Source: Candidatus Polarisedimenticolia bacterium (lineage in GTDB: Bacteria; Acidobacteriota; Polarisedimenticolia; Gp22-AA2). Taken from it: a DNA stretch of 46,339 nucleotides. Positions 1-46,339 of the stretch are shown one piece after another. The notes under the pieces were generated by a model that had not been told where the DNA came from, searched no databases, and saw only the letters and a program-made list of their open reading frames with translations. The stretch is taken from NCBI GenBank assembly GCA_036001465.1, contig DASYUH010000053.1:1-46339 (forward strand). The letters run 5' to 3'. Numbering within the stretch: the stretch's first letter is position 1; each line of letters starts with the position of its first letter. The position numbers were made by a program, and so were the translations under genes.

Positions 1-756
1 CTGTTCACGAACTACACCGTCACCGGGATCAACTGGTCGGTCAATCTCGGCGGGACCGAGACCTTCATCACCGGGTCCGGCACCTACCGGATCGGCGGCG
101 AGTTCGCGCTGCAGCAGGAGCTGACGCTCGACCTGAAGGTCGGGGACAACAAGGTCGAGCGCTTCACCAGCGGTCTCGTGACCGGCCCGGCCCCCTTCCC
201 GGTGATCGCGATCACGATCTCGATCAACAACCAATACTGTTTCGACACCGTCTTCAGAATCCATGCGTCGCCCGTCCCCGCCGACCAGGTCACTCCCTAC
301 CGGCTGACGGAGAAGAGTACCTTCCAGCGCGGCTGCTTCGAGATGTGTGACTGTGTCATCGGTCCGCTGTTGCCGATCAAGGGGAACTTCGCCCTGGTTT
401 CCCTCGCGTCGGAGGCGCCCTTCAGACAGTTCGCCGTGGTCGACGTCCGCTGGCTCGTGCAGCGGAGTCCCCTGGCCACCACGTCCTCGGGGACGCCGAT
501 CCGGGGGGCCGGCTTCTACACGTTCGGCGGGGACGGGGCGTCGCAGCAGCGCCTGTCGCTCCTGCTCTCCGTGGGCCGGGAGGAGCCGGCGCGCTACGAC
601 AGCGGCTGGATCGCGGGCGGCGACGCCTTCCCGCTCATCGACGCCCTCCTGTCGCAGAACGGCTCGAGGTGCTTCGACACGCAAATCGACGTCCACGCGG
701 AGCCGCGCCCGACTCTCATCAGGCGCCCTCCGTTCCCGGACGCCACCGCGCCGTAG
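1..756 (+). CDS. Hypothetical protein, 5'-truncated, with internal duplication
   Basis: The frame is open from base 1, so the gene begins upstream of the window; it ends at TAG 754-756. About 251 residues are visible. I do not recognise the family. The visible part is made of two related halves of about 110 residues. Both carry the order W-x-V, G-x-G-x-Y, QQ-x-L-x-L-x-L-x-VG, SG, FP-x-I and CFDT followed by a H-A-x-P end (around residues 80-90 and again near 235-242). The alternating hydrophobic pattern suggests a beta-rich, probably secreted protein, but the N-terminus that would carry a signal peptide is missing. The gene converges on dodecin across a 13-bp hairpin. Confidence 0.6.
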   Translation: MFTNYTVTGINWSVNLGGTETFITGSGTYRIGGEFALQQELTLDLKVGDNKVERFTSGLVTGPAPFPVIAITISINNQYCFDTVFRIHASPVPADQVTPYRLTEKSTFQRGCFEMCDCVIGPLLPIKGNFALVSLASEAPFRQFAVVDVRWLVQRSPLATTSSGTPIRGAGFYTFGGDGASQQRLSLLLSVGREEPARYDSGWIAGGDAFPLIDALLSQNGSRCFDTQIDVHAEPRPTLIRRPPFPDATAP

Positions 757-827
757 AATGTCCGACCCATGGGGAAGGCGCCTGGGGCCGGCGCGGCTGT
801 GGAAGCGGCCGGCCCCGGGCTGGCCCG

Positions 828-857
828 GGAGCCTGCCCGAATCCTCGGGCAGGCTCC
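828..857. terminator. Bidirectional hairpin between convergent genes
   Basis: A perfect 13-bp inverted repeat (828-840 pairs with 845-857) encloses a 4-nt loop. It lies between the stop of the truncated hypothetical gene (756) and the TAG stop of dodecin (857-859), which touches the stem. No T-run follows on either strand, so it may be a GC-type or Rho-assisted terminator serving both genes. Confidence 0.55.
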
Positions 858-1066
858 TAGCCTTCGTACTTGAACGAGACCTTCAGCTTGGCGCGGTAGG
901 CCTCGACCTTGCCGTCCTTGATCTGCATGTCGAGCGTGGCCACCTCCGCGACCCTCAGATCCCTGAGGGTCTGCGAGGCGCGCTTGACGGCCGCGGCCGC
1001 CGCCTTTTCCCAGGACTCGCTGCTCGTTCCGACCAGCTCGATGATCTTGTAGACGCTTTCGGCCAT
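857..1066 (-). CDS. Dodecin family flavin-binding protein
   Basis: The 69-residue product has the length and composition of dodecins, small proteins that form hollow dodecamers and store or buffer flavins (or CoA in some members) in the cytoplasm. Visible family features are the N-terminal MAESVYKIIELVGTS strand, the SWEKAAAAAVKRAS helix and the terminal beta-hairpin with VEAYRAKLKVSFKYE. Tryptophan 20 sits where dodecins place the residue stacking on the isoalloxazine ring. A strong GGAGGAGG ribosome site lies about 6 nt before the ATG. The gene is single and diverges from the metalloprotease at 1333. Confidence 0.93.
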   Translation of the reverse strand: MAESVYKIIELVGTSSESWEKAAAAAVKRASQTLRDLRVAEVATLDMQIKDGKVEAYRAKLKVSFKYEG

Positions 1067-1222
1067 TCGGTCCTCCTCCGGGCCGCCTGCTCCCGGCGAT
1101 TGAATGCGGTCCTCGGGCGGTCGATCCGCAGCGAGGCCGTGCGCCTGCAGCCTACACCGGGAACCGCTCTTCCGGTGCCCGGGGATTCACCCCGGCGACA
1201 TCCGTGTTTTCCCGCCTGCCAA

Positions 1223-1238
1223 TCAGGTGATCACCTGA
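1223..1238. promoter_or_regulatory. 16-bp perfect palindrome, candidate operator
   Basis: TCAGGTGATCACCTGA is its own reverse complement. It sits in the 266-bp gap between the divergent dodecin and metalloprotease genes, about 95 bp before the protease ATG. A weak promoter-like pair follows it (AAGACT at 1239-1244, TATATC at 1262-1267, spacing 17). A dimeric regulator could bind here, but no regulator gene is adjacent. The rest of 1067-1332 shows only the two ribosome sites. Confidence 0.4.
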
Positions 1239-1332
1239 AAGACTCGCGGACGCCGACGGCGTATATCTGCCGCGAAATTGAGTGGCCGCGTGTCGCGTCG
1301 AGCGTCCCACAACCTAAGGGAGGAGTGAGGCC

Positions 1333-2517
1333 ATGAGCCAGCGGTGCATTGGATCGATCCTTCGAAGTCTTCCGTACGGCATCGCCGCAATCCTCATGCT
1401 GATCGCCGGACCTGCGGCGACGATACGAGCGGCCGAGCCGTCCAGCGGCACGCTCAGCGGCAGCAACGACGAGGCGACCTGGACGGGCACCTTCTACGCC
1501 CCCAATCCAGCCGCCTGCGCGACGAGCTCCGATCCGCTGTGCGATCACTTCCGCCTGACCATCGACGGCGGCTCGATCCGGCGGGTCCTGATCGCCATTT
1601 CGCCCGAGGCGGGGTTCGAAGACGACGACTACGACCTGTTCGTCTACGATGACCAGGGGGTCCTGGTCGCGAGCCAGGCGGACGGCGACGGCAACGAATC
1701 GGTCGTGATCGAGAACACCAGTTCGACGTTCTACGAAGTGCGGGTGCAGCCGTTCCTCATCACCCCCGGCTCGACCTACCGGGGCGTCGCCATGAAGACC
1801 CGCGAGCAGGCGGTCGACGCCGACGGGGCCGATTGCCTCGAGGCGGTCCCGTCGGACGCCGGCGTCCCCGGGGTGACCGACGCCGGGCAGTCCATCGAGC
1901 TCTCCGTCATGCTGCTCCTCGACGGCACCGACGCGACCGTCGCCGGACAGCTGATGGCGCGCGCCGCCGAGTCGTACGCGCCGCTCGGCATCAACCTGGT
2001 CCTGAAAAAAACGAAGGCCGTCTCCTACACGTCCTCGGTCTCGGAGGACCTCATCGCCGCGGCCAAGGCGACGGTGGGCGGGGTCCCCCCTCGGGGGATC
2101 GATCTGGTCGGCGTATTCACGACCAAGGAGATGCAGGCCATCGCCGGCGGCGCGACGGTGGTCGGGCAGGCCGACTGCATCGGCGGCGTCCGCTTCGACG
2201 AGCATTCGTTCTTCGTCGTCAGCGACATCCGCTCGATCGAGGATCCGCAGACCGGGACGACCGGCACGCTGAACGCTCTGGGCCTCAACCCCAACGTCGA
2301 TGCGACGGCCGAAGTCATGGCGCACGAGATGGGGCACCTGATGGGGGCGCACCACCACTACGCCAATTGCGTGGAGGGGAACCTGTCGAGCGCCGGCCCC
2401 AACGATCTTTCCCCGTGCACGCTGATGTTCAACGCGGTCAACTTCGCGTCGCTGAACTTCGGAGTCCTCAGCGGGGCGGTCGTCCGCGGGCACGCGGTAG
2501 GGTACGCGGCCCCCTGA
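1333..2517 (+). CDS. Secreted metzincin-type zinc metalloprotease
   Basis: The 394-residue protein starts with a Sec signal peptide (basic start, hydrophobic stretch 17-28, likely cleavage near 34). Residues about 45-155 resemble a beta-sandwich pre-peptidase domain with an acidic EDDDYDLFVYD segment. The catalytic domain (about 185-394) carries HEMGHLMGAHH at 331-341, matching the metzincin zinc site HExxHxxGxxH, with a Met-turn candidate CTLM at 362-365. It probably acts outside the cytoplasm; the substrate is unknown. An AAGGGAGGAG ribosome site about 7 nt upstream fixes the ATG. It is read away from dodecin and appears to be a single gene, with a hairpin at 2623-2652 downstream. Confidence 0.82.
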   Translation: MSQRCIGSILRSLPYGIAAILMLIAGPAATIRAAEPSSGTLSGSNDEATWTGTFYAPNPAACATSSDPLCDHFRLTIDGGSIRRVLIAISPEAGFEDDDYDLFVYDDQGVLVASQADGDGNESVVIENTSSTFYEVRVQPFLITPGSTYRGVAMKTREQAVDADGADCLEAVPSDAGVPGVTDAGQSIELSVMLLLDGTDATVAGQLMARAAESYAPLGINLVLKKTKAVSYTSSVSEDLIAAAKATVGGVPPRGIDLVGVFTTKEMQAIAGGATVVGQADCIGGVRFDEHSFFVVSDIRSIEDPQTGTTGTLNALGLNPNVDATAEVMAHEMGHLMGAHHHYANCVEGNLSSAGPNDLSPCTLMFNAVNFASLNFGVLSGAVVRGHAVGYAAP

Positions 2518-2566
2518 GCGCCGGCGGTCCTACGTCAACCGGATGACGACCGTGGTGGTGCAGAGC

Positions 2567-2594
2567 TTGTGGGATTTGTCACATAAATTATAGT
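2567..2594 (+). promoter_or_regulatory. Possible sigma70-type promoter for GAF-kinase operon
   Basis: The only AT-rich patch in this area contains TTGTGG (2567-2572) and TATAGT (2589-2594) with a 16-bp spacer. It lies about 150 bp upstream of the GAF gene. A transcript starting near 2601 would include the hairpin at 2623-2652. Consensus match is moderate. Confidence 0.4.
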
Positions 2595-2622
2595 AAATAG
2601 GTGGCTTAGTCTAGTTCGTTGA

Positions 2623-2652
2623 GCCGACCCCGGACCCCCGCCCGGGGTCGGC
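2623..2652. terminator. 11-bp GC hairpin, terminator or leader attenuator
   Basis: An 11-bp perfect stem (2623-2633 with 2642-2652) and 8-nt loop lie between the metalloprotease stop and the GAF start. It may terminate the protease transcript. If the promoter at 2567-2594 is real, it lies in the leader of the sensor operon instead. No T-tract follows. Confidence 0.45.
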
Positions 2653-2742
2653 CGCTGTCTGCAACAACCTCCGCACCACCATGAGGTTGCACGAAACGGC
2701 CCCAGGTTCGATATTGGGAGGCGTATCACCTCGGGGGTTGGT

Positions 2743-3210
2743 GTGACCGGAAAGCAGATCTGCCGGGCGCTCGAGACCATGATGAACGAGGGGGCCGGCT
2801 TGGAGAAGATGCTGGCCGCCGCGGTCGACCACCTGCACCGATCCAATCCGAGGTTTCACTGGACGGGCATCTACGAGCTGTATCCCGACAGCGTCCTGCG
2901 GCTGGGACCGTTCATCGGCGCCCCCACCGATCACGTCTTCATCGCCGTGGGCCGCGGGATCTGCGGCACGGCGGTGGCGGAGAAGCGCAACATCGTCGTC
3001 CCGGACGTCTCGAAGGCCCCCAACTACCTGGCCTGCTCGACGTCGACGCGCTCGGAGCTGGTCGTTCTGATCCGCAAGGGGGACCGGATCTTCGCGCAGA
3101 TCGACATCGACAGCCACGACCTGGACGCCTTCGATGCGGCCACCGTCGCCGAAGTGGAACAGGTGGCCGATTACCTGGCCGGAGCCTACCTCAAGACGGT
3201 GGACCCGTAA
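2743..3210 (+). CDS. GAF domain protein, free methionine-(R)-sulfoxide reductase-like
   Basis: A single GAF domain fills the 155 residues. The pattern VGRGICGTAVAE ... LACSTSTRSELVV ... IDIDSHDLDAFD matches the family of E. coli fRMsr (YebR), which reduces free methionine-(R)-sulfoxide. The Cys74-Cys98 spacing of 24 equals that of E. coli Cys94-Cys118, so the catalytic cysteine is kept, but the position of resolving Cys84 is His64. It could be an enzyme with altered recycling, or a redox- or ligand-sensing GAF protein for the kinase it is coupled to: its stop TAA shares its last A with the kinase ATG. The start is GTG after a G-rich stretch; a later ATG near 2780 is a weaker alternative. Confidence 0.7.
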   Translation: MTGKQICRALETMMNEGAGLEKMLAAAVDHLHRSNPRFHWTGIYELYPDSVLRLGPFIGAPTDHVFIAVGRGICGTAVAEKRNIVVPDVSKAPNYLACSTSTRSELVVLIRKGDRIFAQIDIDSHDLDAFDAATVAEVEQVADYLAGAYLKTVDP

Positions 3211-5255
3211 TGGGTGCCGCGTCCCGGAACGCCCGCAAGGCAGCCGACCCCGACCTCTCCGAGAGCGCCCACGAGCGGAAGGTCGCCGAAGGCGAACGGC
3301 GTCTGCGCTCGCTCGACGAGAGGCTGAGAGTCCTCGAGCGGGAGCGGCAGAAGCTCTCCGCGCTCCTGCACCACACGGACGCGGGCTTCGTCTCCTTCGA
3401 CTCGTCGCTCCGGGTGGTCTGGGCCAACGAGATGTTCGGCAGGCGGTTCGGCGGCGCGAACGACGCGGGCTCGATCCTCGGCAAGGCCTGCAACTCGATC
3501 CTGTGCGTTCGTCCGGAGCCGTGCGAGGAGTGTCCCGCCGCGCGGGCCTTCACCTCCGGAACGGTGGCCCACCATGAGATGCGGCTGGAGACGGGCGGGG
3601 GATCCCGGGACATCTACGTCACGGCGATGCCCATCCGATCGCTGGCCGGGGCGGTCGATGAGTCGATCGTCATGCTGCAGGACGTGTCGGACCTGAGGGT
3701 CCTGCGCCAGAGCGAGGCCCGCAAGGGGGCCATCCTGGACACGGCCCTGGACGCCATTCTCACCATCGATCATCTCGGGAAGATCACGGAGTTCAACCGG
3801 GCCGCGGAGCAGATGTTCGGGTATGCGCGGGCCGAGGCGATGGGCCGGGAAATGGCGGAGCTCATCATCCCGGAGAACCTGCGCGGGAAGCACCGGGCGG
3901 GGCTGGAGCGCACCGTCCGGACGGGGGAGAGCCGGATGGCGAACCGCCGTCTGGAGATGACCGCCATGCGCCGGGACGGGACCGAGTTCCCCGTGGAGAT
4001 CATCATCACGCGGATCCCGCTGCCCGGGACACCCTTGTTCACGGGCTACGTCCGCGATCTGAGCGAGCGCCGGAAGGCCGAGGAGGCCCTGCGCAAGAGC
4101 GAGGAGCAGCTGCGCCAGTCGCAGAAGATGGAGGCGGTCGGGCTGCTGGCCGGCGGGATCGCGCACGACTTCAACAACCTCCTGACCGTCATCGGCGGGC
4201 GCTGCGACCTCCTGCGCCTGCGCCTTGCCCCGGACGACTCGACGCGGAGGGAGCTCGAGGTCATCAAGGACGCTTCGGCGCGCGCCACGGCGCTCACCCA
4301 CCAGCTCCTGGCGTTCAGCCGCCGTCAGGTGCTGGCGCCGAAGGTCCTGAATCTCAATTCGGTCATCAGCAATCTCCTGCCGATGTTGCAGCGCCTGATC
4401 GGCGAGGACATCAACCTCGGGACGAAGCTGGGCCCGGATCTCGGGCACGTCAAGGCCGACCCGGGACAGATCGAGCAGGTGGTCATGAACCTCGTCGTCA
4501 ACGCCAGGGACGCCATGGCGCAGGGCGGGAAGCTCCTCATCGAGACCCAGAATGCCGACGTCGACGAGGCCTATGCCCGGCAGCACGTTCCGACGCAGCC
4601 GGGCCGTTACGTCCTGCTGGTGGTCAGCGACAACGGGACGGGGATGAACCGCGACACGCAGACCCGCATCTTCGAGCCGTTCTTCACCACCAAGGAGCAG
4701 GGGAAGGGGACGGGGCTGGGCCTGGCGACCGTCTATGGGATCGTGAAGCAGAGCGGCGGCTACATCTGGGTCTACAGCGAAGTGGGACACGGAACGACGT
4801 TCAAGATCTACGTGCCGCGCGTGGACGAGGCGATCGCGCCGGACAGGCCGCCCAGGGCGCCGATCCAGGCGTCGGGGGTGTCCGAGACCATCCTGCTCGT
4901 GGAAGACGAGGAGATCGTCCGCTCCCTGGCGCGGGAGATCCTCGAGACACGCGGCTACAAGGTCCTCGAGGCGCAGGGAGGCCGCGAGGCTCTCCAGATC
5001 TGCGAGCGGTACGACGACGTCATCCACCTCGTGCTCACCGACGTCGTCATGCCCGAGATGAGCGGCCGGGTGCTGGCCGGACACTTGGCGAAGGTCCGCC
5101 CGGCGGCGAAGGTGCTCTACATGTCGGGGTACATGGGGGATGCCATCGCCCGGCACGGCATGCTCGAGGCCGGGGTGGCCTATCTCCAGAAGCCCTTCAC
5201 GATCGAGTCGCTCACGCAGAAAGTCCGTGAGGTCCTGGATCGGCCGGCCCCGTGA
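3210..5255 (+). CDS. Hybrid sensor histidine kinase (PAS-PAS-HisKA-HATPase-REC)
   Basis: The 681-residue cytoplasmic kinase has no membrane segment. In order: a coiled-coil start (about 15-50), PAS1 (52-155), PAS2 (170-290), a HisKA helix with GGIAHDFNN (phospho-acceptor His319), an HATPase with N-box near Asn431, DNGTGM (474-479) and GTGLGL (500-505), and a C-terminal receiver with Asp611 as phosphorylation site and Lys661. PAS1 contains four cysteines (94, 99, 105, 108) in a C-x5-C-x5-C-x2-C cluster that could bind metal or sense redox. The 1-nt overlap with the GAF/fRMsr gene supports a shared oxidative or small-molecule signal. No separate response regulator with a DNA-binding domain is nearby. 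Confidence 0.9.
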
Positions 5256-5259
5256 GTCT

Positions 5260-6279
5260 TCAGAACCGGCGGATGAACCCGGCCAGCACCACGTAATCCG
5301 CGAACGCGGCGTCCCCCTGGCCGCCGTCTTCGATGTCCGGGACGCTCCTGACCCTGTCGCGGTGCAGCGCCCAGGGAACCATCAACGAAACGGTGTAGGA
5401 GCCCTTGCTGTAGCTGAAGCCCGGCTCGACGGAGGTGGCGTAGCCCGGGCGGCGGAAGCCGTGGCTGTCGCCTATCAGGTCGTGAGTCGGAATCCCCTCC
5501 ATGCGTCCACCCAGGCTCAGCCCGATGTGCTGCGTGGGAAACCAGGTCACGCCCCCCCGGTAGAGGTACTGGTCCGCGACGGACATGATCTCCTCTCCGG
5601 CGCCGCTCCGGTAGGTCGCGACGCCGTTCTTGCCTTCGGGATTGATCAGATACGTCCCGGTGACATAGAGCGCGCCTTTGTTCTTGGCGAAGCGGTAGAA
5701 ACCCTGCAGATCCATGATCGTGCCGAAGCCGCCGTCGCCGGGCTGGATCGACTGGTCCACGGTGCGGACCACGTTCTCGGTCTCGAACGTGCCCGGCACG
5801 GTCGGCGTCGTGTCGCGAATCACCCGGGTGTCGTGCACGTTGTCGGCGCCCGTGGGCAGCTTGACCCCGAAGCCCAGCGCGATGTTGTATTTCGTCTGCT
5901 TGGTCGGATCGAACATCCAGCGCCGCGGCGTGATGCTGATGTCGCCCATGCCCCGCGCCTGCGTCTCGGAGCGCATGACGACCGGGTCGTTGCCGAACTG
6001 GTTGGGGGGCTGGAACGGGTCGCGGATCGCCTGCGATCGGACCGCCATCAGATAGGGGATCCCGACCGTCAGGCTCCAGCGAGGGGTGTACGTCCGGGTG
6101 ATCGCCAGCTCGAGCTGGTGGATCCGGTTGATGACCTGGCTCCCCTCGGCCTGGCGTTCGGTGTCTTCATGGCTTCCGGTGAAATGGCGATCGGACTTCT
6201 GGTAGCGCCACGAGAACGCCACGGACCAGCTGTCCGGCTTGCCGAAGGCCTCTTCCGCGCCGAGCACGGGCGCGTTCAT
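5260..6279 (-). CDS. Outer-membrane beta-barrel transporter-like protein (lacks its signal peptide)
   Basis: From the first downstream ATG the product is 339 residues of alternating amphipathic strands rich in aromatic residues, ending in VVLAGFIRRF with the terminal Phe typical of outer-membrane barrels. Segments such as FGVKLPTGADN resemble the broad transporter/phenol-degradation barrel family; no substrate can be named. This start has no signal peptide or good ribosome site. The same frame continues upstream to an ATG at 6390 with a typical signal peptide, interrupted by TGA at 6294-6292. The natural gene is probably 5260-6390 and is either inactivated or carries a sequencing error. The gene converges on the kinase with a 4-nt gap. 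Confidence 0.72.
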   Translation of the reverse strand: MNAPVLGAEEAFGKPDSWSVAFSWRYQKSDRHFTGSHEDTERQAEGSQVINRIHQLELAITRTYTPRWSLTVGIPYLMAVRSQAIRDPFQPPNQFGNDPVVMRSETQARGMGDISITPRRWMFDPTKQTKYNIALGFGVKLPTGADNVHDTRVIRDTTPTVPGTFETENVVRTVDQSIQPGDGGFGTIMDLQGFYRFAKNKGALYVTGTYLINPEGKNGVATYRSGAGEEIMSVADQYLYRGGVTWFPTQHIGLSLGGRMEGIPTHDLIGDSHGFRRPGYATSVEPGFSYSKGSYTVSLMVPWALHRDRVRSVPDIEDGGQGDAAFADYVVLAGFIRRF

Positions 6280-6390
6280 TCTCGCGGCGACTCAACCCTG
6301 GGCGTAGGCCGGCCGGGGGCCGAGCGCGAAGCCGGCCAGGACCATACCCGCGGCGAGAGCCATGCGGACGGGCAAACGATGCGCTTTCAT
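6280..6390 (-). other. Detached signal-peptide segment upstream of an in-frame TGA
   Basis: Reading minus from ATG 6390 gives MKAHRLPVRMALAAG... ending AYAQG, a complete Sec signal peptide with an A-x-A cleavage site. Then comes TGA (6294-6292), VAAR, and the ATG of the barrel ORF, all in one frame. A GGGGGAG ribosome site about 6 nt before ATG 6390 shows that this is the original start. Confidence 0.8.
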
Positions 6391-6601
6391 GACTCCCCCT
6401 CGAGCAGGCGCGGCGGCCCGCAGCAGTCGTGTTGATCGGACCCCGGGAAGTTTGCAAATCGCGTTCCACGCCGATCCCGGGGGGAATCATGGATTGCGGG
6501 CCTTGAAGCGCCCGCGGTCATTCATAGCCTCTACGAACCGACGGCCGGCCATCATAGAAGCTACGCGGGTCAGGGGCCCGGGCGGACGGTCGGAGGGGCT
6601 C
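6391..6601. other. Gap between the barrel gene and the end of the biosynthetic operon
   Basis: No convincing ORF is present. It holds the barrel gene's ribosome site, an 8-bp inverted repeat (6441-6448 with 6475-6482) and the wobble hairpin at 6525-6563. No clear promoter for the barrel gene was seen. Confidence 0.6.
6525..6563 (-). terminator. Minus-strand RNA hairpin after the biosynthetic operon
   Basis: Arms 6525-6536 and 6552-6563 form a 12-bp stem in minus-strand RNA, including two G-U wobbles, with a 15-nt loop. In plus-strand RNA the same two positions become C-A mismatches. The structure therefore belongs to the transcript of the operon ending at 6602. There is no U-run, so it may stabilise the 3' end or act in Rho-dependent termination. 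Confidence 0.4.
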
Positions 6602-8938
6602 TCAGGGTATCCAGTACCAGGCCTTGACGCGGGCCCAGCGGATGGCGGGGCGGAAGATCACGTCCCAGAGCGGGCGCCGGCCGGCGGCGATCTTGGCGTA
6701 GCCGGTCATGTCGGACTTGAGGAGGCCGTCGGGGTTCGGGACCTCGGTCACCACGCGCAGGACGCGGGTCGAGGCGCCGGGGATCTGCAGGGCGGCGAGA
6801 TCGGCCGAGTCCTCCTGGACGATCGCGGTGGTCGAGGTCCGTGATGCGGGGGCCGCGACGGGGGCGATGCTCACCACGCGGCCTTCAATCGGGGTATCGT
6901 GCCACGTCCAGGCGATCAGGCGGACGGGCGCCCCGGGCCGGACCTCGCTGACCTCCTCCTCGCTCACTTCCACCTCGGCCCGCACCGTGCGCGCGTCCTC
7001 GATCTCCATCACCAGGTCGCGCTGTCCGGGCTTCAGGTACATGCCGGAGACCAGCTCGACGTCGGGCGTGACGACGCGTCCGGCGATGGGGCTCGACAGC
7101 GTGGTGCTTTCGAGATCGGCGAGGTAGTCGTCCGCCAGGGCCTGCAGCGCCTTCTGATCGGCGAGGAGCGCACGCACCTGCTCCTCGCGGGACGGGCTGA
7201 TGATCAGGTCGAGGTCGGCGAGCGCCTCCTGCAGCCGGGAGGCGTCCATGTCGCGCTGGTGCAGGGCGTTCTCGTAGTCCTTCTCCGAGACCAGGCCGTC
7301 CTCGAAGAGGCGGGTCACGCGCTCGGCGCGCGGCTTGCTCCACGCCAGGGCCGCCTGGGCCTTGCGCACGCCGGCCCGCACGCGCTCGATCTGCTCCGGC
7401 CTGGCGCCGCTCTCGACGAGAGCCAGCTCCGCCCGCACCCTGTCGACCTGGCCCTGCGCGGCGACCAGGTTCCGCGTCGAGGCCCGCCCGGAGAGGAGGG
7501 CCAGCGGCTGGCCGGCCTCGACCCACTGCCCCTCGCTCACCAGGACCTGCTCGACGACCCCCTCGACCTCGGAGCGGATCTCCGCGCGCTGCCTCGGCAG
7601 GAAGCGGAACGGCCCGCCGGTCTCGTAGGCGACGGGGATGAATCCGAGGGCGGCGATGGCGCCGGCCAGCGCCAGGCGCGCCCCCCAGCGGAGCGGGCCG
7701 CCGCCGCGCGCGCACAGCCAGCGGAACGGGCGCAGCTTCATGAGGACGTGGAACAGCGGCTTCTGGGCGAAGTAGACCGCCACCAGGATCGTGGCGATCG
7801 CGCCGGCCCCTTCGTACGCCGGCGTGAGCTGGCTCCAGAACATCCACAGCACGACCCCCAGGTGCAGGAAGGCGTAGAAGAACGTGAGGGCCCCGTAGAG
7901 CAGGAACCAGCGTTTCTCGCGCCGCGTGAGGATCTCGGGGAGGGGCCGCCTGAGCGTCCACGAGCCGAGGATGGCGAGCGAGCGCTCGCGCAGGCGCGGC
8001 ACCCCGATGATGCTGACGAGGAGAAGGTAGCCGTCCATCTGGACGAGCGGGTTGGCCCCGAAGAGCAGGAGACCCATCCCGGCGGCGAACGACATCGACA
8101 GCCAGAAGAGGTTGGCCGCGGAACCGGGGGCGGTCAGCCACCAGCCGATCGTCCCCACTCCCCAGACCAGGAGCTGGTAGAAGATGCCGGAGAAGATCGC
8201 CCAGCGGCGCTTCTCCTTCCCGGCGACCCAGATGATCTCCCCCCAGTCGCAGTACAGGGCGGGCATGACGTAGTAGAGAAGCCCCAGCCCGATTCCGGAG
8301 ACCTGCCCGCCGCAGCGCTTGCACATGATGCCGTGCACCAGCGCCCGCGGGCTCTGGACCACGAAGCACGACAGCGCCATGGTGAGGGCGACGAACCCGG
8401 GCGACCAGTGGAGCCAGACGGCATGGGTGTAGGCGCCGAAGCGGAGCGCCAGGATGACGGAGGAGGCGGCGAGCGCGGCGGCCCCGGCGTACTGCGCCGG
8501 GCGGCTGAACAGCCACCCGAGGCGGCGGCCGAGGGCCGCCAGGAAACGGTCTCCCTTCATCAGCCTGATCCGGGCGAGCGGCAGGAAGACCTCGGGGTCG
8601 AGGATCTCGGCGAAGGTGCGTCGCCGCTGCCGGGCGCTCACGTCGGCCAGGAGCCCCTGATCGGCCAGCTGGCCCAGGAACACCTCGAAGTCCTTCTCGC
8701 GGAGCGGCGCCCCGAACTTCTCGCCGTAGAGGGCGTAGATGTCGTCGAGGGACGTCCGGCCGTCCAGCTTCTCGCACAGGAAGGCGCCCGCCTCGCCGCA
8801 CTCGAACACGAGGAGGGTCTTCGGGTCGCGGACGAAGTGCTGCGCGGGCATCTCCCCCCTGGCCGGCCAGGAGAAATGCTCCACGTCGCTCCTCAGTCGG
8901 GGCAGCCCCTCCGCGAACCCTTCATCTCGGCCGCTCAT
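6602..8938 (-). CDS. PqqD-like / inactive M50-like membrane domain / HlyD fusion protein
   Basis: The 778-residue product ends the operon. Residues about 20-115 resemble PqqD-type winged-helix binding domains. Residues 140-450 form a multi-span membrane domain organised like M50 (site-2) peptidases. The zinc motif HExxH is replaced by HGIMC at 202-206, although the second M50 signature NPLVQMDG (296-303) is kept, so peptidase activity is unlikely. From about 455 follows an HlyD/RND-type periplasmic adaptor with a biotinyl-lipoyl hairpin, a coiled coil and a beta-barrel, ending WYWIP. This C-terminal half is homologous to the HlyD gene at 35284-36507. The ATG overlaps the TPR stop (ATGA). I infer a role in exporting the cluster product; the partner ATPase is not in the window. 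Confidence 0.82.
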   Translation of the reverse strand: MSGRDEGFAEGLPRLRSDVEHFSWPARGEMPAQHFVRDPKTLLVFECGEAGAFLCEKLDGRTSLDDIYALYGEKFGAPLREKDFEVFLGQLADQGLLADVSARQRRRTFAEILDPEVFLPLARIRLMKGDRFLAALGRRLGWLFSRPAQYAGAAALAASSVILALRFGAYTHAVWLHWSPGFVALTMALSCFVVQSPRALVHGIMCKRCGGQVSGIGLGLLYYVMPALYCDWGEIIWVAGKEKRRWAIFSGIFYQLLVWGVGTIGWWLTAPGSAANLFWLSMSFAAGMGLLLFGANPLVQMDGYLLLVSIIGVPRLRERSLAILGSWTLRRPLPEILTRREKRWFLLYGALTFFYAFLHLGVVLWMFWSQLTPAYEGAGAIATILVAVYFAQKPLFHVLMKLRPFRWLCARGGGPLRWGARLALAGAIAALGFIPVAYETGGPFRFLPRQRAEIRSEVEGVVEQVLVSEGQWVEAGQPLALLSGRASTRNLVAAQGQVDRVRAELALVESGARPEQIERVRAGVRKAQAALAWSKPRAERVTRLFEDGLVSEKDYENALHQRDMDASRLQEALADLDLIISPSREEQVRALLADQKALQALADDYLADLESTTLSSPIAGRVVTPDVELVSGMYLKPGQRDLVMEIEDARTVRAEVEVSEEEVSEVRPGAPVRLIAWTWHDTPIEGRVVSIAPVAAPASRTSTTAIVQEDSADLAALQIPGASTRVLRVVTEVPNPDGLLKSDMTGYAKIAAGRRPLWDVIFRPAIRWARVKAWYWIP

Positions 8939-10071
8939 CCGACCTCGACCTTCGCCAGGCGTTCCTTCGCGGCCTCGAGGCCGGGCTCGATCTCGAGCGC
9001 CTTGCGGTAGGCCGCGGCCGCGCTCCGGGCGTCGTTCAGCGCCCGGAAGGCATCCCCCAGGTCGAGGTGCGCCGCCGCCTTGCGGGCGTTGATCCGGATC
9101 GATGCGTGGTACTCGGCGATGGCGCGCGTGTAGTCCGCCTGCTGCGCGTGGGCGTTCCCCAGCCGCCGGTGGGCCTCGGCGTAGAGCCGGTTGTGCCGGA
9201 TCGCTTCCTGGAAGGCGGCGATCGCCTCGGCGGGCCGGTCGCGCGCCAGGTGCAGGTTGCCGATCCGGAGATGGACGCCGGCGCGGTTCGGCTTGAGGCG
9301 CAGCGCCTCCTGGTACGCCGCCAGGGCCCCGGCGTATTTCCCCTGCTCGGCATGCAGATCGCCGATCCTCAGGCGGGCCACGACCAGGGTGGGGCGGATG
9401 GCCAGCGCGGCCTCGAACTCGGCGATCGCCTCGGCGTGCCTCCTGCCCGAGGCCAGCAGGTCTCCGAGCTGCACGTGCGCCGTCGCGAGCTGCGGGTTCG
9501 TCTGCAGCGCCCCCTCGTACGCCTGGAAGGCCTCGGCGTCCTGGCCCATGGCCAGGTGGGCCCGGCCGAGGCGGAACGAGGCGAGGAGGAAATCGGGCTT
9601 CAGGCGGAGCGTTTCCCTGAACTCCTCGGCCGCCTCGACGTGGCGCTTCTGGGCCAGATAGACGTTCCCCAGGGTGAAGTGGACGAAGGGGCGGTCCGGG
9701 TTCTGCCGCAGGACCAGGAGAAACTCCTCCGCGGCCTCGTCCAGGCGCTTCTCCTGGAGGTGGATGAGTCCGAGACAGTAGTGGGCCTCGGCCAGGTCGG
9801 GATTGTGCTCCAGGGCCGCGGCGTAGCACGCGGCGGCGCGGTCCCCCTGCCTCTGCCTCAGGTAGACGTTTCCGAGACCGAAGTGCGCCATGGCGGAGTC
9901 GGGCTTCTCCTCGAGGGCCGCCTCGAACTCCCGGATCGCCTCGGCGTACTTCTTCTGCTTCAGATACAGGTTGCCGATGACGATGCGCGTCTCGGGTCCC
10001 TTCCCCATGGGGCGAAGCCGCGGGATCGGCGGCTCGCCGGGTTCGTTCGTCTCGTCCGAATCGGGTCGCAT
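8935..10071 (-). CDS. TPR-repeat protein
   Basis: After a short charged, proline-rich start, almost the whole protein (378 residues from this start) is tandem 34-residue tetratricopeptide repeats, about ten in number. The TPR pattern (G/A at 8, A at 20, P at 32) is clear, with units such as AEAIREFEAALEEKPDSAMA. There is no signal peptide, so it is likely a cytoplasmic scaffold, perhaps bringing synthases or tailoring enzymes to the downstream membrane protein it is coupled to by ATGA. I chose ATG 10071; an in-frame TTG at 10083 would add four residues but has no better ribosome site. Confidence 0.85.
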   Translation of the reverse strand: MRPDSDETNEPGEPPIPRLRPMGKGPETRIVIGNLYLKQKKYAEAIREFEAALEEKPDSAMAHFGLGNVYLRQRQGDRAAACYAAALEHNPDLAEAHYCLGLIHLQEKRLDEAAEEFLLVLRQNPDRPFVHFTLGNVYLAQKRHVEAAEEFRETLRLKPDFLLASFRLGRAHLAMGQDAEAFQAYEGALQTNPQLATAHVQLGDLLASGRRHAEAIAEFEAALAIRPTLVVARLRIGDLHAEQGKYAGALAAYQEALRLKPNRAGVHLRIGNLHLARDRPAEAIAAFQEAIRHNRLYAEAHRRLGNAHAQQADYTRAIAEYHASIRINARKAAAHLDLGDAFRALNDARSAAAAYRKALEIEPGLEAAKERLAKVEVG

Positions 10072-10087
10072 CGCTATTCTCAAAGCC

Positions 10088-11050
10088 CTACGGCATCGGG
10101 TGTTCGGCGAAGAACTTCAACATCACGTCGTTCGAGATGTCCTTGGTCGTCTTGCCGATGTACCAGGTCATGACCGGCTTGCCGCCCGGCCAGGAATGGC
10201 CGCCCCCCTCGATGCGGCAGAGCCCGACCGCGGTGCCGTCGGCGCAGCGGTCGTACACCTCGCAGGAGACCTCTCCCTTGTTGTAGAGCGGCCGGTGGTC
10301 CTGCGAGCAGCGGTCGATCTTCAGCCAGGTCTGCAGGAACTCCTCCACCGAGGGGAAGGGGTGCCTGGCGCCGGCCCCCTTGAAGTCCCCGCCCCCCTTG
10401 TAGGGGACGAACTTGTCCCCCGTGCCGTGGTAGATGAGGACCGAGACCGGGCGCTTCGGCGTGCAGGTGGAGTCCATCATCGCCCCCGAGATCGGGGCGA
10501 TGGCGGCGATCTTGTCGGACAGGTCGCACGCCAGGTTGTTGGCGAACATGCCGCCGTTCGAGATGCCGGTGGCGTACACCCTCTTCGGGTCGACGCACCC
10601 CGTCCCGACCAGCTCGTCGATCAGGGCCGACATGAACTCGATGTCCGGCGATCCCTTCTCCATCGCCAGCCCGCAGCACTCCGCGGCGTTCCAGGTCCCG
10701 CCGATGAGGCCTTTCATTCCCGAGGGGTAGGCGGCGATGAACCCGTTCGCGTCCGCCGCCGGGTCCATCATGGAAAATCCCTTCACGTTCGGGCCGGACC
10801 CGGCGCCGCCGTGCAGGGTGATCACCATCGGCCGCGCCCTGCCCGCGCCGGACGGCGGCACGTGGAGGACGTACTCGCGCTTCTTCCCCTTCACCATGAT
10901 GGTCCGGTTGCTGTCCCCCGGCTTGAGGGTGCACTCGCCCCGGGCGGGCGGCGCCTCGGGGGGCGCGGACGGACGGGCATAGGTGCAGACGGCGAACAGG
11001 CAGAGCGGCAGGGCGACGAGAGGGCCCGCGATGGTGGACGGAAGTCTCAA
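10088..11050 (-). CDS. Secreted PHB-depolymerase/feruloyl-esterase-like hydrolase (LpqC family)
   Basis: This is an alpha/beta hydrolase of 320 residues with signal peptide MRLPSTIAGPLVALPLC... The triad is visible as Ser164 in GISNGG, Asp212 in GTGDKFVP and His285 in GGGHSWPGG, with an HGG oxyanion segment at 80-82. Several cysteines suggest disulfides in the periplasm. The family cleaves esters of polyhydroxyalkanoates or feruloylated polysaccharides; here it may trim or release an exported lipid. I chose TTG 11050 because GAGGAGGAGG lies 5-6 nt upstream and gives a clean signal peptide. The longer GTG start at 11086 would overlap the SDR gene and bury it. Confidence 0.82.
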   Translation of the reverse strand: MRLPSTIAGPLVALPLCLFAVCTYARPSAPPEAPPARGECTLKPGDSNRTIMVKGKKREYVLHVPPSGAGRARPMVITLHGGAGSGPNVKGFSMMDPAADANGFIAAYPSGMKGLIGGTWNAAECCGLAMEKGSPDIEFMSALIDELVGTGCVDPKRVYATGISNGGMFANNLACDLSDKIAAIAPISGAMMDSTCTPKRPVSVLIYHGTGDKFVPYKGGGDFKGAGARHPFPSVEEFLQTWLKIDRCSQDHRPLYNKGEVSCEVYDRCADGTAVGLCRIEGGGHSWPGGKPVMTWYIGKTTKDISNDVMLKFFAEHPMP

Positions 11051-11063
11051 GTGGTCCTCCTCC

Positions 11064-11816
11064 TCATGTCGTGGAGCGCCGGGCACGGGACGGCGCGATC
11101 ACGGGATTGAGCAGCCACGTGTCTTCGGGCAAGGCCACAAGATACAGGATGAAGTCGGCGACGCGCTCCGCCGACAGCATGTCCCTGGGCCGGAAGATGG
11201 GGCCGTTCTGGGCCAGGATCGGAGTGTCCACGACCTCGGGGAGGACCGACTGCACGCGGATGCCGTACGGACGGACCTCCTCCGCCAGGCTCTCGGACAG
11301 CCCGATGACGCCGAACTTGGAGGCGCAGTACGCCGAGTCGCAGGCGACCCCCTTGCGCCCCGACATGGAGGACAGCGTGATGATGTTGCCGCGCCTCTGC
11401 TTCTGCATGACCGGAAGGACGGCGCGGATGGTCAGGAACATGCCGGTGAGGTTCGTCTCGATCACCCGGTCCCAGGCGTCCGCGGAGGTGTCGGCGAGCG
11501 TCTGCGGCTTGCCCGGCACGCCGCGCAGGATGCCGGCGCTCGCCACCAGGATGTCGATGCGGCCGAAGCGCTCGAGGGCCTCGTCCCGCATGGCGTTCAC
11601 CTGGTCTTCCCGCCGCACGTCCACGGCCCGGCCGAAAACCGCCGCCCCCGGGCGCCCGGCCAAAAGGCCTCGGACGGTCTCCGCGGTGCGCTCCGGGCTC
11701 ACGTCGGCCACCAGGACGGAGGCCCCCTCGCGCACGAGACGCGACGCGACCGCCAGCCCGATGCCGCTGGCGCCACCCGTGACGATCGCCGCCTGTCCCT
11801 CGAGACGCCCGCTCAC
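11064..11816 (-). CDS. Short-chain dehydrogenase/reductase (SDR 1)
   Basis: A classical SDR of 250 residues: TGGASGIG nucleotide site near 14-21, VDV acidic turn, ASAG, Ser in SSMSG and YCASK catalytic Tyr/Lys. It should oxidise or reduce a hydroxyl/keto group with NAD(P)(H). The C-terminus (PEDTWLLNPVIAPSR) matches that of the neighbouring SDR 2, so the pair arose by duplication. The GTG start overlaps the SDR 2 stop by 4 nt (GTGA). Likely a tailoring step on the synthase product. Confidence 0.85.
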   Translation of the reverse strand: MSGRLEGQAAIVTGGASGIGLAVASRLVREGASVLVADVSPERTAETVRGLLAGRPGAAVFGRAVDVRREDQVNAMRDEALERFGRIDILVASAGILRGVPGKPQTLADTSADAWDRVIETNLTGMFLTIRAVLPVMQKQRRGNIITLSSMSGRKGVACDSAYCASKFGVIGLSESLAEEVRPYGIRVQSVLPEVVDTPILAQNGPIFRPRDMLSAERVADFILYLVALPEDTWLLNPVIAPSRARRSTT

Positions 11817-12664
11817 GCGACCGGCTCCTCGCCCCGTCCGATCGAGGCCCCGGGGCCGGGGGCCCGGAAGGCGGGCCGGCGGTGGCTGCGCAGGGGAACG
11901 ATGACCGGGTTGTGCAGCACCGTGTCGCGCGGCAGCAGGACGGTGTACAGGATGAGCTCGGTGACCCGCTCGACCGGCATGGTCTTCTCGGGCGGGGGGA
12001 CCGGCAGGTTCTGGTCCCACATCGCCGTCGACGCCGGGCCGGGACAGATGGTCGTCACGCGGATGCCGGAGCGCCGCACCTCTTCGGACAGCGATTCGCT
12101 CAGGCCGATGATGCCGAACTTCGAGGCGCAGTAGGCGGCGTCGTAGGCGAAGCCGCGCAACCCGGAGGTGGACGAGACATTGATGATGTCGCCGCTCTTC
12201 TGGCTCGTCATCGCCGGCAGGACGGCGCGGTTCGACAGGAACGTGCCGCGCAGGTTGGTGCGCAGGATGGCGTTCCAGTCGAGAAGCGTGAGCTCGGTCG
12301 CCGTCTTCGGGCCCTTGCCGCTTCTCAGGATGCCGGCCGAGGCGAGCAGGATGTCGATGCGGCCGAAGCGCTCGAGCACGCGATCGGCCATCCGCGCCAT
12401 GTCCTCTTCGCTCCCCACGTCGAGCACCAGGGACAGGTGCCCGGCTCCGGGCGCCGTGCCGGCCTTCCCGGCCTCCGCGATCGTCTCCTCCAGGCGGGAG
12501 GCGCTGCGCCCGACGGCCACCACCGAGGCCCCCGCGCGCGCGAAGGCGACGGCGGCCGAGCGGCCGATGCCGCTGCTGCCGCCGGTCACCACGGCGACCT
12601 TGCCGAGCAGGGGCGGCCCGGCGTCCGGGACCGTGGACGGCGGGGGGCCCTCAGGCGGCGTCAT
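11813..12664 (-). CDS. Short-chain dehydrogenase/reductase (SDR 2)
   Basis: A 283-residue SDR with TGGSSGIG near 27-34, LASAGIL, SSTSG and YCASK, plus a proline-rich N-terminal extension and a charged C-terminal tail not shared with SDR 1. The cores of SDR 1 and SDR 2 are clearly similar (GRIDILxASAGILR, IGLSESLxEEVR, LHNPVI/LLNPVI). The ATG lies 14 nt inside the end of the upstream methyltransferase gene. Role inferred as ketoreduction or alcohol oxidation in the cluster pathway; the cofactor cannot be decided from the sequence. Confidence 0.85.
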   Translation of the reverse strand: MTPPEGPPPSTVPDAGPPLLGKVAVVTGGSSGIGRSAAVAFARAGASVVAVGRSASRLEETIAEAGKAGTAPGAGHLSLVLDVGSEEDMARMADRVLERFGRIDILLASAGILRSGKGPKTATELTLLDWNAILRTNLRGTFLSNRAVLPAMTSQKSGDIINVSSTSGLRGFAYDAAYCASKFGIIGLSESLSEEVRRSGIRVTTICPGPASTAMWDQNLPVPPPEKTMPVERVTELILYTVLLPRDTVLHNPVIVPLRSHRRPAFRAPGPGASIGRGEEPVA

Positions 12665-13583
12665 GCGATCCTCCCGGCCCGGTCGCCTCGCCGTTCCGCA
12701 CGGCGATCACCTCGAGCCACAGCCGCGGGACCGTCTGCCGGCCGGTGGCTTCGAGGACCGGGGCGACCGATCGCGCCAGCGCCTCGCTCGCCAGGGGGAC
12801 GGGGAAGCCGCTCAGGAGGGCGCCGGCGCATCCTGCATAGGCGCCGATCGCCTCGAACGAGCTGCGGGTCATGACCGCGGTGCGCCGGTTCACGCTCCTT
12901 ATGGCGAACCCGCGGCCCGTCAGGGCGGCGGTGTACTCGTCGGGGGAGGGCCAGCGGCGCAGGAAAGGGGCGTCCCCCCGCCCGCGGGCGCGCGTGAGGC
13001 CCGGCCGCCCCTGGCTCCGCTCCTCGGCGTCCCGGCGCAGGACATACTTGAGCGCCTCCTTGACCCACTCCTCGTAGAAGCGCTCCGTTCCGGGAAGGAA
13101 CGTCCCGGCGAAGAAGGAGGTGTTGAAGGCGAACAGGCCGCCGGGGCGCAGGACGCGATGGACCTCGTCGAGGAGCGGCCCCGGCTCCTTGAAGTAGTGG
13201 ATGGCGTTGCCCATCAGGACCACGTCGGCGTCCGCGGACAGGACCGGCAGGCGGTCCGCCGAAGCGTTGACCAGCCGCACCCGGTCCGCGCGCCTCGGCT
13301 CGACGGGGGCTTCGAGCAGCCGGCGGCGCGCGTGGGCCAGGGACGCCCGCGACAGGTCCACGCCGAGGATCCGATCCGGCCCGCGAAGCTCGTCGAGCAG
13401 CAGCTCGGTCATGGTCCCGGTGCCGCACGCCAGGTCGAGGACACGGATCCCGCCGGAGCGCGGCACGCCGCCGAGCTCCAGGCTCCGGACGAAATCCCGG
13501 TTCAGCTCGACGTACGACGGCTCCCGGGAGAACGGGTCGTACGACGTGTCGATCGTCCCCGGACCGGCGGCCGCGTTGTCCAT
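12651..13583 (-). CDS. Class I SAM-dependent methyltransferase (distinct type)
   Basis: The 310-residue protein has motif I VLDLACGTGT near 48-57, an acidic GVDL after strand 2, NAIHYFKEPG for motif IV and a VLRPGG turn, so it is a Rossmann-type methyltransferase of the UbiE/Methyltransf_11 kind. It differs from the three related methyltransferases upstream: it lacks their YGYW/ACEN N-terminal block and has its own C-terminal helical part. Start ATG shares its A with the preceding TGA stop. Substrate unknown. Confidence 0.83.
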   Translation of the reverse strand: MDNAAAGPGTIDTSYDPFSREPSYVELNRDFVRSLELGGVPRSGGIRVLDLACGTGTMTELLLDELRGPDRILGVDLSRASLAHARRRLLEAPVEPRRADRVRLVNASADRLPVLSADADVVLMGNAIHYFKEPGPLLDEVHRVLRPGGLFAFNTSFFAGTFLPGTERFYEEWVKEALKYVLRRDAEERSQGRPGLTRARGRGDAPFLRRWPSPDEYTAALTGRGFAIRSVNRRTAVMTRSSFEAIGAYAGCAGALLSGFPVPLASEALARSVAPVLEATGRQTVPRLWLEVIAVRNGEATGPGGSHDAA

Positions 13584-14368
13584 CAGCTCTTGAGCGCCCA
13601 TCCGACCACGTAGTGTCGCATCCAGAAAAGGGTCAGGCCGAGGGCGGCCATGGCCCGGTTGTAGCCCTTGCGATCGATCGTGCCGGCGTCGAACCGCCGC
13701 CTCAGGAAGCGCGTGTAATGCCGCACGTACGGCACGAGGACCCGGTCGGTCGCGTCCTCCACCTCGACCCGGCGGAACCCGACGCGGCGGAACAGGGCCC
13801 GGTACTCGGCGATCCCGCGGACGAAGTTCGCGCCGCGCCGCGCCGGCGAGCGGCTCTCCAGCCACCACTCCACCAGGATGTCCGAGAAGACCAGCCTCCC
13901 GCCGGGGCGGAGCACGCGGTAGGCTTCGTAGAGGAATTTCTCGCGCGTGTTGAAATCGGAGCAGGCTTCGACACAGATGGCATTGTCGATCGATTCATCG
14001 GGGAAGGCGAGCCGCGTCGCGTCCATCGCCAAAAAGGCGCAGCCCGGGGCGTTGGCGCGCCCGGTGGCGAGCTGCTTCGTCGAGATGTTGATCGCCGTCA
14101 CCGCCTCCGGCGGGTAGTTCCTGAGCAGGTGACGCGTCGTCGCCCCCTTCCCGCAACCGACGTCGAGGATCCCCCCCGTCTTGTCGGGGATGAACGACAG
14201 GAGCTTCTCGACCATGTTCTCGCACGCCTCCTTGAGCGAGCCCGTCGTCGGGGACCAGTAGCCGAGGTTGTGGAAGTCGCTCCCCTCGTACAGGGCGTGC
14301 GCCAGGTCCCCGTACATGGAGCGGTCGTAACGCTCGTTGATGATCCGATCGAAGCGGGCGCCCGGCAT
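13583..14368 (-). CDS. SAM-dependent methyltransferase, cluster paralog A
   Basis: A 261-residue methyltransferase with the block NLGYW...KEACENMVEKLL before motif I ILDVGCGKG (67-75), NISTKQL, DATRLAFPDES and VLRPGGRLVFSD. The same layout occurs in paralog B and in the C-terminal domain of the propeller fusion. These resemble small-molecule O/N/C-methyltransferases of natural product pathways. It is the shortest of the three and lacks the charged C-terminal tails of the others. There is a 26-nt gap to the upstream gene with a GGAG site. Confidence 0.85.
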   Translation of the reverse strand: MPGARFDRIINERYDRSMYGDLAHALYEGSDFHNLGYWSPTTGSLKEACENMVEKLLSFIPDKTGGILDVGCGKGATTRHLLRNYPPEAVTAINISTKQLATGRANAPGCAFLAMDATRLAFPDESIDNAICVEACSDFNTREKFLYEAYRVLRPGGRLVFSDILVEWWLESRSPARRGANFVRGIAEYRALFRRVGFRRVEVEDATDRVLVPYVRHYTRFLRRRFDAGTIDRKGYNRAMAALGLTLFWMRHYVVGWALKS

Positions 14369-14394
14369 GAGGGTGGCTCTCCGTCCCGGCCGAT

Positions 14395-15474
14395 CTACCG
14401 GGCCCGGCGCAGGGCGCGCGCCGCTTCGAGGTAGAGGAGCGCGCGCGCCGCGTGCTTGCGGGCGCCGGGCCGGTCCCCTTCGCGGGTGAGCATCTGCGCC
14501 CAGGCCTCCTCCAGGCGGGCCATGCGGCGCAGCCGCATGGCGCGCTCGGTCCCGGCCAGGCGGGCGTGATCGACCAGGGTGCGGAACCCGTTCGGCTTTC
14601 CGGGGGAGGGGCCCAGCCATTCGGCCCCGGGAGGCACCGTCTCCTCGACGCCGGCCGTCTCGCCGTCGTCTTCCCGCGGCACCTCCGGCTTGGGAGCGGC
14701 CGCCAGGACGTAGTAGCGGGTGCTCAGGGCGCTGACCAGCCGGCGGGTCATGAACTGGTTGTACGTCTTGCGGTTGATGCGCCCCGCCTCGAACAGCCCG
14801 CACAGGTAACGGGTGATCGAGCGGCTCGATCGCACCCAGCTCTCCTCGGTGACGTCCTGGACTTCCGGATCGTCGAATCCGGCGCGGACCAGGACCGCCG
14901 CGTACGCCTGCGGATCGCGCACGTGGTTCTGCGGGTGGAGCATCCGGCTCACCGAATCGGCCCAGCGCTCGCACAGGATGTCGGCGAGGACGAGCCGGCC
15001 GCCCGGCTTGAGGACGCGCCAGGCCTCCTGCAGGAAGCGGCTGCGCGGCTGGAAGTGGAACGCCGCCTCGACGCAGATCACCGTGTCGAACGATTCGGAG
15101 GGGAAGTCCAGCCGCGTCGCATCCATCTGCCGGAAGGTGCAGCCGGGCGTGAACCGGCGCGCGACCTCGAGGTTCTTCTCGGCGAAATCGACGGCCGTGA
15201 TCCTCTCGGGGGCGTAGTGACGGAGCAGGTGGCGCGTCGTGGCGCCGACGCCGCACGCCACGTCGAGAATGGTCCCCGACTTGTCGGGGACCAGGGCCAG
15301 GAGCTTCTCCATGAGGTTCTCGCAGGCCTCGCGCGCCCCCCTGGTCTCCGTCTCCCAGTAGCCGTAGTTCGCGAAGCAGCTCCCCTCGAAGTACTCGCCC
15401 TGGGGGCCCAGGAGCGAATCCTCCGACATCCACTGCTCGTAGTGCGACCGGATCCCGGTGCCGCGTTCAGTCAC
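14395..15474 (-). CDS. SAM-dependent methyltransferase, cluster paralog B, with helical tail
   Basis: Of 359 residues, the first 250 match paralog A (FANYGYW, ACENLMEKLL, ILDVACGVGATTRHLL, DATRLDFPSESF, VLKPGGRLVLADI). The last 100 form a basic, Arg/Ala-rich helical tail of unknown role. I chose GTG 15474: it lies 5 nt after GGGGA, overlaps the upstream stop by 8 nt, and gives an N-terminus (SHYEQWM) that aligns with HYDRAM of the fusion paralog. The ATG at residue 16 would cut this conserved start. Confidence 0.82.
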   Translation of the reverse strand: MTERGTGIRSHYEQWMSEDSLLGPQGEYFEGSCFANYGYWETETRGAREACENLMEKLLALVPDKSGTILDVACGVGATTRHLLRHYAPERITAVDFAEKNLEVARRFTPGCTFRQMDATRLDFPSESFDTVICVEAAFHFQPRSRFLQEAWRVLKPGGRLVLADILCERWADSVSRMLHPQNHVRDPQAYAAVLVRAGFDDPEVQDVTEESWVRSSRSITRYLCGLFEAGRINRKTYNQFMTRRLVSALSTRYYVLAAAPKPEVPREDDGETAGVEETVPPGAEWLGPSPGKPNGFRTLVDHARLAGTERAMRLRRMARLEEAWAQMLTREGDRPGARKHAARALLYLEAARALRRAR

Positions 15475-18400
15475 GATCGTCCCCGGTGTCCGAGGCGTCC
15501 GCCGCCGACACGTGCACGCGCGGGCCGTCCGGCATGCCCTTGCGCAGGAGAAGCGCCGTGACCGTCTTGTGCCACAACGTGCGCGCGTCGGCGCGCAGGG
15601 CCAGGTCGCGGTGCGCGCGCGCCTCGATGCGGGCGACGCCGGCCGCCTTCCGGTCGCCGGGCGATTCGGGGCCGCTCGCGGGCAGAGGGGCGTGCAGATC
15701 GGACGGATGCGCCCCGGGAGCGCCCGGCGCCGTCGCGCCGGATCCGGCCGCCGCGCCCGCGGCCGATCCATCCCGCGTCCCATCCCCGGCCGCGGCCTGG
15801 TCCCAGCGCGCCATGGCGTCGTGCGCCTCGGCCTCCTTGTCGAGGAGAAGCGCCAGCTCGCGGTGCAGCTGGCTCTGCCTCTTGGTCACCGAGGCCAGGA
15901 GCCAGTGCGCTTTCGCCGACCGCCGCACCCGGCCCCGCGTTTCGACCGCCTTCTTCCCGTCACGCTTCATGAACGCCTCCAGCCAGGAAGGCCTGTAGGC
16001 CTCCCGCTCAAATGCCTTCAACTGTCCCGTCTTTCCCGGGGCGGCCGAGGGCTCGCCGTCCCGGCCCCGCACCCGCGCTCCCGGGGGCTTGCGCGCGCCG
16101 GCGAGCACGTAGTAGCGCAGGCTCAGGAGAAGCGCCAGCCGGTTCGCCATGACCGAGCTCAAGCCGGCGGCGTCGATCTCGTCGTCCTGGTATTTCCCCA
16201 CGGCGTAGCGGATGAAATGGTCGTTGCACCGGATGAAGCACTCCTCGGTGGCGTCCACCACGCAGGCGTCCTCGAACCCGGCCGCCCCGAGCGCGGCCCG
16301 GTACTGACCCGGTCCGGAGACGTAGTTCTTCGGGTGCAGGACGGGGCTCTTCTCCATGGCCGCCTGCGTGAACAGCATGTCCGACAGGACGAGCCGCCCG
16401 CCCGGTTTCAGCACCCGCAGCGCCTCGCGCAGGAAGCGGGCCCGCGTCCTGAAGTGGAACGCCGCCTCGACGCAGAGGATGTTGTCGAAGCTCTCGTCCT
16501 CGAAGTCGAGCTGGGTCGCGTCCATCACCAGGAACTCGCAGCCCGGCGCCGTCTGGTAGCAGGTGGCGATCTGCTTGTCCGAGATGTTGATGCCGGTGAC
16601 GTTCCCGGGCCCGAACTGGCCGCCCAGGTAACGGGACGTGGCCCCCAGCCCGCAGGCGACGTCGAGAATCCGGCCGGCCCGCCCGGGCAGGAAGCCCAGC
16701 AGCCGCTCCATCAGGTTCTCGCACGCCTCCTTCTGGCTCGGCGTGTCCTCCTCCCAGAAACCGTAGTTCGAGTAGTGGCTGAAGCTGAAGTACTCGCCCG
16801 TGCGCAGGAGCGGGTGCTCGTACATGGCGCGGTCGTAGTGCACGTTGACCGCCCCGCCGGAGATGGTGTGGGCGGGCCGATCCTCGTCCGGCTCGATGTC
16901 GGGCCGGCCCATCCAGACCTCGCAGCCTCCGCGCGGGTTGTCGGCATAGGTCCAGCCGGTGGCGGTCCGCACGGCGACCTGGGGGCCGAACGGGTTGGCG
17001 GTGCCGACGAACAGGCCCTCCGGGCGCCCGTGCAGGGTGCGCACGCCGTAGTTGTACGGATTGCCGAACCCGTCGCGGCTGACCTCGAACCAGTGCACGC
17101 CGTCGGGGGTGCGCCACAGGTCGAAGCCGGCCTCGCGGTCGACGATCTTCTGGGCGCCGAGGAGGCGCAGGCGAGGATGCACCCCCTTGGGCACGCGGTT
17201 CGGATCGATCCACCAGACGAAGATGCTCGAGTCGTACGTGCCGACGTACAGGCAGCCGTCGTGCTCCGTCATGCACCAGATGTAGCCGTTGAACCCGTTG
17301 TCGAACCCCGGGCCCAGGCCGCCGAGCGGCTTCATGTCGGTCCCGCCGATCCGGCGCTCCTGTCCCATGACGAGCTCCCAGCGATCGTCGGGGAAGATGC
17401 GGATCAGCTCCCCGGCCGCGGGGCCGGTCTCGAACTCGCGGTCGTAACCGCCCCGCCTGATCCCGGTGCCGACGTACAGGGCGTCCTTGAAGGGGCACAT
17501 CGACATGACCGCCTGGTTCAGCTTCCCTCTGCCGGCTCCGTCGGAGAGCACCTTCGTCCAGCGGTAGGGGGGATTGCCGGAGGCATCGGTCTTCCAGACC
17601 TGGATGCCGGTGTAGGGGTTGGCGACTCCCGCGTAAAGGTGTCCGTCGAACACCGCCATCTCGAACACGCCGGCGCTCGTCGCATCCCCGAACCCCGGCT
17701 CGGAGGCGGCGCGCCACTCCTTCTTGCGCGGGTCGCGGCACTCGAGCACGACCCCTGGAAAGGCGCTGGCCCACATGCGCCCGCTGCCGGCGGGCGCCGC
17801 GAACAGCCGTCCCTTGAAGCCGATCAGGGCGCGGTACGAGCTGATCCGGCTGTCGCCGATGCCGGGGTCGGTCACCGCCTCGAAGCGCTCGCCGTCCGGC
17901 GATCGCAGGATGAGGGCCCCGGGCGCCTTGGACGACGACATCGTGCTGACGTACAGCGCCTCGGCGTCGTCGCTCTCGGTCCGGCAGACCACCATGCTGC
18001 GGTAGCCGAAGTCCCGCCACACCTTGTACCGGCCGTCCTGCGAGTCGATGCGGGGCGACTCGAACGCCATCTCGAACGGGCCGCCGAGAGGGGACGAGCG
18101 CCAGATCTGGCAGTTCTGCTCCAGCCCCGTGGCGTCCAGGCCGCGGGGGACCGGCACGGGCCACAGGTGGAAGGCGTCGGTCGACTGGTCGGGGGCGATG
18201 CTGACGAGCTGGAAGATGTTGCGCGTCGTCCCGACGTACAGCCGGCCGCGGAACCAGTTCATGCAGTGCGCATAGCTGTTGCGCGGATCGCCGAACCCCC
18301 CGTCGGCCATGAGCCGGAAGTTGCCGCGGCGCAGGCCGGTGGGCCGGCCTTCCCTCGGGGAGGGGGCGTTCTTCCCGGTGCGGGGCGCGGGCTCGATCAT
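15467..18400 (-). CDS. Beta-propeller fused to SAM-dependent methyltransferase
   Basis: Residues 1-510 of 977 contain seven spaced strand signatures of the type G-x-LYVGT (near 53, 148, 197, 253, 307, 383, 462), consistent with a seven-bladed propeller. No signal peptide is present. Residues 515-800 are a methyltransferase homologous to the two downstream genes (SNYGFW, KEACENLMERLL, ILDVACGLGATSRYL at 578, VLKPGGRLVLSDM). Residues 800-977 are a charged helical and Ala/Gly/Pro-rich tail. The propeller may bind a partner or the carrier-bound substrate. The ATG follows the previous stop by one base. I do not know a described family with this architecture. Confidence 0.8.
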   Translation of the reverse strand: MIEPAPRTGKNAPSPREGRPTGLRRGNFRLMADGGFGDPRNSYAHCMNWFRGRLYVGTTRNIFQLVSIAPDQSTDAFHLWPVPVPRGLDATGLEQNCQIWRSSPLGGPFEMAFESPRIDSQDGRYKVWRDFGYRSMVVCRTESDDAEALYVSTMSSSKAPGALILRSPDGERFEAVTDPGIGDSRISSYRALIGFKGRLFAAPAGSGRMWASAFPGVVLECRDPRKKEWRAASEPGFGDATSAGVFEMAVFDGHLYAGVANPYTGIQVWKTDASGNPPYRWTKVLSDGAGRGKLNQAVMSMCPFKDALYVGTGIRRGGYDREFETGPAAGELIRIFPDDRWELVMGQERRIGGTDMKPLGGLGPGFDNGFNGYIWCMTEHDGCLYVGTYDSSIFVWWIDPNRVPKGVHPRLRLLGAQKIVDREAGFDLWRTPDGVHWFEVSRDGFGNPYNYGVRTLHGRPEGLFVGTANPFGPQVAVRTATGWTYADNPRGGCEVWMGRPDIEPDEDRPAHTISGGAVNVHYDRAMYEHPLLRTGEYFSFSHYSNYGFWEEDTPSQKEACENLMERLLGFLPGRAGRILDVACGLGATSRYLGGQFGPGNVTGINISDKQIATCYQTAPGCEFLVMDATQLDFEDESFDNILCVEAAFHFRTRARFLREALRVLKPGGRLVLSDMLFTQAAMEKSPVLHPKNYVSGPGQYRAALGAAGFEDACVVDATEECFIRCNDHFIRYAVGKYQDDEIDAAGLSSVMANRLALLLSLRYYVLAGARKPPGARVRGRDGEPSAAPGKTGQLKAFEREAYRPSWLEAFMKRDGKKAVETRGRVRRSAKAHWLLASVTKRQSQLHRELALLLDKEAEAHDAMARWDQAAAGDGTRDGSAAGAAAGSGATAPGAPGAHPSDLHAPLPASGPESPGDRKAAGVARIEARAHRDLALRADARTLWHKTVTALLLRKGMPDGPRVHVSAADASDTGDDRD

Positions 18401-18401
18401 C

Positions 18402-19064
18402 TCAGGGCTTGTCCTCGCGGTCCCGGCGGCGCGCCGCGCGCAGCGTCTCACGCCAGGCACCCAGGAACTCGCGGATCTGCTCCCGGCGCCTCAGGATCAC
18501 CGGGTCGAACGGGTCTCTGCGTCCGGCCGGTCCGCCGGCGGCCATCCGAGAGGTGACGAGGCGGCGCAGGCGCCTGACGTCCTCCTCCACGGGATCGGTG
18601 TCGTCGGCGTCGTCGAGCACGCGCAGCAGCCGCTGCAGGCGGCCGTCGCGCCTCCGGCCCCCGGCCCCGCGGCCGGACGCCCCGGACCTCCCGGACGCGG
18701 GGCGCCGCGCGGACGCCGCCGCCCGGGAGCGACCCGCGCCCGGCGAGCCCGCCGGCCGGATCAGCTCCTCCAGGCGCGCCAGATCGTCGTCGGCCCCCCC
18801 CTGTCCCAGGGCGCCGCCGGGATCGTCCGGCTCGAGCAAGGCCTCCATGCCGTCCAGATCCGTGTCGAGCCCGTCCAGGGGATCGTCCCGTTCCGCGTTC
18901 ATCTCGTCCAGCTCCTCCATGATGGGCGCGAGATCGTCGAGGTCCGAGGCCTCGCCCCCTTCCAGATCGTCGGTGCCCAGGTCCTCGAGATCGTCCAGCC
19001 CCGTGTCGGGAAGCTCGCCGTCCAGAAGGCGCTGCAGGTGCAGCATCAGCTGCAGGTTCTTCAT
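18402..19064 (-). CDS. Hypothetical protein with acidic N-terminal and basic C-terminal half
   Basis: The 220-residue product has a strongly Asp/Glu/Leu-rich first half (LDDLEDLGTDDLEGG...), a Ser/Arg/Gly-rich middle, and an Arg-rich helical end. There is no signal peptide, membrane segment or recognised domain. Its coding status rests on operon continuity: ATGA overlap with the hydrolase stop and a 1-nt gap to the propeller fusion. The charge split would suit a protein-protein adaptor, but that is inference only. Confidence 0.6.
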   Translation of the reverse strand: MKNLQLMLHLQRLLDGELPDTGLDDLEDLGTDDLEGGEASDLDDLAPIMEELDEMNAERDDPLDGLDTDLDGMEALLEPDDPGGALGQGGADDDLARLEELIRPAGSPGAGRSRAAASARRPASGRSGASGRGAGGRRRDGRLQRLLRVLDDADDTDPVEEDVRRLRRLVTSRMAAGGPAGRRDPFDPVILRRREQIREFLGAWRETLRAARRRDREDKP

Positions 19065-19954
19065 GGCCGCGCCTCCGCCACGGAGACGGGGGCCCCCTGC
19101 GTGACGCGTTCGAGAAACGCCGCGAGGTGCGCCACGAACACCAGGGGCTTCAGGAGCGGAAAGAAATGCCCCGCGGCCGGAACGATGACCGTCTCGGAGC
19201 CCGGCAGGGCCTGCGCCAGGGCGTGGCAGGTCCGGAGCCAGCGCGAACGCTCGCCGAACATCAGGAGCGCGGGCCGATCGAGCTTCCGGATCTCGTCCAG
19301 GGTCGGGCCGCCCGACTGCATCTCCTTCCAGGCCTCCGTCGTGCGCAGGAGCCGGAGCCACTGGTTGGCGGTGCGCCGGGCGCCGTTCCAGCGGCCGAAC
19401 GGCACGAAGAAATCCCCCGCGTGTTTCGTCTGCCGGGCTTTTTCGAGCCCCGGCTCGGCCAGCTCCTCCAGGAGCCCGAAGGTCGCCTTCGGGGTCCCGG
19501 CCTGGACCTTGATCCCGATCGACTCGAGCTGCCCGCGCCAAGCCTTCCAGTAGGCCCAGTCCTGCCCCGAATCGATCGACTGGAGCGCATGGACGGTCGC
19601 GTCCGCCAGCGTCAGCGAGCGCACCCGATCGGGATGGCGCGCGGCGAACTCGAGACAGACCGTGCCACCGAAGCTGTGGCCGACCAGATCGGCGCGCCCG
19701 ATTCCGGCATGATCCATGAGTCTCCCCAGATCGGTCGCCATGTCGGCGGGCGTGTAGCCCGAAGGGGGCATGGCGGACATGCCGTGCCCCCGCAGGTCGT
19801 ACACCGTCACGCGGTGCCGGCGCGCCAGCTCCCGGGCGATGCGCGGGAACCAGAACGCCATGTTGGCGGCGATGCCGTGCACCATCACCAGGTCGGGACC
19901 CTCCCCCACGCTCTGGTAATGAATGCGGGTTCCGTCGAGCACGGCCTGCGGCAT
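19061..19954 (-). CDS. Alpha/beta hydrolase
   Basis: A 297-residue alpha/beta-fold hydrolase: HG oxyanion at 26-27, RGHG at 55-58, nucleophile Ser94 in GHSFGG, and His263 in AAGHFFP. The usual acid position after strand 6 reads FGERS, so Glu may replace Asp. No signal peptide, hence cytoplasmic. Neither synthase has a thioesterase domain, so this enzyme is a candidate for releasing the acyl chain from the carrier protein; an esterase or lactonase role is equally possible. A GGAGA site precedes the ATG in a 16-nt gap. Confidence 0.85.
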   Translation of the reverse strand: MPQAVLDGTRIHYQSVGEGPDLVMVHGIAANMAFWFPRIARELARRHRVTVYDLRGHGMSAMPPSGYTPADMATDLGRLMDHAGIGRADLVGHSFGGTVCLEFAARHPDRVRSLTLADATVHALQSIDSGQDWAYWKAWRGQLESIGIKVQAGTPKATFGLLEELAEPGLEKARQTKHAGDFFVPFGRWNGARRTANQWLRLLRTTEAWKEMQSGGPTLDEIRKLDRPALLMFGERSRWLRTCHALAQALPGSETVIVPAAGHFFPLLKPLVFVAHLAAFLERVTQGAPVSVAEARP

Positions 19955-19970
19955 CGTCAGATTCTCCGGC

Positions 19971-21590
19971 TCACTCGATGTAGCCGAGCGCCCGCAGGCG
20001 CTCCATGACGGTCGCCTCCCCCTCGGCGTCCATGCCGGGCTCGGCCGCCGCCATCGCCGCGGCGACCGGCTCGGCCGGCAGGGCTGCTCCGGAGGCGATC
20101 GACGCCATCGGGGCGGGCGTCACGGGGTGCGCGTCCTCGAAGATCTCGACCGGCAGGCGCCCCTCGAACTCCTCCGGCACCGGCAGCCCGAGGCTGTGCA
20201 TGAGGGCCGGCGTGACGTCCAGGATCGACAGATCCCCCACGGTCGCGCCGCGGCGGATGCCGGGGCCCGCGGCCAGGAAGATGCCGCGCGGGTTGTGCAC
20301 GCCCGCGACCTCCTTCCGGGTCTTGATGATGGCGTCGGACCGGGTGACCGAGACGAAGCCGAAATCGCGCAGGACCAGGGTCAGATCGGCGGCCAGGCCG
20401 GAGTGCGGGCCGGGGAAGGCCTCCTCGCGGGTCATGACCCGGCGGACGACGCGCTCGCCGGTCTTCGGGTTGACGACCGCGAGAAGCCCGTCGATGATCC
20501 GCCGGCGCAGGGAGGCGCGCTCCGCGTCGCTCATGGGCGGCGCGCCGGGCACGCCGCCCGGTCGAATGTAGATGCCGTTGCTCCCGGGCGTCAGGGTGTA
20601 GGCGCTGGTCCGGCTCCAGTCGAACAGGAACGCCGCGGCCTTCATCCCCTCGGTGTTGATGTACCCCTCGGGCGCGACGGGGGCGTCGTCCTTCCACGCC
20701 AGGAAGCCCTGCTCCGCCAGCCAGGTGTTGACGTAGAAGATCTCGTCCGACGGGCCGAAACCGTGGTCGGAGGCGAGGAACACGCGCGTCTCCGGACCGG
20801 CCAGATCGATCGCCCGGGCGATCAGCTCGTCGAGCTGCCGGAAGTAGTCGAGGCACAGCTCGCGCACCCGCTGCGCCCATTCGGAGGCCCCGAAGGTGGC
20901 GAACAGGCCGTCGTCGATGAACCGCCAGCAGGCGTGCTGCAGCTTGTCCACGCCGTCGAAGACCACCGACGCCAGGTCCCAGGGCTCGGTCCGCATCAGG
21001 TGATCGAGGACGTTGAACCACTGGCGCTCGCGCCGGATGTGAAAACGCACCCACTCCTCGTGGCGCTCGGGAGCGAGGACCTGCACCGATCGGCGCTCGT
21101 CCTCGAAGTCGACCGGCAGGTCCTTCAGCGCGATGTCCGGGAGGGCGCTCAGGCGCTCGTACAGCTCGCGCGGGTGCATGGCGCGCTGCAGGTGCCGGTG
21201 CGGCACGAACCCGGGGATCAGGAAGCCGTCGATCGGCCGCGGCGGGAACATCACCGGGAAGTTCAGCGAGACGCTCCGTCGTCCCTGCTCGCCGATCCGC
21301 GCGTAGATCGTCGGGCAGCGGATGTCGCTGGAGGTCGCGAGGCGGAAATGCGGATGGCTGGAGTGCTGCTCGACCCGCACGAAGTCGAAGATGCCGTGAT
21401 GCCCGGGGCTGCGCCCGGTGAGGAGCGAGGTCCAGGCGAGCGGCGTCAGCGGGTTGGCCGTGGACATGAGGCCGGCGCGCACCCCGGCGTCGCACAGCCT
21501 CTTGAGTGTCGGCATGAGGCCCCGGGACATCAGGGCGTCGAGGACGGTGAACGTGGCGCCGTCCAGGCCGAGGAGGAGCGTCCGGCTCAT
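19971..21590 (-). CDS. Type I phosphodiesterase / alkaline-phosphatase superfamily protein
   Basis: The 539-residue protein belongs to the nucleotide pyrophosphatase/phosphodiesterase branch. Visible are the first metal Asp10 (LGLDGATF), the nucleophile region PLAWTSLLTGRSPGHHG with probable Thr54, FDGVDKLQH, and LASDHGFGP with the DH metal pair. There is no signal peptide. It could hydrolyse a phosphodiester or phosphate, or transfer a phospho-headgroup, on a lipid-like product. The C-terminus RLRALGYIE is preceded by an Ala-rich linker. It is coupled to the carrier protein by ATGA, unusual company for this family. Confidence 0.85.
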   Translation of the reverse strand: MSRTLLLGLDGATFTVLDALMSRGLMPTLKRLCDAGVRAGLMSTANPLTPLAWTSLLTGRSPGHHGIFDFVRVEQHSSHPHFRLATSSDIRCPTIYARIGEQGRRSVSLNFPVMFPPRPIDGFLIPGFVPHRHLQRAMHPRELYERLSALPDIALKDLPVDFEDERRSVQVLAPERHEEWVRFHIRRERQWFNVLDHLMRTEPWDLASVVFDGVDKLQHACWRFIDDGLFATFGASEWAQRVRELCLDYFRQLDELIARAIDLAGPETRVFLASDHGFGPSDEIFYVNTWLAEQGFLAWKDDAPVAPEGYINTEGMKAAAFLFDWSRTSAYTLTPGSNGIYIRPGGVPGAPPMSDAERASLRRRIIDGLLAVVNPKTGERVVRRVMTREEAFPGPHSGLAADLTLVLRDFGFVSVTRSDAIIKTRKEVAGVHNPRGIFLAAGPGIRRGATVGDLSILDVTPALMHSLGLPVPEEFEGRLPVEIFEDAHPVTPAPMASIASGAALPAEPVAAAMAAAEPGMDAEGEATVMERLRALGYIE

Positions 21591-21913
21591 GCCGTGGCCC
21601 CCGCGCCGAGCTGCTTCTCGAGGAAGGCGGCGATCTGGGACACCTTGAGGTCGTCGACATAGTGGCCGTCGACCATCAGGAGCTCCTCGAAAGGCATCCC
21701 CTTCTTCCCGAACCGCTCCTCGACGGCCACGATCAGCATGACGATGTCGATCGACTCGAACGTCAGGTTGTTCATCAGGAACGTCTCGGGGCCGATGCGA
21801 CCCGAGAAGCCCGTGTCCCACTCCTTGGTCATCTCCTCGAGGATGTCCACGACGCCGTCCAGGACGGTTCCCCGCGGGCTGGCGGCGGCGCCTGCCTGCT
21901 GACTCTCCATCAT
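21587..21913 (-). CDS. Discrete acyl carrier protein-like protein
   Basis: At 108 residues, with helix-loop-helix character, the centre reads NNLTFESIDIVMLIVAVEERFG, where carrier proteins have D-S-L/I before helix 2. Ser54 is the expected phosphopantetheine site although the preceding Asp is Glu. The end (DLKVSQIAAFLEKQL) matches carrier helix 4. It is unlike the two carrier domains inside PKS1, so it may serve a separate loading, transfer or tailoring step. ATG 21913 overlaps the PKS2 stop (ATGA) and is followed at once by a second ATG. Confidence 0.8.
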   Translation of the reverse strand: MMESQQAGAAASPRGTVLDGVVDILEEMTKEWDTGFSGRIGPETFLMNNLTFESIDIVMLIVAVEERFGKKGMPFEELLMVDGHYVDDLKVSQIAAFLEKQLGAGATA

Positions 21914-24900
21914 TGACCCCCTTCGCACAGTGCGGTGGCGACGATCAGATCTCCATCCCTGCCGGTCCAGGCCGTGACGTCCGCGGCGTCGAGGCCGTCG
22001 ACCCCCATCCGGACGGTGCCGCGCCCGGCGTCGATCGACAGCGCCCGCAGCGCGCCGCGGGCCGAAGGGATCCCCCGCCCCAGCGCATGCGCCCCGGCCT
22101 CCTTGGCGCAGCGCATCCGCAGGGTCCATTCCGGCCGCTCGGCGATCTCCAGGGCGCCCAGCAGACGGTCCTCCTCCGGGCTGAAGGATCCGTCCTCCGG
22201 GCGCGCGCCGGCCGGCGAGACGCGCTCGGCGACGATGCCCAGCCCGCGATCCCTCCGGCCTTCACCCGCGACCGCGACCGCCACCCCGCCGCCCGAAGAC
22301 ATCGACAGGACCGGGGCGCCCCCGGCGCGCTCCACCCAGGCGCCCGAGGCGATCGGGCGCCCCAGGGCGTCGGCGCCGATCTCCACGTCGGCCGCATAGA
22401 CCGAGAGGCCGCGCCGCTCCTTCAGGAAGAGACGCACGGCATCCTTGGCGGCGGACCGGGCCAGGAGCCACTCGGTCCGGCGCCCCTCCGACCCCTGCAG
22501 GCCCCGCCAGGCCTGCCGCTCGCCGTGGGACAGGACCGTGTGCGCCAGGCCCTCGCGCCAGATCCGCCCGTCCCCCTCCATCAGGCGGTCCGGCAGGTCG
22601 AGCCGGCAGCAGACGACGCTGTCGCGCACCGGGAGCGGGGCCGGAAGGGGTGTGCTCAGGATGACATCGCGCGGCGACAGCCGGTAGGCGTAGAAGCGCT
22701 CCGGCAGATCCATGCGCTTCACGTCCCAGCCGGAAAGGCGCAGGAGGGCCCGTCCGTCCGGCGCCACCACCTCCAGGTCGGCCAGGATCTGCTCCCCGGC
22801 GGCGAGCCGGGCGCGGATCCGGCAGGCGGCCTCCGTCCCCGGCGGCGGGGCGGGCGCGAACAGATCGAGGCGCTCGAAGCCGACGGGAAAGACCACGAAG
22901 CCGCGGTCCAGGCGATTGGCCGTCCAGAAGCCGACCACCTGGCTGGCGGCGTCCAGGAGCAGCGGATCGAGGACGAGCTCCGCGTCCGTCCGCGAGCGGA
23001 ACAGCCCGCGCGCCGGCAGCACGCGCAGCGTCCCCTCCGCCCCGGCGTCGAAGGCCCGATCGATCGACACGACGCCCTGGAAGGAGGGGCCATGGAACAT
23101 GCCGTGCAGCCTCCCCTCGGCGTACAGCTCCTCCGGCGCCCAGCGAAACGCGCGGGGCTCTCCCAGGTCGGCCGGGCCGGCGGGGGGCGCGTCGGGAAAG
23201 CGCTCGCCGAGCAGGATCGTCCCCTCGACCGTGGGAAGGGGCGCGCCCCCGGCCGCCGCAGCGGTTTCGGCGATTCGCACCGTCACCTCGCGGGTGGAGG
23301 CGTTCGGGGCGGCCGTCACCTCCAGGCTCACGCGCCCTCCCGGAAAGGCCAGCCAGCGGTGCACGCGGACCGATCGCGCCCCGATCACGCGCAGTCCCGG
23401 CAGGGCGAGGACTGCGGCCTCGGCCATCATCTCGAGGCTCATGGCGAGAGGGAAGACCGGCAGCGCGCGCAGCGAGGCATCCTCCGCGATCCGCCCGCCG
23501 AGGGTGTGGTCCAGCAGGAATCTCTCCTCGTCCGGATCGAGCGCCTTCCGGAACACCAGCGAGCCGTCCGGCTCGCGCCGCGGTGGATCCGCGAGGAACG
23601 CGAGGGTCCGGCGGGCCGCGGCCGGGGCGGCTTCGGGTGCGGCGATCGGCGGGGCAGCGGGCGCGACCCGGCCGGCCCGGCCGTTGCCGCCGCGCGCCAG
23701 GACCGCCTGCATCACCTCGCTCTGCGTGGCGAGGAACCTGTCCATGGTGCGCAGGTACTCGCTCATCGCGGCGGACATTCCCTTCGGGGAGGGCGTGGCG
23801 CGGGCGATCACCGCCTGCGTTCCGCCGGTCGGCTCCGCCGGCTGGGCGGCGGCCGATCCGGCAGCGGCGGCCCGGGTGGCCACCTCCCTCCGGGCGGCCT
23901 CGGCGCGCGCGGCCACGCCGCGGACGAGAGCGTCGTCCAGACGGAGTTGCGGCAGGTCGAACGCCAGGGCCATCGACCGGTCCGGCTTCGCCGGCAGGCG
24001 CGTCCCCTCGCGGACCGGCTCCTCCGGCAGGCGGCGGGCGCCGCGGTCCGCATAGAGAGGCTCGAGCGTCAGGGGGACGCCGTGGGCGGCCAGCAGCGCC
24101 AGCAGATGGTGCAGCTGCAGCATGCCGGAGCGCGACTTCAAGTTGGAGGCCACCGCCAGGTGCGGCCGGCCGCGCAGGGTGTCCTCGACGAACGCCGTCA
24201 GGTTGCCGCGCGGCCCGACCTCCACGAAGATGCGGGTGCCGGCCGCGTACATCGCCTCGATCGTCTCGCGGAAGCGCACCGGCTTCATCCACTGCTCGAG
24301 GGCCACGCGGCGGATCTCCACGGGATCGGTCCCCGCCGGGCCGGCCGTGGCGCAGGAGTAGAGGGGGATCTCCGGGGCGGCGAAGTCGCCGCGGTCATAG
24401 TACTCGCGCAGCTCCTCGACGACGGGGGCGAAGCGGGCGGTGTGATAGGCGCGGCTGAACGGCAGGCGCTGGCAGACGGCGCCCCGGGCGCGCAGGTCGG
24501 CCTGGGCGCGGGCGATCGCCTCGTCGCTGCCGCACACGACGATCTGGTGCGGGCAGTTGTCCATGGCCAGGTCGAGCCCCGAGGCGCTCCCGGTCAGCAC
24601 GCGCAGGAGCTCCGGATCGGCCGGGCCCACCGCGAGCAGCGCCGCGGACGGCACCTTGCCGCTCTTGCGGGCGCGCTCGGTGGCGCGGTTGCCGTCGAGG
24701 ATGTAGTCGATCAGCCTCGCTTCGTCGGGGACCCGCGCCGCCCCGGCGGCCAGGAGCGCCGAGTACTCCCCGGTGCTGTGGCCGACGACGGCCCCGGGGC
24801 GCGCGCCCAGGAGATCGAGGAGGGCGAGAAGGCCCTGGTTCGCGGCGAAGACCGACTCGATGGCGCTGTCCATCTCCCACAGGCGCTGGGCCGCCTCGAT

Positions 24901-26877
24901 CCGCCCGACCGCCGGCGGCGGGAACAGGACCTCGCTCGGGACGAAGCCGCGATCGTGATCGCGGAACGCCCGGTCCATCAGGTCGAACCACTCCCGCACC
25001 TCCGGGAAGTGCAGGCACAGGTCGGCCAGCATGCCGGCGTACTGGGCCCCTTCGCCGGGGAACAGGAACGCGAGCCCTCCCGCCTCCGCGAGCGGCTCCC
25101 CGAAATGATAGATGCCGCTCCTCTCCTTGATGCGGCCGCACGCCGGATCCCCCAGGCGCTCGGCGGCGTAGGCCGCCTTCTTCTCCAGGTCCTCGAGCGA
25201 CGCGGCGACGATCGCGAGGCGGTGCGCGCCCCCCGGCGCGGCGGAGGCGGGACAGTTGACCGTCAGGGCCAGGTCGTGCGGTGCGACCGAGGGGTTCACC
25301 TTCGCGAACCGGCCGAGGGCCGAAACGCGCGCGCGAAGCTCGTCGCGCGATGGGGCCGCGACGACGTAGAGCTCCGAGTCGCGCCGGGCATGCAGGAGCC
25401 GCGGGGCCGGGGCTTCGGCCGGCGCGACGCCCGCCTGCGCCCCCGACAGGAAGACGGCGGCCGATCGCGCGATCGCGCGCGCCGGGGCAGGGGCCTCCTC
25501 CAGAATCGCATGGGCGTTGATGCCGCCGAAGCCGAAGGCGCTCACGCCGGCCCGGCGCGGCTCGTGGCCGCCGTGGATCCAGGGCCGGGTCTGCGTGTTG
25601 AGGTAGAAGCCGCTCCCCAGGAGCTTCGGATGGGGCGCGTCCCCTCCGAGCGTCGGCGGCAGGATCCTGTGATGCAGCGCCAGGGCCGTCTTGATCAGGC
25701 CCGCGGCGGCCGCCGCCGGGATGCAGTGGCCGATCATCGACTTGACCGAGCCCACCGGGAGGCGCGGCTGCCCGTCGCCGTCGCCGAACACGCGGCGCAG
25801 CGCCTCGATCTCGGTGGCGTCCCCCACCGGCGTGCCGGTGCCGTGCGCCTCGACCAGGCCGATGCTCCGGGGATCGATGCCGGAGGACTCGTAGGCGCGG
25901 CGCATCGCCAGCTCCTCGCCCTCGAGGCGCGGCGCCAGGATCCCCATCGCCTTGCCGTCGCTCGACGTGCCCAGGCCCCGGATGATGGCGTAGATGCGAT
26001 CGCCGTCGCGCACGGCGTCGGCGTGCCGCTTCAGGACGACGATGCCGGCCCCTTCTCCCAGGAGCGTCCCGTCGGCGTCGGGATGGAACGGCCGGATCCG
26101 CCCGCTGCGCGCCAGCGCCCCCAGCTGCGAGAACAGGAGCGCGATCGGGAAGGTCGTCGAGGCCTGGATGCCGCCGGCCAGGACCAGGTCGCACTCGCCG
26201 GTCGCGAGGCTCTTGATGCCGGCGTCCACGGCGATGAGCGACGAGGCGCACGCGGCGTCCACCGTGAAGGCCGGGCCCATCAGGTCGAGCCGGTTCGCCA
26301 CCCGGCCGACCATGACGCTGTGCGCCAGGCCGGGGGCGGTCTCCGGATTGAACGGCGGCAGGCCGGCCTTCAGGCTCCGCCGGATCGCCTCCAGATCCTC
26401 CGGGCCGTGCTCCGGGTGGAGCGTCCTGAGGAGCGACAGGACCTCGTCCACGACGATGGTGTGCTGGAAGCAGGAGATGACGCCCCGGTTCACGTACGTG
26501 CCGCGCCCGAGGATGAGCCCCGCCGCCTTGCGGTTGAACGGCCGTTCGAGGTAGCCGCTGTCCTTCAGGGCGTCGTGCGCCAGCCGCAGCGCCAGGAAGT
26601 GCTCCGGCTCGGAGCCGTCCACCGCGCGCGGCATGACGCCGTACTCCAGAGGATCGAACCGGACGATGTCGCCGAGATAGCCGCCGCGCTTGGTGTACAG
26701 CCGGTCGTTGTCGTTCGAGGACGGATCGAAGACCCGCTCCGTGCCGGAGCCGGCCGGAGGATCGCCGATGGCGTCCACCGAGCCCAGGATGTTCTCCCAG
26801 TAGGTCCTGAGATCCGGCGCCTTCGGGAAGACGCAGGCCATCCCGATGATGGCGATGTCACGCCGGCCCGGGGTCAT
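21910..26877 (-). CDS. Type I PKS/PUFA-synthase-like protein 2 (KS-AT-DH-PPTase-like)
   Basis: In order over 1655 residues: KS 5-465 with Cys210, His344 and His384, so a condensing enzyme rather than a chain-length factor; AT 600-960 with Ser701 in GHSTGEY and His812 in AYHTARF; a linker with helix RFLATQSEVMQAVL (1048-1060), also found in PKS1; a double-hotdog DH 1105-1400 with His1124 and Asp1309; and a C-terminal phosphopantetheinyl-transferase-like domain 1460-1655 (EWLLARSAAKDAVR, CAKEA at 1590-1594). In that last domain the usual GxDxE reads GIVAE (Val1549) and the SxxH-type His is lost. There is no internal carrier domain, so substrates must come from PKS1 or the free ACP. Start ATG shares one base with the PKS1 stop. 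Confidence 0.9.
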   Translation of the reverse strand: MTPGRRDIAIIGMACVFPKAPDLRTYWENILGSVDAIGDPPAGSGTERVFDPSSNDNDRLYTKRGGYLGDIVRFDPLEYGVMPRAVDGSEPEHFLALRLAHDALKDSGYLERPFNRKAAGLILGRGTYVNRGVISCFQHTIVVDEVLSLLRTLHPEHGPEDLEAIRRSLKAGLPPFNPETAPGLAHSVMVGRVANRLDLMGPAFTVDAACASSLIAVDAGIKSLATGECDLVLAGGIQASTTFPIALLFSQLGALARSGRIRPFHPDADGTLLGEGAGIVVLKRHADAVRDGDRIYAIIRGLGTSSDGKAMGILAPRLEGEELAMRRAYESSGIDPRSIGLVEAHGTGTPVGDATEIEALRRVFGDGDGQPRLPVGSVKSMIGHCIPAAAAAGLIKTALALHHRILPPTLGGDAPHPKLLGSGFYLNTQTRPWIHGGHEPRRAGVSAFGFGGINAHAILEEAPAPARAIARSAAVFLSGAQAGVAPAEAPAPRLLHARRDSELYVVAAPSRDELRARVSALGRFAKVNPSVAPHDLALTVNCPASAAPGGAHRLAIVAASLEDLEKKAAYAAERLGDPACGRIKERSGIYHFGEPLAEAGGLAFLFPGEGAQYAGMLADLCLHFPEVREWFDLMDRAFRDHDRGFVPSEVLFPPPAVGRIEAAQRLWEMDSAIESVFAANQGLLALLDLLGARPGAVVGHSTGEYSALLAAGAARVPDEARLIDYILDGNRATERARKSGKVPSAALLAVGPADPELLRVLTGSASGLDLAMDNCPHQIVVCGSDEAIARAQADLRARGAVCQRLPFSRAYHTARFAPVVEELREYYDRGDFAAPEIPLYSCATAGPAGTDPVEIRRVALEQWMKPVRFRETIEAMYAAGTRIFVEVGPRGNLTAFVEDTLRGRPHLAVASNLKSRSGMLQLHHLLALLAAHGVPLTLEPLYADRGARRLPEEPVREGTRLPAKPDRSMALAFDLPQLRLDDALVRGVAARAEAARREVATRAAAAGSAAAQPAEPTGGTQAVIARATPSPKGMSAAMSEYLRTMDRFLATQSEVMQAVLARGGNGRAGRVAPAAPPIAAPEAAPAAARRTLAFLADPPRREPDGSLVFRKALDPDEERFLLDHTLGGRIAEDASLRALPVFPLAMSLEMMAEAAVLALPGLRVIGARSVRVHRWLAFPGGRVSLEVTAAPNASTREVTVRIAETAAAAGGAPLPTVEGTILLGERFPDAPPAGPADLGEPRAFRWAPEELYAEGRLHGMFHGPSFQGVVSIDRAFDAGAEGTLRVLPARGLFRSRTDAELVLDPLLLDAASQVVGFWTANRLDRGFVVFPVGFERLDLFAPAPPPGTEAACRIRARLAAGEQILADLEVVAPDGRALLRLSGWDVKRMDLPERFYAYRLSPRDVILSTPLPAPLPVRDSVVCCRLDLPDRLMEGDGRIWREGLAHTVLSHGERQAWRGLQGSEGRRTEWLLARSAAKDAVRLFLKERRGLSVYAADVEIGADALGRPIASGAWVERAGGAPVLSMSSGGGVAVAVAGEGRRDRGLGIVAERVSPAGARPEDGSFSPEEDRLLGALEIAERPEWTLRMRCAKEAGAHALGRGIPSARGALRALSIDAGRGTVRMGVDGLDAADVTAWTGRDGDLIVATALCEGGQ

Positions 26878-29800
26878 CAGGCGCGCCCCCGCGGTCCGGC
26901 GAGGCGGTTCAGCTCGCGGCTGCAGGAAAGCTCCATGTCCTCGAGCGCCCCGAGCAGGCGCCCGCTCCCGTCCAGAAAGGCGATCTGGATGTCGAGCACG
27001 TGGCCGCCGGCGCGCGCCTGCGAGCGGAACTCGCAGCGGATCGGGGAGCCGTTGAACGGGGCGTAGCGACGGAAGCTCCGGAAGCGCGCCGGCAGCGGCG
27101 TCATGTCGTAGTGCGAGCGCGCGTACAGGATGCCGAGCTGGAAGGCGCTGTCCACCACCACCGGATCGATCAGCCAGTCCCCCGTGCCGGCGCCGCGCAC
27201 GCAGCGGGCGGGCGTCGAGGGGAGGACCGTGCCCGAGATCCCCTCCTCTCCCAGGCCCTCGATGGTGCGGATTCCCTGGAACAGGGGGCCGTGGAACAGA
27301 AGGCTCTCGTACGCCGATTCCACGCTCGTCGGGTAGGGACGCGGGTCGCGCAGGGGCGCGGGGGCCCCGGAGGCGGGCGGCGGCAGCCGGTCCCCCAGGA
27401 GGACGGTGGCCTGGTAGAAGGGCCGCCCCGACTCGGGATCGGCGATGACGGCGTCCACCGACAGCTCGAGCCTCTCCTGGCCGGGCTGCGTGGCGGCGCG
27501 CGCCCGGATGACGATCGCCCGCGGCCCGTCCTTCAGGACGACGCCCTGGAGGACGCGGAACTCCTGGATGGCCTGGACCTCCCATTCGGGCCAGCCATGG
27601 CGGACGATCTCGGCGAACAGCTCCATCGCCACGGCCGCCGGGAGGACCGGCCTGCCGTCCATCTGGTGGTCGAGCAGGAACAGGTCGGTCGCGGGATCGA
27701 GAAGGCGCCGGACCTCGATTCCGCCGCCGTCCGAGGCCCGGGCCTCCAGGCCGTCGAGCAGCGGCAGCGCCATGCGTGCCGCCCGGGCGGTCACGGGAGC
27801 GGACGCCCCCGCGTACGCGCGCCACGGCCCGTCCCCCAGGACCACGGCAACCTCCCCCTTGGCCCCCCGCTCGATCTCCTGGATGAACGCGGGGCGGCCG
27901 CCGGCGGGGGAGACCAGCTGCACACCCCGGGCGGCGAAGCGCTCCTGGACCTCGGCGGAGGCCATGCCGGACCGCCAGGGGCCCCAGTTGATCGACAGCA
28001 CCCGCCCGGGCCAGAGACGGTCGAGATGGAGCGCCAGGGCGTTGAGCGTTTCGTTCGCGGCCGCGTAATCGCACTGCCCGGCGTTGCCGAAGCGTCCCGC
28101 GACCGAGGCGAACAGGACGAAGAGCTTGAGATCTTCGGGCCGCAGTCGGCGGGCCAGCGTGAGCGCCCCGTCCACCTTGGTGCCGAACACCCGATCGAAC
28201 GACGCGGGGGTCTTGTCCTCGATCCGCTTGTCCTCGATGACGCCGGCGCCGTGGATGACGGCGTCGATCCGGCCGTAGTCCCGGTACAGGTCGTCGATGA
28301 GCCGCCCGAACGCCTGGTCGTCACGCGCGTCGACCGGCTCGTAGCGCACCGTGGCCCCGGCCCGTCGCATCGACTCGAGACGGGCGCGGATCTCCCGGTC
28401 CCGGAGGATGCGCTTGAGGTCCGTCTCGATCGCCGCCGGCGTCTGCGCCGTGCCGGAGCGGCGCGCCTCGTCGATCAGGGCGGCCTTGAGGTCGGAAGAC
28501 GAGGCGGCGCCCGAGGTTGCGGCAGGCTCGGCGGTCTCGGGAAGAGGAGTCCGTCCGGTCAGGACCAGCGTCGGCCGGTAGCGCGCGGCGAGCTCCTCCG
28601 CGATCTCGGCGGTGATGCCGCGCGCTCCTCCGGTGATCAGGACCACCCAGGACGAATCGGGCCCGGGCTCCCGGGCGGCATCGCCGGCGAGAGCGGCGGG
28701 CAGCGGGCGGACCGCGATCCGGCGGGACCCCCTGTACCCGACCTCCACCTCGTCGTCCCGGGCGGCCAGCTCCTGGAGCAGGAGGGCCGCACGCTCGTGA
28801 GGCGTCGAGGGGGCGTCGAAGTCGACCGTCTTGCAGCGCGTCTCCGGCCATTCGCGGGCGATCGTCTTGATCAGCCCGGTGAGGCCTCCCTGCCCGGGGA
28901 AGAAGGGGTCCGCCGGCTTCCGATCGAGACCGCAGGCGCCGCCCATCGCGGTGGCGACCAGGAGCCGCCCGGCGTCGCCGGCGTCCCGGAGGTCGGCGCT
29001 CGCCGCCCGCGCCAGCTCGAACAGGCCGCGGATCTCGCGATCGATCGCCGGCTTCCAGGCCGCCGGATCGGTGTCGGCTCCGGCCGCCCCGGCCGCGAGC
29101 GGCCGGAGGTGCACCACCGTCCCGATCGGGCCGTGCTGCGCCCGCGCTTCGGCGAGCGCTTCGGCGATTCCCGATTCATCGGCGGGGTCCGTGATGAGGG
29201 CCCGTCCGCCGCGCTCCTGGATCATCGCCGCCAGGGACCGGGCCGTCCCGAGCCCGTCGTCGGTGATCAGGACCGTGCGGTCCCCCGGCGCATACGGCGG
29301 CCCGCCGGCCGCGGGCAGCTCGACCGGGCGGAGCAGGAAGCGCGGAACGTCCTGTGCCTCCCTCCGCCCGGCGCTCCCCGCCGGGCGGGCCGGGGCCACG
29401 GAGTCAGCGGCCGGTGCAGAAGCTGCCGGCACGGAGGCCGGCGCGGACGCAATCGGCAGCGGCGCGACCGGGGCGGTCCCTGCGGCGGCCGCCAGGTCGA
29501 GGATGCCGCGGAGCGTCCGGATGCGCGACAGGCTCTCCATCGAATCCTGGAGCGCGTGCTGCAGATCGGCAGGGCAGGCGCGCTGGAAGGCGCCGAGGAT
29601 CTCGACCCGCTTGATCGAGTCGATGCCCAGATCGGCCTCGATGTTGAGGTCGAGATCGAGCATCTCGGGCGGATAGCCGGTGCGATCCCCGACGATGGCC
29701 AGGAGGCGCCGCTTCATCTCCTCCGCCGACAACGAGGCCGTGTTCGCGGGGCCCGCCGGCGGCGCGGCAGGGGCAGCGGCGGTCCCCGCGGCGGCCGCGA

Positions 29801-32800
29801 GGTCGAGGATGCCGCGCAGCGTCCGGATGCGCGACAGGCTCTCCATCGAATCCTGCAGCCTGTGCTGCAGGTCGGCGGGGCAGGCGCGCTGGAAGGCGCC
29901 GAGGATCTCGACCCGCTTGATCGAATCGATGCCGAGATCGGCCTCGATGTTGAGGTCGAGATCGAGCATCTCGGGCGGGTAGCCGGTGCGATCGCCGACG
30001 ATGGTCAGGAGGCGCCGCTTCAAATCTTCAGGCGGCAGGGACGCCGTGACGACGGCGGCGACCGGCAGGGTCGCAGCCTCGGCGGCCGGTCTGCTCGAGG
30101 CGGACGGGGCCGGGAGCGATTCGGCCGGCGCGCCGATCGCGGCGGCTCCCTTCCCTTCGAGAAAGGCCTGCATCACGTCCTTCTGGGTGTCGAGGAAGCG
30201 GCTCATGAGCTGCTGGAACTGCAGCACCACCTGCGCCGTGGCGTCCTCGCCGGTTGCGGCTTCGGTCGCGGCGGCGGGGGTTGCGGCCGGAGCGTCCGCG
30301 AAGGGGGTCTCCGGGGCAGCCGGCTCCGGAGCGGGCGGCTGCGGCAGGGAGACAGGCGTCAGGCGACGAGGCGGCTGGCCCAGGGGGCGCGCCGAGGCGC
30401 CGTTGACCATCCAGGTGGCCGGAGAGAGCGGCAGGGCGGCGGCGTCCGATTCGAGGTCTTTCAGGTCCAGGTCGCGCACCGTCCGGCCGCGGAACAAACC
30501 CTCCAGGTCGATCGACACGGCGTGCGCCGCCAGCTGCCCGAGGAGGTGCAGGATCTGCACCGGCCCGGGACGTCCCGGGACGTCGGACGCGACCGCCAGG
30601 TGCGGGCGCTCGCTCAGGATCTGCTGCGTCAGGCCGGTCAGGACGTTCTTCGGCCCGACCTCGACGAACAGCCGCGCGCCGGCCTGGTGCATCGCCTCGA
30701 CCTCGTCGGCGAAGCGCACCGGCTCGACCAGGTGCTCGGCCAGGAGCGCGGCGACCGCCTTCGGATCGCGCGGGTAGGGGGTTGCGGTCGAATTGGAGAA
30801 GACCTCCATCCGCGGCGCGGTGAAGGTCACCTCGGAGAGGACGGCGGCGAGCCGGTCCCGGGCGGGCGCGATGACCGGTGAGTGGAAGGCGCAGGCCACC
30901 GGCAGGGGGCGGGCCTCGATGCCGTCCTCCTTGAGGCGATCGATCGCCTGACGCACCCCCTCGCGCGTCCCGGAAATCACCGTCTGGCGCGGGGCGTTCA
31001 GGTTGGCGATCCAGACGTCCTTGATCGGCCGCAGGGCCTCGGCGATCCGGGCGGGAGTCTCGGCGATGGCCGCCATGGTGCCGAGGTCGTCCTTCGCCGT
31101 CTCGAGGATCGAGCGCCCGCGGGCCTCCGACAGCCGCGCCAGGGTCTCCTCGTCGAACACGCCGGCGGCGCACAGGGCGGCGTACTCGCCGTAGCTGTGT
31201 CCGGCGACCATGTCGGCGCGCACGCCGAACAGGTGGAGCAGGCGCAGCGCCGCCAGGCCCGCCGCCCCCAGGGCCGGCTGGGCGACGTCGGTCCGCGTCA
31301 GCGCCTCCCGGCGGGCGCGCTCCTCGTCCGGCGTGAACGCCGGGGGCGGAAACACGTAGCGACCGAGCGGCAGCGGGAGCCGGCCGGCGAGCGCGGCCTC
31401 GGCCCGCTCGAACTCGAGGCGCACCTCGGGGAAGCGGACCGCGAGGTCGCGCAGCATGTCCGGATACTGCGAGCCCTGACCGGGGAACAGGAAGGCGATC
31501 CGCCCGCCCCTGCCGAACGGCGCCTCGGTGAAATACGTCCCCGACGGATCGAAGATCGACGTCGCGCCGGCGCGCAGGCGCTCGAGCGCGGCCTGGAGCT
31601 TCCGATCCAGCTCCTCGGCCGACGAGGCGATGACGGCGAGCGTGAGCGTGGGGTCCGATCTCTCGGCGGCGCGCCGCCAGAGCGTCCAGGACAGGTCGGA
31701 CATCTGCGGGCGGGCGCCGCGCCCCAGGGCGGCCTGGACCCTCCCGACCCCGTCCTCGATCTCCCTCCGCGACGGGCCGCGCCACAGGAAGATCTCGGCC
31801 GCGGAGCGCTCCCGGAGCGCGGGCCTGTCGGGAGCGATCTCGTCGGCGTGCTCCTCGAGGACGGCATGGAAGTTCGTGCCCCCGAATCCGAACGCCGACA
31901 CGCCGGCACGGCGGGCGTGCCCCGCCGCCGGCGACAGCCACGGGCGCAGCTCGGAGTTGACGTAGAACGGACTCTCCTCGAAGCGTGCCGTGGCGTTCGG
32001 CCTCTCCACATTCAATGTAGGCGGCAGGACCTTGTGGTACAGCGCCAGCGCGACCTTCGCCATGCCGGCCACGCCGGCGGTGCACTTGGTGTGGCCGATC
32101 ATCGACTTGACCGACCCGATGGCGCACGACTGGCGGGAGGCTCCCGCCGCCTCGAAGACGCGCTTCAGGGTCGTCGCCTCGGCCTGGTCGCCGGCGACCG
32201 TGCCGGTGCCGTGCGCTTCGATCAGCCCGACGGTGGCGGGGGAGAACCCGGCCTTGGCGTAGGCGCGATCGAGGGCCCGCGCCTGCCCCTCGGGCCGCGG
32301 CGCCGTGAGGCCCTTGTCGCGCCCGTCGCTCGAGGCGGCGATCGACTTGATCACGGCGTAGATCCGGTCGCCGTCGCGCTCGGCGTCGGCCAGGCGCTTC
32401 AGCACCAGGATCGCGAGCCCTTCGCTGATGACGATGCCGTCGGCGGTCTCGTCGAACGTGCGGCAGCGGCCGCGCGGCGAGTGGGCGCGCGTCTTGCTGA
32501 AGCACAGGAACATGAACGGGTTCTGCGCCGTGTCGATGCCGCCGGCCAGGGCCATGTCGCTGCTGCCGGTCTCCAGGTCCTTGACCGCCAGGTAGAGGGC
32601 CGCGAGCGACGAGGCGCAGGCGGCGTCCACGGTGAAATTGGCGCCGCCGAGATCGAAGCGGTTCGCCACGCGCCCCGCGGCAACGTTGAGCAGGATGCCG
32701 GGGAAGGAGTCCTCGGTCCACTCCGGGAGGCGCGCCATGAGCTCGGGCATGGGGGCGTCGAAGAAGCTCGGGAGCTGCGACCGGAAGGCGTACAGGTTCC

Positions 32801-35273
32801 CCAATTCGCTGATGCCGCCGCCGGCCCCCAGGATGACCGAGGTGCGCTCCCGCGGGAAGGCGCGGTCGAGATAGCCGGCGTCCTCGAGGGCGGCGCGCGC
32901 CACCTCGAGCGTCAGGAGCTGGACCGGCTCGATCGAGGACAGGGAATTGGGCGGCATGCCGTAGCGCATCGGGTCGAACGGCACGTCGTCCACGAAGCCG
33001 CCCCACTTCGAGTAGACCCGGTCGCGCACCTTCGGATCGGGGTCGAAGTAGCGCGTCCAGTCCCAGCGGTCCTCCGGGACCTCGGTGATCGCGTCCACCT
33101 TGTCGAGGATGTTCTCCCAGTACGCGGACAGTCCCGGCGCCTTGGGCAGGAGGCAGGCCATGCCGACGATGGCAACGTCCGACGGCTTCTCGCGGGTGGC
33201 GGCCCCGGCCGTGACGACGGACGGAGCGGCACGTTCCGCCAGGCGCGCGGTGGAGGCGACCGACACGTCCCGGTGCAGCGCCTCGATGGTGCAGGTGGCG
33301 TCGCGCAGGGCGGCCACCTGGCCGATCATGAACATCCCCTGGACCTGCTGCTCCTCGGGAGTCAGCGGCTGGAGCTTCGGGGCGCCCGGGTCGCGGCCGA
33401 AGCCGGGGTGGCGATCGACCCCCTTGGAGGCGATGCGCAGTCGTCCCAGATTGAGCGCCTCGAGGGCGTTGCGGATCTCCTCGGCCGGGCGGCCCTCGGC
33501 CGTCAACCGGCGGCGCTCGCTCTCGAAGGCGGCGGCGAACGGCGAATCGACGCAGCGCGTCGAGTGCCCGGGTCCGGTCTCCAGGAGGACGGTGCGCCGG
33601 CAGCGCACGGCCGACTCCTGGAATCCGGGGACGATGGCGCCCGACGCGACCGCCTCCTCGGTGAACAGGTAGGCCGTGCCGAGGAGCACGCCGACGCGCG
33701 CGCCGCGCTCGGCCAGGGGGGCCGCCAGGGCCGCCACCATGGAGGCCGACAGGGCGTCGTGGATCCCGGCCGCGAACAGCACGTGGCACTCCGCCAGCTG
33801 GTCGGCGGGGAGCGACTCGAGAAGCGTGTCGACCATCGAGTTCCAGAGCACGAAGGACGAGCGCGGGCCGACGTGGCCGCCGCACTCGCGCCCCTCGAAC
33901 ACGAAGCGGCGCGAGCCCCCTTCCAGGAAGAGCTTCAGAAGGCCCGGCGAGGGGACGTGCAGGTAGGTCGCGATGCCGTCGCGCTCGAGCCGCCTCGCCT
34001 GGTCGGGGCGCCCGCCGGCGATCAGCGCGAAGGGAGGATGGAACTCGTCGATCGCGTCGAGCTGTTCCTGGCGGAGCTCGATCGGCACGAAGCCGAGGAT
34101 GCCCACGCCCCAGGGCCTGTCCCCCAGCACGCGGCGGGTCTCCTCGAGCAGCGCGCGCACCTCGGCCTTCCGCATCAGGGCCAGCGCCAGGAACGGCAGG
34201 CCGCCTCCCTTCGCGACCTCGAGGGCGAACGGCGCCGTGTCGCTCACGCGCGTCATCGGTCCCTGCACGATCGGATAGCGGGTCCCGTGCGAGCGGGCCA
34301 GGGGGGAACCCAGCTCGAGGGGTTTGAGCGCCACCGCCGCCTTGACATGCGACTCGATCGCCCGGCGCATCCCTTCGACGACCCCGCCGACCGTCCGGAA
34401 GCTCTTCGCGAGAGGCGCGGCGAACGCCGCGTCCTGGCCGAGGACCATCACGCGGCGCTTCGGGTCGTCCCATCCGGCGCGCTCCGCGATCCCCCGCCGC
34501 CAGTCCGCCAGTCGCCCGGCGCTTGCCGGCCCGCCATCCTGAAGGACGCGCTCGACCCCGCGCAGGTCGTCCGACGGGGCGTGGCCGGATCGGTCGTACA
34601 GGCGCCAGGTCTCTCCGAGGGCCGAGCCGAAGAGGGTCGTCTCGCTGCCGTCCATGCGGGCGATCGCCTCGCGCGCGGCGCGCCCCAGGGGCGATTCGCG
34701 CGTCAGGAGAAGCTGCGCGTCGAGCGCGATGCCCGCGGCGCCGCCCGCGCAGGCGGCCGCGGCGGTGTGCAGCCCGATGCCGCCCTGCGCGAAGACCGGC
34801 AGGGAGCCGCGCGTCAGGAGCCGCTGCAGCAGGATGAAGGTCGTCTCGTCGCCCACGCGGCCGGCCGCCTCGTGTCCCTTGGCGATGAGGCCGTCCACGC
34901 CGAGATCGGCGCCCAGAGCGGCCTCCTCCGTGGACACCGCCTCCAGGAGGACCTCGATGCCGGCGGCGCGCCAGGCGCCGATGCGCGGGCCCAGGAGCGC
35001 CGGGTCGCCGGGGGTCAGGATGACGGTGCGCACCCGGTCGGGGAGGGCGCGCGCCATGGCATCGAGAAAGGGGATGCGCGTCCCGTCGAGCTTCACGCCG
35101 CAGGCCGCGCGGGCCAGGCGCTCCAGCCGGCCGAGGGCGAGGCGGGCACCCGGCTCGTCGAAGCACAGCTCGAGATCGAGAACGCCCAGGGCGCCGGCGC
35201 GGGACGCCGCGGCGGCGACCGCGGGGTCGGCCGGCCCCGGAGGTGTCAGGCAGAGAATGCGGAACTCGCGCAT
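26877..35273 (-). CDS. Type I PKS/PUFA-synthase-like protein 1 (ER-KS-AT-ACP-ACP-KR-DH)
   Basis: The 2798-residue synthase opens with a degenerate NPD-like half (1-290) and a full FMN-dependent nitropropane-dioxygenase/PfaD-type reductase (325-610, catalytic His467 in ECGGHVG). Then come KS 695-1145 (Cys886, His1021, His1061), AT 1255-1580 (Ser1360 in GHSYGEY, His1464, malonyl-like AFHS), a helix RFLDTQKDVMQAFL (1692-1705), two nearly identical ACPs (Ser1784, Ser1886, 102 residues apart), a pseudo-KR plus KR 2000-2490 (TGGARGI at 2214-2220, Ser2390, Tyr2403) with the long insertion seen in PUFA-type KRs, and DH 2525-2780 (His2536, Asp2708). It probably catalyses iterative chain extension with full or partial reduction. 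No clear ribosome site; likely coupled to HlyD 10 nt upstream. Confidence 0.92.
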   Translation of the reverse strand: MREFRILCLTPPGPADPAVAAAASRAGALGVLDLELCFDEPGARLALGRLERLARAACGVKLDGTRIPFLDAMARALPDRVRTVILTPGDPALLGPRIGAWRAAGIEVLLEAVSTEEAALGADLGVDGLIAKGHEAAGRVGDETTFILLQRLLTRGSLPVFAQGGIGLHTAAAACAGGAAGIALDAQLLLTRESPLGRAAREAIARMDGSETTLFGSALGETWRLYDRSGHAPSDDLRGVERVLQDGGPASAGRLADWRRGIAERAGWDDPKRRVMVLGQDAAFAAPLAKSFRTVGGVVEGMRRAIESHVKAAVALKPLELGSPLARSHGTRYPIVQGPMTRVSDTAPFALEVAKGGGLPFLALALMRKAEVRALLEETRRVLGDRPWGVGILGFVPIELRQEQLDAIDEFHPPFALIAGGRPDQARRLERDGIATYLHVPSPGLLKLFLEGGSRRFVFEGRECGGHVGPRSSFVLWNSMVDTLLESLPADQLAECHVLFAAGIHDALSASMVAALAAPLAERGARVGVLLGTAYLFTEEAVASGAIVPGFQESAVRCRRTVLLETGPGHSTRCVDSPFAAAFESERRRLTAEGRPAEEIRNALEALNLGRLRIASKGVDRHPGFGRDPGAPKLQPLTPEEQQVQGMFMIGQVAALRDATCTIEALHRDVSVASTARLAERAAPSVVTAGAATREKPSDVAIVGMACLLPKAPGLSAYWENILDKVDAITEVPEDRWDWTRYFDPDPKVRDRVYSKWGGFVDDVPFDPMRYGMPPNSLSSIEPVQLLTLEVARAALEDAGYLDRAFPRERTSVILGAGGGISELGNLYAFRSQLPSFFDAPMPELMARLPEWTEDSFPGILLNVAAGRVANRFDLGGANFTVDAACASSLAALYLAVKDLETGSSDMALAGGIDTAQNPFMFLCFSKTRAHSPRGRCRTFDETADGIVISEGLAILVLKRLADAERDGDRIYAVIKSIAASSDGRDKGLTAPRPEGQARALDRAYAKAGFSPATVGLIEAHGTGTVAGDQAEATTLKRVFEAAGASRQSCAIGSVKSMIGHTKCTAGVAGMAKVALALYHKVLPPTLNVERPNATARFEESPFYVNSELRPWLSPAAGHARRAGVSAFGFGGTNFHAVLEEHADEIAPDRPALRERSAAEIFLWRGPSRREIEDGVGRVQAALGRGARPQMSDLSWTLWRRAAERSDPTLTLAVIASSAEELDRKLQAALERLRAGATSIFDPSGTYFTEAPFGRGGRIAFLFPGQGSQYPDMLRDLAVRFPEVRLEFERAEAALAGRLPLPLGRYVFPPPAFTPDEERARREALTRTDVAQPALGAAGLAALRLLHLFGVRADMVAGHSYGEYAALCAAGVFDEETLARLSEARGRSILETAKDDLGTMAAIAETPARIAEALRPIKDVWIANLNAPRQTVISGTREGVRQAIDRLKEDGIEARPLPVACAFHSPVIAPARDRLAAVLSEVTFTAPRMEVFSNSTATPYPRDPKAVAALLAEHLVEPVRFADEVEAMHQAGARLFVEVGPKNVLTGLTQQILSERPHLAVASDVPGRPGPVQILHLLGQLAAHAVSIDLEGLFRGRTVRDLDLKDLESDAAALPLSPATWMVNGASARPLGQPPRRLTPVSLPQPPAPEPAAPETPFADAPAATPAAATEAATGEDATAQVVLQFQQLMSRFLDTQKDVMQAFLEGKGAAAIGAPAESLPAPSASSRPAAEAATLPVAAVVTASLPPEDLKRRLLTIVGDRTGYPPEMLDLDLNIEADLGIDSIKRVEILGAFQRACPADLQHRLQDSMESLSRIRTLRGILDLAAAAGTAAAPAAPPAGPANTASLSAEEMKRRLLAIVGDRTGYPPEMLDLDLNIEADLGIDSIKRVEILGAFQRACPADLQHALQDSMESLSRIRTLRGILDLAAAAGTAPVAPLPIASAPASVPAASAPAADSVAPARPAGSAGRREAQDVPRFLLRPVELPAAGGPPYAPGDRTVLITDDGLGTARSLAAMIQERGGRALITDPADESGIAEALAEARAQHGPIGTVVHLRPLAAGAAGADTDPAAWKPAIDREIRGLFELARAASADLRDAGDAGRLLVATAMGGACGLDRKPADPFFPGQGGLTGLIKTIAREWPETRCKTVDFDAPSTPHERAALLLQELAARDDEVEVGYRGSRRIAVRPLPAALAGDAAREPGPDSSWVVLITGGARGITAEIAEELAARYRPTLVLTGRTPLPETAEPAATSGAASSSDLKAALIDEARRSGTAQTPAAIETDLKRILRDREIRARLESMRRAGATVRYEPVDARDDQAFGRLIDDLYRDYGRIDAVIHGAGVIEDKRIEDKTPASFDRVFGTKVDGALTLARRLRPEDLKLFVLFASVAGRFGNAGQCDYAAANETLNALALHLDRLWPGRVLSINWGPWRSGMASAEVQERFAARGVQLVSPAGGRPAFIQEIERGAKGEVAVVLGDGPWRAYAGASAPVTARAARMALPLLDGLEARASDGGGIEVRRLLDPATDLFLLDHQMDGRPVLPAAVAMELFAEIVRHGWPEWEVQAIQEFRVLQGVVLKDGPRAIVIRARAATQPGQERLELSVDAVIADPESGRPFYQATVLLGDRLPPPASGAPAPLRDPRPYPTSVESAYESLLFHGPLFQGIRTIEGLGEEGISGTVLPSTPARCVRGAGTGDWLIDPVVVDSAFQLGILYARSHYDMTPLPARFRSFRRYAPFNGSPIRCEFRSQARAGGHVLDIQIAFLDGSGRLLGALEDMELSCSRELNRLAGPRGRA
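29476..29742 (-). repeat. ACP-coding repeat, copy 2 (C-terminal ACP of PKS1)
   Basis: This segment repeats at 29782-30048 with a 306-bp period and only scattered third-position differences. It encodes the second carrier domain with the D-S-I site at Ser1886. Confidence 0.85.
29782..30048 (-). repeat. ACP-coding repeat, copy 1 (N-terminal ACP of PKS1)
   Basis: Direct repeat partner of 29476-29742, offset 306 bp (102 codons). It encodes the first carrier domain with Ser1784. The high DNA identity implies recent duplication or ongoing gene conversion. Confidence 0.85.
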
Positions 35274-35283
35274 ATCAGAAGGC

Positions 35284-36507
35284 TCAGGGAATCCAGTACC
35301 AGACTTCCACCTTGAACCAGCGGATGATGGGACGGAACAGGACGTCCCAGACCGGACGCCTGCCCGTGGCGATCTTGGCGTACCCCGTCATGTCGGTCTT
35401 GAGGACGCCGTCCGGGTTCGGGATCTCGGTGATCACGCGCACGGCCCGCTCCGGAGAGCCGGACAGCGAGACCTGCGTCCCCCCCTGCCCCGCTCCGACG
35501 ACGGTCGCCGTGCTCGATTCGGCGGCGTTGCTCGCCGCGACCGGCGCGATGCTGACGACCTTGCCGTGGAAGGTGACTTCGTGGAAGGCCCACGGGACGA
35601 CCTTCACCCCGGCCCCCACGCTCACGGCCCCCGCGTCCTCTTCGGGCACCTCCACCTCGGCGCGGATGGTCCGGGAGTCTTCGATCTGCACGACCAGGTC
35701 GCGCTGCCCCGGCTTCAGGTAGGTCCCGGCCATCTCCTCGATGCGCGGGGTGACCACCCAGCCCGCGATCGGGCTCTTCAGCGTCGTGCGCTGCACGTCG
35801 GTCCGGTAGTTGTCCACCAGCGCCTGCAGGCTGCGGATCTCCGCCTGGACCGCCTTGACCTGCTCGGGGCGCGCGCCGCTCGTGACGACCTTCAGGTTCG
35901 CCTTCGCCTCCTCGAGCATCGCCTTGTCGACGTCGCGCTGCCTCAGGGCGTTCTCGTACTCCTGCTCGGACACCAGCTTCTGCTCGAACAGCTGGGCGAA
36001 GCGATCGGCGCGCGGCCCGCTCCAGGCGAGGCTCGTCTCGGCGGTGCGCACGTCGGCCCGCGCCCGCTCGATCTCCTCCCGCCGGGCCCCGGCCTTCAGG
36101 AGCTGCAGGTCCGCCTTGGCCTCGTCGAGCTTGGCCTGGGCCGCCTTCAGGTTCTTTTGATGGGTGCGGCCCGAGAGCGTGGCGAGGCTCTGGTTCTTCT
36201 CGACCCACTGGCCTTCCTTCACCAGGATCGTGTCCACCAGGCCTTCGACTTCGGAGCGCACCTCGACGCGCTTCGCCGGCAGGAAGCGGAACGGGCCGCC
36301 GGTCTGGTACGGGTAGGGGAGGAACAGGGCCCACAGGATGACGGCGACGATCCCCAGGCGGATGGTCCAGGCGAGCACCGTCCTCCACCACGAGCGCTTC
36401 TTCTGCGCGGCCGCTCCCCGGGGATCGCGTGCCGCCCGCCCCTTCGCGTCGGCCGGCGCGGGCGGGACCGACGGCGCCGGACGGGGTCCTGTGGCTGTCT
36501 GGGGCAT
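35284..36507 (-). CDS. HlyD-family membrane fusion protein (first operon gene)
   Basis: A 407-residue periplasmic adaptor: proline/alanine-rich cytoplasmic start, one membrane segment near 44-64, a lipoyl half-motif (RSEVEGLVDTILVKEGQWVEKNQ), a long coiled coil (about 115-245), a second lipoyl half (LKSPIAGWVVTPRI), a beta-barrel and a C-terminal segment ending WYWIP. The region from TGGPFRFLP to the end is homologous to the C-terminal half of the last operon gene (6602-8938). It should link an inner-membrane exporter to the outer membrane. A GGAGG site lies about 9 nt before the ATG. No ABC or RND pump gene is adjacent. Confidence 0.88.
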   Translation of the reverse strand: MPQTATGPRPAPSVPPAPADAKGRAARDPRGAAAQKKRSWWRTVLAWTIRLGIVAVILWALFLPYPYQTGGPFRFLPAKRVEVRSEVEGLVDTILVKEGQWVEKNQSLATLSGRTHQKNLKAAQAKLDEAKADLQLLKAGARREEIERARADVRTAETSLAWSGPRADRFAQLFEQKLVSEQEYENALRQRDVDKAMLEEAKANLKVVTSGARPEQVKAVQAEIRSLQALVDNYRTDVQRTTLKSPIAGWVVTPRIEEMAGTYLKPGQRDLVVQIEDSRTIRAEVEVPEEDAGAVSVGAGVKVVPWAFHEVTFHGKVVSIAPVAASNAAESSTATVVGAGQGGTQVSLSGSPERAVRVITEIPNPDGVLKTDMTGYAKIATGRRPVWDVLFRPIIRWFKVEVWYWIP

Positions 36508-36541
36508 GCTCGTCGTCCTCCGTATGGCTCCCCGAAATAGA

Positions 36542-36578
36542 CTGGCCTCTCCGACTCTTCCGCATCCGGAGAGGCCAG
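36542..36578 (-). terminator. Strong intrinsic-type hairpin upstream of the biosynthetic operon
   Basis: A perfect 12-bp stem (36542-36553 with 36567-36578) with a 13-nt loop. On the minus strand it is followed by TCTATTTC, a short U-rich tail. It lies between the stop of the MopE-repeat gene and the HlyD start, only 34 nt before the HlyD ATG. It could terminate the upstream gene or attenuate entry into the operon. Confidence 0.55.
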
Positions 36579-36595
36579 CCCGTCAGGGAACGGGT

Positions 36596-36617
36596 CCGGC
36601 CGCGGTCAGGCGGCCGG
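36596..36617. terminator. Second GC hairpin in the same gap
   Basis: An 8-bp perfect stem (36596-36603 with 36610-36617) and 6-nt loop lie 23 nt after the stop of the MopE-repeat gene. With the hairpin at 36542-36578 it forms a tandem stem-loop pair. No convincing promoter was found in 36508-36640. Confidence 0.4.
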
Positions 36618-36640
36618 GCCTTCGATCTCTTTGCCGGCGA

Positions 36641-39600
36641 TCAGGGTGCGATGTCCCCGGTGATGCCGATGTAGTCCTGGAACGTCGTGTCACCGTCCGT
36701 TTCGACCGCGATCAGCTTCGGATTGAGGAAGTTCACGAACCCGTTCAGCGTGAGCCCGTTGGCGCACACCGGCGGGGTGAAGGCGTCCACCTTGGTCCCC
36801 AGGACGTTGATGGTGCTGTTCTCGGCCGCCACTCCCGTGATGACGTCGTCCGAGGTGGCGGTCGGGGCGCTGCAGATCACCCCGGCACGGCGGTTGAGCG
36901 CTTCGAGCCCCAGGTAGTGGGCCGTCAGTCCCGGCTTGCCGTCCGCGCAGGTCTCGAACTGCAGGCTGGTCCTGAGGTTCAAGTCGATGCACACCCCGAA
37001 CGCGTTGCAGTCCCCGGTGGCGGTCGCCCCCGTGCCGAAGCAGTTCGGTGTCGAGGCCAGAGTGCCGTCCAGGCCGTTGGCGTTCCGGTCGACCACCATC
37101 GCCACGACCAGGTCGTTGACGCGGAGCTTGGTCTCCACGCCGGGCGTCGCGGCGACGTCCTGGATGAACAGGCGCGGCGGGATCTCGGTCTTGACGCAGA
37201 ACAGCAGCGGCTGGCTGGCGGCGAGACCGATGTTCAGGTGCAGGAGCTGCGCGGTGGTGCAGGCGAGGACTTCGGTCGCCCCGAGCCCGCCGCCGGTCGT
37301 GATCGGGATGGCCAGGCAGTTGTCGCTCTTGACGCCGTGGCAGGTCCCCTGCTCGGTGGCCTGGTCGCCGGTGGTGACAGGCGACGTCGCCCCGGGCAGC
37401 GCCTCGCAGTCGTGGCCGCGGATGGCGTGGCAGACGCCCTGCAGGAAGGCCGTGGCGCCCGAGGTCGACCCGGTCAAAAGCTCGCAGTTGGCCGGCAGCA
37501 GGTCGCCGATCGTCTTGCCGGAGTTCTGGCAGCCGGTCTGCAGCGTGCCGGAAGACGTCATGCTGGCGAACAGCTGGTTGAGGGTGTCGTCGGCGACCAC
37601 CACGAAGGCGTTCCCCGCCCCCGGAACCGGCGGCGCGGGAGGCGGCGCCGGCGTGAGCACGGCCCCCGGCGTCTCGGGCTGGCCGGGATCCGGAGTCAGC
37701 GTGGCGAACTGGCCCGTCAGGCTGCCGCGCAGCCCGCTGGGGTTGATCTCGACGTCGACCAGATCACCGCGCAGCGACTGGCCGAACGCCTCGACGCGCT
37801 CGGGATCGACCTTCATCTCCCCCAGCTCGATCGGGTCCGGCTCGTTCGCGCCGATCTCGGTGGTGAAGTCGGGGCTGAACGAGAAGCTGACCAGGACCGG
37901 GTCGAAGCTGGTGCCGAAGATCGTGTTGCTGATGGCGATCAGGCCGTCCAGGATCCAGTTGCACACCGACGCCAGGCAGTTGACCTCGGCGGTCACCTGC
38001 CCGCCCGTCGAGAAGGTGGCCACGATGCACTTGGGGGGAGCGCCGGGGCAGTCGCTCGGCGCCGAGCACAGGATGCTAGGGTCCGCCTCGCAGTGGCCGG
38101 AGGTCGGCGGGTTCGGGGGGGAGGTCCCTTCCAGCTGCCCCTCCGTGATGTCGAACTTCACGCCCATGTTGGACACCGTCATCGAGAACGTGGTGTCGAC
38201 GATCGTTTCGGCGAGGCAGACGCCCGGCGAGCAGATGTCGGTGAACGGGATGCAGACCTTGGCGGTCGTCTTGCAGGAGCCGCCCGCGTGCAGGGTGACC
38301 GACATGGGCGGCAGGTTGATGGCGACCTTGATCTTGTCGTTCTCGAACGTCACCGGGCAGGAGATTGCCGTCGGGTCGATGTCGATGCTCTGCACGCGGG
38401 TCGTGACGGTCGGGTTGCAGGAGCACCCGCCGCTGACCTCGCGCGTGTCGACCACCTTGCCGTTCGGAATCTGGGTGTGCATGGCGTTCACGAAGATGGT
38501 CGCCGCCGTCTCGCACCCCTTGGTGACGATCGTCTGGACGGCCGCCGGAGACAGCCCGACGACGAACGAGTTCGGGATGTCGACGCTGCCGGATTCGGTG
38601 ATCAGGCCGTTCAGGATCATGCCGCGCACCTGGTCCGGCAGGTCGGACCGGAACCGGCCGGCGGCGACCGAGCCGACACCCGGGGCCGCGACGTCGCCGG
38701 TGGCGAAGATCAGCGATTTGAAGGCGCGGTTCCCCTGGACGTCGGTGGCATCGGCCACCAGGCGGTTCGAGCCGGCGTCGAAGGTGCCGAGGGCCACGTC
38801 CCCAGTCGCCAGGTCCTGGGCGATGTCCGTCTGGCCGAGGGCGGTGTTGATCGCCAGCTTCCACGTGTCGCCCGAGTCCTCGCCGTCACCGGGGGTCAGG
38901 ACGGCCCCCGCGGTCGGCAGATCCAGCCCGTTGACGCTGGCGCTGGCGATCTGCAGCCCGTGGCAGATCTCCCCCTGGACCGGGGTCGGCACCGCGGACG
39001 TGACCTCGAGGGGGGTCGGCGACGTGATGTCGATGCTGAACGACATCGAGGTCCCCTTGTCGCGCAGGTCGTCCACGACGCAGACGGCGGCCGGGAAGTC
39101 GGGATAGGAGCCGGGCCGCTTGTCGCCGTCCACGACCATCACGTGGCCGCCGCAGGGAAGGCCCTCGAGATCCAGGGAGACGGTGTTGGAGCTGAGGACG
39201 TCCACCGCGCCGCTGCGCACGATCAGCTCCGAGACGTGCACCGTCTCGCCGTGGATCGTGATGTCGCCGCTGTACGGGCCGCCCGGGAAGGCGGTCGCCG
39301 GGTCGAGGCCCAGCGCCGTCGCCACGTTGACGCCGTCCACCTTGATGAGCAGGGTGGCCGGGTTCACCAGCGGGATGGCGGCGAGGACGTGCGTCGTATC
39401 GCCCGCCCCCTCCGTCACCACCGTGCCGGAGGGCTCGAGGACGTCGAGGTACGGGATGTTGGAGCAGAACGCCTGGGCCTTGTTCTGGCCGTCCTGGACC
39501 GTGACGCGCAGGAGAGGGATCGGCGCGAACACCTGGTGCACCGTCCCCTTGGAGTTCGTCCTGCTTTCGGCCCTGAAATCGAAGGGATCCTTCCGGCTCG

Positions 39601-40852
39601 CCAGCTGCGCCATGTCGCCGTTCTGGACCGTGAGAATCTTCAGGACGTTGCCGTTCACGTCGAGCGCCAGAAGCTCGGCCGTGACCACGGCGGCCGGCCC
39701 GCCTCCGGTGACATTGAAGCTGATCCGGCTCTGCTGCTTGCCGCCGCAGTCGTTGCCCTTTGCCCCGGTCGTGTACGGCAGGGCGCAGGAGACCGACAGG
39801 TTGGCGGAGCTGCAGCTCGCGTCGAGCGCGTCGGCGAAGCCGTCGCAGTCGTTGTCGAGCGTGTCGTGGCAGGTGGTTCCGCTCGGTCCCTCGACGCTCG
39901 CCACGCCCGCGACGGCGCTGCAGACGGTCGCCGTCCTGTCGGGGCTGCAGATCATGGTGCCGCTGGCCTGGCAGATGCCCGCCCCCACCGTGCACGAGTC
40001 CCCCAGATCGGTGAAATCCTCGTCCGCCGTGCCGTCCCCGTCATTGTCGAGGCCGTCGCACTTCTCGGCGGTCTGGCAGGAGGGGTCGGCGAGGTCGGTG
40101 AGTCCGTCGCAGTCGTTGTCGATGCCGTCGACGCACCGGCCGGTCAGCGGCGTGTTCTCGGACTTGGGGGCTCCCGCCGTGGCGGTGCAGGTCGTTCCGG
40201 TATGGGTCTCGTTGCAGATGACCGTGCCGGAGTTCTCGCAGGCGCCTGTGCCGACCGAGCACGCCGACCCCAGCCCGAAGCCGTCATCGACGGCGCCGTT
40301 GTTGTCATCGTCGAAGCCGTTGCAGATCTCGGCGGTCTGGCAGTCGGTCTCCTCGTGGTCGGTCAGGAGGTCGCAGTCGTTGTCCAGGCCGTCGAAACAG
40401 CTCGCGGCCCCCGCGGGTCCCTCGGTCGACTGGAGGTTCTGGCCCTCCGGACCGAGCTTGCAGAAGGTGGCCAGGTGGTCGTCCGTGCAGGTCTTGACGC
40501 CAACCGTCAGGCAGCAGCCGCCGGCATCGCCGAACGAGCACCCGGACGGATCGCCGATCCAGCACGGATCGCCCACGTCGAAGGTGTCGGTGTCGTTGCC
40601 ATCGCAGTTCTGGTCAATGCCGTCGCACAGTTCGGTCGCCCCGGGATGGATACTGGCGGAGGAATCATTGCAGTCGAGCTCCGGGTGGGTGCAGTCGCCG
40701 CTGGCGGGGGATCCGTAGCCGTCTCCGTCGTCGTCGGTGCAGTCTGCGTAGGCCGGCGTCACGCCGCCCATCGCCAGGAGCAGCATCAAGCAGGCGAGCA
40801 CGGCGCAGAGTCCGAACGCGCGACAGACTCTCAATCCCCTGACGTCACTCAT
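36641..40852 (-). CDS. Secreted MopE-like protein with Asp/Cys metal-binding repeats
   Basis: The 1403-residue protein has a signal peptide (cleavage after AYA near 36). Residues about 37-330 contain repeated motifs of the putative metal-binding MopE type (DCNDSSASIHPGATELCDGIDQNCDG; CxDGxDNDCDG several times), rich in Cys and Asp and probably disulfide- and Ca/Cu-binding. The remaining 1000 residues are a beta-rich surface region without a clear family. It includes a Cys-rich GHCEADPSILC...CPGAPPKC segment and repeats of the form GxCHxxxxxxC. Likely outer-membrane-anchored or extracellular. An AGGAG site is placed 8 nt before the ATG and a promoter candidate lies at 40903-40931. It is apparently separate from the operon. 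Confidence 0.82.
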   Translation of the reverse strand: MSDVRGLRVCRAFGLCAVLACLMLLLAMGGVTPAYADCTDDDGDGYGSPASGDCTHPELDCNDSSASIHPGATELCDGIDQNCDGNDTDTFDVGDPCWIGDPSGCSFGDAGGCCLTVGVKTCTDDHLATFCKLGPEGQNLQSTEGPAGAASCFDGLDNDCDLLTDHEETDCQTAEICNGFDDDNNGAVDDGFGLGSACSVGTGACENSGTVICNETHTGTTCTATAGAPKSENTPLTGRCVDGIDNDCDGLTDLADPSCQTAEKCDGLDNDGDGTADEDFTDLGDSCTVGAGICQASGTMICSPDRTATVCSAVAGVASVEGPSGTTCHDTLDNDCDGFADALDASCSSANLSVSCALPYTTGAKGNDCGGKQQSRISFNVTGGGPAAVVTAELLALDVNGNVLKILTVQNGDMAQLASRKDPFDFRAESRTNSKGTVHQVFAPIPLLRVTVQDGQNKAQAFCSNIPYLDVLEPSGTVVTEGAGDTTHVLAAIPLVNPATLLIKVDGVNVATALGLDPATAFPGGPYSGDITIHGETVHVSELIVRSGAVDVLSSNTVSLDLEGLPCGGHVMVVDGDKRPGSYPDFPAAVCVVDDLRDKGTSMSFSIDITSPTPLEVTSAVPTPVQGEICHGLQIASASVNGLDLPTAGAVLTPGDGEDSGDTWKLAINTALGQTDIAQDLATGDVALGTFDAGSNRLVADATDVQGNRAFKSLIFATGDVAAPGVGSVAAGRFRSDLPDQVRGMILNGLITESGSVDIPNSFVVGLSPAAVQTIVTKGCETAATIFVNAMHTQIPNGKVVDTREVSGGCSCNPTVTTRVQSIDIDPTAISCPVTFENDKIKVAINLPPMSVTLHAGGSCKTTAKVCIPFTDICSPGVCLAETIVDTTFSMTVSNMGVKFDITEGQLEGTSPPNPPTSGHCEADPSILCSAPSDCPGAPPKCIVATFSTGGQVTAEVNCLASVCNWILDGLIAISNTIFGTSFDPVLVSFSFSPDFTTEIGANEPDPIELGEMKVDPERVEAFGQSLRGDLVDVEINPSGLRGSLTGQFATLTPDPGQPETPGAVLTPAPPPAPPVPGAGNAFVVVADDTLNQLFASMTSSGTLQTGCQNSGKTIGDLLPANCELLTGSTSGATAFLQGVCHAIRGHDCEALPGATSPVTTGDQATEQGTCHGVKSDNCLAIPITTGGGLGATEVLACTTAQLLHLNIGLAASQPLLFCVKTEIPPRLFIQDVAATPGVETKLRVNDLVVAMVVDRNANGLDGTLASTPNCFGTGATATGDCNAFGVCIDLNLRTSLQFETCADGKPGLTAHYLGLEALNRRAGVICSAPTATSDDVITGVAAENSTINVLGTKVDAFTPPVCANGLTLNGFVNFLNPKLIAVETDGDTTFQDYIGITGDIAP

Positions 40853-41200
40853 CGTAGTGTCTCCTGGCCTGTTGGCGGAAGCATGGATGGGATGTGTGAA
40901 AGAATAATGGACACCGTACCGACCGTCTCAATCGTGTACCTGGCGGCCCATGACAAGGAATGGCATCAGGAAGGCCATCCACGCCTTGGACTCCCCCGGG
41001 CACCTGCGTGGACCGCTCTCGCCTGCACCAACCCCCTGGCCGCGAAATCCCCGTCCGTACTGACGAATCGAAGGGTGATTTGTGCGTGGACTAATACGCC
41101 AAATGTCCTTTACTGTCAAGCCGTTTCTCGGCGTTCCGCTGCCACAGTTCACCGTATGGACGGAAGCCGTCCTCGAGTCGTGGCCCGGGAGATTTCGAGG
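40853..41200. other. 348-nt intergenic region
   Basis: It contains the ribosome site and probable promoter of the MopE-repeat gene, and a 6-bp hairpin (41158-41163 with 41167-41172) after the small barrel gene. An ORF of 74 codons at 40928-41152 has no ribosome site or domain and is not called. Confidence 0.55.
40903..40931 (-). promoter_or_regulatory. Candidate sigma70 promoter for the MopE-repeat gene
   Basis: On the minus strand TTGAGA is followed after 16 nt by CATTAT (or after 19 nt by TATTCT), in an AT-richer patch about 50 nt before the ATG at 40852. The -35 box matches consensus at five of six positions. Confidence 0.4.
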
Positions 41201-41779
41201 CTATTTCTGGGCCGGCCAGCCCCAGCCGAGGATGAGTCCGGCGTGCGAGCCGCCGGCCTCGCCTTTCGTCGTGGCCACCGTCACCTCGCCGCGCGAGACG
41301 CGGGCGGCGAGACCGATGTTGAAGCGCGATCCGAGTCGCCAGAAGATGCCGGCACCGATCCAGCCCCCCAGCGTGGAGTCCTCGTTCGTGACGCCGTTCG
41401 CTTCCCTTTGCGCGTCAATCTTGGCGATGCCACCGCCGATGTAGGGGCGCGCGCGGCCTGCCTCCCAGATCTTGCGCACGCCGAAGGCCAGCTCCGAAGA
41501 CTGATCGTTGATTTCGATCCCCAGGAGATCGCCGCCGGCGCTCGACGCCAGGATGTCCGTCGCGAACGCGATCGGCCAGTCGGCGGGACCCCAGGTCACC
41601 TCGGCGCCGAACTCCCCCTGGTCCTCGTTCGGCTCCCAGTCGCTGTCGAGCCCCTTCCCGCCGATGATGAAGTTCACGTTCCCCTTCGAGTCCGCATGAG
41701 CGAGCGTCGGACCGATGAGACCCGCGACGAAGAACAACAAGGCCAACGCCGGCGCCATGCGCATGCTCGCTCGTCTCAT
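41201..41779 (-). CDS. Small outer-membrane beta-barrel protein
   Basis: The 192-residue product has a signal peptide cut after AHA near 29. It then alternates polar and hydrophobic residues in about eight strands (FGAEVTWG, LAFGVRKIWEAGRARPYIGGGIAKID, GGWIGAGIFWRLGSRFNIGLAARVS), as in OmpA/OmpW-type barrels. The terminal residues are WGWPAQK rather than Phe. AGGAGGGC 7 nt upstream fixes the ATG. Function unknown. It diverges from the barrel gene at 41926. Confidence 0.75.
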   Translation of the reverse strand: MRRASMRMAPALALLFFVAGLIGPTLAHADSKGNVNFIIGGKGLDSDWEPNEDQGEFGAEVTWGPADWPIAFATDILASSAGGDLLGIEINDQSSELAFGVRKIWEAGRARPYIGGGIAKIDAQREANGVTNEDSTLGGWIGAGIFWRLGSRFNIGLAARVSRGEVTVATTKGEAGGSHAGLILGWGWPAQK

Positions 41780-41925
41780 CGAGTTCGCCCTCCTGAATTG
41801 CGGATGGATGATCGGGTGCCGACCGCGCCGCTCCCGTGCTGCGAAGTCCCGGACGTTCTACCACGGCACGGTGGGATCGGCAACAGTGGTTCGACGGGAG
41901 GGACCATGAAGTATGATGCGCGGCT

Positions 41926-42900
41926 GTGGCCACGCACGTGTCCCGTTCCGCGCGCTTCGTCCTGGCTTCGCTGTCCGTTCTCATCGGCCGCGGCTCCGCC
42001 GTCTTCGCGCAGGAGGACATCGACCTGCGCCTGTTCCGGCCGCAGATCGATCTGTCCGGCGAGACCTTCCAGGACAAGCCGTTCGACGAGCAGCCCGGAG
42101 AGGAGTACGGATCGGACGCGCTGTCGTTCGCAGCCAACATCCCGCTCGGCAAGACTCACGTGCGCTGGGACAAGAAGTACCGGGGCTCGCAGTTCTTCGC
42201 CCACGTGCTGGCCTCGCGCTCGACGCCGAACATCTCGTTCCTGACCGGCGAGCAGCGCCAGCTCTACAGCGGCGTCCTGGCCGCGAGCGGCGTCTGGCTG
42301 AGCAAGAACAGCAACCTGTACGTCGCGTCGGCCGGGGGCTCTTTCGCCGAGGACGATCGCACCATTCACGACCTCAAGGCGCGCCCCTACGCCCTGTTCC
42401 TCGGGACCCACAAGGTCCGCGAGTGGATCACCCTGGTGTACGGAGGAGCGGCGACGTACCAGCTCGGAAAGGGGCTGGCGCTCCCCGTCCTCGGAATGGT
42501 CTGGTGGATCAACCCGAAGTGGACCCTGATCGGGACGCTGCCCTTCTCGGTCAGCGCGGGTTATCGGATCCGCGACGACCTGGCGCTGCGGCTGGCCCTC
42601 GGGTTCGCCGGCAATCGCTACCGCTTCGCCAACGACGGCGAGTTTCCCGGGCAGCCGGAGATCGTCTACCTGAGCACCCTGCAGAGCCGGCTGACCGCCG
42701 AGCTCGAATGGAAGACGGGAGACGCCGTGTCCCTCTATGCTCAGGGCGGAACCACGCAGACCCTCCAGTTCGCCTTCTCGGGCGACGAGAACATCGGCGG
42801 CGACAAGTTCGTCGACGACAGCACCGTGGCGACCGGCTACCTGAAGGTCGGTGCGCGCTTCACCTTCGGCAAGAGCATCCTCGACGACTGGAAGAAGTAG
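41926..42900 (+). CDS. Outer-membrane beta-barrel protein, family uncertain
   Basis: A 324-residue barrel-like protein with a Sec signal (hydrophobic 11-22, cleavage near VFA 28). Strand patterns such as LYSGVLAASGVWLSKNSNLYVASAGGS and VATGYLKVGARFTFG suggest a transport or porin-like barrel. The GTG start at 41926 is the first in frame. A GGGAGGG at 41896-41902 is too distant for it and fits an out-of-frame ATG at 41906, so the start is unsure; GTG 41938 is another option. It converges on the tricorn-type gene with a 36-nt gap. Confidence 0.7.
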   Translation: MATHVSRSARFVLASLSVLIGRGSAVFAQEDIDLRLFRPQIDLSGETFQDKPFDEQPGEEYGSDALSFAANIPLGKTHVRWDKKYRGSQFFAHVLASRSTPNISFLTGEQRQLYSGVLAASGVWLSKNSNLYVASAGGSFAEDDRTIHDLKARPYALFLGTHKVREWITLVYGGAATYQLGKGLALPVLGMVWWINPKWTLIGTLPFSVSAGYRIRDDLALRLALGFAGNRYRFANDGEFPGQPEIVYLSTLQSRLTAELEWKTGDAVSLYAQGGTTQTLQFAFSGDENIGGDKFVDDSTVATGYLKVGARFTFGKSILDDWKK

Positions 42901-42936
42901 CCCTCCAACGAGCCGGCACTGTGCTTCTGCAGGCTC

Positions 42937-45900
42937 CTAGTTCTTCGTCGGAGGCGGCGGCACCGGCGGCAGCGTCTTCGGGCTCTTGCGCATCTCCGCC
43001 AGGACGACTTCGATCCCCTTCTCCAGCTGCGGGTCCTGTCCCTTCACGACCAGGTCGTCGCGGTTGTCCACCTCGATGTCGGGGTCGACGCCGTGCCCCT
43101 CGATGATCCACTGGTTGTCCAGGCCGTACGTGCCGAACTCGGGGCGCGTGACATAGCCGCCGTCGACGAGCGGCGAGTAGCCGCGGATGCCGACCACGCC
43201 GCCCCAGGTGCGCGTGCCGATGAGCGGGCCGAGACCGTATTTCTTGAAGAAATAGGGAAAGATGTCGCCGTCGGACGCCGAGTAGTGATTGATGAGACAG
43301 ACCATCGGGCCGTAGAACACCTGCGAGGGGTAGGTCCCGACCCCGCCGTTGCGGCTGTTCCCCATGCCCGCCAGGACGCGGCGCAGGCGCTCCAGGATCA
43401 TCTCCGACACGAAGCCGCCGCCGTTGTTGCGCACGTCGATGATCATCCCCTGCTTGCGGATCTGCGGATAGTACTGGCGGACGAACTCGTTGAGCCCGTC
43501 CCCCCCCATGTTCGGGATGTGCACGTAGCCGACCTTCCCGCCGGTCGCCGCGTCGACCTTCCGGCGGTTCGTCTCGATCCGGTCGAAGTAGCGCAGCCCC
43601 TCCTCGTCGGCGAGCGGCCGGACCGTGACCTGGCGCGCCCCGTTCCCGTCCGGCCGGCCGCTGACGGTGAGCGTCACGGTGCCGGAAGTCTTGTTCTGCA
43701 GGAGCTCGTCGGGGACGCCGGGCGCCTTCAGGTCGACGCCGTCGATCTTCAGGATGTATGAGCCGGCGCGGACGTCGACGCCCGGCTCGGTGAGCGGCGA
43801 GCGGCGCGCGTCGACCCAGTTCTGCCCCTCCAGGATCCGATCGATGCGGTACCGGCCGCTCGACGGATCGAGCCGGTAGTCCGCGCCGAGCAGCGCGATC
43901 GGGACGGTCTTCGCCTTCGGGGCGTCTCCGCCCCCGACGTAGGCGTGCCCGATGTTCAGCTCGCCGATCATCTCGCCGATGAGGAAGGTCAGGGACTCGC
44001 GGTGGGCGACGTACGGGAGCAGCACGCCGTACTTCCGCTTCATCGCCGGCCAGTCGACGCCGTGCATGGTCGGCACGTAGAAGAAATCGCGCTCCAGCCT
44101 CCAGGCCTCGTCGAAGATCTGGCGCCACTCGGCGCGCGGGTCGAGGCGCATCGACATGCCGTCCAGCTTCAGGGCTCCGTCGCCGACCTTGGCCGGCGCC
44201 GTGCCGGGCTTCGCGTCGATGAGGCCGTACTTGTCCTTCGAGTGATAGATGATCCTGGCGCCGTCGGCCGACAGGTCGTACTCGTCGATCCCTTCGATCA
44301 CGACGGCGTCCTTCCGCTTCTCGAGATCGAAGGCGTGCAGGGCCTGTTTCGGCCCGTCGTCGCCGCCTCCCGCCCCGCCCAGGGTCGGCGAGGGACCGGT
44401 CATGTAGTAGACGATCGTCTTGCCCGCCGCGAGGTGCGACATGGTCGCGGGCTCCATCGGGAAAGCGGCGATGCGTTCTTCGATTCCCTCCAGGTCGATG
44501 CGGAGCGGCGGGACCTCCTTGGCCGCGTCCTTGGCGCCCTCCTCCTTCTTCTTGTCCTCCGCCTTCTCCCCGGCTCCGCCCGGCTTGACCTCGTCCGATT
44601 CGGGGGCCAGCGGCGACGGCAGATCCCGGCGCAGGGTCAGCGCGTACACGCGCGTCAGGTTGTTGTAGACGTACGACAGGTCGAACCTCCCGATGCTGGC
44701 GTTGAGGTCGCGGTCGGACAGGAAATAGAGATAGCGCCCCTGCGGATCGAAGACGGGAGCGCGGCTGTCGCTCATCTCGGAGGTGACGCGCGTCACCCTG
44801 CCGGTGTCGAGCGAGTAGAGGAAGATCTGGCGCATCTGGTCCGGGTCCTGCTTGTTGTAGGCCAGCCAGCGGCTGTCCGGAGACCAGGCGTAGTCGTAGA
44901 TCTCGAACTCCTTCGCCTGGTCCGCCAGGGTCGCCTTGCCGGTCGCGGCGTCGACCCAGAAGAGCTTCTGGTCCTTGTCTGCGAAGGCGAGCTTCCGGCT
45001 GTCGGGGGACCAGAGGGGCGCGAAGCGCCAGCAGTGGCCGTCGGTCGTCAGGCGGCGCGCCTCCGCGGAGCCGTCCTGCGGGGCGATCCAGATCTCCTCC
45101 TCGCCGGTCCGGTCGGACAGGTAGGCGATCCACTTTCCATCGGGGGACCATGAGGCCCCCCGATCGTGCGCTCCGGAGGAGTTGGTCAGATTGCGCGTGT
45201 TCCCTTTCTCGGCGGGGACGGTCAGCACCTCGCCGCGCGCCACGAACAAGGCGCGCTTGCCGTCCGGCGACAGGCCGAACTCGGTGATCTTGTCCGCCAG
45301 CGCGACGAACCCGGGGCGCGCCGCCGGCCTCTCGGAGGGCACGCGAATCGCGACCTTCGACGAGCGTGAGGCGGCGATATCGTAGAAGAAGATGTCTCCG
45401 CCGTTCTCGTAGACGATCCCCCCGGGGCCGCCGCTCGCCCAGCGGACGTCGTATTCCTTGTGGTCGGTCAGCTTCGCCACCTGCCGGGACGCCGGATCGA
45501 TCGAGAACAGGTTGCCGGTCCGATCGCGGTCGGAGGTGAAGTAGATCCGGTCGCCGATCCAGACCGGCTCGGTCGAGCTGTTGTCGTTCTCCGTCAGCTT
45601 GTCGAGCCGGTTCCCGGACAGATCGTAGATCCAGAGGTTCGGGGTCATTCCGCCGCGATAGCGCTTCCACGTGCGGAAGTTGAGCCAGATCCGGTTGTAG
45701 ACCACGCGCCGGCCGTCGGGGGAGTAGGCGGCGAGACCGCCCTCGGGCATCGGCAGCGGCTCCGGCAGTCCGCCGTCGAGCTCGATGGTGTACAGCCGCC
45801 CGGCGCGGTCCTCCCAGGCCTGGTGGCGCGAGCGGAACAGGATCCGCTTTCCGTCGGGCGTCCAGCCGATCACCATGTTGTTCGGCCCGGCCCGCTCGCT

Positions 45901-46293
45901 CGGCTGGCCGGTGTCGGCCCAGAAGGTCAGGCGCCGCGGCTCGCCCCCCCAGGCGGACACGACGTAGACGTCCCGATTGCCGTCGTACTGACCGGTGAAG
46001 GCGATCATCGTTCCGTCCGGAGAGTAGCGCGGGAACATCTCGATCCCCGGGTCCGTGGTGATCGCCCGCGCCACGCCCCCCGCGCGCGGCACGCTCCAGA
46101 TATCGCCGGCATACGCGAAGGCGATCGCATCGCGCGACAGGGTCGGGAAGCGGAGCAGGCGGGTCGCCGCCGCCTCGTCCGGCTCGGCCGCCGCCGGCGA
46201 CCCCCGGGGCAAGGCCAGAGCCAGGGCGCCCAGCAGGATGGCCGGGACGGCGACGATCAGCGGAACGAGGCGGTGGGACGGCGCGCGGCGCAT
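42937..46293 (-). CDS. Tricorn-type S41 family protease
   Basis: A complete 1118-residue protein with a signal peptide (about 1-36), so periplasmic. Residues 45-540 hold WD40/PD40-like beta-propeller blades (repeated S-PDG-x-x-IAF/AY motifs) that gate access. A Lys/Glu-rich linker (570-595) follows, then a core with helical bundle, a PDZ-like segment (835-900) and the S41 catalytic part. Aligning with archaeal tricorn, His783, Ser1007 (SASDGD) and Glu1065 match the catalytic residues with exact Ser-Glu spacing of 58. The auxiliary Ser before the His is Gly782. It probably degrades peptides. A GAGGAG site 6 nt before the ATG supports the start. Confidence 0.92.
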   Translation of the reverse strand: MRRAPSHRLVPLIVAVPAILLGALALALPRGSPAAAEPDEAAATRLLRFPTLSRDAIAFAYAGDIWSVPRAGGVARAITTDPGIEMFPRYSPDGTMIAFTGQYDGNRDVYVVSAWGGEPRRLTFWADTGQPSERAGPNNMVIGWTPDGKRILFRSRHQAWEDRAGRLYTIELDGGLPEPLPMPEGGLAAYSPDGRRVVYNRIWLNFRTWKRYRGGMTPNLWIYDLSGNRLDKLTENDNSSTEPVWIGDRIYFTSDRDRTGNLFSIDPASRQVAKLTDHKEYDVRWASGGPGGIVYENGGDIFFYDIAASRSSKVAIRVPSERPAARPGFVALADKITEFGLSPDGKRALFVARGEVLTVPAEKGNTRNLTNSSGAHDRGASWSPDGKWIAYLSDRTGEEEIWIAPQDGSAEARRLTTDGHCWRFAPLWSPDSRKLAFADKDQKLFWVDAATGKATLADQAKEFEIYDYAWSPDSRWLAYNKQDPDQMRQIFLYSLDTGRVTRVTSEMSDSRAPVFDPQGRYLYFLSDRDLNASIGRFDLSYVYNNLTRVYALTLRRDLPSPLAPESDEVKPGGAGEKAEDKKKEEGAKDAAKEVPPLRIDLEGIEERIAAFPMEPATMSHLAAGKTIVYYMTGPSPTLGGAGGGDDGPKQALHAFDLEKRKDAVVIEGIDEYDLSADGARIIYHSKDKYGLIDAKPGTAPAKVGDGALKLDGMSMRLDPRAEWRQIFDEAWRLERDFFYVPTMHGVDWPAMKRKYGVLLPYVAHRESLTFLIGEMIGELNIGHAYVGGGDAPKAKTVPIALLGADYRLDPSSGRYRIDRILEGQNWVDARRSPLTEPGVDVRAGSYILKIDGVDLKAPGVPDELLQNKTSGTVTLTVSGRPDGNGARQVTVRPLADEEGLRYFDRIETNRRKVDAATGGKVGYVHIPNMGGDGLNEFVRQYYPQIRKQGMIIDVRNNGGGFVSEMILERLRRVLAGMGNSRNGGVGTYPSQVFYGPMVCLINHYSASDGDIFPYFFKKYGLGPLIGTRTWGGVVGIRGYSPLVDGGYVTRPEFGTYGLDNQWIIEGHGVDPDIEVDNRDDLVVKGQDPQLEKGIEVVLAEMRKSPKTLPPVPPPPTKN

Positions 46294-46339
46294 CGGGGGC
46301 TCCTCGGTTGGCGGTGCGCCGCGTTTCTACCCGTTGTGG

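Follow-up and report, generated by a model that had tools for sequence, protein, structure and literature searches.

A probable secondary-lipid operon of Acidobacteriota, with a PUFA/heterocyst-glycolipid-type synthase pair and a recurrent phosphodiesterase and beta-propeller

Introduction

A contig of Candidatus Polarisedimenticolia bacterium, a soil acidobacterium of the gp22 type (contig C53 of a 4.58-Mb genome, G000; "the window" is the whole stretch of 46,339 nucleotides that was analysed) carries a gene run of about 30 kb in which two large synthases stand next to genes for tailoring enzymes and envelope proteins. The question is whether these genes form a single pathway and, if so, what kind of product it makes. 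Twenty types of pfa-like "secondary lipid" clusters (Types A-T) are described in PMC3098273. In the open-licence literature, we found neither a published description of the present cluster nor, as far as we could find, a product reported for this type of cluster.

The operon

The 16 minus-strand ORFs between 6602 and 36507 are arranged in tandem (Table 1), the junctions being mostly 4-base overlaps (the series PKS1, PKS2, ACP, PDE gives examples of overlapping genes), and their coding frames have a high GC content at codon position 3. A previous reading of the sequence alone had described a minus-strand run with almost no spacing, and all the elements that it listed are present: two iterative synthases, three acyl carrier proteins or domains (ACP), four methyltransferase (MT) domains, two short-chain dehydrogenases (SDR), an NPP-type phosphodiesterase (PDE), two alpha/beta hydrolases, a TPR protein and two HlyD-domain proteins. 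Pfam and NCBIfam searches back these domain activities. The same domain calls reveal no glycosyltransferase (GT), ABC/RND permease or TolC-type protein in the operon; since there is no permease or TolC-type gene, export is incomplete as encoded. A scan for sigma70-type promoters upstream of the first gene returned nothing, and Rfam has no match for the leader hairpin, for the rest of the window or for the leader of G004, a genome of the same genus.

Table 1. Features of the operon and its leader, in the order of transcription (coordinates in the window; domain limits in residues)
Feature	Coordinates (strand)	Description	Family match
Hairpin	36542..36578 (-)	12-bp perfect hairpin, leader/intergenic region ahead of first gene; stem identical in G004
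HlyD adaptor	35284..36507 (-)	HlyD-family membrane-fusion/adaptor protein	HlyD_D23 1.3e-16; RND_mfp above cut-off
PKS1	26877..35273 (-)	NPD/ER-KS-AT-ACP-ACP-KR-DH: NPD/FabK-like ER ~73-620, KS 699-1090, AT 1261-1557, two tandem ACPs, KR 2211-2434, DH 2512-2787
PKS2	21910..26877 (-)	KS 6-411, AT 604-911 (GHSTGE), DH 1104-1388, degenerate PPTase-like C-terminal domain ~1420-1655
ACP	21587..21913 (-)	Stand-alone ACP of 108 aa with its Ser in LTFESIDIV	ACP-model matches weak
PDE	19971..21590 (-)	NPP-type phosphodiesterase, alkaline-phosphatase superfamily	Phosphodiest PF01663 2.6e-35
ABH	19061..19954 (-)	Alpha/beta hydrolase, GHSFGG; thioesterase/esterase-like	Abhydrolase_1 6.3e-34
Orphan	18402..19064 (-)	Acidic ORF, 220 aa	No family match in Pfam
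Propeller-MT	15467..18400 (-)	Beta-propeller ~31-500, SAM methyltransferase ~540-680, C-terminal tail; start possibly 18310	Methyltransf_11 4.7e-23
MT1	14395..15462 (-)	SAM methyltransferase	Methyltransf_11 4.4e-25
MT2	13583..14368 (-)	SAM methyltransferase	Methyltransf_11 6.5e-22
MT3	12651..13601 (-)	SAM methyltransferase, different group	Methyltransf_11 9.5e-20
SDR1	11813..12664 (-)	Short-chain dehydrogenase	adh_short 6e-54
SDR2	11064..11816 (-)	Short-chain dehydrogenase	adh_short 1.2e-57
PHB-like esterase	10088..11050 (-)	PHB-depolymerase-like; start 11050 or 11086; hydrophobic signal-like N-terminus	Esterase_PHB 3.9e-6
TPR	8935..10071 (-)	TPR-repeat protein
PqqD/M50/HlyD	6602..8938 (-)	PqqD-like / M50-like / HlyD fusion	PqqD 3e-6; HlyD_D23 2.9e-19

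The synthases

The catalytic motifs of the KS (DAACASS, EAHGTG, KSMIGH), AT (GHSYGE), KR and DH (HQMDGRPVLP) of PKS1 are intact, the NPD motif is conserved, and the tandem ACPs are a near-identical pair of the PUFA type (LGIDSIKR; motif LGIDSIKRVEIL). With the PfaA model TIGR02813 (cut-off 1010), PKS1 reaches 1285 bits and is above the cut-off, and PKS2, with 537.5 bits, is below it. It is because of the score of PKS1 and of the ACP motif that the assignment to the PfaA/heterocyst-glycolipid class, already made from the sequence alone, is retained. The KS of PKS2 retains its active-site Cys; as a matter of fact, the KS domains of both synthases keep the Cys and both His motifs, and they look active on the basis of these residues. 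A domain search of the operon finds no chain-length factor (CLF) and no third KS/CLF domain, so that the KS-CLF pair is absent.

PKS2 had been correctly recognized as an iterative synthase; what had been overlooked is its C-terminal phosphopantetheinyl transferase (PPTase) domain. With the ACPS model (cut-off 25), this domain scores 21.3 bits in the window, where the Asp of GxDxE (GIVAE) and the His of SxSH (SMSS) are lost, and 34.1 bits in G004, with different losses. The scores are 53–59 bits in G378 and G489 (two Acidobacteriota of another class), Streptomyces and Methylosinus. The fused PPTase is degenerate in the window and intact in relatives. A stand-alone PPTase gene is present elsewhere in the window's genome (G000:C77).

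In a KS tree that was built without HglE and PfaA reference sequences, a single clade (100/98) unites the KS domains of PKS2 from the window, G004, G378, G543 and G489, and the PKS2 KS of Streptomyces is sister to it (99/97).

Conservation across Acidobacteriota

PKS1, PKS2, the free ACP, the PDE and the propeller share a single locus in each of six genomes of Acidobacteriota, which come from two classes: the window's, G004, G378, G543, G489 and G343. The ABH is present at this locus in five of the six, none having been found in G343. A search for the propeller in 396 Acidobacteriota revealed two genomes outside the genus, G378 and G343; when their class was searched, two more were obtained, G543 and G489. 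G004 is fragmented; over the genes compared there (all but the PHB-like esterase, MT3 and the two SDRs), it has the gene order of the window wherever its contigs allow (HlyD-PKS1; PKS2-ACP-PDE-ABH-ORF-PropMT-MT1-MT2; TPR-M50/HlyD), with core proteins 69–80% identical. Its HlyD adaptor, which has a single N-terminal TM helix (residues 44–62) in the window, is 71% identical, the PqqD/M50/HlyD fusion 68% and the orphan 55%. In the other class, the free ACP has homologues at the same locus in all four genomes, as it has in G004, and identities to the window are 44–49% for the PDE, 36–37% for the ABH and 30–32% for the propeller. The order in G489, PKS1-PKS2-ACP-PDE-ABH-propeller-SDR, is that of the window, its PDE gene being frameshifted; SDRs are also found at the locus in G378 and G543. 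In G343, the locus lies on two contigs and the PDE gene spans the break, with a 30-base overlap.

When the DH-PPT part of PKS2 was used as a query in 192 genomes of this one class, strong matches (E < 1e-70) were obtained in G378, G343, G543 and G489 only. These are the very genomes that have the propeller (4/4 vs 0/188; Fisher p = 1.8e-8, relatedness being ignored). This perfect co-occurrence, together with the single locus in six genomes, supports the idea that the core genes belong to one system, including the PDE and the propeller, which the sequence-only reading had not placed in known pathways.

The sequence-only reading had taken the entire run as one system, and this does not hold as a fixed set for the propeller-MT fusion, the additional MTs, the orphan, the TPR protein and the M50/HlyD protein: the fusion is seen only in the window's genus, and the orphan, MT1, MT2, TPR and M50/HlyD genes were not found outside it among the genomes compared. 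It had also counted homologous synthases that regularly lack these neighbours as evidence against a single system. Such evidence exists in part: more distant PKS1 relatives at 40–47% identity (Streptomyces, Methylosinus, Beijerinckia, SC52, G070, G138, G111) have no PDE and no propeller in the stretches read. The G378 cluster has instead genes for an O-methyltransferase-like protein, a UDP-glycosyltransferase-like protein (Pfam-confirmed), a MacB-type permease, an ABC ATPase, an HlyD protein and a transporter, and G543 has a homologue of the UDP-glycosyltransferase-like gene at the same place.

The phosphodiesterase, the propeller and other companions

The PDE has no signal peptide; its metal-ligand motifs are present (DGATF, SDHGFG and GxH are conserved), and its best fold matches are Xac NPP and ENPP6. 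The M50-like domain of the fusion protein has lost HExxH, in agreement with its earlier description as dead. The MTs of the operon are similar to MitM and to a glucose O-methyltransferase (MitM/RebM-like).

In a profile search, the propeller sequence matches kelch-like repeats only, and weakly. Its predicted model (mean pLDDT 68) is matched about equally by virginiamycin lyase, CylK and lectins. A CylK-like alkylation was considered and not adopted: CylK is one of the leading fold matches (Z 26.9, rmsd 3.6, 330 aligned), but it is tied with unrelated propellers, and the profile search gives no CylK hit.

In G378, G543 and G489, the propeller is carried by a protein that has a hydrophobic N-terminal segment and a part resembling alpha/beta hydrolases, which Pfam confirms only for G378; the G343 protein has no hydrolase part. 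Judging from these predicted features, the propeller seems to be part of secreted proteins outside the window's genus, most of them fusions with an alpha/beta hydrolase. A homology between the hydrolase part of the G378 and G489 proteins and the PHB-like esterase of the window was considered, and BLAST gives no support to it. The propeller has no match in plasmid records. Its sole match in the named genome collection is a contig of a gp22 AA3 Acidobacteria MAG (79% identical), in a scan with two short peptide patterns from a two-sequence alignment that missed the distant copies later recovered by the genome search. In G160, which has a PDE-propeller-PDE arrangement, no synthase was found nearby.

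Proposed pathway and alternatives

Gene order, domains, intact catalytic motifs and conservation of the core over two classes are observed directly. Beyond this, we consider it probable that the operon specifies a pair of iterative type I synthases of the PUFA/heterocyst-glycolipid type, along with genes for tailoring a secondary lipid and for its envelope export. Since the core recurs together in distantly related acidobacteria, we class the operon as a new subtype within an already known kind of lipid-making system, that of the Pfa/heterocyst-glycolipid "secondary lipid" synthases. The product is likely an exported, O-methylated long-chain lipid that HlyD-type adaptors move to the envelope; we infer its export and every chemical step below. 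Chain extension with malonyl units would be carried out by PKS1 and PKS2 on the tandem PUFA-type ACPs; the KR would act as the reductase, the DH as the dehydratase and the NPD-type ER at the N-terminus as the enoyl reductase. As the PPTase fused to PKS2 is decayed, the holo-ACPs may be made by the separate PPTase (G000:C77). Transfer or release of the chain would fall to the free ACP and the ABH, and the PDE may cleave a phosphodiester or pyrophosphate bond of an intermediate. The SDRs would set the oxidation state, hydroxyl groups would be O-methylated by the MitM/RebM-like MTs, and the HlyD adaptors may help the product to enter the outer envelope or to cross it. The roles of the PDE and the propeller in this scheme are guesses; that the product is phospho-containing and exported, as had been proposed from the sequence alone, we likewise infer.

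It may be that the product is a glycolipid close to heterocyst glycolipids, whose GT and ABC exporter are encoded elsewhere (for example in a PDE2-GT-MT module on contig C14) and whose sugar is methylated by the MTs. We regard this as rather unlikely. In its favor, the G378 cluster combines its UDP-glycosyltransferase-like gene, with the homologue in G543, and HlyD and MacB-type genes, a GT is found in the relatives from Streptomyces and Beijerinckia and a set of ABC exporter genes in Methylosinus, the MTs resemble sugar O-methyltransferases, and GT-like and MT genes orthologous to those of C14 adjoin the end of the operon in G004. On the contrary, the operon of the window contains no GT, the C14 protein is GT-like by eye alone, and, compared to hgl, the CLF is missing and a DH is extra. 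The score of PKS1 against the PfaA model and the PUFA-type ACPs would suit a polyunsaturated or polyene fatty acid destined for membrane phospholipids and not exported, the HlyD and M50-HlyD proteins being neighbours with another job. This is quite improbable in our opinion, considering the absence of a CLF, four MTs and SDRs that are unusual for PUFA clusters, and the HlyD or ABC exporter genes that accompany some related clusters.

We also give little credence to the idea that two or more independently acquired sets are merely adjacent, namely a core for lipid synthesis, from PKS1 to the propeller, and beside it a methyltransferase/TPR/M50-HlyD export set of unrelated function. The core alone is conserved in the other class and the rest is found only in the window's genus, in line with this idea, but the short overlaps continue throughout, propeller and MT are joined in one protein, and the order is the same in G004 where contigs allow. 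A more specific proposal, which we find unlikely, is that the PDE and the propeller are a conserved functional pair that performs new chemistry on the synthase product (phospho-linked release or coupling, for instance), and that the propeller, by recombining with an MT or with a secreted alpha/beta hydrolase, switches how the product is finished inside or outside the cell.

A secondary-lipid synthase subtype that recurs in acidobacteria with the PDE, the propeller and usually an alpha/beta hydrolase as fixed companions remains the reading that we favor. Acidobacteriota are abundant in soil; soil genomes may be mined with the companions as a set of markers, and the gene content of the pathway becomes a hypothesis that can be tested.

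Comparison with known systems

The operon resembles the Pfa (PfaA-E) synthases (PMC3098273) in its KS-AT-tandem ACP-KR core, which is above the PfaA cut-off, its NPD-type ER, its DHs and its PPTase-derived domain. Unlike in Pfa, the ER is at the N-terminus of the PfaA-like protein, the CLF is absent, the second KS keeps its Cys, the PPTase (the role of PfaE) is degenerate, and a PDE, a propeller, an ABH, SDRs and MTs are attached. The text of PMC3098273, figures aside, mentions no type that combines an N-terminal ER on PfaA, a CLF-less second synthase, a PDE and a propeller.

With the cyanobacterial heterocyst glycolipid (hgl) islands, as described in PMC11804610 and PMC3098273, the operon shares a related class of iterative synthase and an HlyD-type protein in the locus, and the related G378 cluster also shares GT and ABC genes with them. 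The operon of the window differs in having no HglC-type KS-CLF-AT, no GT and no ABC permease, and in its extra PDE, propeller and MTs; of the hgl-type set of GT and ABC exporter with membrane-fusion protein, it has HlyD-type proteins only.

The plasmid of Streptomyces sp. NBC_00984 (NZ_CP108735.1) has a PKS1-PKS2-ACP-alpha/beta hydrolase-GT-MT locus with the same synthase architecture (PKS1 45% identical), a PKS2 KS that is sister to the acidobacterial clade, and the 108-aa ACP and alpha/beta hydrolase in the same order; unlike the window, it has a GT, and no PDE, propeller or HlyD. In the PKS loci of Methylosinus sp. C49 and of a Beijerinckia indica plasmid, the DH-PPT protein is without the KS-AT part of PKS2, KASIII-type proteins are present, a GT is present or near, and there is no PDE, propeller or MT; what they have in common with the window is an NPD-KS-AT-ACP-KR protein (43–47% identical), a DH-PPT protein and an HlyD-type adaptor, which is accompanied there by ABC genes.

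Domains and flanks of the operon

The PPTase domain at the C-terminus of PKS2, the second synthase, is decaying by separate routes in two sister genomes, that of the window and G004, of the same genus: the GxDxE motif has lost its Asp in the window and its Glu in G004, and the His of SxSH is gone in both.

The hairpin, which has no match in Rfam, occurs in both genus members with the same stem, and a flank of 30 bases is conserved along with it; in G004, the 3' end of a MopE-type gene likewise lies upstream of HlyD. The two HlyD proteins of the operon (35284-36507 and 6602-8938) have in common an unusual C-terminal tail, RRPxWDVxFRPxIRW...WYWIP, which suggests that they are products of duplication.

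Location of the features discussed
Feature	Location	Strand	Remark
PPTase domain of PKS2	window 21910-22680	-	decaying
MopE-type metal-binding-repeat protein, 1403 aa	window 36641-40852	-	directly upstream of operon
12-bp perfect hairpin	window 36542-36578	-	precedes first gene; G004 copy, L054:277-313
Second module	G000:C14:112300-117016 (L049)		APS-kinase-like gene, second phosphodiesterase (PDE), glycosyltransferase-like protein, methyltransferase (MT)
Frameshifted PDE gene	G489 cluster, L089:7717-9142		

PDE and propeller in other loci

In the second module, carried by the window's own genome (G000), the PDE shows 27% identity and the MT is a relative of MT1 and MT2 of the operon. In G004 (C185, L048), orthologues of its glycosyltransferase-like and MT genes sit in convergent orientation to the M50/HlyD gene that closes the operon.

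The frameshift in G489, from another acidobacterial class, is either genuine or an assembly error. In G160 (C100, L078), a distant propeller is flanked by two PDE genes (25%), and since no synthase lies nearby, the association of PDE with propeller may extend beyond lipid clusters.

Follow-up and report, generated by a model that had tools for sequence, protein, structure and literature searches.

Gene neighbourhood of the fusion

The window, meaning the whole 46,339-nucleotide stretch of DNA analysed here, comes from a soil bacterium. A gene on the minus strand at 6602-8938, correctly located by the original prediction, encodes a single protein in which an RRE/PqqD domain, a degenerate M50 (site-2 protease) domain and an HlyD adaptor are fused. 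The fusion and four neighbouring genes are listed below, where G004 denotes a second genome of the same genus.

6602..8938, minus strand: RRE/PqqD - pseudo-M50 - HlyD fusion, 778 residues (Pfam, NCBIfam, AlphaFold model)
8935..10083, minus strand: TPR protein, the stop of which overlaps the fusion start (ATGA) in the window and in G004
21910..26922, minus strand: second synthase subunit, KS-AT-DH (from its domains; the start codon was chosen by us)
26877..35273, minus strand: PfaA-type synthase, NMO-KS-AT-2 ACP-KR-DH (TIGR02813, 1285 bits, cut-off 1010)
35284..36507, minus strand: HlyD-only paralogue of the C-terminal part of the fusion (56% identity over residues 45-407; Pfam HlyD)

Upstream of the fusion, on the same strand, lie genes for an esterase-like protein, two short-chain dehydrogenases, four methyltransferase-domain proteins, a hydrolase, a phosphodiesterase-like protein and the two synthase subunits, with the HlyD-only gene at the head. 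The latter resembles a copy of the HlyD part of the fusion together with its last membrane helix. A Pfam scan of 17 window proteins revealed neither TolC nor a pump of the ABC, MFS or RND type; a pump might be encoded in another place.

Several other genes of the window are worth recording. The four methyltransferase-domain genes are consecutive (12651-18460, minus strand), and the last has an N-terminal part of more than 500 residues with no Pfam match; a 50% relative is found beside the G004 copy of the fusion (L056:2433-3293). A small protein encoded at 18402-19070 (minus strand) contains a strikingly acidic leucine/aspartate-rich stretch, has no Pfam or NCBIfam match and is a possible partner or cargo. 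Downstream of the fusion, the product of 5260-6279 (minus strand) likewise has no match in either database; by eye it is outer-membrane barrel-like, and it ends in Phe. On the plus strand, 1333-2517 encodes a predicted secreted protein with the sequence HEMGHLMGAHH, by eye an intact metzincin-like zinc motif. A large MopE-motif protein (36641-40852, minus strand; also L117:1-3120) adjoins the synthase. Because a relative with about 40% identity adjoins a related synthase in another genome (G343), this pairing may predate the HlyD module.

Domain architecture and predicted structure

Pfam, NCBIfam and the predicted models bore out the proposed order of a PqqD-like domain, an M50-like membrane domain and an HlyD domain. 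The AlphaFold model of the whole fusion had a mean pLDDT of 86.3, and its domains were assigned as follows.

8636..8908, minus strand: PqqD/RRE domain, residues 11-101 (Pfam PF05402 over cut-off; VIA fold match)
7637..8554, minus strand: pseudo-M50 membrane domain, about residues 129-434 (model; VIA site-2 protease matches)
6629..7636, minus strand: HlyD / membrane-fusion adaptor domain, about residues 435-770 (PF16576 and TIGR01730 over cut-off)

The PqqD profile matched residues 44-97 with 27.9 bits (PF05402, cut-off 23.4), and the N-terminal part of the fusion resembled the lasso-peptide RRE TbiB1 (5v1v; VIA Z 10.8, rmsd 2.4, 85 aligned residues). With both a profile match and a winged-helix RRE fold, this domain is predicted to have the peptide-binding RRE fold. 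The further proposal that it recognises cargo was not supported; it derives only from the fold, and no cargo or precursor peptide was identified in the window. At the other end of the protein, a barrel-sandwich profile and fold were found together: the Pfam HlyD profile matched residues 449-703 (69.6 bits, cut-off 30), TIGR01730 scored 100.4 bits (cut-off 94.9), and the structural matches were MacA, EmrA and MexA (VIA Z 14-17).

Between these two domains the models predict a polytopic membrane domain. Full-length fold searches were dominated by HlyD rows; the middle part folded alone gave a pLDDT of 88.2 and a pTM of 0.82. Its five best VIA matches were all site-2 protease entries (RseP, a RasP model and MjS2P; Z 8.4-7.8, rmsd 4.2-5.0, 136-169 aligned residues), followed by a row at Z 5.1. 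Foldseek placed the site-2 protease structure 3b4r first, at an E value of 0.69 and with no match below 0.001, and the family profile retrieves the same structure (profile positions 74-106, E 0.0093). The M50 fold that was to be checked by structure prediction was thus recovered, and the middle domain appears to keep the site-2 protease fold, with moderate similarity. The Pfam M50 profile PF02163 gave no match in the fusion at E 0.01, whereas 45 of the 49 rows of our family alignment do match. Of the features of an active M50 protease, the fusion therefore has the fold and an NPxxxxDG motif with its ligand Asp, and lacks the HExxH motif and the PF02163 match.

Loss of the catalytic motif

In this family the zinc ligands are two His and an Asp, and a Glu serves as the general base. 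For site-2 proteases, the roles of the HExxH and LDG motifs are stated in the available part of a published account (PMC10978774). The corresponding stretches of the fusion are listed below.

8333..8347, minus strand: degenerate HExxH, RALVH, residues 198-202 (HExxH at this place in 47 of 49 aligned rows, RALVH in the window and G004)
8030..8053, minus strand: retained NPxxxxDG, NPLVQMDG, residues 296-303 (alignment; D302 kept, N294 just before it changed to Gly)

The register is set by the 49-row alignment, in which HExxHGxxCK of the relatives is aligned with RALVHGIMCK of the window: 47 rows have H-E-x-x-H at residues 198-202, followed by G-x-x-C/L-K. The original prediction had taken HGIMC (residues 202-206) for the broken HExxH, which the alignment shows to be wrong. 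The Glu is lost as had been claimed (E199A), but the missing His is the first (H198R) and not the second, which is kept as H202. Retention of NPxxxxDG was read correctly. We also considered HGIMC, with C206, as a displaced metal site and rejected it, because these residues belong to the HGxxCK that normally comes after HExxH. Cys is present at position 206 in 32 of the 47 intact rows, so C206 is no replacement ligand; C230 occurs in 29 of the 47.

Five pocket residues (H198, E199, H202, N294 and D302) are each fixed in all 47 alignment rows other than the window and G004. These two alter three of them (H198, E199 and N294, the last to Gly) and keep H202 and D302. Since the altered residues are invariant in all other rows, the pattern is not due to chance. 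Besides the pocket motifs, seven columns with 85-100% conservation across the family differ in the window; altogether, 12 of 35 strongly conserved columns are changed, two of them outside the core (129 and 148). No HExxH, displaced or otherwise, occurs anywhere in the 778 residues. With the general base and one zinc ligand gone and no displaced motif, the sequence makes it very unlikely that the pseudo-M50 domain is catalytic, as had been proposed.

Rarity of the dead form

Across 396 genomes of the phylum, the search gave 80 places in 63 genomes, and a whole-class search (41 genomes) gave no further place. Leaving aside three places that are second pieces of genes counted before (L026, L032, L033) and three places without an M50 part (L110-L112), 74 M50-bearing genes remained. 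HExxH is kept in 72 of these (47/49 in the first set and 25/25 among those fetched later). The two exceptions are the window and G004. A scan of the species collection for further dead forms found only the G004 contig itself (QHXY01000227.1, 'Acidobacteria bacterium isolate gp22 AA3'), so that the dead form is known from two sequences, each in a fragmented assembly. Among plasmid relatives (25 plasmid records matched), HExxH is kept in all five examined.

The two dead fusions are 74% identical and share both RALVH and G294; the occurrence of these changes in two genomes means that they are no sequencing error. In G004, a frameshift at about residues 132-145 splits the fusion; an assembly error and a real break are both possible. 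The genome of the window also has an intact paralogue (HESAH, 32% identity) on another contig, C87, where no other gene of the window cluster was recognised on the 40 kb examined. No intact paralogue was found in G004 by the phylum search (this genome is 88% complete).

In both dead-form genomes the fusion occurs together with an HlyD-only gene and a PfaA-type synthase. In G004, the HlyD-only gene (71% identity to that of the window) is followed by the same synthase, on a contig different from that of its fusion. The three other members of the genus that were searched (G001-G003) have neither fusion nor synthase. Related synthases occur in six more genomes from the phylum sample, none of which is among the 63 with a fusion match. 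The fusion is thus an accessory to such synthases and is not required by them.

Constraint on the dead active site

Across residues 191-235, which span the dead site, the window and G004 are identical at 43 of 45 positions, with a dN/dS of 0.035; this and the other dN/dS values for the dead form come from this one pair. The excess identity is significant (hypergeometric P 3.5e-6), for a stretch that was picked after viewing the alignment. Conservation in the fusion peaks at the pocket region: dN/dS was 0.062 for the NPxxxxDG stretch, 0.291 for the whole pseudo-M50 domain, 0.385 for the whole protein, 0.515 for HlyD and 0.588 for residues 146-190. Intact relatives gave 0-0.193 over residues 191-235 (8 of 10 pairs gave a value), and the dead pocket is therefore constrained as tightly as the live one. 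Over the whole M50 domain, the intact pairs with a value ranged from 0.107 to 0.249, and the window pair evolves somewhat faster.

In the tree, the stem of the pair measures 2.01 changes per column and its tips 0.28 and 0.12, and one motif change is needed; with a quick method and so long a stem, the exact placement of the pair is unsure. This shape is consistent with rapid change at first and constraint afterwards. The low dN/dS over the dead site supports the view that the domain has been kept for a use other than cutting, and we conclude that the fusion is a fixed pseudoprotease and no decaying relic.

Comparison with known systems

The closest counterparts are the other RRE-M50-HlyD fusions, which share the kind of fusion and the NPxxxxDG motif with the window protein but keep the HExxH that it has lost (72 of 72 other phylum genes outside the dead pair, and 5 of 5 plasmid relatives). 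Public annotations call such proteins 'site-2 protease family protein', 'PqqD family protein' or 'biotin/lipoyl-binding protein', and a literature search found no paper on their function. Three plasmid loci (L064, L065 and L066) have, like the window, a second HlyD-type gene near the fusion; their neighbours are very large surface proteins, not a PfaA-type synthase. There, intact M50-HlyD fusions stand just behind the surface-protein genes (LEPR-XLL or LamG-like). TolC is present in two of the three loci, and the annotation of the roughly 8.5 kb displayed contains no ABC gene. This arrangement is possibly an undescribed secretion system.

The best NCBIfam match is NF041824, which describes MpaP, the daptide RRE-fused intramembrane site-2 protease. 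It covers residues 45-391 (E=3.5e-31) with 108.7 bits, below the curated cut-off of 300. In MpaP, as in the window protein, an RRE is joined to an M50 domain; the window protein differs in lacking the catalytic residues and in having an HlyD arm. Leader-peptide removal is ascribed to MpaP in the available part of its description (PMC10036551).

MacA-, EmrA-, MexA- and DevB-type periplasmic adaptors have the HlyD domain and fold in common with the window protein. They serve ABC, MFS or RND pumps, unlike the window adaptor, which is joined to a dead protease in a window with no recognised pump gene. A functional S2P homologue without HExxH is already on record: EGY3 of the plant chloroplast, described in the available text as stabilising other proteins (PMC10978774). 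Absence of HExxH is what it shares with the window protein; EGY3 is a eukaryotic organelle protein, for which that part of the source mentions no RRE or HlyD domain. Site-2 pseudoproteases (EGY3), RRE-fused site-2 proteases (MpaP) and annotated HlyD fusions are thus already known. What is new is a dead RRE-M50-HlyD form with a frozen pocket.

A proposed non-cutting hub of an adaptor complex

The preserved dead active site suggests that it now holds something rather than cutting it. We tentatively favour, at somewhat less than even odds, a reading in which the fusion is a fixed non-cutting descendant of the phylum-wide RRE-M50-HlyD fusions and acts as the pocket-bearing membrane hub of an adaptor complex. 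The membrane domain would provide a chamber for binding and a hub for assembly. Docking of a peptide, partner or carrier at the cytosolic RRE domain would load the pocket, and the old protease groove would hold, without cleaving it, a membrane-embedded segment or an acyl or polyketide product. The fused HlyD arm could then form one periplasmic adaptor ring with its HlyD-only partner, the gene of which lies upstream of the synthase, and this ring would hand the cargo on to the outer membrane. That the fusion has a cargo and exports it is something we infer, and the conserved pocket need not bind cargo, as packing of the fold might by itself account for it. The original prediction had offered two uses for the domain, a membrane channel and a substrate-binding part of an exporter. 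Nothing was found that argues for a channel, and the substrate-binding part is the more likely of the two.

The closest rival is that the dead M50 domain, with no ligand in its groove, acts only as a membrane anchor and spacer and so determines how the HlyD ring is arranged. The HlyD-only paralogue lacks an M50 part and presumably gets by with a single membrane helix, and H202, D302 and the glycines could be retained for packing. We nevertheless regard a bare anchor as rather unlikely. An anchor should drift, as residues 146-190 do (dN/dS 0.588), and this reading offers no reason for the stronger conservation of the old active site (0.035) relative to the adjacent membrane helices.

A more specific scheme is a pump-less exporter, in which the dead protease chamber, loaded by the RRE, would be an inner-membrane receptor or conduit that feeds the HlyD tube and delivers the product of the PfaA-type lipid/polyketide synthase; we consider it improbable. 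Similarly improbable is a pseudoenzyme regulator that binds the substrates of an active M50 protease or pairs with one, for instance the HExxH paralogue encoded in the window's own genome. iRhoms, which act on other proteins, provide an EGY3-like precedent for it. EGY3 itself, a pseudo-S2P that stabilises other proteins in the available text of PMC10978774, is a second one. The intact paralogue in the window's own genome fits such a role, but it lies on C87, with no other cluster gene recognised on the 40 kb examined there, and the search that found it returned none in G004.

The pocket might instead have been remodelled, with a metal still bound, or other chemistry carried out, by H202 and D302 together with Cys or acidic residues nearby. 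H202 and D302 are indeed kept, and C206, C230 and E234 lie within the conserved stretch. Against this, both Cys residues are common in intact relatives and so cannot count as new ligands, no base remains with Ala at position 199, and the Arg at 198 is unfavourable for a metal; we find this reading very doubtful. Finally, a decaying relic or a motif created by sequencing error, for which the frameshift in the G004 copy could be cited, is highly improbable given identical substitutions in two genomes and the low dN/dS over the dead site.

RRE-M50-HlyD fusions recur in many genomes. With its protease off and its pocket frozen, this natural member allows the cutting role to be told apart from that of a membrane hub for an adaptor, two functions that are hard to disentangle elsewhere. 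The fusion is a bacterial counterpart of the plant pseudo-site-2-protease EGY3, and it offers a direct test of whether a site-2 protease chamber can act as a binding module.
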